DNA from: Mortierella sp. BCC40632 | Lineage: Eukaryota; Mortierellomycota; Mortierellomycetes; Mortierellales; Mortierellaceae | Assembly: GCA_011634665.1 (NCBI GenBank) | Contig: WAEK01000011.1 | Coordinates: forward strand, 947,001-1,011,000 | DNA: 64,000 nt | Reading direction: 5' to 3' | In this document: one piece after another, positions 1-64,000 of the stretch | Position numbering within the stretch: position 1 is the stretch's first letter | Layout of the letters: every line of letters begins with the position of its first letter | Notes under the pieces: model-generated | Database searches by the model: none | Told to the model about the DNA's origin: nothing | Seen by the model: the letters and a program-made list of their open reading frames with translations, nothing else | Program-made: the position numbers and the translations under genes

Positions 1-521
1 CATGAAACCCGCTTTGCTTGTCTCTGTCCTTGCCTGCATTGTATCCTCCTTGCCCTGTAGCTTGCATAAAGATCGTTGAATGCTGTGGCCTCCTCCATTC
101 TTTTGGTGACCTTTTAGCCAAGCTATCCTCTATCCTCTTCTTTCTTGTAGGCTCACGGACAAACATCCACTCCACCCCTGCTCGACCGCGGGGACGAGGA
201 GCAAAGGAGGGAGCACGCTCTCATGCTCATCCCGCTCTCTCTCGTAATCTCGCTCTTGCGCTCTCACCCACTCTCCACCCCTGGGCTGGTCCATTTGGGT
301 CTTTAGGTAGAACTCGGTTCGACAGACTCAACAGACCATACCAGTTAATGCATGATTTTTTTTGTTCGGCTACGATGCAGTCGCCTTGAACCTGGCACGA
401 GCCTGCCCGTCTGCCTTTTTTTTTTTTTTTTTTTTCTTCTTCAATTGGCGCCTTAGCTCTCTTGCAGGGGTATGCATCCTTCTTGTGCAGTCGCCGCACG
501 ATACCATTTAATATTTTCAAA
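1..521. other. Flank downstream of the metallophosphoesterase gene, no gene recognised
   Basis: Open frames here are short and compositionally biased, and none resembles a known protein. A poly(T) run lies at about 417-435. The region is the 3' flank of the minus-strand metallophosphoesterase gene, so its 3' UTR and terminator should lie here, but no distinct signal could be assigned. Confidence 0.5.
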
Positions 522-1428
522 CTACTGTATCTTTTGCTTTTCCTCTGGCCTGGTTACCTGTCTCTGCAAGCGAGATACTAGCCAATAGAGCCCAAAAGTC
601 ACCCATGCTCCCACGGCAATGCAATCCACCACCAAAACTGTCCATACCAAAACGTCATTATAAAAAGCGCATGGCGAATAGTGGAACGCCAGTTCCGGTC
701 CAAGCCTTGACTCGTGCGTATCCTCCGAATTCATGATCTCCTTCGTCTCCTTGGGCGTGCTTTTTGGTTTATGCAAAGTTTTCTCCACTTTCACCTCAAA
801 GAGTCCCGAATAACCTCCATATTCTGCCATCATTGAACGTTGTGTTACCTCACGGACAGAACGTTCTACTTTCAAAGCCCCGCTGCCTGAACTGGGGTGC
901 TGTTGTCCAACGGTGCCCTCTGTCTCTGAAGCTGTCCAAACCAACTGGCCTGTGCTCTCATCTCGAGCTTGGAAGTGTGTCACGTCACACCCAACATGGT
1001 CGTGTCCGTTCAAGATAAAGTCAGGCTGGAGATGGTCCAAGATCCATAAAGTCGCGTTGCGCGTAAGCATCGTCTGCTCCACAATGGTATTGTCCCTGGA
1101 AGAAGAACAATGAGATCAGAAAGCGTCGGAGTCATAAAAAGAAAAAGAAAGAAAAAGGCAAGCAGAAAATCACTTTGTTAATGCCATCTTGGTTGCATGC
1201 AGTACAACAGTGTGTAACTTGGACTTTGTTCACGTTTTAAATGCATGGTTCGACGCACCAATGGAAACGGATATCTGGTGGATCTGCACAAGTGCCTTTG
1301 TCCTTGTGAAGCGGGATATGTGTTAAGAGCACAATCCCGTCTCTTGGATTTCTCTCCTTTATCAGCGAAGCCTCCTGTATAAAGTCCCAAGTTTCTCCTC
1401 GAAGATTCTACTCATCAATGGAGCAAGG

Positions 1429-1466
<38 letters not shown>

Positions 1467-2345
1467 AAATAAAAAAACTGTCAAAACTCTTTGCTCAATT
1501 CAGGAGCTCCTTAGATAGAGTATGAAGCTCTGTGACAACAACCCTGTGAGCTACACCTTTACCTCGTCTGAAGTAGGGCCGTCCAGGAGCATTGTATTCA
1601 GAACTACTAGATGCAGCTTGGCTGGTTCCTCGGTTAGCTCTTCCTCGGACGGAGATGGAACGTCCATTGTTGTGATGTAATTACTCTTGCCAAACACTTT
1701 CTCCCATCGGTCAATCCGTGCTCGCGATATGTCGTTTCCATATCCAATGTCATGGTTCCCAGTAATGTTGACAAGCAATGGCCAACTCGGCGACCTTGGC
1801 TCAATATCCGACATCGATGCATAATCACGAAAGATAGAGCGGAATCTGGCTACTCGCACCTCAAATTCCTGGTCATCAATCCACTGACTTGAGAAAAGGT
1901 CTCCAAGGACACCAACGTGGGTCGGAGCAAGCTGATGGCGTCGAGATCCTTGGTTCTGATCGAAAAGGTCGGTCAGTAATGCTGGGGCTTCCCATGATGG
2001 ACTTGACATCGATTCGTAGACATGCCTCATGTAGGCATCGTTGAAAGCAAGATCAATGATAGCTAAGGAATGGGTTGAGAGAGGACAAAGGCTTAGAGAA
2101 GACGTCGACTACCTGACATTTGTATCCATCAGATCATCTCCCTTACCTCTTTTGCCTAGGCGAGCAATCTTTGCATCTCCCTCCATCTGAGGATCGGCAA
2201 ATACAATCATCCTCAGGAACGATTCATCGGCCGACCATCGCCAATGGCAGGATATGCGTGCATAGTTGTAGAGAAGAAATGAAGAGATGATTGCTACGGC
2301 AGCTATACTCCATAGCAGAAACGACAAGACGCCTCCTGTCGACAT
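522..2345 (-). CDS. Ted1/Cdc1/PGAP5-like metallophosphoesterase, four exons
   Basis: Splicing join(522..1095, 1259..1407, 1563..2062, 2147..2345) on the minus strand gives one open frame of 473 codons; all three introns (84, 155 and 163 nt) have GT...AG ends and phases agree. The protein has an N-terminal membrane segment (about residues 6-26), then the calcineurin-like metallophosphatase motifs: DPQ with D51, GD with D121, GNHD at 168-171, a THIP histidine near 263, and GHDH at 313-316. A second hydrophobic segment lies near the C-terminus (about 430-455). This layout fits the fungal Ted1/Cdc1 and animal PGAP5 family, ER membrane enzymes that remove ethanolamine phosphate from GPI anchors; the exact substrate here is inferred. 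The start at 2345 is chosen because it directly precedes the membrane segment. Intron 2 holds a 37-nt poly(A) run (1429-1465). The gene looks intact and is the only clear complete host gene. Confidence 0.9.
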
Positions 2346-2883
2346 GACATTTGTGTTAAAAGAAGCATACGAGCAAAAGGGCAATCTCTCTCTCAAAAAG
2401 TGCTGTGGTGTCTTGCAAATAAGGAGAGGGTGCTCTCACCAACTTTAAATGCGACGCTGCCTGCTCAGATGAGTTACATTAGAGACAACCAAGGTTGTTG
2501 CTTAGTTTGACGGTGGCTATTCTTGGAATGGATCTTTGCAGCAGACAAGAGAAAAAAAAGAGAGATAAAGGCAAGCAGAGGAAGTAGGTAGCGACAAGTT
2601 GATCCAGTGTACATGTAGTTGTCAGAGAGGTGCCACGCCCCCATGCCAAAATGGGAGCTCGTCAATGGAGATACCTTGTGGTAGTATCCCTCCTTGGATG
2701 AATCTGGCGCAAACAGCGTACAAAACTAAAAATGGTCATCACCTTCCGGACTAATAGGAAGATCTATGCAAAGAAAAAGTTGCATACAGGGCGTTGCTAC
2801 AGTGACGGGAAAAGCCAAGAGCCAGCACCCGAGACATTGTAACCTTTCGCTACACCAACCGCTCGCTGGCAGGGCATCATCTG

Positions 2884-2978
2884 AAAAAAAAAAAAAAAAA
2901 AAAGGAAAGGAAAGGAAAGGAAAGGAAAGGAAAGGAAAGGAAAGGAAAGGAAAGGAAAGGAAAGGAAAGGAAAGGAAA
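2884..2978. repeat. Poly(A) followed by (GGAAA)n microsatellite
   Basis: A run of 20 A is followed by about fifteen uninterrupted GGAAA units. The apparent Lys/Glu-rich and Phe/Leu/Ser-rich reading frames over it are products of the repeat, not genes. Confidence 0.97.
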
Positions 2979-4250
2979 GACGGGCAGTTCTAAGAAAGCG
3001 AGGAATGAAGGCAAGGGTAATTCCGCGTAAACTCACAAGACCTGAACTGTATGGACTTGGTAATGAATTGCCCACAGTCTCGTAGTCACCAGATGGGTCC
3101 AGCAAAGTATGTCAGGATCAGCAGTGTGCTAACTAGTGGGATCCTACAATTGTGATTGAGGCTTTATGGAGTCTTGTCAACTCCAGATACTTCCTCTGGA
3201 CTGGAGTCACTCTCTGACCACTCCATTCAGCTCACTAATGAAGGAACGAAAGAGCAAATGTTTTCACAATATTTTTCTAAAGCAGGTGAACGCCTAACTT
3301 TGTATAGGGCAAGTTGTCATGGGAGCAAGATGTCCTTGCCTTAGATGTGCTATTTTTTAGATTAGGAGTCTATCAAAGCAAACCTAGAGGACACCTCCAG
3401 GGCCTGAGAATCTGGCATCAAGACGATCCGTATATCGTTACTATCATGAATTTACTGCTGTCTAGATATCTGATTTTAGGACGGAAAGTCCAGGCTGATG
3501 TATTTCACAGCGTCACTTACCCACCACCTTTAACCGACTATGTTCACCCATTCCTCACCATTCTAATTTTCCTGCTGGTCCCTGTGAGACGGGCAGCAGA
3601 ATAGCCTTTTATTTTCTATTGGAAGGTAGCAACATGTTCAATGGGATTCACCCCCTTGCTCTCTGGGGAAGGGGGATGTCTTTTGTGGTCGCTGCAGTAC
3701 CAATCCGCCTGCGAGACACACACCTTAGCAATGTTGTTGATCTCACAATACCCGAGGCAACTGATTCATATGGCGTTTCTGCCCTTGCAAAAGATCTGCT
3801 GATCTTCTGCTTCTGGTTTGAACTCTCTATCCTTTCCTACTTCCTGCATAGTTGATTATCGTAGTAAGGAGCTATCTCTATTCCACAGTTGGATGGGTGT
3901 GCTCCCAGTTTTCCCATTTGTCACGAGTAATATTTTTTTCTCTGTCCTGTGTGTATTTTGTCGAGAAAGGAGTGACGCTGATCCTGACAATTGTGAACTT
4001 TTGAGATTTCGGCAGCTTCAACTTTTCAAATCTGTCCATTTCCATGGCTTCTGTGAGCTGGGATCTGATGTCAATTGCAGTAGGCTCTTGTACTTCCGTT
4101 CTGCCGGAATTAATGGATATGGCACTTGTACCTCCGATAGACTGCATGCTAATATCTCCAGACCGGGTGGAGTCTCTAAAACACTGCATGCTGATCTCCG
4201 TTCATACATACCATGTTGGTATTTCAACATGCACATCTGTTCTTCTGCCA

Positions 4251-4274
4251 TTTTTTTTTTTTTTAAAAAAAAAA
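4251..4274. repeat. T14-A10 foldback tract
   Basis: Fourteen T are directly followed by ten A, giving a self-complementary A/T tract. No neighbouring gene is clear. A larger tract of the same form lies 700 bp further on. Confidence 0.9.
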
Positions 4275-4949
4275 GAGAAAATGAAGAGGGAGAAACTAGA
4301 AAATATAGCGAAGAATAGCATGTGGGCGCGACACACATTTTCTCTTTAGTCTGAAAAAGGGTTGTTGTCGGCCGTGGTGTTCTAGTAGGTCTCAAAATGA
4401 GTCCTAGTCTCGTTAATGCTAACCCCAGCAGCTCCTTTCATAATCTTCAGTCAGAAGTCCCGACCTCAAGGCGACAGCAAGGCTGCAAGATGACCAGTTA
4501 ATTTGTCCTATCGGTGACAGCTTTGTATTCTCTTGTAGTCATATAGAATTGATTCTTCAGTATTCTTCAGGCCGTCAGATGCCATGACCGTACTGTTGGG
4601 CAAGTATCTCGCATATCTCGCCTTAATGAGAGCCTCCAGTTGCTGTTCTTATGTCATATGTCGGCGTTTGGCCTCTCAGACGTTTTCGCCAGGCTGCAAA
4701 GGAGCCAAGTAATAGGCTGCTCTCTCGTTCTTTAATATTCTTAATTGATATATGACCCGGGAAGCTTCTGAGCTCTCTCCAAATGCCTTACTTTGCTCTC
4801 TTTGAGCTTTGAACCAGATAGACATTCCACAAGCACTTCAGCCTTTTGTTAGTCAGCTCACTATCAACGGGCGATGTCTTGAGTTGTTAACTCAGCACGG
4901 AAAATAGCCTTGCCTGTGAGATGTCCTATCCACTCGCCCACGAAAACGG

Positions 4950-4955
<6 letters not shown>

Positions 4956-4996
<41 letters not shown>
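4956..4996. repeat. T24-A17 foldback tract
   Basis: Twenty-four T followed directly by seventeen A form a nearly perfect palindrome with no spacer. It could be a slippage hotspot, two opposed poly(A) tails, or an assembly foldback; nothing in the flanks identifies a transposon. Confidence 0.9.
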
Positions 4997-6797
4997 GTCG
5001 GAAGGTCTATGAACACAAAAAGAGAAGACAGAGGAAAACTACTAGAGATGACAGGTATTTAATACCCGATAAATACTAGAGGTGCTCGAACTTGTGATTG
5101 AACGAAAGACTATGCCTCCAGCAATCTTCGCCACTACCTGAGACAGTAGCCCCATAGACTTCCTCACTCACAAACAAATCACTTTGGGTCGCTCTCCTGC
5201 TCAGACTGAAGGTAGAATCTCTGGTGAATGGGGTCGTTAGAAGTTGCCTATAAAATGCTGCGTTTTACTCGATGGTGGTTCGAGTGTGATGGCCAACGTC
5301 AAAGCGTATTTTGAGGAAATAAGAAGTAGAGGCTATTAAAAACCAAATGATTTTTCTAGCCAACACTCTTCATATACTCCATTTATCTTAGAGGGTACTA
5401 TTGAACCAGCTTTTGGTGAGCCGCTCATCTCATCTTCATCACCAGTAGTTGTCTGAGCATTTAAACGTTTCACCGATGTAGGATCTTAGATTAATAAGTC
5501 GTCCGAAAAAGGCAGTGATTTTTCCTGACTAAGAAGCTGTCAAAACCAGGCAACATGATTGTCTGTTAAATCCGGTATGTGAATGAATAAAAGTGCAGTA
5601 GATAGTAGATAAAGCCAAAACCTCTTGGACCCTGATTTAGGGTAAAGCGAGAAACTATAAATCTCTCCCTCCCCCTCCCTCTCCTCTGCAATAGGGTAGC
5701 TTTTGTTCTTTCACCTACATCTACAAGTTCTCTCGCATAGCCCGTGTTTGTAGTGCCCATCACTAGAGTATTGCCCAGTCCAAGATCCGATCTAGGCCAT
5801 GCATCCTCGACTCTTCAGTCCCTTTAAGTTAACCTGCCGAGTTTTCGGTCACTTTTAATAGATTTGATCCATTATCTCCTTGGTCCTAAATGTTCTGGGA
5901 GGCATATTCAAGAACTATATCCAAACAATGACACCACTAGAGCAGAATGAGGCGCGATGAAAAGTGGTGTACTAGGACAGAAAAATGTCCCTGAACGACT
6001 TTTGCTTAACAGCCTTCTGGTCCTGTTTCTATTTGGACAAAAAGAGAGGATTTTATGGACCTATCCCAGCTTTAGTCCATAAACGGAATCGTTCCTCAAG
6101 GCTTTCGTTTGATAGCCCCTTTGTCCCTCATTCACTATAATGATATTGGTATAGCAAGACAACATCGTCACCCTTCGGCGTCCAATCAGTCAAGATAGTC
6201 ATAGCTCCTTTCTCCGGTAGGTCAGCGATGGGTCGTCATGACTTGCCTACACCCTAAGAGAAGAAAAGATGGACACTGTCTAAGACCTATTTTTCCATAA
6301 ATTCTACATTGCCGAACGGTCGATGTAGCAGAACGTACGATTCGGCCTCTGCTTCTCCAGTAGTAGTTAAAATGACTTCCATTTGTCCGCCTCTGAAGAC
6401 CTCAGGCTATCTTTCAGCTTGTCTTCATCTTGATCCAAATCGTTACTCGAGCAACCATCGCCATGATTGAAATCCAGACCAATGGTTAGATAGCAGTCGA
6501 GCTGCTGTTCTTAGTGTAGAGTATCATCCAGGAGGATCTGTCAGCGTCTTCCAAGAGCGCAACGTTTGGTTGCAACAAGTCGAGTCTTGGGTTGTGAAGA
6601 TTAAGTACCGCTACAGATCTTGTTGGAGATGTCAAGAGCTCTTACTTCCATCCATCATCCCGAACCTTCTCTGCACTTCTCAACACATAATTTAGGTTTT
6701 ACCTCTTGTCCTCGAAGCTGGATAAAGAGCTTTGCTTAAAGCATCCCTTGTAGGGATCGACATAGAGGAAGAACCAGTGTGAAATTGATGGGATCAG

Positions 6798-6906
6798 TGA
6801 AAGAGAAAGAGAAAGAGAAAGAGAAAGAGAAAGAGAAAGAGAAAGAGAAAGAGAAAGAGAAAGAGAAAGAGAAAGAGAAAGAGAAAGAGAAAGAGAAAGA
6901 GAAAGA
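6798..6906. repeat. (GAGAAA)n microsatellite
   Basis: About eighteen perfect hexanucleotide units. The alternating Lys-Glu frame and its antisense Leu/Phe frame are consequences of the repeat and are not called as genes. Confidence 0.97.
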
Positions 6907-7722
6907 GTGGTTGGATTCGAAAGAGGAAAATAATTTCCTTCGCCCTCATGAAAAGCATGACCATCGAACTAAAGACCACCAGTAGCGGCTTTCCCCCAAA
7001 CCAGGGAAGCATTGGCTTATCAAGAAGCAGCTTTTGAATCTACTCATAATAAGAAAACTCGTCAGTCTGGGTCTTTAAACCTACCTACTATGCTAAGAGA
7101 AAACTAGTCCATACAAAAGAAGTTGGGCGATCTGGGTAAAGAAAAAAAAATGGAAAGAGAAAGGTCGAGCTTTTTTTTTTTGCTGTAAGACCGCAATGTC
7201 TCTAGCGCAAACGGCATTTTCGTGGTGGGATGGGGCGAGACCAATTCTTAACGTGAATAATCTAGGATGTACTTGTAAAAGACGACTGGCAGGAGTAAGA
7301 TCTGGATGTAAAGTGATAAACGACATGGAGATTATACAGAGAAAACATGTTTCAAATATAATGGAAGATAGATCCGTACCATGCAGAGGATCGGTTCACA
7401 ACGGCGAGTCAAAAGACATGAGTGTGGATCCTTCAGGTAAAGCCTTGGCCAGCGGTTTTAATAATTAGCGACGCCTGAGTTGGCTGGATCGTTTCTCCAA
7501 CCGAGGGCACAGTACTCGGCCGACTCTCTGTTTCCTTTCTTTGACCGAGCTCAAGTCTTTGCTATTACATTCAGTGAGAAGTTGACTAAGCCTATTAGCA
7601 TATTTCCGGTGGCGGCTCCGCCAAGGGTAATCAAGATGAAAAATGGTTGGAGTAATCGAGATCTCTCTCCAGCTGACAAGCCAAAGATCATCAGTCGCGT
7701 TCTCCTCCTTTGCCACCACTTC

Positions 7723-7760
<38 letters not shown>

Positions 7761-7849
7761 CACTTCGCTTCTTACGCCTTCCCTGCTTCTTCTTTTACAC
7801 TTATCCGCCAATCCAACCTCCCTCTCGTCCTTCAACACTTTGCAACACA

Positions 7850-8178
7850 ATGGTCCACACTCGTGTCGCCTTGTTTTGTCTTGTTGTTGGAGAGACAGCG
7901 TCTCGAGCCTTTCCAATCTACACAACAAAAGCAGCAACAGTTGGAGATCTCAATAAGCTCATCAAGGCTGAGAAGAATACTAGCTTTGCCGACATTGCCG
8001 CTGATAAGCTCATCCTCTGGTGCGTCCTACTCCCTGTCCCATCCGACAAGGATAAGTAAATCGTCCTAGACAGGATTGATTCCCCTATAGAGCTCAGCTC
8101 GATGGACGACATCTCTGATGTTTTTGCTGAGAGACCGCCTAAGTAGATAATCCACATTCTCGTCCAACGACCCCCACC
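7850..8178 (+). pseudogene. Crinkler (CRN)-type effector N-terminus, broken by two stop codons
   Basis: From ATG 7850 the frame encodes a short protein with the hallmarks of the CRN N-terminal ubiquitin-like header: an LFCLVVGE block, an AFP block, TVGDLNKLIKAEK, then F-x-D-I-x-ADKL-I-LW and a PVPSDKDK turn. The same frame continues after a TAA at about 8057 and a TAG at about 8144 with typical CRN text (a short SSMDDISDVF helix, then the HILVQRPP block that ends CRN headers), followed by GTAATG, a possible splice donor. Continued similarity past both stops indicates a gene that was once open. CRN proteins occur in oomycetes and early-diverging fungi; the header precedes varied C-terminal domains. 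None is recognisable here. A poly(T) tract lies about 95 bp upstream. Confidence 0.72.
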
Positions 8179-8217
8179 AGGTAATGTTGCCCTGCCGTCT
8201 TACCGCTGTCAAGCTAC

Positions 8218-8700
8218 ATGAGCCGGTTCTTTTTACCGACTTTAATTGCCCATGTCTTTGCACTGCATGCGAAAGTCGCGACATTAGAGAGACTACATGA
8301 ACAAGGTAAATGCTGCTATGACGCATCTCTGTTTGAATATGATTGTAATACGGATCTCTCACAGTTCCATGTCAGAATAATAAATCCCAAGTTTATGCCT
8401 CTTAGGAAGAATATTCATAAGGAGGAAGCTTGGCAGCCATTTACCGCATCTGATGGGGATCTGACGGAACTGCCTCCTTGGGTCAACATTCTTGCGAGTC
8501 CCAAACTTGTACCGGAACCACGAGTGGCATTTGCTAACCTCGGCAACAGCAGCCTTCAAGCTGGTGATGAAATCACTATGCCTAACATGGGTCAGAAACC
8601 AAAGGGGTTTGGAAGTCACGGCCAGGGCTTGACACTTTTGGTCACCAAGCAAATGCTGGAGCTTTGGAAAGAGACGCATGGTGATCAAGAGCGGGCGTAA
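8218..8700 (+). CDS. Unassigned 160-codon ORF after the Crinkler header
   Basis: This is the longest open frame near the Crinkler remnant and lies on the same strand, 40 bp after it. I do not recognise it. Its later part (from about residue 45) has ordinary protein composition and ends in a Gly/His-rich stretch and a helix-like LLVTKQMLELWKE segment, which looks coding. A CTCACAG at about 8358-8364 could be a splice acceptor, in which case only the later part is an exon, perhaps the C-terminus of the same Crinkler gene. It stops at TAA 8698-8700. Confidence 0.4.
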   Translation: MSRFFLPTLIAHVFALHAKVATLERLHEQGKCCYDASLFEYDCNTDLSQFHVRIINPKFMPLRKNIHKEEAWQPFTASDGDLTELPPWVNILASPKLVPEPRVAFANLGNSSLQAGDEITMPNMGQKPKGFGSHGQGLTLLVTKQMLELWKETHGDQERA

Positions 8701-8763
8701 TCAACTCAACTCGACTCATGGGAAACACTAATCGGATATCCTACGGCTTTTGAGAAACATTGG
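8701..8763. mobile_element. Two adjoining MITE end fragments
   Basis: 8701-8733 reads CAACTCAACTCGACTCATGG followed by GAAACACTAA. This is the reverse complement of the left terminus of the palindrome-rich element at 9937-10270. Directly beside it, 8736-8763 (CGGATATC...CTTTTGAGAAACATTG) matches, with a few changes, the right arm of the hAT MITE at 11276-11384. Both are short remnants. Confidence 0.55.
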
Positions 8764-9020
8764 AACTCAGAGAGAAGCTTTTCAAGAACATACTATAGGT
8801 TGACCTATAGAACTCCTGTCTCTACCCTTCAACCTTTAGATAGGCAAAAATACCAATAAAACCTAATAGATTAATGACACACACCTCCAATCTCCAAGGT
8901 TAGAAACTAACAGTTCAAACTACACACTGAAATACGAGTGGGTGCAAGTCTAATACACTTCAACTTGAGCCAATCGTACCTCGTCCTTTTCTCTCTTTCT
9001 TTCTTTTTTCTTAGAAAGCT

Positions 9021-9066
<46 letters not shown>

Positions 9067-9936
9067 ACAAGTGGACAGGTTGTTGAACAAGGCAAAAGGT
9101 ACAGCCTCCAGTGTTGAGCCTTGTATACCACCACCGCCAACATCCCCTGAATTCACAACTGGTTTTCTGAATCTATCCTGAATGGAGGTAGTCTATCCAG
9201 GCGGCCGGTGTGGATGGGGGCTACAACAGAAGTCAATGTATCATGACTATTTGAAAAGGGTGGCGGCAATCTTGCTGAAAGAAGTGTCTTGTTTGATATC
9301 AGGAGGAAAGGAGTGAATGAACCAAGGGCTATCACCACTGCTGACTGCCGCAAGCGACGTCCGTGTTGCGACTAGCTAACTCTTATATCTTACTTCACAT
9401 ACACTGCTTCCTGACATGCAATCTCCTTTTGCCGTGGTTTGGCACTCTTGCGTCGCTAACTCGAGTGTGTGATTGGATAGTAGATACGAGGGGATAAAGA
9501 ATGTGTAAAAAGATACCCAGGAATGTGGAGAGTCAAACAGCAAGACATTGAGCGTGTATCTGAATGACTTGAGGGTGATGTTGGGCGTGTATCTAGATGA
9601 CTTGTATGTGATATTAGGCGCCTGACCTGGATCGCGATCATAACGGAGAGTAGGATCAGAATACGACCATACATAAAGTGTGGGAGCAGAGATACTATCA
9701 AACAAAAAGTTTTTTTTTTTTTTTTTTTTTCCCATGGCGATGGTTGTTTCACCGCCGTGGCATCAAGACCATAAAAAAAATCTGCAGGCTAAGCCCAGAG
9801 CCGTGGAAGTGGCCATTAACGATTAGGATTTCGAGTACCGGCGCGTCCACCTAACGATTTTGTTTCCATTTTGGTCTTGCGCATGTGCGGGAGTCACACT
9901 TTCTCTGTGTCCAATCTTTTTTCGAAAGGCTACGTG
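8764..9936. other. Unassigned spacer with A/T tracts
   Basis: No gene recognised. It contains a poly(A) run at about 9029-9064, a poly(T) run at about 9711-9730, and two to three imperfect ~36-bp tandem units (GTGTATCT-G/A-GATGACTTG...) at about 9547-9620. The minus-strand frames over the latter owe their length to these repeats. Confidence 0.45.
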
Positions 9937-10270
9937 TAGTGTTTCCCATGAGTCGAGTTGGGTTGAGTTGGAGGTTCGACTCAACTCAACTCATGCACAC
10001 ATGAGTTGGGAAAAATCTGAACTCAACTCAACTCATGAGTCGAAAAGGTTGAACTCAACTCAACTCATGAGTCGAAAAGGTTGAACTCATCTCAACTCAG
10101 GGCATCTACACCCTGTAAGCGATTCGACTCACTCCAACTCAACTCAACTCAACTCAACTCATGAGTTCATGAGTTGAAAAAAGCTTCGACTCAACTCAAC
10201 TCATGTTACACGAGTCGGGAGAAAGTTTGAGCTGAGTCGGTGAGTTGGTGAGTCGAGTTGAAGAACACTA
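9937..10270. mobile_element. MITE-like element built of CTCAACTCATGAGTTG palindromes
   Basis: The segment begins TAGTGTTTCCCATGAG and ends GAAGAACACTA, giving short inverted ends of the YAGNGNTTC type seen in hAT transposons. Between them nearly all sequence is iterated CTCAACTCAACTCATGAG and its complement, so the whole element can fold into many hairpins. A copy of the terminus recurs at 8701-8733, which supports a dispersed family. No matching 8-bp target duplication was found at the ends (GCTACGTG left, CTCATTGG right), so exact limits are uncertain. Confidence 0.5.
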
Positions 10271-11275
10271 CTCATTGGAGATTGTGCTGGAGAGGGAAGC
10301 GACAAAGGTGCCTAGGTCAGGACAGAGTCTGTTGTATAGTGTTCGACTAGGGATCATAATTGCAAGATTCTTGAAGAGCATTGCAAGTGGAGCACCGAAT
10401 TCCACCATTGTAAATACAGTTACCGGCATTGTTGTAATTGAGTCGTACCCTGTCCAAGCAGCTCGTCCTGTTGAGTCTGAGTAGGGTATCCGAAATTGCT
10501 CCGGACTTGCGCAAGAGTCAAGACCCTGCACAAAATCCTCCAAATAAGCATGCGTTTGTGCAATAAGTTAATCTGGGGTCTATGTTTGAAAGGCTGTTTA
10601 TTGGTCTAAGTTGCCGATGGCTGCTAATTACTACAGGTGGCCCCCTTTTATAGAGGGTCATTCCTCTCTTCCCCGGGCCAGGCTTATTCACAACGGGTCC
10701 CCACACGTTGGTCCTCTTGCAGTTTGGCGGGTTGTGAAAATCGAAATGCTGGTGGTCCGGTCTACTGGAAAGTGTGCGCACCGACCTGGACCTACCATTA
10801 CATCTTCACCCAGTTTTGCGGCTGTGACTAGGTAGTTGTAATCCCTTACACCAAGAACCAATTTCCTGGATTCTCGTGTGCTGCCTTGTGCGATAAAGAT
10901 TTTCAACTTATTTTTTTTTTTGAGTTGAAGCTCCGGGACCTGGAACACTCGGAAAAGGGGCACTTTTTTTTCCGTATGGGGGATCTAGGTTCACATCCCT
11001 TCTGTAAACCTCAGCACAATAGATGGTAAGGGTCCTCAAGCCAGTTGTAATTTGGGCACCCATAAGCTGCTCTAGACCTATTACGGACCCAGACTCGAGA
11101 GCAAAAAGATGCTCTTTATTTAGAGTGTATGGGAACTTTCAGTCAAAGCATTCTCAGTACTGCCGTCGAATAGCTCCCCATTTGAAGCCTGGGATAGGTC
11201 GATTCTTCAAAACTGATGGTGATCTGGGATCAAAGACCGCAGGTAAGCGTATACCTCCGTTGGCACTGTTAGGGG
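10271..11275. other. Spacer with one coding-like but unassigned ORF
   Basis: A 91-codon minus-strand frame (10268-10543) has protein-like composition (a TVFTMVEFGAPLAMLFKNL segment) and is cut at its 3' end by the palindrome-rich element, so it may be a gene remnant; I recognise no family. The rest, including the plus-strand frames at 10611-10835 and 11023-11448, shows nothing I can support. Confidence 0.35.
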
Positions 11276-11384
11276 CAGTGTTTCTCAAAAGTCGGATGAT
11301 ATCCGATCCGACTTTTTTTCTGGACGGAGATAACACAGGAAAAAAAGGTCGGATCGGATATCATCCGACTTTTGAGAAACACTG
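11276..11384. mobile_element. Complete hAT-type MITE, 109 bp, with 8-bp target duplication
   Basis: Two inverted arms of about 44 bp (11276-11319 and 11341-11384) begin CAGTGTTTCTCAAAAG, the hAT-like terminal sequence, and are almost perfectly complementary, separated by a ~21-bp loop. The 8-bp direct repeat GTTAGGGG flanks it exactly (11268-11275 and 11385-11392), the duplication length made by hAT transposases. It has no coding capacity, so movement would need a transposase encoded elsewhere. Intact arms and duplication suggest a recent insertion. Confidence 0.9.
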
Positions 11385-11601
11385 GTTAGGGGTAAGTGTC
11401 AAGAACCTGACAAAGCTGGTCAAGGGTGGAAGAACTGAAGGTGTATGAGAGGAGAAAGGGAAAGGAATAGGACAAGGGCTGGTTCAGGACAGTACTGTTT
11501 ATTTCTGGATGGAGGGCAAAGGCTACGGGGAGGTTGGGGTTCTTTTACTAAATATTGGGCTATACTTGGATGAGTCATCCCGACTCTTTACTGCGGGTTG
11601 C

Positions 11602-11825
11602 TGCGGGTGGCTAGAGTGAATCCAAAGTTCGATCAATGATTTCTAAAGGAATGCAATAGAAAAGGCGATCGTGGAAGTCGGAGTAAGTCTGCTTTATTAA
11701 GGATAGTGGGGGAAGGGTATTTATACAGGTTGAGGGACTATTTGGGGGCGCGGATAGTGGCGTGCCACTATGTTGTACAGAGGTAGGCGCAGCAATGTGG
11801 CTGTCATATTTCACCACCTCTCCCT
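11602..11825 (-). mobile_element. Probable LTR fragment of an unidentified Ty3-type element
   Basis: The plus strand shows CTTTATT followed about 25 nt later by GTATTTATAC, so the minus strand has a TATA box closely followed by an AATAAAG signal, the same compact arrangement as in the LTRs of element E. It runs into a pyrimidine-rich CACCACCTCTCCC, which could be a reversed polypurine tract. Boundaries are not defined. Confidence 0.35.
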
Positions 11826-11910
11826 TGCTCCACCCCATCAAATTGAATATGGCTGACGGTCAGAGTAGCGCCTCTGGTCCTGTTACCCATTTCACCCAAC
11901 TCCCTCTTGG
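11820..11910 (+). mobile_element. Fragment of element A-family protease region
   Basis: About 90 bp (ctcccttgctccaccccat onward) match, with a few changes, the segment just after the protease active site in element A at 15280-15372. It ends where an AGTGTTTCTCAAAAA hAT-like end begins (about 11916), suggesting that the fragment was cut by or joined to a MITE remnant. Confidence 0.7.
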
Positions 11911-11953
11911 TATTAGTGTTTCTCAAAAAAAGCCCGAGCCAAAAAAGCTAGTC

Positions 11954-12216
11954 TGTCAAGGACAAATACAGGACTCTCCTTTAGAGACAGGAAGGTAAGG
12001 GCAAGGAAAGATATTTATTGCAGACTGACGGAAAGAGGATGGGCCTATCGCGCCCTTTTATACTAGATTGTTGTTCTTGCTCGAAAATAATAAACTTCAT
12101 CCTTTCCGAGTGCTCGCGCACTTCGGAAAGTATAACCCAATCTTTTTCCTCCATCTGCCGATGGAGGATACTTGCCCGCGATCCTATAGCAGGAGGAGAG
12201 TTAGTAGGACATGACA
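11954..12216 (-). mobile_element. Solo LTR of the element A family
   Basis: A 263-bp sequence beginning TGTCAAGGACAAATACAGG and ending GGACATGACA is the reverse complement of the 264-bp LTRs at 13653 and 23979, with a handful of substitutions. It includes the TTGCAGACT self-primer complement, the TATA box and the hairpin-forming gcacttcgg region. No internal element sequence is attached. The flanking 5-mers (TAGTC and GTTGG) do not match, so the usual solo-LTR footprint is missing. Confidence 0.88.
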
Positions 12217-12559
12217 GTTGGCCACTTTGCATCATGTACCTCTGTACTACATTGTGGACAAGCGACTAACTAAGGTCACAAATAGTCTCTCAATTATAAT
12301 ATATACTCTTCCCCCAGTTTCTTTCATATAGCAGAATTAGTGTGACCTCCTCAATCGTTTTTCCAAATTGAATTTTTCATGCTCTATTATAACAGTATAG
12401 AGTAATATACGATTATTCTTTCACATAATCATGACTTCTTGCCTGCTTCTTACTTTCCCCTTGTCCCTATACTCCGATCTTTATTTGTCTAGTCTTAGTT
12501 TCTGATACTGAGATCTTGTAAACGCGATTAAGTGTACTCCTTGGTGTTTTTTATCTTAA
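12217..12559. other. AT-rich spacer, nothing recognised
   Basis: No open frame or repeat of note. It lies between the solo LTR and the Helitron-like end. Confidence 0.4.
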
Positions 12560-12610
12560 CTAGCAGTTGCCCGCGGCTCCGCTCGCGGTTTTTTTTTTTT
12601 TTTTTTTTAT
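12560..12610 (-). mobile_element. Possible Helitron 3' end
   Basis: Read on the minus strand, a GC-rich hairpin (CCGCG...CGCGG arms, plus-strand 12571-12588) is followed about 7 nt later by CTAG and then T. That is the hairpin-CTRR-T layout of Helitron 3' termini. A poly(T) run adjoins it on the plus strand. No Rep/helicase ORF or 5' TC end was identified, so this would be a non-autonomous copy or fragment. Confidence 0.4.
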
Positions 12611-12676
12611 TTCGCCCGCCTATATTGAGATCTATCACTACTTAAGTGTTGGATGAGCTTGAGAGCTAGCAAGAGG

Positions 12677-13406
12677 CTAAGAGCATTTTGTCCGCGAACT
12701 ACATGGTAAACCTGAGCACAATGAACTTTTTCCTTTCCGGCCCATCCTTCCGACTGTGGTGATGGCCGATCTTGTTTCCTTCTCTTTCGTTGTCAAGATG
12801 CCACTATGCTGCTTACAATTTTCATTCCTATCAGATCTTCTTAGATTGACTGGTTCCCTAGCTGTTTGATGAGACCGGTCTGATTGAGTCTTGATCTTTA
12901 TTTCCCTACGAAGCCTGTCCATGTTTTGTTGGCGCCTGATCGATCACGCAGTTTCCGCATCTCTTGTTGTTGCAGCTTAATTGTAACTTCGCTCTTAGCT
13001 TGTTGTATTAACATCTCGTCACCAAGCCATTGAAGTGAGTCCTCCTGTTGAATTGGATTCTCCAGCAGTTGGAACAGCTCTTCCATTTGTTGGTACGGAT
13101 TATAACAGCAACGAGGTTTGAGAATAAACTGCCCTTTATTGTGAGGGAGAGAGGAGGTGTATTTATACTATTGCACCTTCCCCTTATAAAAAAAAAAACA
13201 CACTATCTGTCCTGAACCTAATCCGAAAAAATAAGCTCTCTTTGTCGTTTGCCGTTTTCATTGTGGAGTGTGAGACACTCCCTTATAGCCTCCTGGTTCG
13301 ATTGAATTGATTCCAAGAGTCGGTCCTCACGCGTGTTGAGCAGAGCCAACTCCAGTCTTTTATGGCTCTGTGTCGCTATCCTGAGCTCAGGGACTAGTTC
13401 CGGCAT
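12677..13406 (-). pseudogene. Broken unassigned gene with helical C-terminal segment
   Basis: Three minus-strand open frames (13218-13406, 12898-13086, 12677-12922) have charged, helix-like composition, including RIATQSHKRLELALLN and QQAKSEVTIKLQQQEMRKL segments. They are split at 13088-13200 by an LTR-like piece (CTTTATT and GTATTTATAC spaced as in other LTRs here). The 5' side is cut at 13418 by a B-family LTR. It could be the coiled-coil tail of a host or transposon protein. No function is assigned. Confidence 0.3.
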
Positions 13407-13417
13407 GTCTGGGGAGC

Positions 13418-13652
13418 TGTCAAAGAGTACACTTGCTTGTCGCGTCTTTGAGATGCTTGGGATATGTTGTCAGGTCCACAGCGAACAAGGAATGCCTCCC
13501 TGTCTGACCTGACATACCACAGAAAATAGCTAGCCTGATAGTCATCTCCGTAGTATTTATTCCCTCTTCCCTCCCTCGAATAAACAGCAGTTAGTAACTC
13601 ACCTCTTGTCCCTAGCCTTTGTCCTAGTCCCTGTCTTTGTTCTTCTCCTTCC
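13418..13652 (+). mobile_element. Diverged B-family LTR, cut by element A
   Basis: Starts TGTCAAAGAGTA and ends in the run GTCCTAGTCCCTGTC...CTCCTTCC, which is the reverse complement of the LTRs of element B, but with many more differences than B and B' show. The last ~23 bp of the LTR are missing because element A begins there. It is therefore an older B-family insertion. Confidence 0.82.
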
Positions 13653-13916
13653 TGTCATGTCCTATTAACTCTCCTCTTACTATAGGATCGCGGGCAAGTA
13701 TCCTCCATCGGCAGATGGAGGAAAAAAGGTTGTGTTATACTTTCCGAAGTGCGCGAGCACTCGGAAAGGATGAAGTTTATTATTTTCGAGCAAGAACAAA
13801 AATCTAGTATAAAAGGGCGCAATAGGCGCATCCTATTTCCGTCAGTCTGCAATAAATATCTTTCCTTGCCCTTACCTTCCTGTCTCTAAAGGAGAGTCCT
13901 GTATTTGTCCATGACA
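13653..13916 (+). repeat. 5' LTR of element A
   Basis: 264 bp, TGTCATGTCC...GTCCATGACA, essentially identical to the 3' copy. It contains an internal inverted pair (CTTTCCGAAGTGC / GCACTCGGAAAG) and a TATAAAAGG promoter box. Confidence 0.95.
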
Positions 13917-13925
13917 TTGCAGACT
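13808..13925 (+). promoter_or_regulatory. Promoter and self-primer/primer-binding pair of element A
   Basis: TATAAAA lies at 13808-13814. Thirty-six nt downstream, AGTCTGCAA (13844-13852) sits where transcription should begin. Immediately after the LTR, TTGCAGACT (13917-13925) is its exact reverse complement, and the match ends at the presumed first transcript base. No TGG-type tRNA primer site is present. This is the arrangement of Tf1/sushi-type elements, whose reverse transcription is primed by the folded 5' end of their own RNA; use here is inferred. Confidence 0.75.
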
Positions 13926-13975
13926 CACCAACATCCTGCCACCTTCCCCAGCATATCCCCTACTCCCACTATTCC

Positions 13976-15082
13976 ATGTCCAATCCCAACGAGACCACTC
14001 AAGGTCTCTTCACCTTCCATGCCCTGCTGGACCAAGCCCAGCAAGGGAATCTTGACCCCTCCCAGTTTGTGATGCACATTCAGCACACATATGAGTCCCT
14101 CCAACAACAAATGACAAGCCTACAGCAAGAACTAGCCAATGCACAAGCCAATCAAGTCCCCGGTACCCCGAACCTCACTACAGCCTTGGCCGATCGACTT
14201 CATGAATCCGCACTGATGAGCCAGAGTGTTGCCTCTAGTATGCAACAAATTGTCGAAACCTTGACACACAGGCCCTCTTCCAATTCACGTCTTCTCACCC
14301 CTCTTTCCTCCAAGTTCAAAGGTGACAACTCTGAAATGAGCTTCTCCGATTTCAAAGCCAAGCTTGCCAGTTCCTTTGCCCGTTCTCCCGAGTCATTCCT
14401 ACTTGACAAGCACAAGATCCACTTTGCTCTCCTGTCAATGGAAGGTGCCCCATTCAAGATGTTCGCTCCCTATCTAAACAACGAAGTTGAAGATGTCGAT
14501 GGCCTCCTTGAAGATTATGGCGCGTTCCTGGATTCCATTGATGAGCTTTTCGGTGATCAGCTGGAAGTTGATGAGGCAGAAGACAAGATGAACAGTCTCA
14601 GGCAACACGGCAAGACAATGACCCAGTATATATCAGAGTTCAAGATCCTCCAAGCTAAGCTCAAATGGAACGAGTCTGCCCTGGTCTCCAAATTCAAGAA
14701 TGGACTATCGCATGAGGTCAAGACCGCCATGGTTCCGTATTGGCACACACTCCGATCTTTGAAAGACATCCAGTCCAAGGCAGCTACGGTGTACAACAAC
14801 CTTAGTCGCGGTCCCTCTCGACACACGAATGGCTCCGCCCCCAAGAAGCCCACACCCTCTCCTCGGCCCCAATCAACCAATACACCAGCCCCCCTCTCCT
14901 ATGGCCATGGACCTGGATGCCTTGCGTGCCCGTCGAATCTCCGAAGCCGAAAACAACGCCGTCGCGATAATAACCTATGCCTTTACTGCGGTGGCTCAGG
15001 TCACATAGCCAACGAATGTCCTGTCAAGAGGTCCCGCATTGCCACCATTATGGCTGAGGTACAGGAAAACGACGAGGCCTAG
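13976..15082 (+). CDS. Element A gag polyprotein
   Basis: Open frame of 368 codons starting 60 nt after the LTR. The N-terminal part is Gln-rich with a coiled-coil look (residues 25-60). The middle has the gag capsid pattern (FSDFKAKLASSFARSP, a MTQYISEFKILQAKL helix). Near the C-terminus is a CCHC knuckle, C-L-Y-C-x4-H-x4-C, after the basic RRRDN. Gag forms the particle that packages element RNA. The frame is intact. The following protease lies in another frame (-1 relative to gag) and overlaps the gag end, which may be programmed frameshifting or an indel. Confidence 0.92.
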   Translation: MSNPNETTQGLFTFHALLDQAQQGNLDPSQFVMHIQHTYESLQQQMTSLQQELANAQANQVPGTPNLTTALADRLHESALMSQSVASSMQQIVETLTHRPSSNSRLLTPLSSKFKGDNSEMSFSDFKAKLASSFARSPESFLLDKHKIHFALLSMEGAPFKMFAPYLNNEVEDVDGLLEDYGAFLDSIDELFGDQLEVDEAEDKMNSLRQHGKTMTQYISEFKILQAKLKWNESALVSKFKNGLSHEVKTAMVPYWHTLRSLKDIQSKAATVYNNLSRGPSRHTNGSAPKKPTPSPRPQSTNTPAPLSYGHGPGCLACPSNLRSRKQRRRDNNLCLYCGGSGHIANECPVKRSRIATIMAEVQENDEA

Positions 15083-15084
15083 GT

Positions 15085-16830
15085 CCACCGACAGACTGGA
15101 CACTAGGCCAAGTCCTCGCCTCTTCTGACCCCTCTCCACCCAGAGTCTGTCTCCTTGTTAAGGCTGTTCTAGCACTGCCCAACCAAAACCCTATCCATAT
15201 CAAAGCACTTGTCGATTCCGGAGCTCAAACCTCCTTCATTGATCATTCTCTTGTCCAAAAGCACTCAGTCCCCACCACTCCCTTGCTCCACCCCATCCAA
15301 TTGAATATGGCTGACGGTCAGAGTAGCGCCTCTGGTCCTGTTACCCAGTTCACCCAACTTCCTCTTAGTATCGATAACCATCATGAGATCGTTACCCTCC
15401 ATGTCACCAAACTCCAACGCCAGTCTGTTATCCTTGGAATAGACTGGCTCGAAAACACAACCCTCTTATCAATTGGAAAGAACACGTCATTCTCTTCCGA
15501 GACCTGTATTGCAATAAACACTGTTTTGAACAGTATCCTGTCTTGTCCCATGAGTCACTCGACTCTTCTGTCCTGTCTTGTATTGTTGTTGATGATCCTT
15601 GTCCTAGTCTTGAACATTATTCCTTATGCCAAATATCCAGTGTAGATGTCCCTGATGAAAGCCTGTCCGAGTCTAGTCCTGATCCTCTTTTGCATTCCTG
15701 CCTAGTGAATATATTCCGAATTCGCCCCGCTCTTCAAAGATCGAGAAATAGGAAGATTGCCTCCCCACAGAGAATGTGATCACGCCATCCCCTTAGAGCC
15801 TGAAGCCAAGACCCCTTATGGTCCCTCTACACACTCTCTCACAGGTGGAACTGAAGGCTCTCCGAGAATACCTTGATGAAAACTTGGAAAAAGGCTTCAT
15901 TCGTAAATCAGAATCTCCTGCAGGAGCTCCTGTCCTATTCGTACCTAAGAAAGGTGGAAAGTTACGTCTCTGTGTAGACTACCGAGCACTAAACAAGATC
16001 ACTGTCAAGAATCGTTGCCCATTACCCCTGATATCAGAGACCCTTGAACGACTTGGCTCGGCCCGCATATTTACCAAGCTTGACCTTAAAGGGGCCTACA
16101 ACCTGATAAGAATTGCGAAAGGCGATGAGTGGAAGACAGCCTTTCGCACTCGTTATGGGCACTTCGAGTATACCGTGATGCCGTTTGGCCTGACCAATGC
16201 ACCTGCTACCTTCCAAGCGTTTATCAACGACGTCCTGCGAGAAGCCCTTGACGAACATGTCGTTGCGTATATGGACGACATCCTGATCTATTCGCCAGAC
16301 ACCGAGACTCACAGGACCCATGTACGAAGGATCATGCAATTGCTGATGGACGCCGACCTACAAGTGAGCGCAGAAAAGTGTGAGTTCAATGTAACCAAGG
16401 TAGAATTTCTTGGCTATGTTATCTCGCCAGATGGCATCTCAATGGACCCCAAGAAAGTCGCTGTAGTCCTCTCCTGGCCCACACCCACGTCTGTCCGTGA
16501 TATCCAAGCATTCCTCGGGTTTGCCAACTTCTATCGACGATTCATCAAGTTCTTTTCGGGGGTCGTGTCCGCCATAACTCGACTGCTCAAGAAAGGAGTC
16601 CCATTTGAGTGGGACGCTAAAGCGCAAGAAGCCTTTGATAATTTAAAAAGGTTGTTCACATCAGAGCCAATCCTGCAACATTTCGACCCTGCCAAGCCCT
16701 GTTTCCTCGAGCCCGATGCTTCCAAGGATGCCATTGGCATGATTTGTAGCCAGCCAGATGACAATGGAGTCTTACGCCCCATTGCCTTTCATTCCAGGTC
16801 ACTATCCGGCCCTGAAAGGAACTACCATGT
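15085..16830 (+). pseudogene. Element A protease and reverse transcriptase (5' part of pol)
   Basis: The aspartic protease site D-S-G-A is at 15214-15225 in the -1 frame relative to gag. A frameshift near 15455 (probably one A lost from an A run) and others to about 15780 break the linker. From 15818 a 344-codon open frame holds reverse transcriptase: LDLKGAY, the [11 protein letters not shown] block, and the catalytic YMDD at 16268-16279, then the start of RNase H (LEPDAS). It is cut within RNase H at 16830 by element B; the frame resumes at 22101. Confidence 0.88.
16826..16830 (+). repeat. Target-site duplication of element B, left copy (CATGT)
   Basis: CATGT before B's left LTR is repeated at 22096-22100 after its right LTR. 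Joining the flanks with one copy restores the RNase H text N-Y-H-V-H-D-T-E-L-L-A, confirming a simple insertion. Confidence 0.95.
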
Positions 16831-17097
16831 TGTAACAAGGCAAGAGGAATAGGGAAGGAGAAGAACAAGGACAGGGACTAGGACAAAGGCTAGGGACAAG
16901 AAGTGAGTTACTAACTGACGTTTATTGAGAAAGAAAGAGAGGAAATAAATACTAGAGAAGATATGTAGAAAAAGGGGTGAACCCTTTCCATGGAGCGCGG
17001 CAATGGGGGAAGAAAATTCGTGTCCGTCCGTACAGATCGAAACATTCCAGCAAGGACATTCTCAAAGAGACGCACCAAGGTAGCATACTCTTTGACA
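16831..17097 (-). repeat. 3' LTR of element B
   Basis: 267 bp, plus-strand ends TGTAACAAGG...CTCTTTGACA. The minus strand has AATAAAC and a GTATTTATTT stretch. It matches the other three full B-family LTRs in the window. Confidence 0.94.
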
Positions 17098-20000
17098 CTC
17101 CCCCTCTTAAAAGAGGTCCTTCTCCTTGAGAGTATCTCGGTAATCTTGAATAACATCCTGTGCGTTCTCGAGGTCTTCGAGCGTCTGCCAAGTGCTATCT
17201 TTTACCGGGAAACCAACCCATTTGACTAGGAATTTAATTAGACCTTCCTTTGTCTTCTTGTGCTTGACGATTCGCTCCACCTCATAGGGCTGTTCATAGT
17301 ACTCATCGCTATCGTCAATGAGAGGTTCCTTGTCAGGCCTCAGCTCTTCATTATCCGCAAACTCGTCACTCCTACGAGTAGTAGCCCTGAGCTTGGAGAC
17401 GTGGAACACAGGATGCAGTCGACTTCTAGGGAGGTAACTGCAACTTGTAGTTCAAGGGACTTGGTTGAGCAATAATTTTGTAAGGTCCTAGGAATGGTCT
17501 CCTCAGTTTGTTGACCTTCTTTGTCGCATTTTCCGTGGCGGTTTTGATATCGGTTGCGTCGATATAGACAAGATCGTCTATTTCAAATATGGCCTCGCGT
17601 CTGTGGGCATCGTACTGGTCAGAGTACTTTTTGTGACTGTCTTGGATAGCGTCATAAACAATTCGGAATCTCGCTTGGTGTTTCTCCATCTCTTCTTTCA
17701 CATTAGGTTGTTTGACCACATGAGCTTTTTTTCCGTCAAGAGTGTCGCTGGTGTTAACGGTACGTGTCCATACATCACTTCGAATGGGCTAAGTCCTGTA
17801 GCGGATGACTTGGCAGGAATTATGCGCAGACTCGGCATGGATGAGGGAATTCGTCCCAATCATCGTGAGCCTCATTCGTGTATAAGCGCAGATACTGTTC
17901 CAAGGACTGGATGATTCGCTCTGCTTGTCCGTTTGATTGTTGATGTGTCTCAGCGGTTGACATGTTCAGACTCGTTCCAAGATGCTCGAAAAGGCTCTTC
18001 CAGAATGTACTGGTGGTGAATCTGGTGTCTCGGTCCGACACGATTGACTTGGGAACTCCATAATGTCGGAACACTTGCTGGAAAAAATATGTTGGCAACA
18101 TCCTTGGCGGTGCAACTGGTTTTGTGGCGACAAACACAGCGGCTTTACTAAACCTGTCCACAAATACTACTATTGCATCATGTCCTGCTTTCGTTTTAGG
18201 TAGATGTGTCACCAGGTCCATTGCAATGTGCGTCCAAGGTTTCTCTGGAATGGGTAATGGCTGCAATAGCCCCAGTTCTTTTGTCGTTCTGTGCTTGCTA
18301 AGTCGACACTCGTGGCACGAGCTAACATAATTTTTGACGGATTGCCACATGCCCGGCCAATAGTATCCTTCAGATAGCCGGACGTATGTCTTGTCAACAC
18401 CAAGGTGTCCTGCTAACGACGAGTCATGGATTTCCTTCATGATCGTAGACTTTTCCTCTGGTAGGTTGGGTACACATAATCGCATGTCTTTCTTAAGGTA
18501 GAGGAGGTTGTCATGGAGCGTGAACTCGTACGGGTTATTCTTTCCTTGAACTGCTCTAACTCGTTTCAACCAATCGCCAAAATCTTCATCCTCCTCGTAG
18601 GCCTCTCTGCAAGCTTCCAAGATTGTGGATCCGATTACTGGTTTTGACTCCATACTGGCTGCATCTTGGTAGTCCGGCCTTCTTGAAAGAGCATCAGGTA
18701 CAACATTGAGTGGTCCTTTTTTGTATCGTATCACAAAATTATACTCTGCTAGTTTTTCCATCCAGCGAATTTGGCGAGGACTGAGCGTGTTCTTTGTATC
18801 CAGATATTTTAGTGATTCATGATCGGTGAAAACAATAAAGGGCTCGGCTGTCGAATGCAGATATACTCGCCATTTTTGGAGTGCATGGACGGCGGCAAGT
18901 TGTTCTTTTTCATGGATTGGGTAATTAATCTCTGCAGCGGACAGTTTCCTTGATTCGAACGCGACTGGTCGACCGTTCTGCATTAACGCTGCACCAATAG
19001 CATATTTCGAGGAGTCGACATGGACTTCAACAGGGAGTTCGGGATTGAAGACAGCCAGGACTGGGGCGTTCATAATTGCCTTTTTCAATTTTTTGAACGC
19101 ACGTTTTTGTTCTTTCAACCATCGGAAGGTCACATCTTTTTTCAGTAGTTCAGTGAGGGGAGCGGCAATCTTGGCGAGCTTGTGAATGAAGCGATTCGGT
19201 AGTAGTTGACAAGTCCTAGAAACGATTGGATATCTAGGACACAGCGCAAGGCTGGCCACTCGGCTATTGCCTGGACTTTGGAGGGGTCGACCGATACGCC
19301 CTTGCTGGACACGATGTGTCCTAGGAAGCCAACTTCGCTCTTGGCAAATTCGCACTTGGACAGCTTGGCATACAGTCGATGTTCTCGTAATTTGCGCAAG
19401 ATAATTTCCAAATGAACTAAATGTTGTTCCATGTTCTTGCTGAATATCAATAGATCGTCGAGGTATATGATCACACAACCATCCAGTTCGGTTCGGAAAA
19501 CTTCGTTCATTAATGTCATGAAGGTGGCAGGAGCATTGGTCAATCCGAATGGCAGCACAAGGAACTCATATAGGCCGTATCTTGTGCGAAAAGCGGTCTT
19601 GTGTACGTCGTTTTCGTGAATTCGAACTTGGTGATAACCTGTTCGTAAATCCATTTTGCTAAACACTTCTGCGCCGTTCAGTCGATCAAGCAACTCATCA
19701 ATTCTTGGTAACGGATAAGTATTCCTGATTGTTTGTTTGTTCAATGCTCTGTAGTCAATGCACATTCTCAAGTCGCCTTCTTTTTTCCGCACAAACAATA
19801 CAGGAGCACCGTAAGGGGATTGACTAGGTCTAATGAACCCGTGTCGTAGCAGGTCATCAATTTGTTTTTTGAGCTCGTCCATTTCGGCCAAGGAAAGTTG
19901 ATAGGTAGGCCTAGAGGGCGGCGTCGATCCAGGAATCAGGTCAATGTGATGGTCTACTGACCGCTCAGGAGGTAGTTCTTTCGGGGAGTTCCTCTGGAAA

Positions 20001-20690
20001 TACATCGCTGTTTTTTCTAGGAGAACTTCTACCTCCGGTGGCTGACTTTCGCTTTTTCTTGTTATCCTCCTCGTTCGATCGCACAATGCACAAGTAGGCT
20101 TGGTGTTTTCCAAGGGAACGTTTGAATTGCATTGCGGACAATACTGGTTGGTGTGTCGGTCGGGTGTATCCTTGGATTACAATGTCAGGTTGAGAACGAC
20201 TCGGATGACGTGGTTGGCAAGGTCTAATATTGGTTGCGGTTTACTATGTGCCAGCCAACGTTTGCCCAGGATTGCTTCGAATTTCATGTCGACAACATTG
20301 AATTGGATTACTGGGCAAAAATTGTCGGCAAGTCGGAGTCGGATGTGGCAATATTGGGTACAAAGTGTTGGTTGGCCATTGCCAAACGCAACTGTTGTTG
20401 TTGATTTCGCTTTTTGACGTTGCGATATGAAGGCGCTTGACTACCTCGTAATTAATGTAACTTGCGGATGCGCCGCTATCTACCATAATGTCGATAGTAT
20501 GATCCTTGAAACGACCGGCCACATACATGAGAGGTTCGTCTTCGATTTCTTCTGGTAATTCAGGGTTAACTTCCTGACTGTTGGAATCTGGACATGGACT
20601 AGCAGAAAACTTATTATTCTGGGGACTGGGAGTGAAGGTTGAGTCGTCTGACTCACTACTGGATTCACGGGACACGGCACTACATTCTGC
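17098..20690 (-). pseudogene. Element B pol: protease, RT, RNase H, integrase, chromodomain
   Basis: Reading on the minus strand: protease D-S-G-A with the following [12 protein letters not shown] helix (about 20470), RT with [24 protein letters not shown] and catalytic YLDD (plus 19454-19465), RNase H (VHVDSSKYAIGA, FTDHESLKYL), integrase with the HHCC finger (ending C-H-E-C) and the GQAERIIQSL catalytic region, and a C-terminal chromodomain (YEVERIVKHK...FLVKWVGF) ending near 17107. The longest intact pieces are 552 codons (17820-19478) and 323 codons (19142-20113). At least four small insertions break the frame, most absent from B', where others occur. A chromodomain is expected to direct integration to methylated-histone chromatin. 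Confidence 0.9.
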
Positions 20691-21029
20691 ACTTGCAGGG
20701 ACTCGGGGCCAAGGCTACTATTGGTATCTTGAACAGGCAGCGGCTCACGTGAACCGACGACATTTAACGGGGTTGGACTGGGAATGGCACTCGCTGAGAA
20801 CCGGAAACCAACTTTGGTCTCGGAACTGGGATCAATTGTTAACCCACTTGGATCGACAATTTTAGGCTGGGGGAGGAGATACGAAGCTCACTTGAGCTGG
20901 AGGGACATGATTCTGATTGTTTAGAAATGTCACTCGACGTTTCTGGACAATTTGTGGGTTTAGGGGAACACTCCTTCTGGACAATCACCAATAACATTTA
21001 CGACCGTAGTCCCATATAAAGATCCAGAA

Positions 21030-21790
21030 TTCTTTATTGGGACGGGGCTTTTCCCCGACGCATTCTTTTTTTCTTTGCCTCACAGTTCTTGGCTTGATGG
21101 CCAGGTTGGTGACAATAGAAGCATGCACGATTTTTCCAGTCCGCTTGTTTTTGAGGACTCATCTTGTGCATGTTCATAGCGTCTAGCTCCATCGGTTCTG
21201 CTTGGCTATTCGAGGACTCAGGCCTTGCTGGTTCATGTTTGGGTTGTGGTTCCCAAGAATGTTGCTTCCCACGTTGGTACACTCGGTCGAGGCTCTCAGA
21301 CACTTGAACAATCGTGTACAGGTCTTGTCGAAGGCTTGGATTACCGGCGAAATGTTCTTGAAGTCTTTGTCCAAGCCCTTGGAGGAAGACCTGGATCGCT
21401 TCTGCCTCACTCATGTCAGTGAGGACAGAGCGTAGGGTTTCGAACTCATTGATGTAATCCGTGACAGACCCTTTCTGTTTTAGGTTGTACAATTTGCTAC
21501 GAGCGAACAATTTGGTGTTGGGGCTCGAGTAGCGTTTTTCCAACGCAGCCTTGAAACTGATCCAATCGTTATCATTGAGGACAGCTGGAAACGTAAGGGT
21601 CCGGACCCAGTTGCGCGCGTTGCCTTGGAGAAGAAGACGGCACCCCTTGGATCCGTTGACTCGCGTTGAGACTGAGAGCATCGCTATACTCTTCAATATC
21701 CTTGATCCAGTTGGAAACGTTTTCGTTTGGAAGGCCTTTGAATTCATGGAGATGGACATTTTTAACAAAGGTATCGAAGTGGTTAGGCAT
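21030..21790 (-). pseudogene. Element B gag
   Basis: Starts at ATG 21790, only 25 nt after the primer site. The frame shows a capsid domain (FDTFVKNVHLHEFKG, then FKAALEKRYSSP) and a CCHC knuckle (C-F-Y-C-x4-H-x4-C) followed by a Lys-rich tail. One extra C near 21642 shifts the frame between the N-terminal 72 codons and the rest; B' lacks that change and is open there. Confidence 0.85.
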
Positions 21791-21826
21791 AATGGAGGTG
21801 GTGGAAGGGAACTTCCTTTGCTACCA

Positions 21827-22095
21827 TGTAACAAGGCAAGAAGGAATAGGGAAGGAGAAGAACAAGGACAGGGACTAGGACAAAGGCTAGGGACAAGAAG
21901 TGAGTTACTAACTGACGTTTATTGAGAAAGAAAAAGAGAGGAAATAAATACTAGAGAAGATATGTGAAAAAAGGGGTGAACCCTTTCCATGGAGCGCGGC
22001 AATGGGGAAGAAAATTCGTGTCCGTCCGTACAGATCGAAACATTCCAGCAAGGACATTCTCAAAGAGACGCACCAAGGTAGCATACTCTTTGACA
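21827..22095 (-). repeat. 5' LTR of element B
   Basis: 269 bp, same ends as the 3' copy; the two differ by extra or missing single bases such as one G in GCAAGAAGG and one G in the GGGG run. Confidence 0.94.
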
Positions 22096-22100
22096 CATGT

Positions 22101-23910
22101 CCATGACACCGAGCTCCTCGCTGCAATCGAAGGCTTGGAGCACTTCCGCCACTTCTTCGCCTATTCACCCTTCCCTGCAACGATCCTGACCGATCACAAG
22201 AATCTGGAGTACTTCTCTGAGAAGCGTTCTTTGAGTGATCGCCAAATCCGCTATGCCGAGCGTTTGTCCAAGTTTAACGTCCGTGTAGTGTATCGCCCTG
22301 GAGTCCTGAATGGTGCCGCAGATGCTCTTTTCCCGCATGTACCCTCCTGAAGGGGGAGGACCGCGTTCATGTCGCGCTCTTACCTAAATCAGAGACCACC
22401 CTCCAAGCGACTGCATCCATTGCCCCCATCATGGCCGATGATGAGGAAATAGAGCTGGCCAATGACGGAGAAGAACCCGACCGAGCCCCAGCGGACATCA
22501 CTGATCGCCTCAAGAATTCCTATCAGGATTATGAGGACTTCCAAGAAATTATCGAAGGCGTCCAGCAAGATCCAGAGGCATACACAGAATGGTCCTATGA
22601 CAACGGCCTCCTGTTCTATGATGGCAAAATAGCCGTACCAGATGATGAAGAGATTCAGAGGGATATTCTGACCGAATGCCATGACAGGCCCAATGCAGGA
22701 CACTTTGGCATGTACAAGACTCATGAGCTAGTCAGCCGTACCTATTATTGGCCAACCATGAGGATGTTTGTCAAGAGATTTGTGAGCACCTGTGACATCT
22801 GCCAGCGCAACAAGAAGTCCCGTCATAAACCTTACGGCCTCTATGTCCCAGTCCCTGCCCCCGAAGTACCATGGTCTTCTATCTCTGTGGACTTCATTAC
22901 CCAGCTTCCTTTGTCAAAGGGGTTCACAGCAATCCTGGTCGCTGTTGATCGCCTAACCAAGATGGCGCATTTTGTCCCTACTACAAGTAATGTGGATGCT
23001 GACTCCCTCGCCACCCTCTTTTTGAACAATGTCGTGTCCAGCCATAGTCTACCTGACGACATCTTGACAGACCGAGGAACAGTCTTCACTGCCGAGTACA
23101 CACGTCACTTCCTTAGCGCCCTTAGGATTAATCAAAACACGACAACAGCATACCACCAACAGGCTAACGGACAAGCAGAACGCACCAACTCCACCCCTAG
23201 AGCAATACCTCCGTTGCTTCCTCAACTACCAGCAAGACAATTGGGCTGACTTTTTTGCCGATGGCACAGTTCTGTTACAATAATACTGTCCATTCGTCGA
23301 TCCACACGACACCCTTCTATGCGTGCCTTGGGTACCACCCTCGCTTCAATGTCAGCATCCCAAGAGTCGCAGTCAACAACCCCAGAGCCGAACACCGCCT
23401 CCAAGAATTAAAAGAGTTGCAAGAAGACCTCAAGTTCCATATTGAGTACGCCAACGAAGCCCACGAAAGAAATTACAACAACCGCACACAAGATCAACCC
23501 CCTCTCCAGGTCAATGACCAGGTGTGGTTGCTTCGAACCAACATCCAGACCAAGCGCCCCTCCTCGAAGTTGGACAATGTTAGATTGGGTCCATTGAAGA
23601 TCACAGAGGCAGTAGGCTCGCGGTCATTCCGTCTGGAGCTTCCACCAGAGTTGTCACGCCTGCATCCTGTCTTCCATGTTTCCCTCTTGGAGCCTTACCT
23701 GGAGAACGACATTGCGGGACGCATTGCTGCTCCCCCTCCTGCAATTGATGTAGATGGAGAAGTAGAATGGGAGGTTGAAGAGATTCTCGATTCAAGATGG
23801 AGATACCGCCGACTACAGTATTTGGTCAAGTGGTGGCTTGGTCACAACGAGCAGACGTGGCAGAGCGTGACCGACGTCGAAAATTGCCCCTGACCTAGTA
23901 CAAGATTTCC
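22101..23910 (+). pseudogene. Element A RNase H (end), integrase and chromodomain
   Basis: The frame resumes after B with the RNase H end (LTDHKNLEYF). Integrase follows: HHCC finger (HFGMYKTHEL...C-D-I-C-Q-R-N), then the DDE core with D in SVDFITQL, D in LTDRGTVF and E in GQAERTNST. An insertion near 23194 moves the frame. The later frame (23255-23893) carries the GPY/F-like region (RLGPLKITEAVGSRSFRLELP) and a chromodomain (VEWEVEEILDSRW). An extra C after GAAAATTGCC breaks the chromodomain tail. The polypurine tract and 3' LTR follow directly. Confidence 0.88.
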
Positions 23911-23978
23911 ATGCAAGATATCCTGACAAGCCAAGGCCACCAGATGGCGCTCTCGGAGCTCGCGCCTAGGGAGGGGAT

Positions 23979-24242
23979 TGTCATGTCCTATTAACTCTCC
24001 TCTTACTATAGGATCGCGGGCAAGTATCCTCCATCGGCAGATGGAGGAAAAAAGGTTGTGTTATACTTTCCGAAGTGCGCGAGCACTCGGAAAGGATGAA
24101 GTTTATTATTTTCGAGCAAGAACAAAAATCTAGTATAAAAGGGCGCAATAGGCGCATCCTATTTCCGTCAGTCTGCAATAAATATCTTTCCTTGCCCTTA
24201 CCTTCCTGTCTCTAAAGGAGAGTCCTGTATTTGTCCATGACA
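23979..24242 (+). repeat. 3' LTR of element A
   Basis: 264 bp, matching the 5' LTR throughout by eye. Near identity points to a recent insertion even though no target duplication is left. It abuts the 43-bp satellite without a gap. Confidence 0.95.
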
Positions 24243-25658
24243 GTCCTGCAGAACCACGGTGTTGGTTCTGGAATAACGTTTGATAGTCCAACAGAAATTT
24301 GCCTGGTATCCTTGACTAACATTTATTAGTCCAGCACAACCATGCCGTTGATTTCTGACTAGCGTTTGTTAGTCCAGCGGAACTAAGGTGTTGTTAGTGG
24401 ACTAATGTTTGTTAGTCCATCTGATGTCTGTTTGGAAATTTAGACAAACATTTGTTAGTCCAGCACAACTATGCCGTTGATTTCTGACTAACGTTTGTTA
24501 GTTCTGCAGAACCACGGTGTTGGTTCTGAACTAACGTTTGTTAGTCCTGCAGAACCACGGTGTTGGTTCTGGACTAACGTTTGATAGTCCAACAGAAATT
24601 TGCCTGGTATCCTTGACTAACATTTATTAGTCCAGCACAACCATGCCGTTGATTTCTGACTAGCGTTTGTTAGTCCAGCGGAACTAAGGTTCCAATATGT
24701 TGTTTGTTGTTAGTGGACTAATGTTTGTTAGTCCATCTGATGTCTGTTTGGAAATTTAGACAAACATTTGTTAGTCCAGCACAACTATGCCGTTGATTCC
24801 TGACTAACGTTTGATAGTCCTGCGGAACTATGGTGTTGGTTGTGGACTAACGTTTGATAGTCCAACAGAAATTTGCCTGGAATCCTTGACTAACATTTAT
24901 TAGTCCAGCACAACTATGCCGTTGATTTCTGACTAGCGTTTGTTAGTCCAGCGGAACTAAGGTGTTGTTAGTGGACTAACGTTTGTTAGTTCATCTGATG
25001 TCTGCTTGGAAATTTAGACAAACATTTGTTAGTCCAGCACAACTATGCCGTTGATTTCTGACTAACGTTTGTTAGTTCTGCAGAACCACGGTGTTGGTTC
25101 TGGACTAACGTTTGTTAGTCCTGCAGAACCACGGTGTTGGTTCTGGACTAACGTTTGTTAGTCCTGCAGAACCACGGTGTTAGTTCTGGACTAACGTTTG
25201 ATAGTCCAACAGAAATTTGCCTGGTTGCCTTGACTAACATTTATTAGTCCAGCACAACCATGCCGTTGATTTCTGACTAGCGTTTGTTAGTCCAGCGGAA
25301 CTAAGGTGTTTTTAGTGGACTAACGTTTGTTAGTCCATCTGATGTCTGCTTGGAAATTTAGACAAACATTTGTTAGTGCAGCACAACTATGCCGTTGATT
25401 CCTGACTAACGTTTGATAGTCCTGCGGAACTATGGTGTTGGTTGTGGACTAACGTTTGATAGTCCAACAGAAATTTGCCTGGTATCCTTGACTAACATTT
25501 ATTAGTCTAGCACAACCATGCCGTTGATTTCTGACTAGCGTTTGTTAGTCCATCTGATGTCTGCTTGGAAATTTAGACAAACATTTGTTAGTCCAGCACA
25601 ACTATGCCGTTGATTTCTGACTAACGTTTGTTAGTTCTGCCGAACCACGGTGTTGGTT
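24243..25658. repeat. Satellite of 43-bp monomers in a higher-order pattern
   Basis: About 33 tandem monomers, nearly all exactly 43 bp, of seven recognisable types (beginning ctgcagaacc, caacagaaat, cagcacaacc, cagcggaact, catctgatgt, cagcacaact, ctgcggaact). They recur in the same order, giving higher-order units of six to nine monomers. Each monomer ends in a hairpin block GACTAAC-GTTT-GTTAGTC or a slight variant; the rest varies between types. One monomer near 24690 carries a ~15-bp insertion. No coding potential. Confidence 0.92.
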
Positions 25659-27214
25659 ACTGCCCACCACATTAGCCCCAGATTTCGATCTCTCATTTTG
25701 GACATTTGCCAGGCCTTGGCCTATCGTTTTTTTTTTCTAATTCTTTCAAATTCCACGCCAACAGTGAGTAGCCAAAGTCTCAGACTCGTGAAGCAAACCT
25801 ATCATTTTTGGCAGATGCCTAACGGTTCCCGATTGAGCCTTTAGATTTTTCTCCATCGAGGACAGAGACTCGACCGCGGACCAAGGTAAGGGGCTAGAGG
25901 AAAGGCTGGCTTACATTTGAAAACCTCTATCCCATGAATGAGAAGTCAAGGAGAGCACTTGCGCCATTCTTTAACTTGGAGAGGAATGGCCGGGCCTGAA
26001 GTCAACAACAGCCACTGCCCACCACATTAGCCCCAGATTTCGATCTCTCATTTTGGACATTTGCCAGGCCTTGGCCTATCGTTTTTTTTTCTAATTCTTT
26101 TCAAATTCCACGCCAACAGTGAGTAGCCAAAGTCTCAGACTCGTGAAGCAAACCTATCATTTTTGGCAGATGCCTAACGGTTCCCGATTGAGCCTTTAGA
26201 TTTTTCTCCTTCGAGGACAGAGACTCGACCGCAGACCAAGATAGGGGCCCAGGGCAAGAGCTTGATTTCACCCACAAGCACTGTTTCGAGAAGTAGAAGT
26301 CGCGGAGTAAACCTCATGCCATCCTTTTACGTGGAGAGGAATGACCAGGGCAGAAGTCAACAACAGCCACTGCCCACCACATTAGCCCCAGATTTCGATC
26401 TCTCATTTTGGACATTTGCCAGGCCTTGGCCTATCGTTTTTTTTTTCTAATTCTTTCAAATTCCACGCCAACAGTGAGTAGCCAAAGTCTCAGACTCGTG
26501 AAGCAAACCTATCATTTTTGGCAGATGCCTAACGGTTCCCGATTGAGCCTTTAGATTTTTCTCCTTCGAGGACAGAGACTCGACCGCAGACCAAGATAGG
26601 GGCCCAGGGCAAGAGCTTGATTTCACCCACAAGCACTGTTTCGAGAAGTAGAAGTCGCGGAGTAAAAACCTCATGCCATCCTTTTTACGTGGAGAGGAAT
26701 GACCAGGGCAGAAGTCAACAACAGCCACTGCCCACCACATTAGCCCCAGATTTCGATCTCTCATTTTGGACATTTGCCAGGCCTTGGCCTATTTTTTTTT
26801 TTTTTTTCTAATTTTTTTCAAATTCCACGCCAACAGTGAGTAGCCAAAGTCTCAGACTCGTGAAGCAAACCTATCATTTTTGGCAGATGCCTAACGGTTC
26901 CCGATTGAGCCTTTAGATTTTTCTCCATCGAGGACAGAGACTCGACCGCGGACCAAGGTAAGGGGCTAGAGGAAAGGCTGGCTTACATTTGAAAACCTCT
27001 ATCCCATGAATGAGAAGTCAAGGAGAGCACTTGCGCCATTCTTTAACTTGGAGAGGAATGGCCGGGCCTGAAGTCAACAACAGCCACTGCCCACCACATT
27101 AGCCCCAGATTTCGATCTCTCATTTTGGACATTTGCCAGGCCTTGGCCTATCGTTTTTCTTTTCTAATTCTTTCAAATTCCACGCCAACAGTGAGTAGCC
27201 AAAGTCTCAGACTC
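25659..27214. repeat. Satellite of ~356-bp units (4.4 copies)
   Basis: Units start with ACTGCCCACCACATTAGC at 25659, 26014, 26369, 26727 and 27086 (spacing 355-359 bp). Two subtypes occur. Units 1 and 4 carry GGACCAAGGTAAGGGGC, and units 2 and 3 carry AGACCAAGATAGGGGCC and a different following ~90 bp. A T-run of variable length sits at the same place in each. The last unit is cut after 129 bp by the LTR of element C. Open frames over it are incidental. Confidence 0.93.
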
Positions 27215-27551
27215 TGTCAAGGACAGACAAGGCAGATTTTTCTATAGGGCAAGGATAATATGTATTGCAGACTGAAGTTCGATGCTATGTCTATCTAAGG
27301 GCTATTTATGTGTTTCTATCTAGGGGCAGGAGCCCAGAGAACTGGGGACCCAGGCCAGTCGGTGTGTAGGATTCTAGGCGGCGCGTCGGAGGAGGGACAA
27401 GAGGTGACTGCTGAGTGGCGCGGAGCGCGCACTCAGTATTTTTGGGACGGAGCTCATCAGAGCTCCGTCTCAATCTATTCTTTTCCTCATTCCTCATTCC
27501 TTTAGGGAATGAGGATCCTATAGACAGGTTCATTCGCCTAGGTACGTGACA
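27215..27551 (-). repeat. 3' LTR of element C
   Basis: 337 bp, plus-strand ends TGTCAAGGACAGAC...TACGTGACA. It differs from the 5' copy by one G in the TTTAGGGAATG run. Confidence 0.94.
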
Positions 27552-27561
27552 TTCCCCTCTC

Positions 27562-28083
27562 TTAGGCGCGGCCTCCAGGCGCGACAATGGGTCCGCGAGG
27601 CTTTCCGGGGTACCTTGCATGGAAGTCTTGAATTAAATCGGGACAATGCTGTACATGGTCAATCGGTTCCCACGTTTGTTCATCATGGCCTAACCATTTG
27701 ACCAGATATTGCAAACGGCCATAGCGACGCCTTGAATCTAGGGATGATCTCGACCTCATATTCGGTTTCGCCATCAATCTCCACGGGCGGAGGTGGGGGC
27801 GCTCTCCTGTCTTGTAGATCATTCTCCACATGGGGCTCTAACAAAGAGACATGGAACACAGGATGGAGACGCGACATCTCTCGTGGCAGCTCTAATCTGA
27901 ATGATCGCGAGCCTACCGCTTCAAGGATCTTGAATGGTCCTAGCCGGACGTTGTCCAACTTGGGTGAGGGCCTCTTGGTACGAATATTGGTACGTAAGAG
28001 CCAAACCTTGTCACCTTGTTCATAATGGGGCTGTTCTTGATTGCGACTATTGACACTACGTTCATGGGCCTCGTGGGCGTACC
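27562..28083 (-). pseudogene. Element C integrase end and chromodomain
   Basis: Minus-strand frames encode the integrase C-terminal region (VWLLRTNIRTKRPSPKLDN, VGSRSFRLELP), parallel to element A, then a chromodomain ending in QYLVKWLGHDEQTWEP and a short tail. A frameshift near 27740 separates the two. The upstream part of the gene continues beyond nested B' at 33350. Confidence 0.85.
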
Positions 28084-31000
28084 TGTAACAAGGCAAGAGG
28101 AATAGGGAAGGAGAAGAACAAGGACAGGGACTAGGACAAAGGCTAGGGACAAGAAGTGAGTTACTAACTGACGTTTATTGAGAAAGAAAGAGAGGAAATA
28201 AATACTAGAGAAGATATGTAGAAAAAGGGGTGAACCCTTTCCATGGAGCGCGGCAATGGGGGAAGAAAATTCGTGTCCGTCCGTACAGATCGAAACATTC
28301 CAGCAAGGACATTCTCAAAGAGACGCACCAAGGTAGCATACTCTTTGACACTCCCCCTCTTAAAAGAGGTCCTTCTCCTTGAGAGTATCTCGGTAATCTT
28401 GAATAACATCCTGTGCGTTCTCGAGGTCTTCGAGCGTCTGCCAAGTGCTATCTTTTACCGGGAAACCAACCCATTTGACTAGGAATTTAATTAGACCTTC
28501 CTTTTGTCTTCTTGTGCTTGACGATTCGCTCCACCTCATAGGGCTGTTCATAGTACTCATCGCTATCGTCAATGAGAGGTTCCTTGTCAGGCCTCAGCTC
28601 TTCATTATCCGCAAACTCGTCACTCCTACGAGTAGTAGCCCTGAGCTTGGAGACGTGGAACACAGGATGCAGTCGACTTCTAGGAGGTAACTGCAACTTG
28701 TAGTTCAAGGGACTTGGTTGAGCAATAATTTTGTAAGGTCCTAGGAATGGTCTCCTCAGTTTGTTGACCTTCTTTGTCGCATTTTCCGTGGCGGTTTTGA
28801 TATCGGTTGCGTCGATATAGACAAGATCGTCTATTTCAAATATGGCCTCGCGTCTGTGGGCATCGTACTGGTCAGAGTACTTTTTGTGACTGTCTTGGAT
28901 AGCGTCATAAACAATTCGGAATCTCGCTTGGTGTTTCTCCATCTCTTCTTTCACATTAGGTTGTTTGACCACATGAGCTTTTTTCCGTCAAGAGTGTCGC
29001 TGGTGTTAACGGTACGTGTCCATACATCACTTCGAATGGGCTAAGTCCTGTAGCGGATGACTTGGCAGGAATTATGCGCAGACTCGGCATGGATGAGGGA
29101 ATTCGTCCCAATCATCGTGAGCCTCATTCGTGTATAAGCGCAGATACTGTTCCAAGGACTGGATGATTCGCTCTGCTTGTCCGTTTGATTGTTGATGTCT
29201 AGCGGTTGACATGTCTCAGACTCGTTCCAAGATGCTCGAAAAGGCTCTTCCAGAATGTACTGGTGAATCTGGTGTCTCGGTCCGACACGATTGACTTGGG
29301 AACTCCATAATGTCGGAACACTTGCTGGAAAAATATGTTGGCAACATCCTTGGCGGTGCAACTGGTTTTTTGGTGGCGACAAACACAGCGGCTTTACTAA
29401 ACCTGTCCACAAATACTACTATTGCATCATGTCCTGCTTTCGTTTTAGGTAGATGTGTCACCAGGTCCATTGCAATGTGCGTCCAAGGTTTCTCTGGAAT
29501 GGGTAATGGCTGCAATAGCCCCAGTTCTTTTGTCGTTCTGTGCTTGCTAAGTCGACACTCGTGGCACGAGCTAACATAATTTTTGACGGATTGCCACATG
29601 CCCGGCCAATAGTATCCTTCAGATAGCCGGACGGACGTATGTCTTGTCAACACCAAGGTGTCCTGCTAACGACGAGTCATGGATTTCCTTCATGATCGTA
29701 GACTTTTCCTCTGGTAGGTTGGGTACACATAATCGCATGTCTTTCTTAAGGTAGAGGAGGTTGTCATGGAGCGTGAACTCGTACGGGTTATTCTTTCTTG
29801 AACTGAACTCTAACTCGTTTCAACCAATCGCCAAAATCTTCATCCTCCTCGTAGGCCTCTCTGCAAGCTTCCAAGATTGTGGATCCGATTACTGGTTTTG
29901 ACTCCATACTGGCTGCATCTTGGTAGTCCGGCCTTCTTGAAAGAGCATCAGGTACAACATTGAGTGGTCCTTTTTTTTTGTATCGTATCACAAAATTATA
30001 CTCTGCTAGTTTTTCCATCCAGCGAATTTGGCGAGGACTGAGCGTGTTCTTTGTATCCAGATATTTTAGTGATTCATGATCGGTGAAAACAATAAAAAGG
30101 GCTCGGCTGTCGAATGCAGATATACTCGCCATTTTTGGAGTGCATGGACGGCGGCAAGTTGTTCTTTTTTTCATGGATTGGGTAATTAATCTCTGCAGCG
30201 GACAGTTTCCTTGATTCGAACGCGACTGGTCGACCGTTCTGCATTAACGCTGCACCAATAGCATATTTCGAGGAGTCGACATGGACTTCAACAGGGAGTT
30301 CGGGATTGAAGACAGCCAGGACTGGGGCGTTCATAATTGCCTTTTTCAATTTTTGAACGCACGTTTTTGTTCTTTCAACCATCGGAAGGTCACATCTTTT
30401 TTCAGTAGTTCAGTGGGGGGAGCGGCAATCTTGGCGAGCTTGTGAATGAAGCGTCGGTAGTAGTTGACAAGTCCTAGAAACGATTGGATATCTAGGACAC
30501 AGCGCAAGGCTGGCCACTCGGCTATTGCCTGGACTTTGGAGGGGTCGACCGATACGCCCTTGCTGGACACGATGTGTCCTAGGAAGCCAACTTCGCTCTT
30601 GGCAAATTCGCACTTGGACAGCTTGGCATACAGTCGATGTTCTCGTAATTTGCGCAAGATAATTTCCAAATGAACTAAATGTTGTTCCATGTTCTTGCTG
30701 AATATCAATAGATCGTCGAGGTATATGATCACACAACCATCCAGTTCGGTTCGGTTCGGAAAACTTCGTTCATTAATGTCATGAAGGTGGCAGGAGCATT
30801 GGTCAATCCGAATGGCAGCACAAGGAACTCATATAGGCCGTATCTTGTGCGAAAAGCGGTCTTGTGTACGTCGTTTTCGTGAATTCGAACTTGGTGATAA
30901 CCTGTTCGTAAATCCATTTTGCTAAACACTTCTGCGCCGTTCAGTCGATCAAGCAACTCATCAATTCTTGGTAACGGATAAGTATTCCTGATTGTTTGTT

Positions 31001-33349
31001 TGTTCAATGCTCTGTAGTCAATGCACATTCTCAAGTCGCCTTCTTTTTTCCGCACAAACAATACAGGAGCACCGTAAGGGGATTGACTAGGTCTAATGAA
31101 CCCGTGTCGTAGCAGGTCATCAATTTGTTTTTTGAGCTCGTCCATTTCGGCCAAGGAAAGTTGATAGGTAGGCCTAGAGGGCGGCGTCGATCCAGGAATC
31201 AGGTCAATGTGATGGTCTACTGACCGCTCAGGAGGTAGTTCTTTCGGGAGTTCCTCTGGAAATACATCGCTGTATTTTTCTAGGAGAACTTCTACCTCCG
31301 GTGGCTGACTTTCGCTTTTCTTGTTATCCTCCTCGTTCGATCGCACAATGCACAAGTAGGCTTGGTGTTTTCCAAGGGAACGTTTGAATTGCATTGCGGA
31401 CAATACTGGTTGGTGTGTCGGTCGGGTGTATCCTTGGATTACAATGTCAGGTTCGACTCGGATGACGTGGTTGGCAAGGTCTAATATTGGTTGCGGTTTA
31501 CTATGTGCCAGCCAACGTTTGCCCAGGATTGCTTCGAATTTCATGTCGACAACATTGAATTGGATTACTGGGCAAAAAATTGTCGGCAAGTCGGAGTCGG
31601 ATGTGGCAATATTGGGTACAAGTGTGTTGGTTGGCCATTGCCAAACGCAACTGTTGTTGGATTTCGCTTTTTGACGTTGCGATATGAAGGCGCTTGACTA
31701 CCTCGTAATTAATGTAACTTGCGGATGCGCCGCTATCTACCATAATGTCGATAGTATGATCCTTGAAACGACCGGCCACATACATGAGAGGTTCGTCTTC
31801 GATTTCTTCTGGTAATTCAGGGTTAACTTCCTGACTGTTGGAATCTGGACATGGACTAGCAGAAAACTTATTCTGGGGACTGGGAGTGAAGGTTGAGTCG
31901 TCTGACTCACTACTGGATTCACGGGACACGGCACTACATTCTGCACTTGCAGGGAACTCGGGGCCAAGGCTACTATTGGTATCTTGAACAGGCAGCGGCT
32001 CACGTGAACCGACGACATTTAACGGGGTTGGACTGGGAATGGCACTCGCTGAGAACCGGAAACCAACTTTGGTCTCGGAACTGGGATCAATTGTTAACCC
32101 ACTTGGATCGACAATTTTAGGCTGGGAGGAGATACGAAGCTCACTTGAGCTGGAGGGACATGATTCTGATTGTTTAGAAATGTCACTCGACGTTTCTGGA
32201 CAATTTGTGGGTTTAGGGAACACTCCTTCTGGACAATCACCAATAACATTTACGACCGTAGTCCCATATAAAGATCCAGAATTCTTTATTGGGACGGGGC
32301 TTTTTCCCGACGCATTCTTTTTCTTTTGCCTCACAGTTCTTGGCTTGATGGCCAGGTTGGTGACAATAGAAGCATGCACGATTTTTCCAGTCCGCTTGTT
32401 TTGAGGACTCATCTTGTGCATGTTCATAGCGTCTAGCTCCATCGGTTCTGCTTGGCTATTCGAGGACTCAGGCCTTGCTGGTTCATGTTTGGGTTGTGGT
32501 TCCCAAGAATGTTGCTTCCCACGTTGGTACACTCGGTCGAGGCTCTCAGACACTTGAACAATCGTGTACAGGTCTTGTCGAAGGCTTGGATTACCGGCGA
32601 AATGTTCTTGAAGTCTTTGTCTTAGGGCAAGCCCTTGGAGGAAGACCTGGATCGCTTCTGCCTCACTCATGTCAGTGAGGACAGAGCGTAGGGGTTTCGA
32701 ACTCATTGATGTAATCCGTGACAGACCCTTTCTGTTTTAGGTTGTACAATTTGCTACGAGCGAACAATTTGGTGTTGGGGCTCGAGTAGCGTTTTTCCAA
32801 CGCAGCCTTGAAACTGATCCAATCGTTATCATTGAGGACAGCTGGAAACGTAAGGGTCCGGACCCAGTTGCGCGCGTTGCCTTGGAGAAGAAGACGGCAC
32901 CCTTGGATCCGTTGACTCGCGTTGAGACTGAGAGCATCGCTATACTCTTCAATATCCTTGATCCAGTTGGAAACGTTTTCGTTTGGAAGGCCTTTGAATT
33001 CATGGAGATGGACATTTTTAACAAAGGTATCGAAGTGGTTAGGCATAATGGAGGTGGTGGAAGGGAACTTCCTTTGCTACCATGTAACAAGGCAAGAGGA
33101 ATAGGGAAGGAGAAGAACAAGGACAGGGACTAGGACAAAGGCTAGGGACAAGAAGTGAGTTACTAACTGACGTTTATTGAGAAAGAAAGAGAGGAAATAA
33201 ATACTAGAGAAGATATGTAGAAAAAGGGGTGAACCCTTTCCATGGAGCGCGGCAATGGGGGAAGAAAATTCGTGTCCGTCCGTACAGATCGAAACATTCC
33301 AGCAAGGACATTCTCAAAGAGACGCACCAAGGTAGCATACTCTTTGACA
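28084..33349 (-). mobile_element. Ty3/chromovirus element B' nested in element C
   Basis: 5266-bp second copy of element B, with two 267-bp LTRs (28084-28350 and 33083-33349) and the duplication GTACC on each side (28079-28083 and 33350-33354). Removing it with one duplication restores C's integrase text HIG-YAHEAHE. The primer site TGGTAGCAAAGG is at 33071-33082 (minus). Confidence 0.95.
28351..33046 (-). pseudogene. Element B' gag and pol, broken by small insertions
   Basis: Gag starts at 33046 and is open through a capsid domain before a frame change near 32690. The next frame (31501-32706) spans the gag end, a Ser/Pro-rich linker and protease D-S-G-A. RT frames (30729-31589 and 30346-30732, YLDD), RNase H pieces (30074-30382, 29788-30174), integrase (29216-29656) and chromodomain (28360-28972) follow. 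The breaks are mostly added bases in runs or duplicated 4-5-mers, e.g. an extra TTCGG near 30747 and GACG near 29630, at positions where B is open. Confidence 0.88.
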
Positions 33350-35640
33350 GTACCCAATATGGAACTTTAGGTCCTCTTGAAGCTCCTTGAGATTCTGGAG
33401 TCGTTCTTCTGCTCTAGGATTACTTGCGGCGACTCGCGGGATGTTGACGCTGAAGCGGGGATGATATCCTTGGTATGCATAGAATGGGGTCATGTTGATT
33501 GATGAATGTAAGGTGTTGTTATAACAAAACTCTGCCCAATATAATAGTTCTGACCAGTTGTCTTGCTGATAGTTCAGGAAGCACCGTAGATACTGCTCCA
33601 AGGTGGAATTGGTCCTTTCTGCTTGACCATTCGTCTGTTGTCGATAGGATGTGGTCATGTTTTGCTGGACACGAAGGGCGTCCAAGAATTGTCGGGAATA
33701 TTCAGCAGTGAATACTGATCCGCGGTCGGTCATGATTTCGTCTGGCAGGCCATACTTGGACACGATATGTTGTAAGAAGAGAGTGGCGAGGCCCTCAGCA
33801 CCCACGGTACCTTTCGTGGGGATGAAGCGCGCCATCTTGGTAAAGCGGTCTACAATAACCAGGATTGCGTCAAAGTCCTCAGAGCTTGGCAGCTGGGTGA
33901 TGAAGTCCATGGATAACGAGGACCACGGGAGCTCAGGTACTGGGACAGGTGCATAGAGACCATACGGTTTATGCTTGGATGATTTGTTCCTTTGACAGGT
34001 GTCACACGAACTGATGAAGCGCTTCACAAACATTCTCATAGAGGGCCATGAATATGAACGGCTAACCAGCTCATGGGTCTTGTGGATTCCAAAGTGACCT
34101 GACATGGGATCATCATGACAATGGGATAAAATATCCTTCTTGATCGAGTCGTCGTCAGGGATTGCGATACGACCTTTGTAGTACAACAATCCATCCATCA
34201 CAACAAAGTCTTCTTCCACAGTTGGATCTTGTTCCAAAGCTTGGATGATATCTCGGGTTTCTTCATCTTCAAGATAGGCAGCCTTGATACGGTCTGTCAG
34301 GTCCAGCACCGGAGGCTCTTGATTCATTGGATTCTGGATTTCATCTTCATCTTCAACGGGTTCTTGCAACACTTCATCAATTATTTCTGCGATTGTGGCG
34401 TGCTCTGGATTCGCGAGGACATACTCCATTCTTGGCAAGATTGCTTCATGAACTCGACTCTCCCCCTCCTCAGAGGGGTACCTGCGGGACAAGGCGTCAG
34501 CAGCACCATTCAGCACTCCAGGACGGTATACAACTCGAACATTGAACTTGGAAAGACGCTCGGCATATCGGACTTGACGATCACTGAGAGATCTTTTTTC
34601 CGAAAAATACTCCAGATTCTTATGATCAGTGAGGATAGTGGCAGGAAAGTCTGAGTAGGCAAAGTAATGGCGGAATTGTTCCAGTCCTTCGATAGCGGCC
34701 AAAAGCTCTGTGTCGTGGACATGGTAGTTCTTCTCAGGGCCGGAAAGGGAGCGCGAATAATATCCGATGGGGCGGAGGTTGCCATTCTCGTCTGGCTGGC
34801 TACACACAACGCCCACAGCTTTCTTAGATGCGTCTGGTTCAAGATAACACGGTTTCTCTGGATCGAAGTGGCGTAGTATCGGCTTGGAGGCAAATCTCTG
34901 GCGAAGGTCGTCAAAGGCATCTTGGGCGGCCTTGTCCCAAATGAAGGATACGTTTTTCCTTAGGAGTCTTGTCATGGGAGATACCACATCAGAAAAGCTG
35001 TCGATAAACTTCCGATAGAAGTTGGTGAAGCCTAAGAACACTTGGATATCATGGGCCGAGATAGGGGTTGGCCAAGAGAGGATGGCCTCAACTTTAGCAG
35101 GGTCCATGGATATTCCCTCAGGAGATATCACATAACCCAAGAACTCGACTGTGGATACATGGAACTCGCATTTCTCAGGAGCTACTTGGAGGTCGGCTTT
35201 CATGAGGAGTTCAAGGACTCGGCGTACATGGCGCTCATGAGATTCTCTATCCGAAGAGTAGATCAAAAATATCGTCGATGTAGATCACTACAAACTCATC
35301 TAGGCATTCTCGTAATACATCATTCAGGAAGGCTTGAAAGGTTGCTGGAGCGTTTGTCAATCCAAACGGCATCACCATGTATTCGAAGTGACCATAACGA
35401 GTACGAAAGGCGGTCTTCCATTCTTCGCCTGCTGCGACTCGGATCAAATTATATGCTCCTTTGAGATCCAGCTTGGTGAAGACTTTAGCTGTTCGAAGTC
35501 GGTCTAGGGTCTCGGAAATCAATGGCAAGGGACAGCGGTTTTGATCGTTATTTTGTTGAGTGCTCGATAGTCGACACATAAACGCAAGGACTTGCCATCC
35601 TTCTTAGGAGTAAACAGGACAGGGGCACCTGCTGGTGATT
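33350..35640 (-). pseudogene. Element C RT, RNase H and integrase core
   Basis: A 650-codon minus-strand frame (33314-35266) carries the later RT region (VEFLGYVISPEGIS, FLGFTNFYRKFI), RNase H (YLEPDASKKAVG, ILTDHKNLEYF), the integrase HHCC finger (HFGIHKTHEL...C-D-T-C-Q-R-N) and the DDE core (D in MDFITQL, D in MTDRGSVF, E in GQAERTNST). The RT catalytic YIDD (plus 35271-35282) is in the preceding frame; one extra A in an A run just after it makes the break. Apart from that run and one near 35550 this is a nearly intact pol. Confidence 0.9.
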
Positions 35641-35754
35641 CGGAACGCCGAATAAATCCTTTTTTTCAAATTGTCGTCAAGGTACTCTTTAAGCGCGTCA
35701 AGTTCTTTTTGTGACAAGGTGTATAAGGGACCGAAGGGGATCTTGGCATTGGGT

Positions 35755-36400
35755 TCAAGAGGGATAGAATGGTCGCAGGGGGCGATGCGGAGGCAAGGAT
35801 CCCGCTTCACGATCCTTAAACAATGGGATAAATTCTTTGTAATTATCTGGCAGGAAAGATAATGGATCAACAGGGTGTTCTGGGGCACTGATCTCGGACA
35901 GTGACAAGATACTAGACTGGGAAGCAAGGTCATTTTGCTCAGGGGCTAGGATATCGTCCAAGTACATTTGGCAAAGATAATACTGGTCAATACTGGGATT
36001 GGGGTTATCAACCTCAAGACAAGATACAAGATTATTTTCTAGGGAGCTAGGCAAGGAGACTGGACACTGTTCAAAACAGTTTTTATTACAATGATCATCA
36101 CGGAAGGAGACTATGTGCTCTTTCCAGTTGATTGAGGGGTTGTGCTTTTTCAGCCAGTCAACGCCTAAGACAACAGGTTGTCTCTGGAGCTTCGTGACAT
36201 GAAGGGAGATGGTTTCATGATGACTTCCGATAGACATCGGTAGCTGAATAAACTCGGTGACGGGGCCATGGGTGCTGGTGTTCCCATCGGCCATGTTTAG
36301 GAGAATCTTCTGTTCAAGGGGCTGGGTGGTGATGGAGCGAGATTGGACAAAGGAAGCGTCCACAAAGGAAGCCTGAGCACCGGAATCGATCAGCGCCTTG
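35755..36400 (-). pseudogene. Element C protease and linker to RT
   Basis: The protease site D-S-G-A lies at plus 36376-36387, followed by QASFVDASFVQ and the conserved VVLGVDWLKKHNPSINW block, matching element A codon for codon. The frame runs open to 35755 through a linker of low conservation before the RT fingers ([17 protein letters not shown], 35604-35933). Confidence 0.85.
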
Positions 36401-37623
36401 ACATAAATTGGGGCGTCTCGGTCGGAAAAAGGGTGATGGCAATGGGGACAAGGAGACAGACTCGGGGTTTGGGAGGTTGGGCGGCGAACATTTGGCCTAG
36501 GATCCAGTCTGTCTTTGGATCTAGGCCGACTCGTTTCCCTGGTCGTCTACGTCGGTAGACACAGAGGCAATACGAACCCTCTTGGCTGGGCATTCTTGAG
36601 CGATATGTCCTGGCTTGCCACACAGTAGAGGCAGAGACCATTGTCTCTTCGGTAGCGTTTATCCTCATCACTGAGCTTTCGGGTCTTCATTGAATCAATG
36701 TCCATTGCCATTGGGTTTGGCAAGGAGGCAGCTTGAGATGGCTTCAAGGTAAGGGCAGGTCTTTTCATGGGTAAGTTGGTTTGCGCTTTGTTAGGGAAGC
36801 GGGACAGGTTAGCATAAACCGTCGATGCCTTGGTCTGTACATCCTTGAGTCTTCGGAGTGTATCCCAATAAGGACACATAGCGGCCTTGACTTCGCGGGA
36901 AAGACCCATCTTGAATGCAGAGGTGAGGGCTGGCTCGCCCCATCCGTTAAGTTTACTCTGCAAAGTCTTGAATTCTGTGATATACTGGGCCATCGTTTTT
37001 CCGTGCTGTTTCAAGGTCATGATTTTTCTCGGAGGCCTCGTCTTGTTCCAGTTGGTTGCCAAAAAATATTTTCCAGGGCAGCTAGGAATGACTCGTAATC
37101 GTCGAGGACCCCATCGGAGTCTTCAAGTTCCCCGTTGAGGTATGGAGTGAACATCTTGGCGGGGGCTCCTTCCATGGAGTTCAGGGCGAAGTAAATTCGG
37201 TCCTTATCGTTCCTGAAATGGTCAGGGTGACGTCCGAACACGGTTGCTAGGCGAGCTTTAAAATCGTCGAGGCTCATTTCATCAGAGTTTCCCTTGAACT
37301 TCGAGGGGAGCGAGGTAGGCGTGCGGGAGCTAGGGGGGACGGTTGATCAGGGACTCAGCAATTCTTTGCATAGACGCAGTCGAGACTTGGTTCGAGTGGG
37401 CAGCCTCTTGGAGGCGCTCGGCTAGTGACTGGAGGACGGCTTGGTCGGGGCGTGTGGCCGCTTGGGTAGCATGAAGCTCTTGTTGGAGCATACGCAACTG
37501 TTGTTGGAGTGCCTCGATCGTGCCGTGGACATGCGTAACAAACTGGCTTGTGTCGAGGTTACCTTGCTGGGCTTGCTCGAGGAGGGAACGCATGGTAAAT
37601 AGACCTTGGTCGTCTTGGCTCAT
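36400..37623 (-). pseudogene. Element C gag
   Basis: Starts at ATG 37623 with DDQGLFTMRSLLEQAQQGNL, clearly homologous to element A gag. The capsid region (MSLDDFKARLATVFGRHP, MAQYITEFKTLQSKL) and a knuckle beginning C-L-Y-C follow. At least three frame changes (near 37325, 37040 and in the knuckle near 36615) break it; the one near 37065 falls in a T run. Confidence 0.85.
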
Positions 37624-37687
37624 GACTTGGATGGTTGATGGGGGTCAGTGTTGTATGGAAGAGGGTCAGGGGCAGGAAGTGTGTATG

Positions 37688-37790
37688 AGTCTGCAATGTC
37701 AAGGACAGACAAGGCAGATTTTTCTATAGGGCAAGGATAATATGTATTGCAGACTGAAGTTCGATGCTATGTCTATCTAAGGGCTATTTA
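37688..37790 (-). promoter_or_regulatory. Promoter and self-primer/primer-binding pair of element C
   Basis: On the minus strand a TAAATA box (37790-37785) is followed 35 nt later by AGTCTGCAA (37755-37747). The site just inside the LTR, TTGCAGACT (37696-37688), is its exact complement, and the next base does not pair, the same cut-off as in element A. The LTR sequences of A and C otherwise differ widely, so the pair is conserved by function. Confidence 0.75.
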
Positions 37791-38032
37791 TGTGTTTCTA
37801 TCTAGGGGCAGGAGCCCAGAGAACTGGGGACCCAGGCCAGTCGGTGTGTAGGATTCTAGGCGGCGCGTCGGAGGAGGGACAAGAGGTGACTGCTGAGTGG
37901 CGCGGAGCGCGCACTCAGTATTTTTGGGACGGAGCTCATCAGAGCTCCGTCTCAATCTATTCTTTTCCTCATTCCTCATTCCTTTAGGAATGAGGATCCT
38001 ATAGACAGGTTCATTCGCCTAGGTACGTGACA
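37697..38032 (-). repeat. 5' LTR of element C
   Basis: 336 bp, same ends as the 3' copy. It contains a GC-rich hairpin-forming stretch (GACGGAGCTC / GAGCTCCGTC, about 37928-37951). Confidence 0.94.
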
Positions 38033-38033
38033 A

Positions 38034-39200
38034 TCTTGCGAAAGCTGTCAAAGATCCAAACCCAGTCGACAAAGGCCAGCCGGCTTGCTCCATCCACACG
38101 AAACCCCCGAACAGCGCTGGGATACAGTGACTATGGATTTCGCGGTTCATTTGCCAAAGACGGACCAAGGATTTGACGCGATCACGGTGTTTGTGGACAA
38201 ACTCTCTAAACAAGTTCACTTCGCCCCTTCCAGGACCACAGACACAGCATCAGACGTCGCCCGTATATTTTTTAATAATATCTTCCGACTACATGGCATG
38301 CCTCGCAGGATCATCTCAGACCGCGACAGCAAGTTTACGAGTAACTTTTGGCAGGAACTTCACCGCCTCATGGATGTTAAATTAGCATTGTCGACCGCTT
38401 TTCCACCCGCAGACGGATGGTCAATCCGAACGGGCTATCCAGACCCCTTACATCTGTACTAAGGGCTTACGCGGACGACAAGCAGACCAACTGGGACGTT
38501 TTATTACCGGCAGCCGAGTTTGCTTTTACAACAACTCTGTTAACCCCACTACAGGCTTCTCTCCTTTCTTCATGAACTACGGTTTCCACCCACGTGTTCC
38601 AACCGCACTGCTACAACCACCAACATCATCAGTGCCAAGCGTGGAAGACTTTGTCAAGGAGCAACAGCACGTATTGAAGACGACACAGGAGAACATTCGC
38701 CTCGCTCAAGAAAGACAAGTGTGGAACTCCGACCATAGACGACGCGACCATGATTTCAAAGTAGGAGACAAGGTTATGCTGAACGCTGAAAATATCACCT
38801 TGCCCAAGGACAGAGGAGTTAAGACCAGAGCTCAGAAGCTACTTGCTCGATTTATTGGACCTTTCACTATCATCGAACAACACTCCCCCGTTACCTTCCG
38901 TCTTGAGTTGCCGCCGACTTACAAGATCCATGATGTTTTCCACGTGGACAGGTTCCGACACTACCACGAGTCACCCGAAGAACTTGGACAGCGAGCCCCA
39001 CCTCGTCCAGACCCTGAGTTGATCGACGGCGAGGAGGAATATGAGGTAGAGAGAATCCTCAACTACCGCTTGTACCGTAGACAACACCAGTTTCTCGTCT
39101 TATGGAAAGGATACAACAACGAGGACGCAACATGGGAACCGGCCCGCAACCTCGACCACTGCAAGGAGACTGTCGACAGATACAAGGAAGAACATGGATT
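38034..39200 (+). pseudogene. Ty3 remnant G: integrase and chromodomain, 5' truncated
   Basis: The plus-strand frame begins abruptly at the C-E-S-C pair of an integrase zinc finger, directly after element C. The DDE core follows (D in MDFAVHLP, D in ISDRDSKF) but the third catalytic region is broken by an extra T and an extra C in runs (near 38400 and 38445). After another break near 38525 a 246-codon frame holds the integrase C-terminus (DFKVGDKVML, KIHDVFHVDRFRHY) and a chromodomain (EYEVERILNYRLYRRQHQFL) ending in a poly(A) run at 39199. It resembles element E more than A or B. No 3' LTR was recognised. Confidence 0.85.
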
Positions 39201-39405
39201 GGAAAAAAAAAAAAAAAAAAAGGTCATGCTGGCATCATCTTTGATGAACCTGGCATCCAATCAGAAATCGACATGTCATCAGGATGTTGGGACCAGATAT
39301 TATAAATTATAGATGGATAACGGAAATCGACAAACCTCTCTCTCTTCTCTCCTCATCAACCTCACCACCCTCACCACCACCAAAAAACACACACACACAC
39401 ACACA

Positions 39406-40128
39406 ATGGCCCCCCCCCCCCCCAAAGACAGCTACCCCCCCGTCCCAAAGACACCTGCCCCCCCCGTCCCAAAGACGCCTGCCCCCCCCGTCCCAAAGAC
39501 ACCCCCCCCCCACCCCAACGACTCCCCCTCCCCTGTCCCAATGACGCTCCCCTCCCTTCAACCCTCAAGGACGACCAAACCACCCTCCTCAGTGCCAGCG
39601 CAGGCACAGACCAGGCCACAGCAGCCGACCCCGCAACAACCGCACCAACGACTGGGGCAAGGCGACTCGGCACTGTCGGCAGAGGAGAGACAATGGAATT
39701 ACTTGAGGGACACACGACATATGCGCAAACCGTTGTCTTTCGAAAGGTTGATGCTCGCCATCGAGGATGAGTTAACATTCTCAAGAGCCATGGCTATGAG
39801 GTTCGAAAAGACTTGCGACACTGACATGGACAAGGCTGGGGGTGTTTCTCGAGAAATGCAGCAAAGCAAAAAAAAAGGAGAGCAGAGTATAACGACCTTG
39901 CGCTGATGTATTTTCCGGAACAGGTGGATACAAAAAAAGAGTTCGCAAAGACCGCTCGACGACATGCAAGGATCAGCAACGCGAACTTTTGGACAAACAC
40001 GTGGAGGCATACATGGCCAACACCTCCCTGTTCAGGGAACTCTTCGTGAGAGAAGCGGACCATACTTCTCACGCGCCCCCACCTAACCAACAACCAGAGA
40101 ACCCTCCCCAGAGCCGTAGTAATTAGAT
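39406..40128 (+). pseudogene. Unassigned proline-rich gene, frameshifted in A runs
   Basis: A TATAAATTAT box at about 39298 precedes ATG 39406, which follows a CA repeat. The start encodes a proline-rich stretch with VPKTPAP repeats, then a Gln/Pro linker, then a helical domain (LSFERLMLAIEDELTFSRAMAMRF). The frame ends at 39906, but protein-like text continues in other frames (YFPEQVDTKKEFAKT, then QQRELLDKHVEAYM, VREADH) to TAG at 40126-40128; the shifts fall at A runs near 39875 and 39935. A TATATAAATACC and an AATAAA follow at 40158-40190. It might be a gag-like gene of a lost element or a host gene. No family is recognised. Confidence 0.4.
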
Positions 40129-40224
40129 AATTTTTTTTTAAATGGGAAGGTGCAGCAGTATATAAATACCTCTCACCACCCTCTAATAAACGGGAGTTCA
40201 TTCTCAACCATCGTTCCTGTTATA

Positions 40225-41240
40225 CGGTTCCAGTAACTCCTCCCAGTCCAGGCTGTACAAGATCATGCACTTTGCTGGATCACAGAGCACAACATTGGAC
40301 TTGTCGCCATGCACTCCATGCTGGCTATTCCTGTTGTAACGCGTCGCTTTTCGGACTTGGCCTGTCTTTTGACTCGCCACTTCCAGAAAATGCACCACTC
40401 TAATCCTGCTGCACACATCCGTGGCCGCATTTGGTTCACTCGTCGCCCTCACGATCGCATCTTGCCCCATGTCACTCGTCACCCGGATTATTCCCAGTGG
40501 TTGAGTGTCAAAAGAAGCATCGAGTCGCGCACTTTGGACCCATTGCCGCCTGGATTGACCCATGAGAGTACAGGGTACCCTCTCCGGTTATTCCTGAGGA
40601 ACAAGTTTTATGCAGACGTTGGTTCTCTGAATCTTGTCATGCCCCGCCAGTTTGTCGCAGAGATGCGAAAGCGACTTAGTGGCAGTTGCTACTTTGTCTT
40701 TTTAAATTCTCTTCGTCTCCGCAAGAATGCTATCGCTTGGAGTCTGAATCACTTTGCTGCTGGCTCAGATTGCTCCAAGTGTAAGCAGAGATTCTCTCGT
40801 CGCCATGTCAAGGAGTGCTTCGACGCTGACCTCTGTGGATATCTTCCTCGTGGTTGTGTTGATGCGTACCAAGCTTTCCTCCACAAACCTCCTCTGGGGC
40901 TGATCTTGCACTTTAATGTGATAGATTACCTCCTCCGCACGAAGAAGTTTTCTGCTCTTGCGACAGCCTTTGGCTATCTCGAGTTCTGGCAGAGGCCTCG
41001 TCAAAACTACAACACTGATCCCCCTCCCTGGCCATTCCACCCTGACGGAAGCCGACTTAGACGCTCTGACTGGTTCCCCTCCCGCATCACACACCCTACT
41101 CTTTTGACTTAGAATATTTTCGACTTGACTATTTTTTTCAACTTTGATTTTTTCGACTCTCCCTTCGACATATCACTTCCATAGCCTTCCCTACTCTTAG
41201 ATTGCCTTCTGGCCACACTATTAAAAAAACTTAAAGACTA
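40225..41240 (+). mobile_element. LINE1: 5'-truncated non-LTR retrotransposon copy
   Basis: Sequence from CGGTTCCAGTA matches the last ~900 nt of LINE3 ORF2 and its 3' UTR with scattered substitutions. The frame (40309-41112) is open and holds the C-terminal C-S-K-C-x7-H-x3-C knuckle. The copy starts inside ORF2, the usual result of incomplete target-primed reverse transcription. Its 3' UTR runs into the CCCTAA junction tract. Confidence 0.9.
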
Positions 41241-41283
41241 AAAAACCCTAAAAAACCCTATCCCTAACCTAAGCCCTAAATCC
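41240..41283. repeat. Telomere-like CCCTAA tract at the LINE1-LINE2 junction
   Basis: The tract reads AAAAACCCTA, AAAAACCCTA, TCCCTAACCT, AAGCCCTAAA, TCC: five CCCTA-type units with irregular spacing, directly between the end of LINE1's 3' UTR and the 5' UTR of LINE2. The same tract occurs at the other two junctions. Confidence 0.9.
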
Positions 41284-41497
41284 TGGCTAAACGTTGCCCC
41301 CTCCACTTTCCCACGCCAGATCCATCTGGCCCCCCTGCACTGCCACTCAAACCATAACAAAAGCCACCCGCAGTAATCACGCCATCTTTTTGGTCACTTT
41401 GACTCACCCTATTCCTTCCATTTTTTTTTCCGCACTCTCCCGGGATCATTTTCTTATATAATCCCCCTCCTGCCAGGTCCGTCGCATCTCCTTCATC

Positions 41498-43564
41498 ATG
41501 GGGACCCCCGGCACCCCCGAAGATCTCGCTGAGATCTCGGCCAAGTTTATCGGGAATCCCATCGATATTCTCCGCGCTGACTTCCTTGTAAAGGAGTATG
41601 GTCATCGATGGCCGTTTCCTTGCAAGCGTCATGAATGCCCCGTTAACAAGTTTTCCAAAGATCAAGTCGTCTCCAAGCGTGGACTTTATGCCCGTCGCTA
41701 CGCCAGAACGTGCAAACATGAGAAGATAACCGTCGAACAAGCCATCAAGTATCTTGGTACCTTCGACAATCGTGTCAACTGCACTACCTCCCCCCATCAC
41801 TCAGCCCCCCTTCCACTATTGACAACAGTTCCCCTTCTTTGTTCTTGTCTCCTGCGCCTTCTCCTTTGACTTCTGCCTCTGCCTCCACCCCTGCCTCTGC
41901 CTCTGCCCCTGCCATTGCCTCTATGCCTGCCCGTCTCCCACAGTGTTGTTTCCTCCATCCAAAAAATTCACTTCTGTGGACTTGGAAGATATTTCTTCTA
42001 TGTCCCAAGTGGAGAGTCCTGTTTCACCTGTTTTGCCCTCTTCTGATCTCCCTCTTGACGATATGGACGAATCTATGGATACTTTCGAGTTACCTAGTGA
42101 TTTTTTGTATCGTCTTCTTTACCAATCTTCTTTTGCCCCTGTTCCCTCCCCCCCGACTCCTCCGTTCCCGAATCTGCCTTCACCTTTCCAGCTGCCCAGA
42201 TCCCCCTATCGAAACCCAGCTCTGTCCAAACTCCTCCACTCATCCCTGTGACTTCTCCTACCTCTCATCCTGCTGTCAATTTTTCCACAAGCTCTCCAGA
42301 CGCAGTTGCTCCCGGTGGTGGTGCGTCTGCGTTGGGTCGCAAGAGGGGCCGTCGGATCATCAATGATTCAGACTCTGATGGGTTTTCATCAAATGCTCCT
42401 GAATCGTCTTCGGCTGCTTTTTCCCGTCACTTGGCTAAGGAGGCCAGTCGTTTGGGGAAGCTTCGTAAGATTGATCCGGAACTTTGTGATGAGATTGTCC
42501 TCAATCAATCTCGACTTTTCAAAGAGTATGAGTCTATTAAGGCTCTTCTTGCGAAAGTTCAGAGTGAAATTGATGGCATTCGCGATGGTCCCTCCTCTTC
42601 TGTTCCCTTTCATCACCTTCCTCCCTCCGCCAAGTTTTCAGCCTTGGAGTTGAAGGTCTCCGAGTTGGCCAAAGATTTCTCAGCTTTAGCTACCCGTGTT
42701 GAGAACACTGAGTCTTCGCTTGAGAAAACTGTAGCCGTCATTGGCCGTCTGGATTCTCTTGCTGATAGACTTGAGGCAGCCACGACTGCGTCGTTGACTG
42801 CCTCTGCTGCGTTCCCTGCACTCCCTGCCTCGCCTATTCCCACTCGCCGACTTCCTGAAAAAGCTGCTGCTCCCGCTTCCGCCGCCTCTCCTTCCAACTC
42901 TCCCAACACTTCCTCCCATCGATCTTATGCTGATTCTCTTAGAGCAAATCTCTCAGACGAACAGCGAAAGATCATCGACTCACTTAAGCCTTCCCCTCGT
43001 CCATTTCAAGCACGCCGTCGCCCTACTCCTCCCTCCACCTCTGTCACTCGTGTCTACTTTAGTGGCATTGAGTCTTGTCCCCTTGGCCAACTTAAGACAA
43101 AGTTCCGAGCTCTTCGTGTTCGTACCTCGGCTATTCATAACTTTGCTTTTGTTGGTCGCTCCATTCTCGAGCTCCTTGTGGAATCTTCCTATAAGGATGG
43201 CTTGATCTCTACTCTCTCCGCCTTCTCCTTCCGCCATCTCCCTACCTACGACCCATCCGTCCCTGGTGATGCAGCAGCCACCCCTGAAGTTCGCGCTCGA
43301 GTGAAGAAGGCTTATGGCGATCGTCTGACAAAGACGGTTGGCTCTACGACCTTACCAGTTGTCCGCGAGTACTTTTTGAATTTGCTCCGCGTTGGCAATC
43401 TGCCGGTCCCTGAAGACTTGCCCGACAAGACTGTTCCAGCTCCTCTCCCTGACTCGACTCCGGCTTCGGCTGATGCTGTTGATGAAGGTATGGACTGTGA
43501 CCCTCCTGCCGTTCCCGATGCCGCTGCCGCCCCAGTTGCCGAAGACTCTGAGGAAGATCTTTAA
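41498..43564 (+). pseudogene. LINE2 ORF1 protein
   Basis: The N-terminus (MGTPGTPEDLAEISAKF) has a Cys/His motif C42-x4-C47-x24-C72-x-H74. The frame is lost after about residue 95 by an extra base in CCCCCATCACTCAGCC, and is open again from 42248 to the end with a coiled coil (ALELKVSELAKDFSALATRVENTE) and a conserved C-terminal domain (RVYFSGIESCPLGQLKTKF...SILELLVESSYKD). ORF1 proteins of LINEs bind element RNA. The stop TAA (43562-43564) shares its last A with the ORF2 ATG. Confidence 0.85.
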
Positions 43565-46500
43565 TGAATAGTAAGTTTGTTTGTTCGTATTGCCTACCTC
43601 AACTGTCACGGCCTTCCAGCCAAAGACTTTGAGCGTATTTGTTCTTTCATTCCTTCACAGTTCGACATCTTCATCTGCTCTGAGACTTGGTTCTTGGATC
43701 ATTCCTTTTATTCTTCCCACCCACTCTTCCTTTGCTCCTCTCCCCTTCCTCCGGCCCCTGCAGCTGGTCACCGCCATGGTGGTCTTCTCTGCATTGTGTC
43801 ACCCCTTGTTCGTCGCCATATATCCTTTTCTGTTACGTCCCATTCCATTGATCTTTCCCTCCTTGGTTCCACCTTCCGTTCCCTCTATCTGCCACCTTCT
43901 CTTCCCATCGCCGACTTTGAATCCTTTTTCATCCGCCACATCTCTTGTTCTACTTCTTCCCCTGGTCTTCCTGATGTTATTCTTGGCGACCTCAATGTGC
44001 GTCTCGACTCTTTGTCTGGTCGTGGTTCTCGTGGAGGCCCTTCAGATCGAGTTGAGTGTGTGTCGAGGGTCATGAGATCTGGTTGTTATTTCCTTAACCT
44101 CCCTTCTCCTGGCACCGCCAGAAATCATCACGCACTGGTCCGCTGCCGTCAAGACTTCCGTTGGTCTTATGTTGATTCGTCTCCATATACCACGTCTGAC
44201 CACAAGATGATGGACTGCGTCCTAGAGCTTCGTGCTCCTATGGATGTGTCCCCGACTCAAGAGGCCCGCAGGTTCAACCTGAAATATCTCGTGCACGCCC
44301 GCGTTCGCTCAGACCTATGCAACAGCTTTGATGCTTGCGCTGAGGACTTTGCCGATTACAGTAGTCAAGTTCTTCACCGCGTTGAGGAACTGTCTACGGC
44401 TGGTGGGCTTGATGTTATTTCTTTGGTTGATCGCCAGCGCTTGGTCGACGACTTGGATGAATCTATTGTTAGTGCCATTCATGTTGCCGCCGAGGAGGTG
44501 TGTGGTTCGTATGTTCCGTCCGTGATGCGCGCTTCTGCTGATCGACTCTGGGATGATATCTCAGATGCTCCTTCGTTGGCTGACGCTGTCCGTACTTTCA
44601 AACGAGCTTGCCGCACAAGACTGTTACCCTGACGTCTCGAGATCCTTCGATCACTCCTGCTGAGGATGCTGTGAACCACTTTTCTGGTGTGTTTCGGCAG
44701 ACTCGCGACGAGTTGCTTCCCCCTCCTGTCTCACCTTATCGTGGAGTCTCTTTCACAAATGAGATCCTGTGGTCTGACGACTTTGGTCTGACGACTTTGA
44801 TTCGGTTTTGGAGAAAGTATCGAGCTCATGTTGCAGGGGGAGAGGATGGTGTTCATATTCGCCTTTTTCGAGCCCTTATTGGTTCTAGTCTTCCGTTTCG
44901 GACTATTGAGTTGTTCCGGTTGTGTTGTCTACTCGGTGTGACACCTGCCTCATGGAACCGCTCGGTAATCTTCCCCATCCCCAAGGGTGAGGAGACAACT
45001 ATCAACAAGTTCAGACCCATTTCACTTACTGTGATGATGCGTCGGTCCTTTGAGAGGTTGTTGATTCGGTTCTTCGAACGCTCCCCAGCGTTCCGCTTGC
45101 ATTCGACTCAGGCTGGCTTTCGACGTGGGTTCTCCACGTTGACGCACGCTCTGACGGCCCACGAAGCTGCCATTCTCGGTCACCGTTGTAGGGTGTTTTA
45201 CGACTTTGCTCAGGCGTATGACACTGTCCCTGTCCCACTCTTGCTTTCCAAGCTCGAGTCCAGGGGTGCTTCGACCCAGATTCTAGCTTTGGTTGATTCC
45301 CTCTTCCTGGGGACTTCTTCCAAGATCGTGGTGAATGGGCGGCAGACGAGATCGATAGACTTGACCCGTGGTCTTTTTCAAGGGTCTCTCTTGTCTCCTC
45401 TGCTGTTCGACGTCTTTATTGACGACCTTGCCTCCCTCTTGCATCAAGATACAGTGCCAAATAGCTGCCTCCCGCGATCGCTTCTGTTTGCTGACGATAT
45501 CACGGCCTCGTCCGAGTTTCCGTCTGACTTACAGGTGTCGACCAACAAGCTTGCTGCCTGGTCTCACGACAATGGCATGCAGTTGAATCTCTCCAAGTGT
45601 GGTGCTGTTGGCTTTGGCCCTCATGAACCCACTCCGATCATTCCTGGTCATGGAGAGATTCCCCGTGTTGACCGCTATACATATCTTGGATTCCCATTCG
45701 AGAAGTTAGGCATCAACTGGGAGGCTCACCTCGAGTCTACTGTTGCAAAGGCTACCTCGACTTTGGACATTTGTGTTCGTCGTGGAAGTCTTTGGCCTGC
45801 TGGTCTTCGCCTTGCCTTTTATCGCACCTTTGTTCGTTCTCAAATGGACTATGGTGCTGGCTTGGTCTATCGTTGGCTCATGAACTCGCCTGGTCGCAAT
45901 GCTAGCACTCCGGCCCCGTTCCCCTTTGTCCACAAGAATGATACTTCGCGGTTCCAGTATCTCCTCCCGGTCCAGGCTGTACAAGATCGTGCACTTTGCT
46001 GGATCACAGAGCACAACATTGGACTTGTCGCCATGCACTCCATGCTGGCTATTCCTGTTGTAACGCGTCGCTTTTCGGACTTGGCCTGTCTTTTGACTCG
46101 CCACTTCCAGAAAGCACCACCACTCTAATCCTGCTGCACACATCCGTGGCCGCATTTGGTTCACTCGTCGCCCTCACGATCGCATCTTGCCCCATGTCAC
46201 TCGTCACCCGGATTATTCCCAGTGGTTGAGTGTCAAAAGAAGCATCGAGTCGCGCACTTTGGACCCATTGCCGCCTGGATTGACCCATGAGAGTACAGGG
46301 TACCCTCTCCGGTTATTCCTGAGGAACAAGTTTTATGCTGACGTTGGTTCTCTGAATCTTGTCATGCCCCGCCAGTTTGTCCCAGAGATGCGAAAGCGAC
46401 TTAGTGGCAGTTGCTACTTTGTCTTTTTAAATTCTCTTCGTCTCCGCAAGAATGCTATCGCTTGGAGTCTGAATCACTTTGCTGCTGGCTCAGATTGCTC

Positions 46501-46837
46501 CAAGTGTAAGCAGAGATTCTCTCGTCGCCATGTCAAGGAGTGCTTCGACGCTGACCTCTGTGGATATCTTCCTCGTGGTTGTGTTGATGCGTACCAAGCT
46601 TTCCTCCACAATCCTCCTCCGGGGCTGATCTTGCACTTTAATGTGATAGATTACCTCCTCCGCACGAAGAAGTTTTCTGCTCTTGCGACAGCCTTTGGCT
46701 ATCTCGAGTTCTGGCAGAGGCCTCGTCAAAACTACAACACTGATCCCCCTCCCTGGCCATTCCACCCTGACGGAAGCCGACTTAGACGCTCTGACTGGTT
46801 CCCCTCCCGCATCACACACCCTACTCTTTTGACTTAG
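43564..46837 (+). pseudogene. LINE2 ORF2: endonuclease and reverse transcriptase, frameshifted
   Basis: Compared with intact ORF2 of LINE3, this copy has an extra GTTT five codons after the ATG (AAGTTTGTTTGTTCG), a TGG codon lost in SLVDRQ, a 1-nt change near 44625, and a change near 46115 (AAAGCACCACC for AAAATGCACC). The pieces still show APE endonuclease motifs (LNCHG, SETW, GDLN, SDH), RT with F-A-D-D, and the terminal CCHC knuckle. Substitutions relative to LINE3 are few. Confidence 0.88.
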
Positions 46838-46961
46838 AATATTTTCGACTTGACTTTTTTTTTTTTCAACTTTGATTTTTTCGACTCTCCCTTCGCCATA
46901 TCACTTCCATAGCCTTCCCTACTCTTAGATTGCCTTCTGGCCACACTATTAAAAGAACTTA

Positions 46962-47004
46962 AAGCCTAAAAAACCCTAAAAATCCCTAACTAAGCCCTAA
47001 ATCC
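46962..47004. repeat. Telomere-like CCCTAA tract at the LINE2-LINE3 junction
   Basis: Reads AAAGCCTAAA, AAACCCTAAA, AATCCCTAAC, TAAGCCCTAA, ATCC. It is slightly shorter than the first and third tracts but in the same place relative to both LINE ends. Confidence 0.88.
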
Positions 47005-48932
47005 TGGCTAAACGTTGCCCCCTCCACTTTCCCACGCCAGATCCTTCTGGCCCCCCTGCACTGCCACTCAAACCATAACAAAAGCCACCCGCAGTAATCA
47101 CGCCATCTTTTTGGTCACTCTGACTCACCCTATTCCTTCCATTTTTTTTTCCGCACTCTCCCGGGATCATTTTCTTATATAATCCCCCTTCCGCCAGGTT
47201 CGTTGCATCTCCTTCATCATGGGGACCCCCGGGACCCCCTCTGATCCAGTTGCAATCAAGGACAAGTTCTCTTGCTTCCCTGAGGATCGTATTGAGGCCG
47301 AACGCCTTCTTCGCCTTTACTCCAGCCAGTGGCCGAAGCCATGCCCCAACAAGGACTGCAAGGCCGACCCTGTCTTTTACAAAAATCAAGTCAAGTCGAC
47401 AAATTCCATGTTTGTCAGAACTTATCGCCGCTCCTGTAAGCATGAGCAGTTCACCGCTCGCCAGGTGATTGAAGTTTTACTTCCCCTGGATGGTGGTTTG
47501 GGCTGTACCGCCTCTCCTATCACCCAACCCCTTTCTTCTTCCTCTTTCATCCTCTCTTCTCCCAATCCGATCTTTGTTCCCCCTCCTTCAACTTCCACTG
47601 CCTCATCCGATTCCATTCAGTCTGCACCTATCTCTGCTTCCTCTTCTGCCCCTGTTGTTCATTTTGGTTCCTCCGCACCTACCTCTGTTGATCTCCCTTC
47701 TGCTTCTACCGCGTTTCCTCCAAACCTTGACCCCATGGACGACCCTATCCTCTCTTTCCCTGCAAGTGCTTCTGCCCCGGTTGATGAAGACCTCTCTACC
47801 ATGGACTTGGAGAATATCTCCTCTATGTCCCAATTTGCCGAGAGCACCGATTCTTCCGTTATTCCATTCACCGGTATCGGGACGGCTGATCTTGATGAAG
47901 TCATGGACTCCACCGAATCCTGTTCCGACTCTACCCCTAGTTCCTCTCTGTTGCCTTCCTTGCCTCCGGTTTCTTGTTCTTCTGATTTCCCCAATTCCCC
48001 CTTCACCTTCCAACCCTACCAAACTATCCCAGCTTCTATGTCTCCTGCTCCTTCACCTGTCCCTGATCCTGCCGTTGTTTCCACAATTCGTTCTTTGGAC
48101 CCCCCTGTCCCCCATGGTACACCCATTCCACCCCAGCCTATCACCCCCAAGCCCGAACGCAAAAGAATTCACACGATTGTTGAATCCGACTCCGACGACA
48201 CCCTTCCTGATGCCCCTGAATCATCTTCCGCTGCCGCTCTTCGTAATTCTACTTCCTTTGGTCCCCGATGGGAGAAGTTACGCAAGTTGGATCCTGTTCT
48301 TTTTGAAGATTTATCCGTTACCCAGGATCGTCTCCTTAAAGAACACCAGTCTTTGAAAAACATGTTGCAATCTGTCCAGAATGAACTTGGCTCCCTGCGA
48401 CAACGCCCCACATCGTTCCTCGCCCCTCAGTTTGACCTTTTGAGCTCACAAGTTGCAGAGTTGTCGAAGAAAGTGTCTGTCATTTCTTCTCGAGTCGACA
48501 AGACTGAATCCTCTTTTGAAAAGTTGAATTCTAACTTTGACAGATTGGACTCCCTTGCCGACCGACTAGAAGCTGCCATGACTTCGACAACAACTGCTTC
48601 CCTCGCTTTCCCTTCACTTCCTGCCCCGCCATCCTCCACTCGTCGTCACCCCACCACTCCTGTTACCTCTACTCCCTCCACAGCCTCTCCATCGTCTTCT
48701 CACCACGCTCCCCCTCGTTCTTACGCTGACTCTCTTAGAGCCAATCTCTCTGATGAACAGCGTAAGATTATCAATTCACTGAAGCCTTCCCCTCGACCCT
48801 TTCAATCACGTCGTCACCCCTCACCTCCTTCCACCCCTGTTGTTCGAGTCTACTTTGGTGGCATTGAGTCTTGCCCACTTGGACAACTAAAGACAAAGTT
48901 CCGAGCCCTGCGCGTACGCACCTCGGCTATTC

Positions 48933-48937
48933 ATAAC
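48933..48937 (+). repeat. Target-site duplication of element E, left copy (ATAAC)
   Basis: ATAAC at 48933-48937 is repeated at 57799-57803. LINE2 and LINE4 have the uninterrupted CATAACTTTGC at the same site, so the empty site is seen directly. Confidence 0.96.
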
Positions 48938-49099
48938 TCTAACAAAGAAGGGAGTGGCAGGAAAAGATGATCTTTATTGGTGGTAGGTGAAGGGACTATT
49001 TATACATGTGAGTGAGGTGGACCTTTTAAGTTATAGGGGTGGGAGTGGACATGACCTCAAAGGTTAAAGGGGTGGGTGCTGATGGTCGATACTGTGACA
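48938..49099 (-). repeat. 3' LTR of element E
   Basis: 162 bp. On the minus strand it starts TGTCACAGTATCG, has TATAAATAG, then AATAAAG about 25 nt later, and ends TTTGTTAGA. Confidence 0.93.
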
Positions 49100-52000
49100 C
49101 CTTCCCCCATTAAGTGAAGCAGGTCGTGATCCTTACAGTACTGTCTAAGGGTGTCTTCACAATGTGAAAGATTTTTTGAGAGGCTCCCAGGTGGCATCTG
49201 AAGCAGCATCGTACCCGACCCATTTGACAAGAAAACTTGTCTTTTCGTTTTGGCTGTCGTCCTGTGCGCTAAGATAGCCTCTACTTCATGTTCCTCATTA
49301 CCCTCAATGATATCGGGTTCTGGAGGAGGTGAAGACCGGCGGCCAAGCGACTCTGGAGATGGAACAAACGGTTTAAAACGGTCGACATGAAATACGTCAT
49401 GTATTTTCAATGTAGGGGGGTAGCTCGACCTTGACCTTGAAGGAGACCGGGCTTCGTTGTTCGAGGAGTGTGAACGGGCCAAAGTATCGAGCCTGTAGTG
49501 ATGCAGCTGGTCGGCTAGAGTCATACGCAGTTGTGATGTTTTCCGTACTGAGCAGGACTTGGTCCCCCACTTTGAATGAGTGTGGCCTCCGGTGAGCATC
49601 AGCATTCTTGATTTGCTGATTCTGAGCCGAGAGAAGGCTGTCTTGTGCCAGAGATAATGAGGTCTTCTGCAAGGCAACAAATTTGTCCATGTCTGTGGGA
49701 CAAGCTTCTTCAGGGGGCCCGAGGAGGGAAGCAGGAACCCGTGGATGGAATCCATGATTGAAAAAATGGGGAGACTCCTGTGGATGAATTGACGGCATTG
49801 TTGTATGCGAATTCTGCAGCAGGGAGGTATAGGTCCCAGTCATCCTGTTTGTGGTTCACTAGACTCCGAAGAACTGACTTAAGAGTTTGAATGGCTCGTT
49901 CGGATTGACCATCTGTCTGCGGATGAAATGCTGAGGACATGGCAAGCTTCGTTCCTAGTCGCTCGTGGAGGCGCTTCAAAAAGGAACTAGTGAACTTGCT
50001 ATCCCGGTCGGAGACAATCGTGGAGGGCAACCCATGGAGGCGAAAGACATTTGCAAAGAAACAATTGGCAACGTCCTTTGCTGAATCTGTAGTCCGACTA
50101 GGGGCAAAATGGACCTGTTTCGACAATTTGTCTACGAAGACAGTGATTGCATCGAATTTGCGTGCTGTTTGTGGTAGTTTTACCACGAAATCCATTGATA
50201 CTGTGTCCCAACGTTGTTCTGGAATGGCTAAAGGTTGAAGAAGTCCAGCTGGAAGGCGGCGGACTGCTTTGTTACGTTGGCAGCTCGAGCAGGATTCGAC
50301 ATACCGTCGGACATCATTTGACATCTTAGGCCAATAGGCAAACCGCCGTAAGGTGGCGTATGTCTTGTCAAAGCCGAAGTGGCCTGATATTGCAGCATCA
50401 TGAACCTCGTGGAGTAGGATTAAACGCAGAGTGGACGACTTCGGGACGCAGAGTAATAGGTCACCCTTGCGCTCGACATACAATAGACCGTCCTGCAAAA
50501 AGTAGTGTGGTGGTGGTTGGCCTTGAAGACACCTCTCATAGACGGGAGCAAGACCAGGGTCATCAGCATACCCCTCTATAACGTGCTGTCTCCAACTTGT
50601 ATCCGTCTGAAGGCTGAAAGAGTTGATGGACATAGGGACAGGATCTGGTTCAAGTTTATCAGGTTCGCGGTGGTCCGGACGACGAGAGAGAGCATCTGGT
50701 ACGATGTTCTCAATTCCCCGCTTGAACTTGAACTCGAAATCATACTCTTGGAGGAGTTCCATCCATCTCGCCTGGCGCCTTGTCAGTTTGGGCTGGGTTG
50801 GAAAGTGTCTCAGCGTATCGTGATCGGTATATACAACAAAAGTGTGAACCGTCTAAGTAAAAAGCGCCATGTTTTGAGGGCGTGGACAACAGCCAGGAGT
50901 TCCTGTTCATGGGTAGGGTAGTTCCGTTCAGCTGGGTTTAGTTTGCGGGATGTAAATGCGACAGGTCTGGATGATCCGTCGGCGTCTGTTTGGAAAAGAA
51001 CAGCACCTATGGCAAATCCAGAGGCATCAGTCTCCACTGTGGACGGCAGATCGGGGTCAAAGATTCGTAGGACTGGAGCGGAGCTGATTGCAGATTTGAG
51101 GCTAAGGAATGCTTGTTCGCTGTTTTCATCCCATACGAACTGATGGTTTTCGCCAAGGAGGGAGGTGAGGGGAAGTGCGATGTCGGCAAAATTTTTGATA
51201 TATTGGTGATAAAATTGCGCAAGACCAAGAAATTGCTGAACGTCGCGTTGTTTCTCCGGTCGTGGCCATTCACGGATCGCTTTAACAAGCCCTGCATTGG
51301 TGTGAACGCCATCTTTGGTTATTACATGGCCGAGAAACTCCGTTTCTTCTTTCATGAAAGAGCACTTGCTCAGCTTGGCGTACAGTCCATGTTTTCGGAG
51401 GAGAGGGGCAAGGACACTTCGAATATGGCGGAGATGCTCGGTCTTGGTTTTTGAATAAATCAAGATATCGTCGAGGTAGACGACAACCCACTTGTCCAGA
51501 ACAGGATCGAGTACTTTCAGCATCATATTGGAAAAGGAAGCCGGTGCATTTGTGAGGCCAAATGGAACCACATTAAACTCAAAATGACCGTATCTGCAGC
51601 GAAAAGCGGTCTTGTGCGTGTGTGGTCCATAGATGCGCTGTTGGTGGTAACCAGAAATGAGGTCAAGCTTGGTAAAGTAGCGAGCGCCACGGAATCTGTC
51701 AATAAGCTCGTCTATTCTGGGCAGCGGGTGGCGATTCTTCCTTGTGATACTGTTGAGAGCACGATAATCGACGCACATTCGGAGAGTGCCATCAGCCTTC
51801 TTGACGAATAAAACAGGGGCACCATACGGAGACGTGCTTGGTTTGATGAACTTTTTGGAGAGTAGGTCGTCCAGTTGTTTTTTTTTAGCTCGTCAAGTTC
51901 AGCAACAGATAGTCGAATGACGGGGGGCGGAAGGGGGGTCTGCCGCTGGGTCAGTGTCGATACGCATAGCATCACCTCGGTCGGGGGAAGGCCTGATGGG

Positions 52001-53112
52001 AGGGTAGGGGGGGGAAAATGTCTGGGGAATTCGTCAAAACAATTGAGTGGATGTCGGGGTGTAAGGGAGGGTTGGGGGGAGGAGGAGGAGGAGGGAGGAG
52101 AAGAGGGAGAGGAGGAAGGGGCAGAGGAAGGAGAGGAGGAGGGGGCAGAGGAAGGAGTGGAGGAAGGAGTGGAGGAAGGAGTGGAGGAAGGAGTGGAGGA
52201 AGGAGTGGATGAAGGAGTGGAGGAGGGAGTGGAAGAGTGATTTGTTTGATCTGTGCTATCCTCATCGAGAGACCGAATAAGGGCTAAGTAGATCTCGCTT
52301 CCGATGTCTGTTGCCTCAGTGAAGAAATGTACGTGAGTGAGGAGAAGTCCCCGAGTGCGAGATGAGATAGATGACGATTTGAAACCAGTGCATTCCCAAT
52401 CGATGGTGAGGCCGTTGTGTTGGAACCGTAGATTGTTTGTCCGCCAGTTGATGAGTGGGTTGATCTCAGCAAGCCAAGGCTTGCCAAGAATAAGGTCATA
52501 TTTGTGGAGAGGGTAGACGATAGGGGTAAGAGTTGTGGAGTATTGGTGTCGTTGTAGGGAGATGTTGGATTTGAGTGCTGCAAAAAAAGATTGGGGAGCC
52601 ATTTGGGAGGATGATAGGGATAGGGGAGATGCAAGTGTAGGGATTGAATGTTTTTGATGAAAGACTCGCTGACCACATTGCCTTGGGCTCCGCCGTCGAT
52701 GAGACCCGCGCTGGATGGCCGTCAACATTGCAAATAAATGTAAGGAGTGTCGACTTTGCCTTCTCCACTGTGAAAGTAGAGACTCCAATGCCTTTTTACG
52801 TAGGCGGCGAATCTTGCTTTTTAGATAGAACTGAGGTAGAGCAGGGTTCGGAGATTGAGGATGATGGGGATGAACTGAATGCAGGGTAGGTGTTATCGTC
52901 CAATCCTGTCTCAGGTTGAGTAGGCAAGGGGAGAGTATAGTCATAGGCGGTGGAGTGAGGTAAATGATTGTGGGAAGGCGAACATGATGATGGAGAAGTA
53001 TGTAGTTTATCTGAAATAGCGATCGGTTTATTGGAAGTGACAGAAAACTTTTCAGAGGAAATAATATTTCTCCCATGGTCCAGAAGATCGGAGGAGGGAG
53101 TAGCAGCAACAA
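49100..53112 (-). pseudogene. Element E pol: protease, RT, RNase H, integrase, chromodomain
   Basis: Minus-strand reading: a protease-like site reads D-G-G-A (plus 52686-52697) instead of D-S/T-G-A, beside a frame change. A serine/threonine/proline linker of 12-bp repeats (TPSS units, 52086-52235) follows. RT (50810-51778) has [22 protein letters not shown] and YLDD; RNase H has [12 protein letters not shown]. Integrase (49710-50762) has the HHCC finger (C-S-S-C-Q-R-N), D in MDFVVKLP, D in VSDRDSKF and E in GQSERAIQTL. The chromodomain (HEVEAILAHRT) is broken near 49250. Frame changes also occur near 50840, 51890 (T8 run) and 52690. Confidence 0.88.
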
Positions 53113-53639
53113 GAGTCTGGACCTTTTCTAGTTGCTGTTGGCTTTTCCCGACTGAGGTGGGGGAGGGGGAGTGGCTGTTTGCTGCGCCTGGGGGAGGGGA
53201 GTGGTTTCAATGTTGTTGAATTGTCGGGAGGGTTTCGCAGAAGGGGGAAAGGTGCGGCATTTGTCCGCCATGTGGCCTATTTTGCGACATTTGAAGCATC
53301 CCCTGTTCGCCTTGAGGTATTCGCGTTCCTCGTTGGTGAGCTTAGCTGGGCGAGGGACGCTGCCTCGGTTATTCGAAAGGTTTGACAAATAATTGACTTG
53401 GGCAGAGAGATTATTGATCATCATCTGCATAGAGTCAATGTCCATGGCGTTAGGGTCCTTGACAGGGGTGGTCTTGGAGGTAAGGCCCTCAGGGAAGAGG
53501 ATGGCATGCACGTTTGTAGCCTGTTGGATGGCCACATCCAAAGATTTGGGCTCACGAAGGCGAACCTCTTTGCTAGTATCATAGTGTAGGCCTTTCATGT
53601 ACCAGTGTAAGGCAGTTTCGTCGTCGAGTGTAGGGACGC

Positions 53640-54008
53640 TGTGGTGTAGTAAATACGACTGGGCGATCTTCTGGCCCCTGGGCCTGGGGGTATAAATGGT
53701 GTCCCTCGACACCAGACAATAAAGAGTTTTTGTTTTCTTCCTTTTATTTTCCCGATCCGTTTGTGAATACTTACCGTCTGGAGCAGGTCCACTCGTCCGC
53801 CCGCCCCGGGGGTGCGATCCTGTAGCTAGATATTGTTCATTTGCGAGTCTTTTCTCTTGCCTTGTTCTCTCTTATAGAACGGTGATATGCGTCGTGATCA
53901 TTATGTTTCCCTCTTCTATGCTGGCAATCCCCTTTCCCAATAGGTTTCACACACCTGCCTGCCAAGTAGTGCGAGCTCTTTCCCCCTGTGCTGGTCCTCT
54001 ACGCCGCA
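53640..54008 (+). repeat. 5' LTR of element F
   Basis: 369 bp, TGTGGTGTAG...TACGCCGCA. TATAAATGG at 53691 is followed by AATAAAG at 53718-53724, so promoter and processing signals are very close, and a long T-rich U5 follows. Confidence 0.93.
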
Positions 54009-54756
54009 CAGAAAAAAATGGTGGAGAACCTGGGCAACCATTGTCGGATACTCAATAAGAGGTTCTAGCGGAAGGTCATCTTCAATGATTGCACTCTCCC
54101 CTAGATAAAACAAACAACCGATCAAGACGTTGCTTTCACTGTTCTTGTTGTTTTCATATTTTGTACCTTTTCTTTTCCCTTTTTTTCTCTTTTTTTTTCA
54201 TCACATTACTTTTTTTTTTCGACCTTTCTGACACACGCTGAGCCATCGATGGGCGATACCCTCCACCACCACAAGTTATCTCCATCAGAAGCGATTCGCC
54301 AGACCCTGCTCCATTTCACACTTGCACCCACGACATACCCTTTCAAAATATTTGTCCTTTGATGGCATGCCTCCCCTCCCACACCCTCAGATCCGTAAAA
54401 TATTTTCAGCCGGAGTTTAGTTGTCGGTTCAAGTGTTTTCGTTACCACTTTGAAATGACAAAGCCACGGGTTGCCATGGATCACCAACTGCTCTCTTCCC
54501 TCTATTCTTTCTACGGCCAAAGGTCCCTGATGTTCAATATTTGCAGGCTCAAAGCTTAAGATGACCCCGAACAGTTTCCCACATCCACACTCCCTCGATT
54601 CCTTTTGTAGAAAAGGCAGGAAGTCGTCTCCGGAAATTAAGTAACGGTTGTTCAGGTTGAGGACGGACGGCTCGCCGTTGGTGGGTGATAAAGTAAATGA
54701 ACGGATCGACTAGAAGGGAGCAGGGAGGAGATCCTCGTGCCCGCAGTTTGCAAAGC

Positions 54757-54906
54757 AGTTTTTTTTTTATTATTATTATTATTTATCTTTATTTTTGTCC
54801 TTTCTCTTTGACTCCTTCCATTTGTTCTTCTTCCCTGTCCTTTCCCCTCGTCCTTGTCCTTTTCCTTTCACCCTTCCCCTATTCCCTGTGGCGACCATGA
54901 TCATCT

Positions 54907-54980
<74 letters not shown>
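54757..54980. repeat. T/ATT and A/ATT tracts inside element F
   Basis: A T9 and (ATT)n stretch at 54757-54785 and a ~31-A run followed by (ATA/ATT)n at 54907-54978 flank a pyrimidine-rich segment, just past the stop of the antisense ORF. Further A runs lie at 56180-56202 and 56390-56404. Confidence 0.9.
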
Positions 54981-54997
54981 ACCTTGGTTTCCCCATT

Positions 54998-56167
54998 TCA
55001 CATATTTCTGCCGTGCGTTCCATCTTGATCCTCTTCTGGTTCATCCTCATCAGTTTCTCCACCTCGAGCGGCTTCAAGATTCTCCTCCTCCATCTCCTCG
55101 GCCTCACGAATATAAGGCCTGATACGCTTGGCGTGTTTCCAGGCTTCCAGGTTATGTCGATCCAGGCTATGGCCTATGGCGTCGAGACGTTGTCCATTCT
55201 CGCGAAGGGCGGCCTCATGTTGCATTAGCGCAGATTGATGTTGGACTAAGGAACGAAGGGAGCTCTCCAAGAGAAATTGACTATGGATGATATCCATGGA
55301 AGTCCTGCTGACCCCCAAGCCAGTGATTGTATAGCGGCCCAGGTCTTGAGCGGCCCCAAGAACATCTATGGGTCTGGCGCACATCGTCGGATCATGGAGA
55401 GCCTTGAACGCTAGTTCGGAACGGAGTAGCTCTAGGTGCTCCCAACGCCGGAACAACTGCTGATAGGACGACAGATCAGCGAGCATCGAAGGGGTCCCGT
55501 GAGCCTTCCTGGACCAGCCAGGAACTTCCTCATCACTTCGTTGTTTCCGTTTACCGAGACCAGATGGACTCCCCTCCTGTGAGCGAGAACCCGACCTCTG
55601 CAAATTCAGCGCAGGAGAACTCCTCGTGCCTGGACCCGAAGGACTTGCCCCACGAGTCGTCTCATTTGGACGCTGTGAAGATCCAGCATCCGCAGAAGCC
55701 CTTGCACCCGGAATAGATGATTCCTCGTCTCTCTCGGACCCTACATGCCGATCGATGAGAGGCCTCTCTGTTGCAGGCACAACGTCCGTCGCGTCCTCAA
55801 GAAAGAGTCTTTTCCTGTCTTGGTCTGCACCTTTGCGGTGCGCGGGAGACTCATCGCCATCCTCGCCGTCCGAATTGGCCACAAACGCATCCGACCACAG
55901 TTCGCGCTCCAGTATCTGAGTCGGCTGATCGAATGGAGGAGGTTCTTCGGATGATCCCTCCGCAACCACTGGGGGGGCTAAACAGGATATTAATTTGACC
56001 TCCCCTAAGGGTGGCCTTGGGATGTGCTGTCGAAGAGTCCCAGCGCTCGGCGCATCGCCAACACGACCTTGCTGAGTGTTTCCTGAACGTGGGCGGGGCA
56101 TGGTGGTTGGGTGATAACGGTGAAAGGGCGTTCCCGGAAGGGTATCAAAGCAGAAGTGGCAGGTCAA
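54998..56167 (-). CDS. Unassigned 389-codon ORF antisense inside element F
   Basis: The longest frame in element F runs opposite to the element. The start may be 56167 or the later ATG at about 56102 (MPRPRSG). It has a disordered acidic/Ser/Pro N-terminal half with a KRKQR nuclear-import-like cluster, then a helical half from about residue 235 (SSYQQLFRRWEHLELL, SLRSLVQHQSALMQHEAAL, LDAIGHSLDRHNLEAW) and a very acidic tail. Composition and length look coding; no gag knuckle, protease or polymerase motif is present. I do not recognise a family. It could be a captured host gene or an element-specific protein with its own promoter. Confidence 0.5.
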   Translation of the reverse strand: MTCHFCFDTLPGTPFHRYHPTTMPRPRSGNTQQGRVGDAPSAGTLRQHIPRPPLGEVKLISCLAPPVVAEGSSEEPPPFDQPTQILERELWSDAFVANSDGEDGDESPAHRKGADQDRKRLFLEDATDVVPATERPLIDRHVGSERDEESSIPGARASADAGSSQRPNETTRGASPSGPGTRSSPALNLQRSGSRSQEGSPSGLGKRKQRSDEEVPGWSRKAHGTPSMLADLSSYQQLFRRWEHLELLRSELAFKALHDPTMCARPIDVLGAAQDLGRYTITGLGVSRTSMDIIHSQFLLESSLRSLVQHQSALMQHEAALRENGQRLDAIGHSLDRHNLEAWKHAKRIRPYIREAEEMEEENLEAARGGETDEDEPEEDQDGTHGRNM

Positions 56168-56485
56168 AGAGCAGGTTCAAAAAAAAAAAAAAAAAAAAAA
56201 AAGCGAATGAGCAGACAACGAGTGGACAGAATGAAGAGGGGATGTCTTCTTGTCGAGCCCATGTTCGAACTCTTATTTTATTTTATTTTTTGTGAAACAT
56301 CAGATGAGATTGAGTCAATCAGATGATGCATGGTGGACCAATCAGATGTCAAGATCACTTGGTGGTGCTTTGAGCAAGGAGATGTCACAAAAAAAAAAAA
56401 AAAATCTAGCTCAAAGGAGTAGAGCTACTCACTTGGCAGCTGCGATATCCAGTTGGGTATCGAAGAGGCACGGGGATCAGAGAGG

Positions 56486-56854
56486 TGTGGTGTAGTAAAT
56501 ACGACTGGGCGATCTTCTGGCCCCTGGGCCTGGGGGTATAAATGGTGTCCCTCGACACCAGACAATAAAGAGTTTTTGTTTTCTTCCTTTTATTTTCCCG
56601 ATCCGTTTGTGAATACTTACCGTCTGGAGCAGGTCCACTCGTCCGCCCGCCCCGGGGGTGCGATCCTGTAGCTAGATATTGTTCATTTGCGAGTCTTTTC
56701 TCTTGCCTTGTTCTCTCTTATAGAACGGTGATACGCGTCGTGATCATTATGTTTCCCTCTTCTATGCTGGCAATCCCCTTTCCCAATAGGTTTCACACAC
56801 CTGCCTGCCAAGTAGTGCGAGCTCTTTCCCCCTGTGCTGGTCCTCTACGCCGCA
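56486..56854 (+). repeat. 3' LTR of element F
   Basis: 369 bp, matching the 5' copy except for one T-to-C change. One difference in 369 bp implies a young insertion, consistent with F being the innermost layer of the nest. Confidence 0.93.
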
Positions 56855-57636
56855 ACGCGTCGTCTCAAGCGGCGGAACTCGTGAGTGTAGGCAGCAATGG
56901 TTCGTTTGCCTTGTTTCAGACCTTCGAGGGCCTCACGAGCGGCGGTCTTTGCATTGGGAGGGGTGTGGAAATCAAGGAATGCCTCTCGAAATTTTATCCA
57001 TGGGCAGGTGATGTTGAGACCGCATGTTCTCCACCAGGATTTAGCGTCTCCAGTAAGGTTTAAGGCTGTATACTGCACCCAGTCGCATTCGTTGAGCTTG
57101 ACGACCTGGTAATACTCCTCCTGGTTGTCGATGAAGTTGTTGCAGGCGTCCGCGTCGATGTCCCCAGAGTAGGGGGCGGGGGTTTGAGGTTTGAGGATTT
57201 TATGCAAGGTACGCGCAACGTCGCGGTGAGCAGCCTCAATTTCAAGCTGGGATGGGGCGGGGGGATCAGAGGGGGTGGTGATGGACGAGAGCAGAGAGCT
57301 AATCCTGTTTCTTTCCTCCTCTGGGAGGGAGGCGACGATGCTGAGGATTTCGTGCTGGGCCGACATGTTGGAAATAGGGGGGAAACAGAATAGGGGGTGA
57401 GAGAAAGAGAGAAAAAAAAAGAGGGGGGGGAGGGCGGGAGGGTCAAGGGAAAAAGGGGTGGGGAAAAAAAAGAAAAGAGAGGGAGGGTTCTAGGAACCGA
57501 GTGGAAAGGAAAGTAGAGGGGAAGAGTGAAAGTGAAGTGAATAAAAAAAAGTACTGCCAGGGAGCTGCCTAACGAGTGGAGGGAAAGATAATAGTCAGGG
57601 TAGAAGAGGCAGTGAATCGAGGTACCTTTGCTACCA

Positions 57637-57798
57637 TCTAACAAAGAAGGGAGTGGCAGGAAAAGATGATCTTTATTGGTGGTAGGTGAAGGGACTATTT
57701 ATACATGTGAGTGAGGTGGACCTTTTAAGTTATAGGGGTGGGAGTGGACATGACCTCAAAGGTTAAAGGGGTGGGTGCTGATGGTCGATACTGTGACA
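57637..57798 (-). repeat. 5' LTR of element E
   Basis: 162 bp, identical by eye to the 3' copy. The TGGTAGCAAAGG primer site (minus) abuts its inner end exactly. Confidence 0.93.
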
Positions 57799-58225
57799 AT
57801 AACTTTGCCTTCGTTGGTCGTTCTATTTTGGAGCTCCTCGTGGAGTCCTCTTACAAGGACAACTTGGTTTCAACACTTGCTGCTTTTTCTTTCCGCCACC
57901 TTCCCACATATGATCCTTCTGTCCCAGGTGACGCCACTGCGACTCCTGAGGTTCGTGCTAGAGTCAAAAAGGCCTACAGCGATCGTCTTACTAAGACGGT
58001 TGGCTCCACCACCCTCCCTGTTGTCCGTGAGCACTTTTTGAATTTGCTCCGCACCGGAAACTTGCCGATTCCTGAGGATCTACCTGACAAGACTATCCCT
58101 GTGCCTCTCTCTATTGCCACTTCTGCACCTGCAGTTGCTGTTGATGTTGAGATGAACTGCGATATACCTGTTGTCCCTGCCCCTGCCGCCGATCCAGTCG
58201 CTGAAGACTCTGGGGAAGAACTTTA

Positions 58226-61200
58226 ATGAATAGTAAGTTTGTTCGTATTGCCTACCTCAATTGTCGTGGACTTCCGGGTCTTGACTTTGAGCGTATTTGT
58301 TCTTTTGTTCCTTCCCAGTTTGATATCTTCATTTGCTCCGAGACTTGGTACTTGGATCAGTCCTTGTACTCTTCTCATCCCCTCTTCCTTTGTTCCTCCC
58401 CCCTCCCTCAGGCCACTGCAGCTGGTCGCCGCCATGGTGGTCTTCTCTGCATTGTGTCACCCCCTGTTCGTCGCCATATATCCTTTTCTGTTACGTCCCA
58501 TTCCATTGATCTTTCCCTCCTTGGTTCCACCTTCCGTTCACTCTATCTGCCACCTTCTCTTCCCATCGCCGACTTTGAATCCTTTTTCATCCGCCACATC
58601 TCTTGTTCTACTATTTCCCCTGCTATTCCTGATGTTATTCTTGGCGACCTCAATGTGCGTCTCGACTCTTTGTCTGGTCGTGGTTCTCGTGGAGGCCCTT
58701 CAGATCGAGTTGAGTGTGTGTCGAGGGTCATGAGATCTGGTTGTTATTTCCTTAACCTCCCTTCTCCTGGCACCGCCAAGAATCATCACGCACTGGTCCG
58801 CTGCCGTCAAGACTTCCGTTGGTCTTATGTTGATTCGTCTCCATATACCACGTCTGACCACAAGATGATGGACTGCGTCCTAGAGCTTCGTGCTCCTATG
58901 GATGTGTCCCCGACTCAAGAGGCCCGCAGGTTCAACCTGAAATATCTCGTGCACGCCCGCGTTCGCTCAGACCTATGCAACAGCTTTGATGCTTGCGCTG
59001 AGGACTTTGCTGATTACAGTAGTCAAGTTCTTCACCGCGTTGAGGAACTGTCTACGGCTGGTGGGCTTGATGTTATTTCTTGGTTGGTTGATCGCCAGCG
59101 CTTGGTCGACGACTTGGATGAATCTATTGTTAGTGCCATTCATGTTGCCGCCGAGGAGGTGTGTGGTTCGTATGTTCCGTCCGTGATGCGCGCTTCTGCT
59201 GATCGACTCTGGGATGATATCTCAGATGCTCCTTCGTTGGCTGACGCTGTCCGTACTTTCAAACGAGCTTGCCGCACAAAGACTGTTACCCTGACGTCTC
59301 GAGATCCTTCGATCACTCCTGCTGAGGATGCTGTGAACCACTTTTCTGGTGTATTTCGGCAGACTCGCGACGAGTTGCTTCCCCCTCCTGTCTCACCTTA
59401 TCGTGGAGTCTCTTTCACAAATGAGATCCTGTGGTCTGACGACTTTGGTCTGACGACTTTGATTCGGTTTTGGAGAAAGTATCGAGCTCATGTTGCAGGG
59501 GGAGAGGATGGTGTTCATATTCGCCTTTTTCGAGCCCTTATTGGTTCTAGTCTTCCGTTTCGGACTATTGAGTTGTTCCGGTTGTGTTGTCTACTCGGTG
59601 TGACACCTGCCTCATGGAACCGCTCGGTAATCTTCCCCATCCCCAAGGGTGAGGAGACAACTATCAACAAGTTCAGACCCATTTCACTTACTGTGATGAT
59701 GCGTCGGTCCTTTGAGAGGTTGTTGATTCGGTTCTTCGAACGCTCCCCAGCGTTCCGCTTGCATTCGACTCAGGCTGGCTTCCGACGTGGGTTCTCCACG
59801 TTGACGCACGCTCTGACGGCCCACGAAGCTGCCATTCTCGGTCACCGTTGTAGGGTGTTTTACGACTTTGCTCAGGCGTATGACACTGTCCCTGTCCCAC
59901 TCTTGCTTTCCAAGCTCGAGTCCAGGGGTGCTTCGACCCAGATTCTAGCTTTGGTTGATTCCCTCTTCCTGGGGACTTCTTCCAAGATCGTGGTGAATGG
60001 GCGGCAGACGAGATCGATAGACTTGACCCGTGGTCTTTTCCAAGGGTCTCTCTTGTCTCCTCTGCTGTTCGACGTCTTTATTGACGACCTTGCCTCCCTC
60101 TTGCATCAAGATACAGTGCCAAATAGCTGCCTCCCGCGATCGCTTCTGTTTGCTGACGATATCACGGCCTCGTCCGAGTTTCCGTCTGACTTACAGGTGT
60201 CGACCAACAAGCTTGCTGCCTGGTCTCTCGACAATGGCATGCAGTTGAATCTCTCCAAGTGTGGTGCTGTTGGCTTTGGCCCTCATGAACCCACTCCGAT
60301 CATTCCTGGTCGTGGAGAGATTCCCCGTGTTGACCGCTATACATATCTTGGATTCCCATTCGAGAAGTTAGGCATCAACTGGGAGGCTCACCTCGAGTCT
60401 ACTGTTGCAAAGGCTACCTCGACTTTGGACATTTGTGTTCGTCGTGGAAGTCTTTGGCCTGCTGGTCTTCGCCTTGCCTTTTATCGCACCTTTGTTCGTT
60501 CTCAAATGGACTATGGTGCTGGCTTGGTCTATCGTTGGCTCATAAACTCGCCTGGTCGCAATGCTAGCACTCCGGCTCCGTTCCCCTTTGTCCACAAGAA
60601 TGATACTTCGCGGTTCCAGTATCTCCTCCCGGTCCAGGCTGTACAAGATCGTGCACTTTGCTGGATCACAGAGCACAACATTGGACTTGTCGCCATGCAC
60701 TCCATGCTGGCTATTCCTGTTGTAACGCGTCGCTTTTCGGACTTGGCCTGTCTTTTGACTCGCCACTTCCAGAAAATGCACCACTCTAATCCTGCTGCAC
60801 ACATCCGTGGCCGCATTTGGTTCACTCGTCGCCCTCACGATCGCATCTTGCCCCATGTCACTCGTCACCCGGATTATTCCCAGTGGTTGAGTGTCAAAAG
60901 AAGCATCGAGTCGCGCACTTTGGACCCATTGCCGCCTGGATTGACCCATGAGAGTACAGGGTACCCTCTCCGGTTATTCCTGAGGAACAAGTTTTATGCT
61001 GACGTTGGTTCTCTGAATCTTGTCATGCCCCGCCAGTTTGTCCCAGAGATGCGAAAGCGACTTAGTGGCAGTTGCTACTTTGTCTTTTTTAATTCTCTTC
61101 GACTCCGCAAGAATGCTATCGCTTGGAGTCTGAATCACTTTGCTGCTGGCTCAGATTGCTCCAAGTGTAAGCAGAGATTCTCTCGTCGCCATGTCAAGGA

Positions 61201-61498
61201 GTGCTTCGACGCTGACCTCTGTGGATATCTTCCTCGTGGTTGTGTTGATGCGTACCAAGCTTTCCTCCACAATCCTCCTCCGGGGCTGATCTTGCACTTT
61301 AATGTGATAGATTACCTCCTCCGCACGAAGAAGTTTTCTGCTCTTGCGACAGCCTTTGGCTATCTCGAGTTCTGGCAGAGGCCTCGTCAAAACTACAACA
61401 CTGATCCCCCTCCCTGGCCATTCCACCCTGACGGAAGCCGACTTAGACGCTCTGACTGGTTCCCCTCCCGCATCACACACCCTACTCTTTTGACTTAG
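58226..61498 (+). CDS. LINE3 ORF2: APE endonuclease and reverse transcriptase, intact
   Basis: 1090-codon open frame whose ATG overlaps the ORF1 stop as TAATG. Endonuclease residues are visible: N12 (YLNC), E39 (SETW), D141 and N143 (GDLN), D211 and H212 (TSDH). The RT domain spans about 430-760, with KFRPISLT, AFRRGFS-type fingers, a DFAQAYDTV motif A, GLFQGSLLSPLLF and catalytic F-A-D-D at 642-645. A C-terminal knuckle C978-x2-C981-x7-H989-x3-C993 follows. No RNase H motif was seen. The enzyme would nick target DNA and copy element RNA from the nick. All catalytic residues are present, so this copy could supply enzyme for the family. Confidence 0.95.
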   Translation: MNSKFVRIAYLNCRGLPGLDFERICSFVPSQFDIFICSETWYLDQSLYSSHPLFLCSSPLPQATAAGRRHGGLLCIVSPPVRRHISFSVTSHSIDLSLLGSTFRSLYLPPSLPIADFESFFIRHISCSTISPAIPDVILGDLNVRLDSLSGRGSRGGPSDRVECVSRVMRSGCYFLNLPSPGTAKNHHALVRCRQDFRWSYVDSSPYTTSDHKMMDCVLELRAPMDVSPTQEARRFNLKYLVHARVRSDLCNSFDACAEDFADYSSQVLHRVEELSTAGGLDVISWLVDRQRLVDDLDESIVSAIHVAAEEVCGSYVPSVMRASADRLWDDISDAPSLADAVRTFKRACRTKTVTLTSRDPSITPAEDAVNHFSGVFRQTRDELLPPPVSPYRGVSFTNEILWSDDFGLTTLIRFWRKYRAHVAGGEDGVHIRLFRALIGSSLPFRTIELFRLCCLLGVTPASWNRSVIFPIPKGEETTINKFRPISLTVMMRRSFERLLIRFFERSPAFRLHSTQAGFRRGFSTLTHALTAHEAAILGHRCRVFYDFAQAYDTVPVPLLLSKLESRGASTQILALVDSLFLGTSSKIVVNGRQTRSIDLTRGLFQGSLLSPLLFDVFIDDLASLLHQDTVPNSCLPRSLLFADDITASSEFPSDLQVSTNKLAAWSLDNGMQLNLSKCGAVGFGPHEPTPIIPGRGEIPRVDRYTYLGFPFEKLGINWEAHLESTVAKATSTLDICVRRGSLWPAGLRLAFYRTFVRSQMDYGAGLVYRWLINSPGRNASTPAPFPFVHKNDTSRFQYLLPVQAVQDRALCWITEHNIGLVAMHSMLAIPVVTRRFSDLACLLTRHFQKMHHSNPAAHIRGRIWFTRRPHDRILPHVTRHPDYSQWLSVKRSIESRTLDPLPPGLTHESTGYPLRLFLRNKFYADVGSLNLVMPRQFVPEMRKRLSGSCYFVFFNSLRLRKNAIAWSLNHFAAGSDCSKCKQRFSRRHVKECFDADLCGYLPRGCVDAYQAFLHNPPPGLILHFNVIDYLLRTKKFSALATAFGYLEFWQRPRQNYNTDPPPWPFHPDGSRLRRSDWFPSRITHPTLLT

Positions 61499-61619
61499 AA
61501 TATTTTCGACTTGACTTTTTTTTCAACTTTGATTTTTTCGACTCTCCCTTCGCCATATCACTTCCATAGCCTTCCCTACTCTTAGATTGCCTTCTGGCCA
61601 CACTATTAAAAAAACTTAA

Positions 61620-61668
61620 AGACTAAAAAACCCTAAAAAACCCTATCCCTAACCTAAGCCCTAAATCC
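61620..61668. repeat. Telomere-like CCCTAA tract at the LINE3-LINE4 junction
   Basis: From the end of LINE3's 3' UTR: AAAAAACCCTA twice with small changes, TCCCTAACCTAAG, CCCTAAATCC. It is identical to the LINE1-LINE2 tract, while the sequence after GGCTAAAC (LINE4 5' UTR) diverges from the other copies. Confidence 0.9.
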
Positions 61669-64000
61669 TGGCTAAACAGTTTCCCCCTCCACTTTCCACT
61701 TCCAGATCCTTCTGGAACCCCTGGACTGCCACTTCATCTTCCTCAGCCACCCGCAGTAACTGCGGATTTGTCATCCACCTCTGACTCACTCTGTATCCAT
61801 CCGATTTTTTTTTTTTTTTTTTCCTTCTCCGACTCTGGGATATTTCTATTTAATCAACCACTCGCCAGGTCCGTCGCATCTCCTTCATCATGGGGACCCC
61901 CGGCACCCCCGAAGATCTCGCTGAGATCTCGGCCAAGTTTATTGGGAATCCCATCGATATTCTCCGCGCTGACTTCCTTGTAAAGGAGTATGGTCATCGA
62001 TGGCCGTTTCCTTGCAAGCGTCATGAATGCCCTGTTAACAAGTTTTCCAAAGATCAAGTCGTCTCCAAGCGTGGACTTTATGCCCGTCGCTACGCCAGAA
62101 CGTGCAAACATGAGAAGATAACCGTCGAACAAGCCATCAAGTATCTTGGTACCTTCGACAATCGTGTCAACTGCACTACCTCCCCCATCACTCAGCCCCC
62201 TTCCACTATTGTCAACAGTTCCCCTTCCTTTTTCTTGTCTCCTTCGCCTTCTCCTTTGACTTCTGCCTCTGCCTCCACCCCTGCCTCTGCCTCTGCCCCT
62301 GCCATTGCCTCTATGCCTGCCCGTCTCCACAGTGTTGTTTCCTCCATCGAACAATTCACTTCTGTGGACTTGGAAGATATTTCTTCTATGTCCCCAAGTG
62401 GAGAGTCCTGTTTCACCTGTTTTTGCCCTCTTCTGATCTCCCTCTTGACGATATGGACGAATCTATGGATACTTTCGAGTTACCTAGTGATTTTTGTATC
62501 GTCTTCTTTTACCAAACTTCGTCTTTTGCCCCTGTTCCTCCACCCCCGACTCCTCCGTTCCCGAATCTGCCTTCACCTTTCCAGCTGCCCAGATCCCCCT
62601 ATCGAAACCCAGCTCTGTCCAAACTCCTCCACTCATCCCTGTGACTTCTCCTACCTCTCATCCTGCTGTCAATTTTTCCACAAGCTCTCCAGACGCAGTT
62701 GCTCCCGGTGGTGGTGCATCTGCGTTGGGTCGCAAGAGGGGCCGTCGGATCATCAATGATTCAGACTCTGATGGGTTTTCATCAAATGCTCCTGAATCGT
62801 CTTCGGCTGCTTTTTCCCGTCACTTGGCTAAGGAGGCCAGTCGTTTGGGGAAGCTTCGTAAGATTGATCCGGAACTTTGTGATGAGATTGTCCTCAATCA
62901 ATCTCGACTTTTCAAAGAGTATGAGTCTATTAAGGCTCTTCTTGCGAAAGTTCAGAGTGAAATTGATGGCATTCGCGATGGTCCCTCCTCTTCTGTTCCT
63001 TTTCATCCCCTTCCTCCCTCCGCCAAGTTTTCAGCCTTGGAGTTGAAGGTCTCCGAGTTGGCCAAAGATGTCTCAGCTTTGGCTACCCGTGTTGAGAACA
63101 CTGAGTCTTCGCTTGAGAAAACTGTAGCCGTCATTGGCCGTCTGGATTCTCTTGCTGATAGACTTGAGGCAGCCACGACTGCGTCGTTGACTGCCTCTGC
63201 TGCGTTCCCTGCACTCCCTGCCTCGCCTATTCCCACTCGCCGACTTCCTGAAAAAGCTGCTGCTCCCGCTTCCGCCGCCTCTCCTTCCAACTCTCCCAAC
63301 ACTTCCTCCCATCGATCTTATGCTGATTCTCTTAGAGCAAATCTCTCAGACGAACAGCGAAAGATCATCGACTCATTTTAAGCCTTCCCCTCGTCCATTT
63401 TCAAGCACGCCGTCGCCCTACTCCTCCCTCCACCTCTGTCACTCGTGTCTACTTTAGTGGCATTGAGTCTTGTCCCCTTGGCCAACTTAAGACAAAGTTC
63501 CGAGCTCTTCGTGTTCGTACCTCGGCTATTCATAACTTTGCTTTTGTTGGTCGCTCCATTTCTCGAGCTCCTTGTGGAGATCTTCCTATAAGGATGGCTT
63601 GATCTCTACTCTCTCCGCCTTCTCCTTCCGCCATCTCCCTACCTACGACCCATCCGTCCCTGGTGATGCAGCAGCCACCCCTGAAGTTCGCGCTCGAGTG
63701 AAGAAGGCTTATGGCGATCGTCTGACAAAGACGGTTGGCTCTACGACCTTACCAGTTGTCCGCGAGTACTTTTTGAATTTGCTCCGCGTTGGCAATCTGC
63801 CGGTCCCTGAAGACTTGCCCGACAAGACTGTTCCAGCTCCTCTCCCTGACTCGACTCCGGCTTCGGCTGATGCTGTTGATGAAGGTATGGACTGTGACCC
63901 TCCTGCCGTTCCCGATGCCGCTGCCGCCCCAGTTGCCGAAGACTCTGAGGAAGATCTTTAATGAATAGTAAGTTTGTTCGTATTGCCTACCTCAACTGTC
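61666..64000 (+). mobile_element. LINE4: non-LTR retrotransposon, runs off the window
   Basis: 5' UTR (~220 nt) differs from that of LINE2 and LINE3, with shared islands (AACCCCTGGACTGCC, CCACCCGCAGTAA-type text) and an 18-T run. ORF1 follows at 61890-63961, and the first ~40 nt of ORF2 (ATG 63961) reach the window end. The TAATG overlap is kept. Confidence 0.9.
61890..63961 (+). pseudogene. LINE4 ORF1 protein, frameshifted
   Basis: Near-identical to LINE2 ORF1 in both N- and C-terminal parts, with the same C42-x4-C47-x24-C72-x-H74 motif. Open from 61890 to 62759, but in the wrong frame after about residue 165. The correct frame is carried by 62494-63381, which ends in an extra T (CTCATTTTAAGCC for CTCACTTAAGCC), and by 63572-63961. 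Extra bases also lie near 63400 (CCATTTTCAAG), 63560 (CATTTCTCG) and 63580. The domain order is as in LINE3 ORF1. Confidence 0.85.

Follow-up and report, generated by a model that had tools for sequence, protein, structure and literature searches.

A candidate telomere-targeted LINE with an APE-type endonuclease, in head-to-tail arrays near contig ends of a Mortierella species

Among LINEs that reside in telomeres, MoTeR1 is the named fungal case in an excerpt of PMC10088271. The FoTeRs were added in 2025 and form, with MoTeR1 and Cnl1, one clade with restriction-enzyme-like nucleases (excerpt of PMC12857005). The MoTeR/FoTeR clade, whose hosts are Magnaporthe/Pyricularia oryzae for MoTeR1 and Fusarium oxysporum for FoTeR, groups with SLACS/CRE. 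Drosophila has neither telomerase nor telomere repeats (excerpt of PMC7265360). Telomere repeats are given as AAACCCT for Umbelopsis and TTAGGG for Mucor (excerpts of PMC13042297 and PMC11258239).

In this study, we analyzed a stretch of 64,000 nucleotides (hereafter the window) of contig C11 from the assembly of Mortierella sp. BCC40632, together with the rest of that assembly. A first-pass annotation had described four LINEs placed head-to-tail with only telomere-like tracts between them. Window self-comparison and the joint sequences bear out this order, with all units on the + strand; the first and last units are incomplete, and the description needs correcting in that the third is split by an LTR element and the fourth runs beyond the window. 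The features are as follows.

40225..41236, +: LINE1, 5'-truncated (end of ORF2 and 3' UTR), from blastn against LINE2 and LINE3
41237..41259, +: telomere-like tract, joint LINE1-LINE2, matching the host terminal repeat T4-7AGGG
41260..46964, +: LINE2, full-length, with frameshifted ORF1 and ORF2, from self-comparison and ORFs
43562..43566, +: TAATG, ORF1 stop overlapping ORF2 start in LINE2
46965..46981, +: telomere-like tract, joint LINE2-LINE3, from the parsed joint sequence
46982..61621, +: LINE3, full-length, split by a nested LTR element, from self-comparison
47219..48937, +: LINE3 ORF1, first part, 573 aa read, resuming after the nested element
48938-57798, -: LTR retroelement of 8.9 kb nested in LINE3, from self-comparison
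58224-58228, +: TAATG overlap in LINE3
58226..61498, +: LINE3 ORF2, 1090 aa, uninterrupted
61622..61644, +: telomere-like tract, joint LINE3-LINE4, from the parsed joint sequence
61645..64000, extending beyond the window, +: LINE4, with the other 5' UTR type, from self-comparison
63959-63963, +: TAATG overlap in LINE4

Within the window, 40225-41518 is 97.5% identical to 45949-47239, 40225-43607 is 96.8% identical to 60611-64000, and 43137-47239 is 94.1% identical to 57799-61910. The left flank of LINE1 is LTR-like sequence, and self-comparison found no further LINE piece to its left in the window. LINE2 starts with the fixed telomere-like ATCCCTAACCTAAGCCCTAAATCC, and LINE4 is interrupted by a gypsy-like LTR element at position 65180 of the window frame. 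The element nested in LINE3 is bounded by two LTRs of 162 bp, identical to each other, and by a 5-bp duplication, ATAAC; a second repeat pair lies inside it (53640-54008 and 56486-56854). Two 5' UTR types occur among the units (61669-61890 versus 47005-47220), the ORF1s of LINE2 and LINE4 are diverged from that of LINE3, and the types are intermixed within arrays. This mixing of 5' UTR types and ORF1s suggests recombination between subfamilies.

The LINE1 3' UTR ends in ...CTTAAAG at 41236, and the first base of LINE2 is 41260. CCCTA reaches 4, 3 and 4 occurrences per 60 bp at the three successive joints, the densest clusters of the window; away from the joints, there are at most 2 per 60 bp on the + strand, and at most 3 for TAGGG (once, at 52615). 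Two of the C11 joints have identical tracts. The tracts announced at all three joints are present, with narrower limits than first given, as the earlier coordinates ran on into the following element, whose fixed first bases are telomere-like. The unit itself is not the regular CCCTAA initially read there. It is AAAA(A)(A)CCCT, so that the joints are the complement of the host terminal repeat.

That repeat also departs from the TTAGGG assumed in the first-pass annotation: the chromosome ends read T4-7AGGG, mainly TTTTAGGG, at the right ends of contigs C9 and C17, the two contig ends carrying telomere repeats among the 58 read (39 starts, 19 ends). Exact (CCCTAA)3 has zero matches in the assembly. 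Exact TTTTAGGGTTTTAGGGTTTT has 15, all at the C9 and C17 right ends (control pattern, 1 match), and a looser telomere pattern has 20, of which 19 are at these same ends and 1 in a LINE-LINE joint of C17 (control, 1). A reversed control pattern, AATCCCAATCCCAATCCC, gave 12 forward and 1 reverse genome matches. The C17 terminus is mostly regular TTTTAGGG; the C9 terminus has mostly longer T runs and some AGGGG. A telomerase RNA-binding (TERT) domain was found on C29. An RNA polymerase III subunit (858 aa, one open frame) places the host in Mortierellales: it is 86% identical to that of Mortierella alpina (Mortierellales), 87% over 67% of the length to that of Haplosporangium bisporale (Mortierellales), and 82% to those of Actinomortierella wolfii and Linnemannia elongata, also Mortierellales; among the 120 matches listed, the best named one outside this group is Basidiobolus ranarum (73%).

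A search for LINE 3' ends gave 17 in the genome (17 of 17 candidates scored): C11 (in the window), C8 and C17 have three each, C9, C20 and C27 have two each, and C43 and C45 have a single one. Those on C8, C9, C17, C20 and C27, 12 in all, lie less than 18 kb from a contig end, where 20 kb at each contig end amounts to 2.4% of C1-C29, and all 12 have the 5' end of the element pointing outward. Copies therefore cluster near contig ends, as had been anticipated, and two such contigs (C9, C17) end in true telomere repeats. LINE sequence is present in 4 of the 58 contig-end stretches read (C8, C9, C17, C20), and also in a stretch near the C27 end; C8, C20 and C27 terminate inside a LINE. Since only 2 of the 58 stretches carry telomere repeats and 4 carry LINE sequence, either few ends bear LINEs or few ends are assembled. 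An ORF2 search (42 of 73 candidates scored) added a single contig, C5, and further copies on C20 (25.9-28.9 kb), C43 and C45 (contig start); no 3' end was found for the last of these (C45:356-3159). The C5 copy, the third C20 copy and LINE4 on C11 lost their 3' ends to rearrangement or LTR elements. Over the last 1.4 kb, each of 15 comparable copies has a relative at 98.5-99.9% identity, on another contig for 13 of them, and same-contig pairs are no closer than the others (98.96% versus 99.1%). Such close relatives across contigs would fit recent insertion combined with exchange between ends.

At all 17 detected 3' ends, the 3' UTR, ending in ...CTTAAAG or close forms, is followed by a telomere-like tract starting with CCTAAAA or ACTAAAA, and no long A run is present at any of the 17. 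The tract leads into a next LINE in 12 cases, where that LINE starts with ATCCCTAAC(C)TAAGCCCTAAATCC or with a variant of it, close or damaged, and into a common subtelomere boundary in the 5 others (C8, C9, C17, C27, C45). A pattern for this boundary, allowing up to 3 mismatches, matches 4 places in the genome, all 4 adjoining LINEs; the C45 form is one base shorter and is missed by it. The five innermost insertions are thus at nearly one identical boundary, which could reflect one insertion copied between ends. Tracts could be cleanly parsed in 14 of the 17 cases, with lengths of 7-37 bp; the remainder are C9:2310072, C17:1198259 and C8:2558977, the last being disordered. Homopolymer errors are likely near contig ends. 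The result that would have spoken against telomere targeting, a majority of copies running into unrelated DNA and flanked by ordinary target duplications, was not seen among the 17 3' ends, a target duplication being in any case invisible inside a repeat. On C17, the outermost LINE, short of some of its usual first bases, directly adjoins terminal (TTTTAGGG)n. On C9, the last LINE is separated from the telomere by three units made of 5' UTR only, of about 150-210 bp, the outermost of them truncated. These units are joined close to the start codon of the element, where ATC is shared with its 5' end; template jumping or recombination would fit their formation.

LINE3 carries the only uninterrupted ORF2 of the window. 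It consists of an APE-type endonuclease (about residues 1-222), a reverse transcriptase (RVT_1, 472-711) and a CCHC knuckle (978-993). The reverse transcriptase is of the LINE kind (PF00078, E 6e-26), and its best matches among solved structures are LINE-1 ORF2p and R2. Pfam gave no match for an endonuclease domain in this ORF2; the predicted model and the conserved active-site residues identify the N-terminus as an APE endonuclease, with the TRAS1 structure among the tied best structural matches. No RHD or RHN motif occurs anywhere in it. The N-terminus of LINE3 ORF1 shows by eye a Cys/His cluster, and its coiled-coil-like Pfam matches stay under the cut-off (E 0.01-0.1 only). The LINE protein EMPS_07226 of Entomortierella parvispora (Mortierellaceae) is 45% identical to ORF2 over 75%, and ten proteins from contigs of 3.5-5.5 kb are 51-60% identical; other named relatives among the matches listed by the protein search are distant.

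Given the joints, the location at contig ends, the 5'-outward orientation and the contact between LINE and terminal telomere on C17, we consider it very probable that this two-ORF APE LINE inserts specifically into the T4-7AGGG telomere and builds head-to-tail arrays with the 5' end outward. The initial proposal that the family targets telomere repeats and forms tandem arrays thereby gains support from the 17 tracts and the clustering at ends, the specificity of the endonuclease being a prediction. Starting from the location, orientation and joint sequences, the predicted enzyme fold and the TERT domain, insertion can be pictured as follows. The 3' end of the LINE RNA, carrying telomere-like CCTAAAA, would pair with the G-rich strand, either where the APE endonuclease has nicked it or where the chromosome ends in a 3' overhang, and reverse transcription would proceed outward. 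The last stretch of the finished copy would be complementary to the element's fixed telomere-like 5' sequence, ATCCCTAAC(C)TAAGCCCTAAATCC, and telomerase could extend it into new TTTTAGGG, which would serve as the next target. Blocks are probably also added, removed, trimmed, copied and displaced through recombination between ends.

How large a part recombination plays deserves discussion, as the arrays might instead derive mainly from break-induced replication, unequal exchange and the spreading of entire subtelomeres, true insertions being few. The subtelomere boundary common to the five innermost insertions (four by pattern), the break position and flank common to the C5 and C20 copies, the identical tracts at two C11 joints and the repeated 5' UTR units on C9 all speak for such events, and MoTeR arrays have been seen to grow and shrink through breakage, healing and break-induced replication (excerpt of PMC7367193). 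We nevertheless hold this account to be the less likely one, since tract length varies between joints (7-37 bp in the 14 parsed), arrays combine different 5' UTR types, and recombination alone leaves unexplained why units begin and end where the element does, next to telomere repeats. Same-contig copies are also no closer than cross-contig copies, although exchange between ends would give the same result. Far less probable is that slippage of its reverse transcriptase gives the element the CCCTAAAA tract as a 3' tail, and that it prefers its own arrays to telomeres. That the 7 bases directly following the 3' UTR hardly vary (CCTAAAA or ACTAAAA, 17 of 17) would agree with a tail, but the tract matches the repeat at true chromosome ends, it is also found after the 5 innermost copies (of 17), which are not followed by a LINE, and the C9 and C17 arrays terminate outward in telomere. 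No solo copy outside telomeres with the same tract was found among the 17 3'-end places.

Under telomere-targeted insertion, the array of the window has to be accounted for, as it is internal to C11 with LTR elements at both borders. Most likely, it is a displaced terminal block, and it resembles the internal MoTeR relics of the blast fungus (excerpt of PMC7367193). An assembly error, in which a terminal array was wrongly joined to another contig, seems to us a weaker explanation. Both borders are indeed broken copies adjoining LTR repeats, and the rest of LINE1 and LINE4 was not found on C11 (with 42 of 73 candidates scored in the ORF2 search), but the window contains no N's, a second interstitial LINE fragment exists on C5, and internal relics of telomeric MoTeRs are known in the blast fungus (same excerpt). 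The C5 copy and the third C20 copy break at one LINE position, give or take a base or two, and have in common a minisatellite-like flank, 95.6% identical over 1078 columns; from this common break and flank, the C5 copy resembles a subtelomeric block that was moved or copied rather than an ordinary insertion. Upstream of the array, several gypsy-like elements (gag, RNase H and integrase matches) lie within 13976-39309 of the window, those at 16831-22095 and 28084-33349 being 98.6% alike, and a gypsy-like ORF at 38572-39309 has a chromodomain. Two different tandem repeat blocks lie between gypsy-like elements at 24238-27221, and are possibly satellite or pericentric DNA.

The family is thus a candidate telomere-specialised APE-endonuclease LINE in a fungus. 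In the literature searched, with most subscription papers outside its scope, we found no APE-type telomere LINE in a fungus, nor one for Mortierellales or for T4-7AGGG. The element points to telomere targeting having arisen once more among fungi, with a nuclease of another class. From its fixed telomere-like ends follows a testable prediction on how LINEs and telomerase can coexist at chromosome ends, and arrays displaced into the interior of a chromosome may show where ends once lay. More speculatively, LINE and telomerase may form a two-step cycle of end extension, in which the LINE would be primed on the TTTTAGGG overhang of eroded ends, and its 5' sequence, copied last, would seed re-capping by telomerase. 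If true, telomeres of an early-diverging fungus would be kept in part by an APE-type LINE that evolved independently of the fungal elements with restriction-enzyme-like nucleases and of insect TRAS/SART.

With MoTeRs and FoTeRs, the Mortierella element has in common that it is a fungal non-LTR element embedded in telomeres with telomerase-type repeats, 5' end outward; with MoTeRs, it further shares tandem copies separated by telomere tracts, 5' ends that resemble telomere sequence, arrays with inserted LTR elements, and internal relics (excerpts of PMC7367193 and PMC12857005). In its proposed way of working, it resembles MoTeR and FoTeR as well as TRAS. It differs from them by its two ORFs, its N-terminal APE-type nuclease and its T4-7AGGG telomere. 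We rejected a MoTeR/FoTeR-type assignment because the restriction-enzyme-like nuclease that defines these elements is absent: a CCHC motif is present at 978-993, with no RHD/N, and an APE endonuclease instead. HeT-A, TART and TAHRE of Drosophila likewise form head-to-tail arrays at chromosome ends, with the 5' end outward, but the Mortierella host keeps a TERT domain and TTTTAGGG ends, and its repeats are not replaced. TRAS of Bombyx mori has an APE endonuclease, two ORFs and, as in Mortierella, an ORF2 with a C-terminal CCHC; its 3' end carries poly(A). The Mortierella element differs from it by its fungal host, the lack of a long 3' poly(A) and the fixed telomere-like 5' end. It was not filed with TRAS/SART (R1) for want of poly(A), even though it has the telomere insertion and the orientation of TRAS. 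In TRAS, by our reading of an excerpt of PMC7265360, the C-rich repeat follows the 3' end of the sense strand, as it does in 17 of 17 cases here. SART1 of Bombyx mori resembles our element in telomere targeting and in the UAAUG overlap of ORF1 and ORF2 (excerpt of PMC2881922), but it has the opposite orientation in the telomere and needs a longer poly(A) for accurate insertion (excerpt of PMC7265360). By orientation and nuclease type, the Mortierella element is closer to the silkworm TRAS than to the MoTeRs and FoTeRs.
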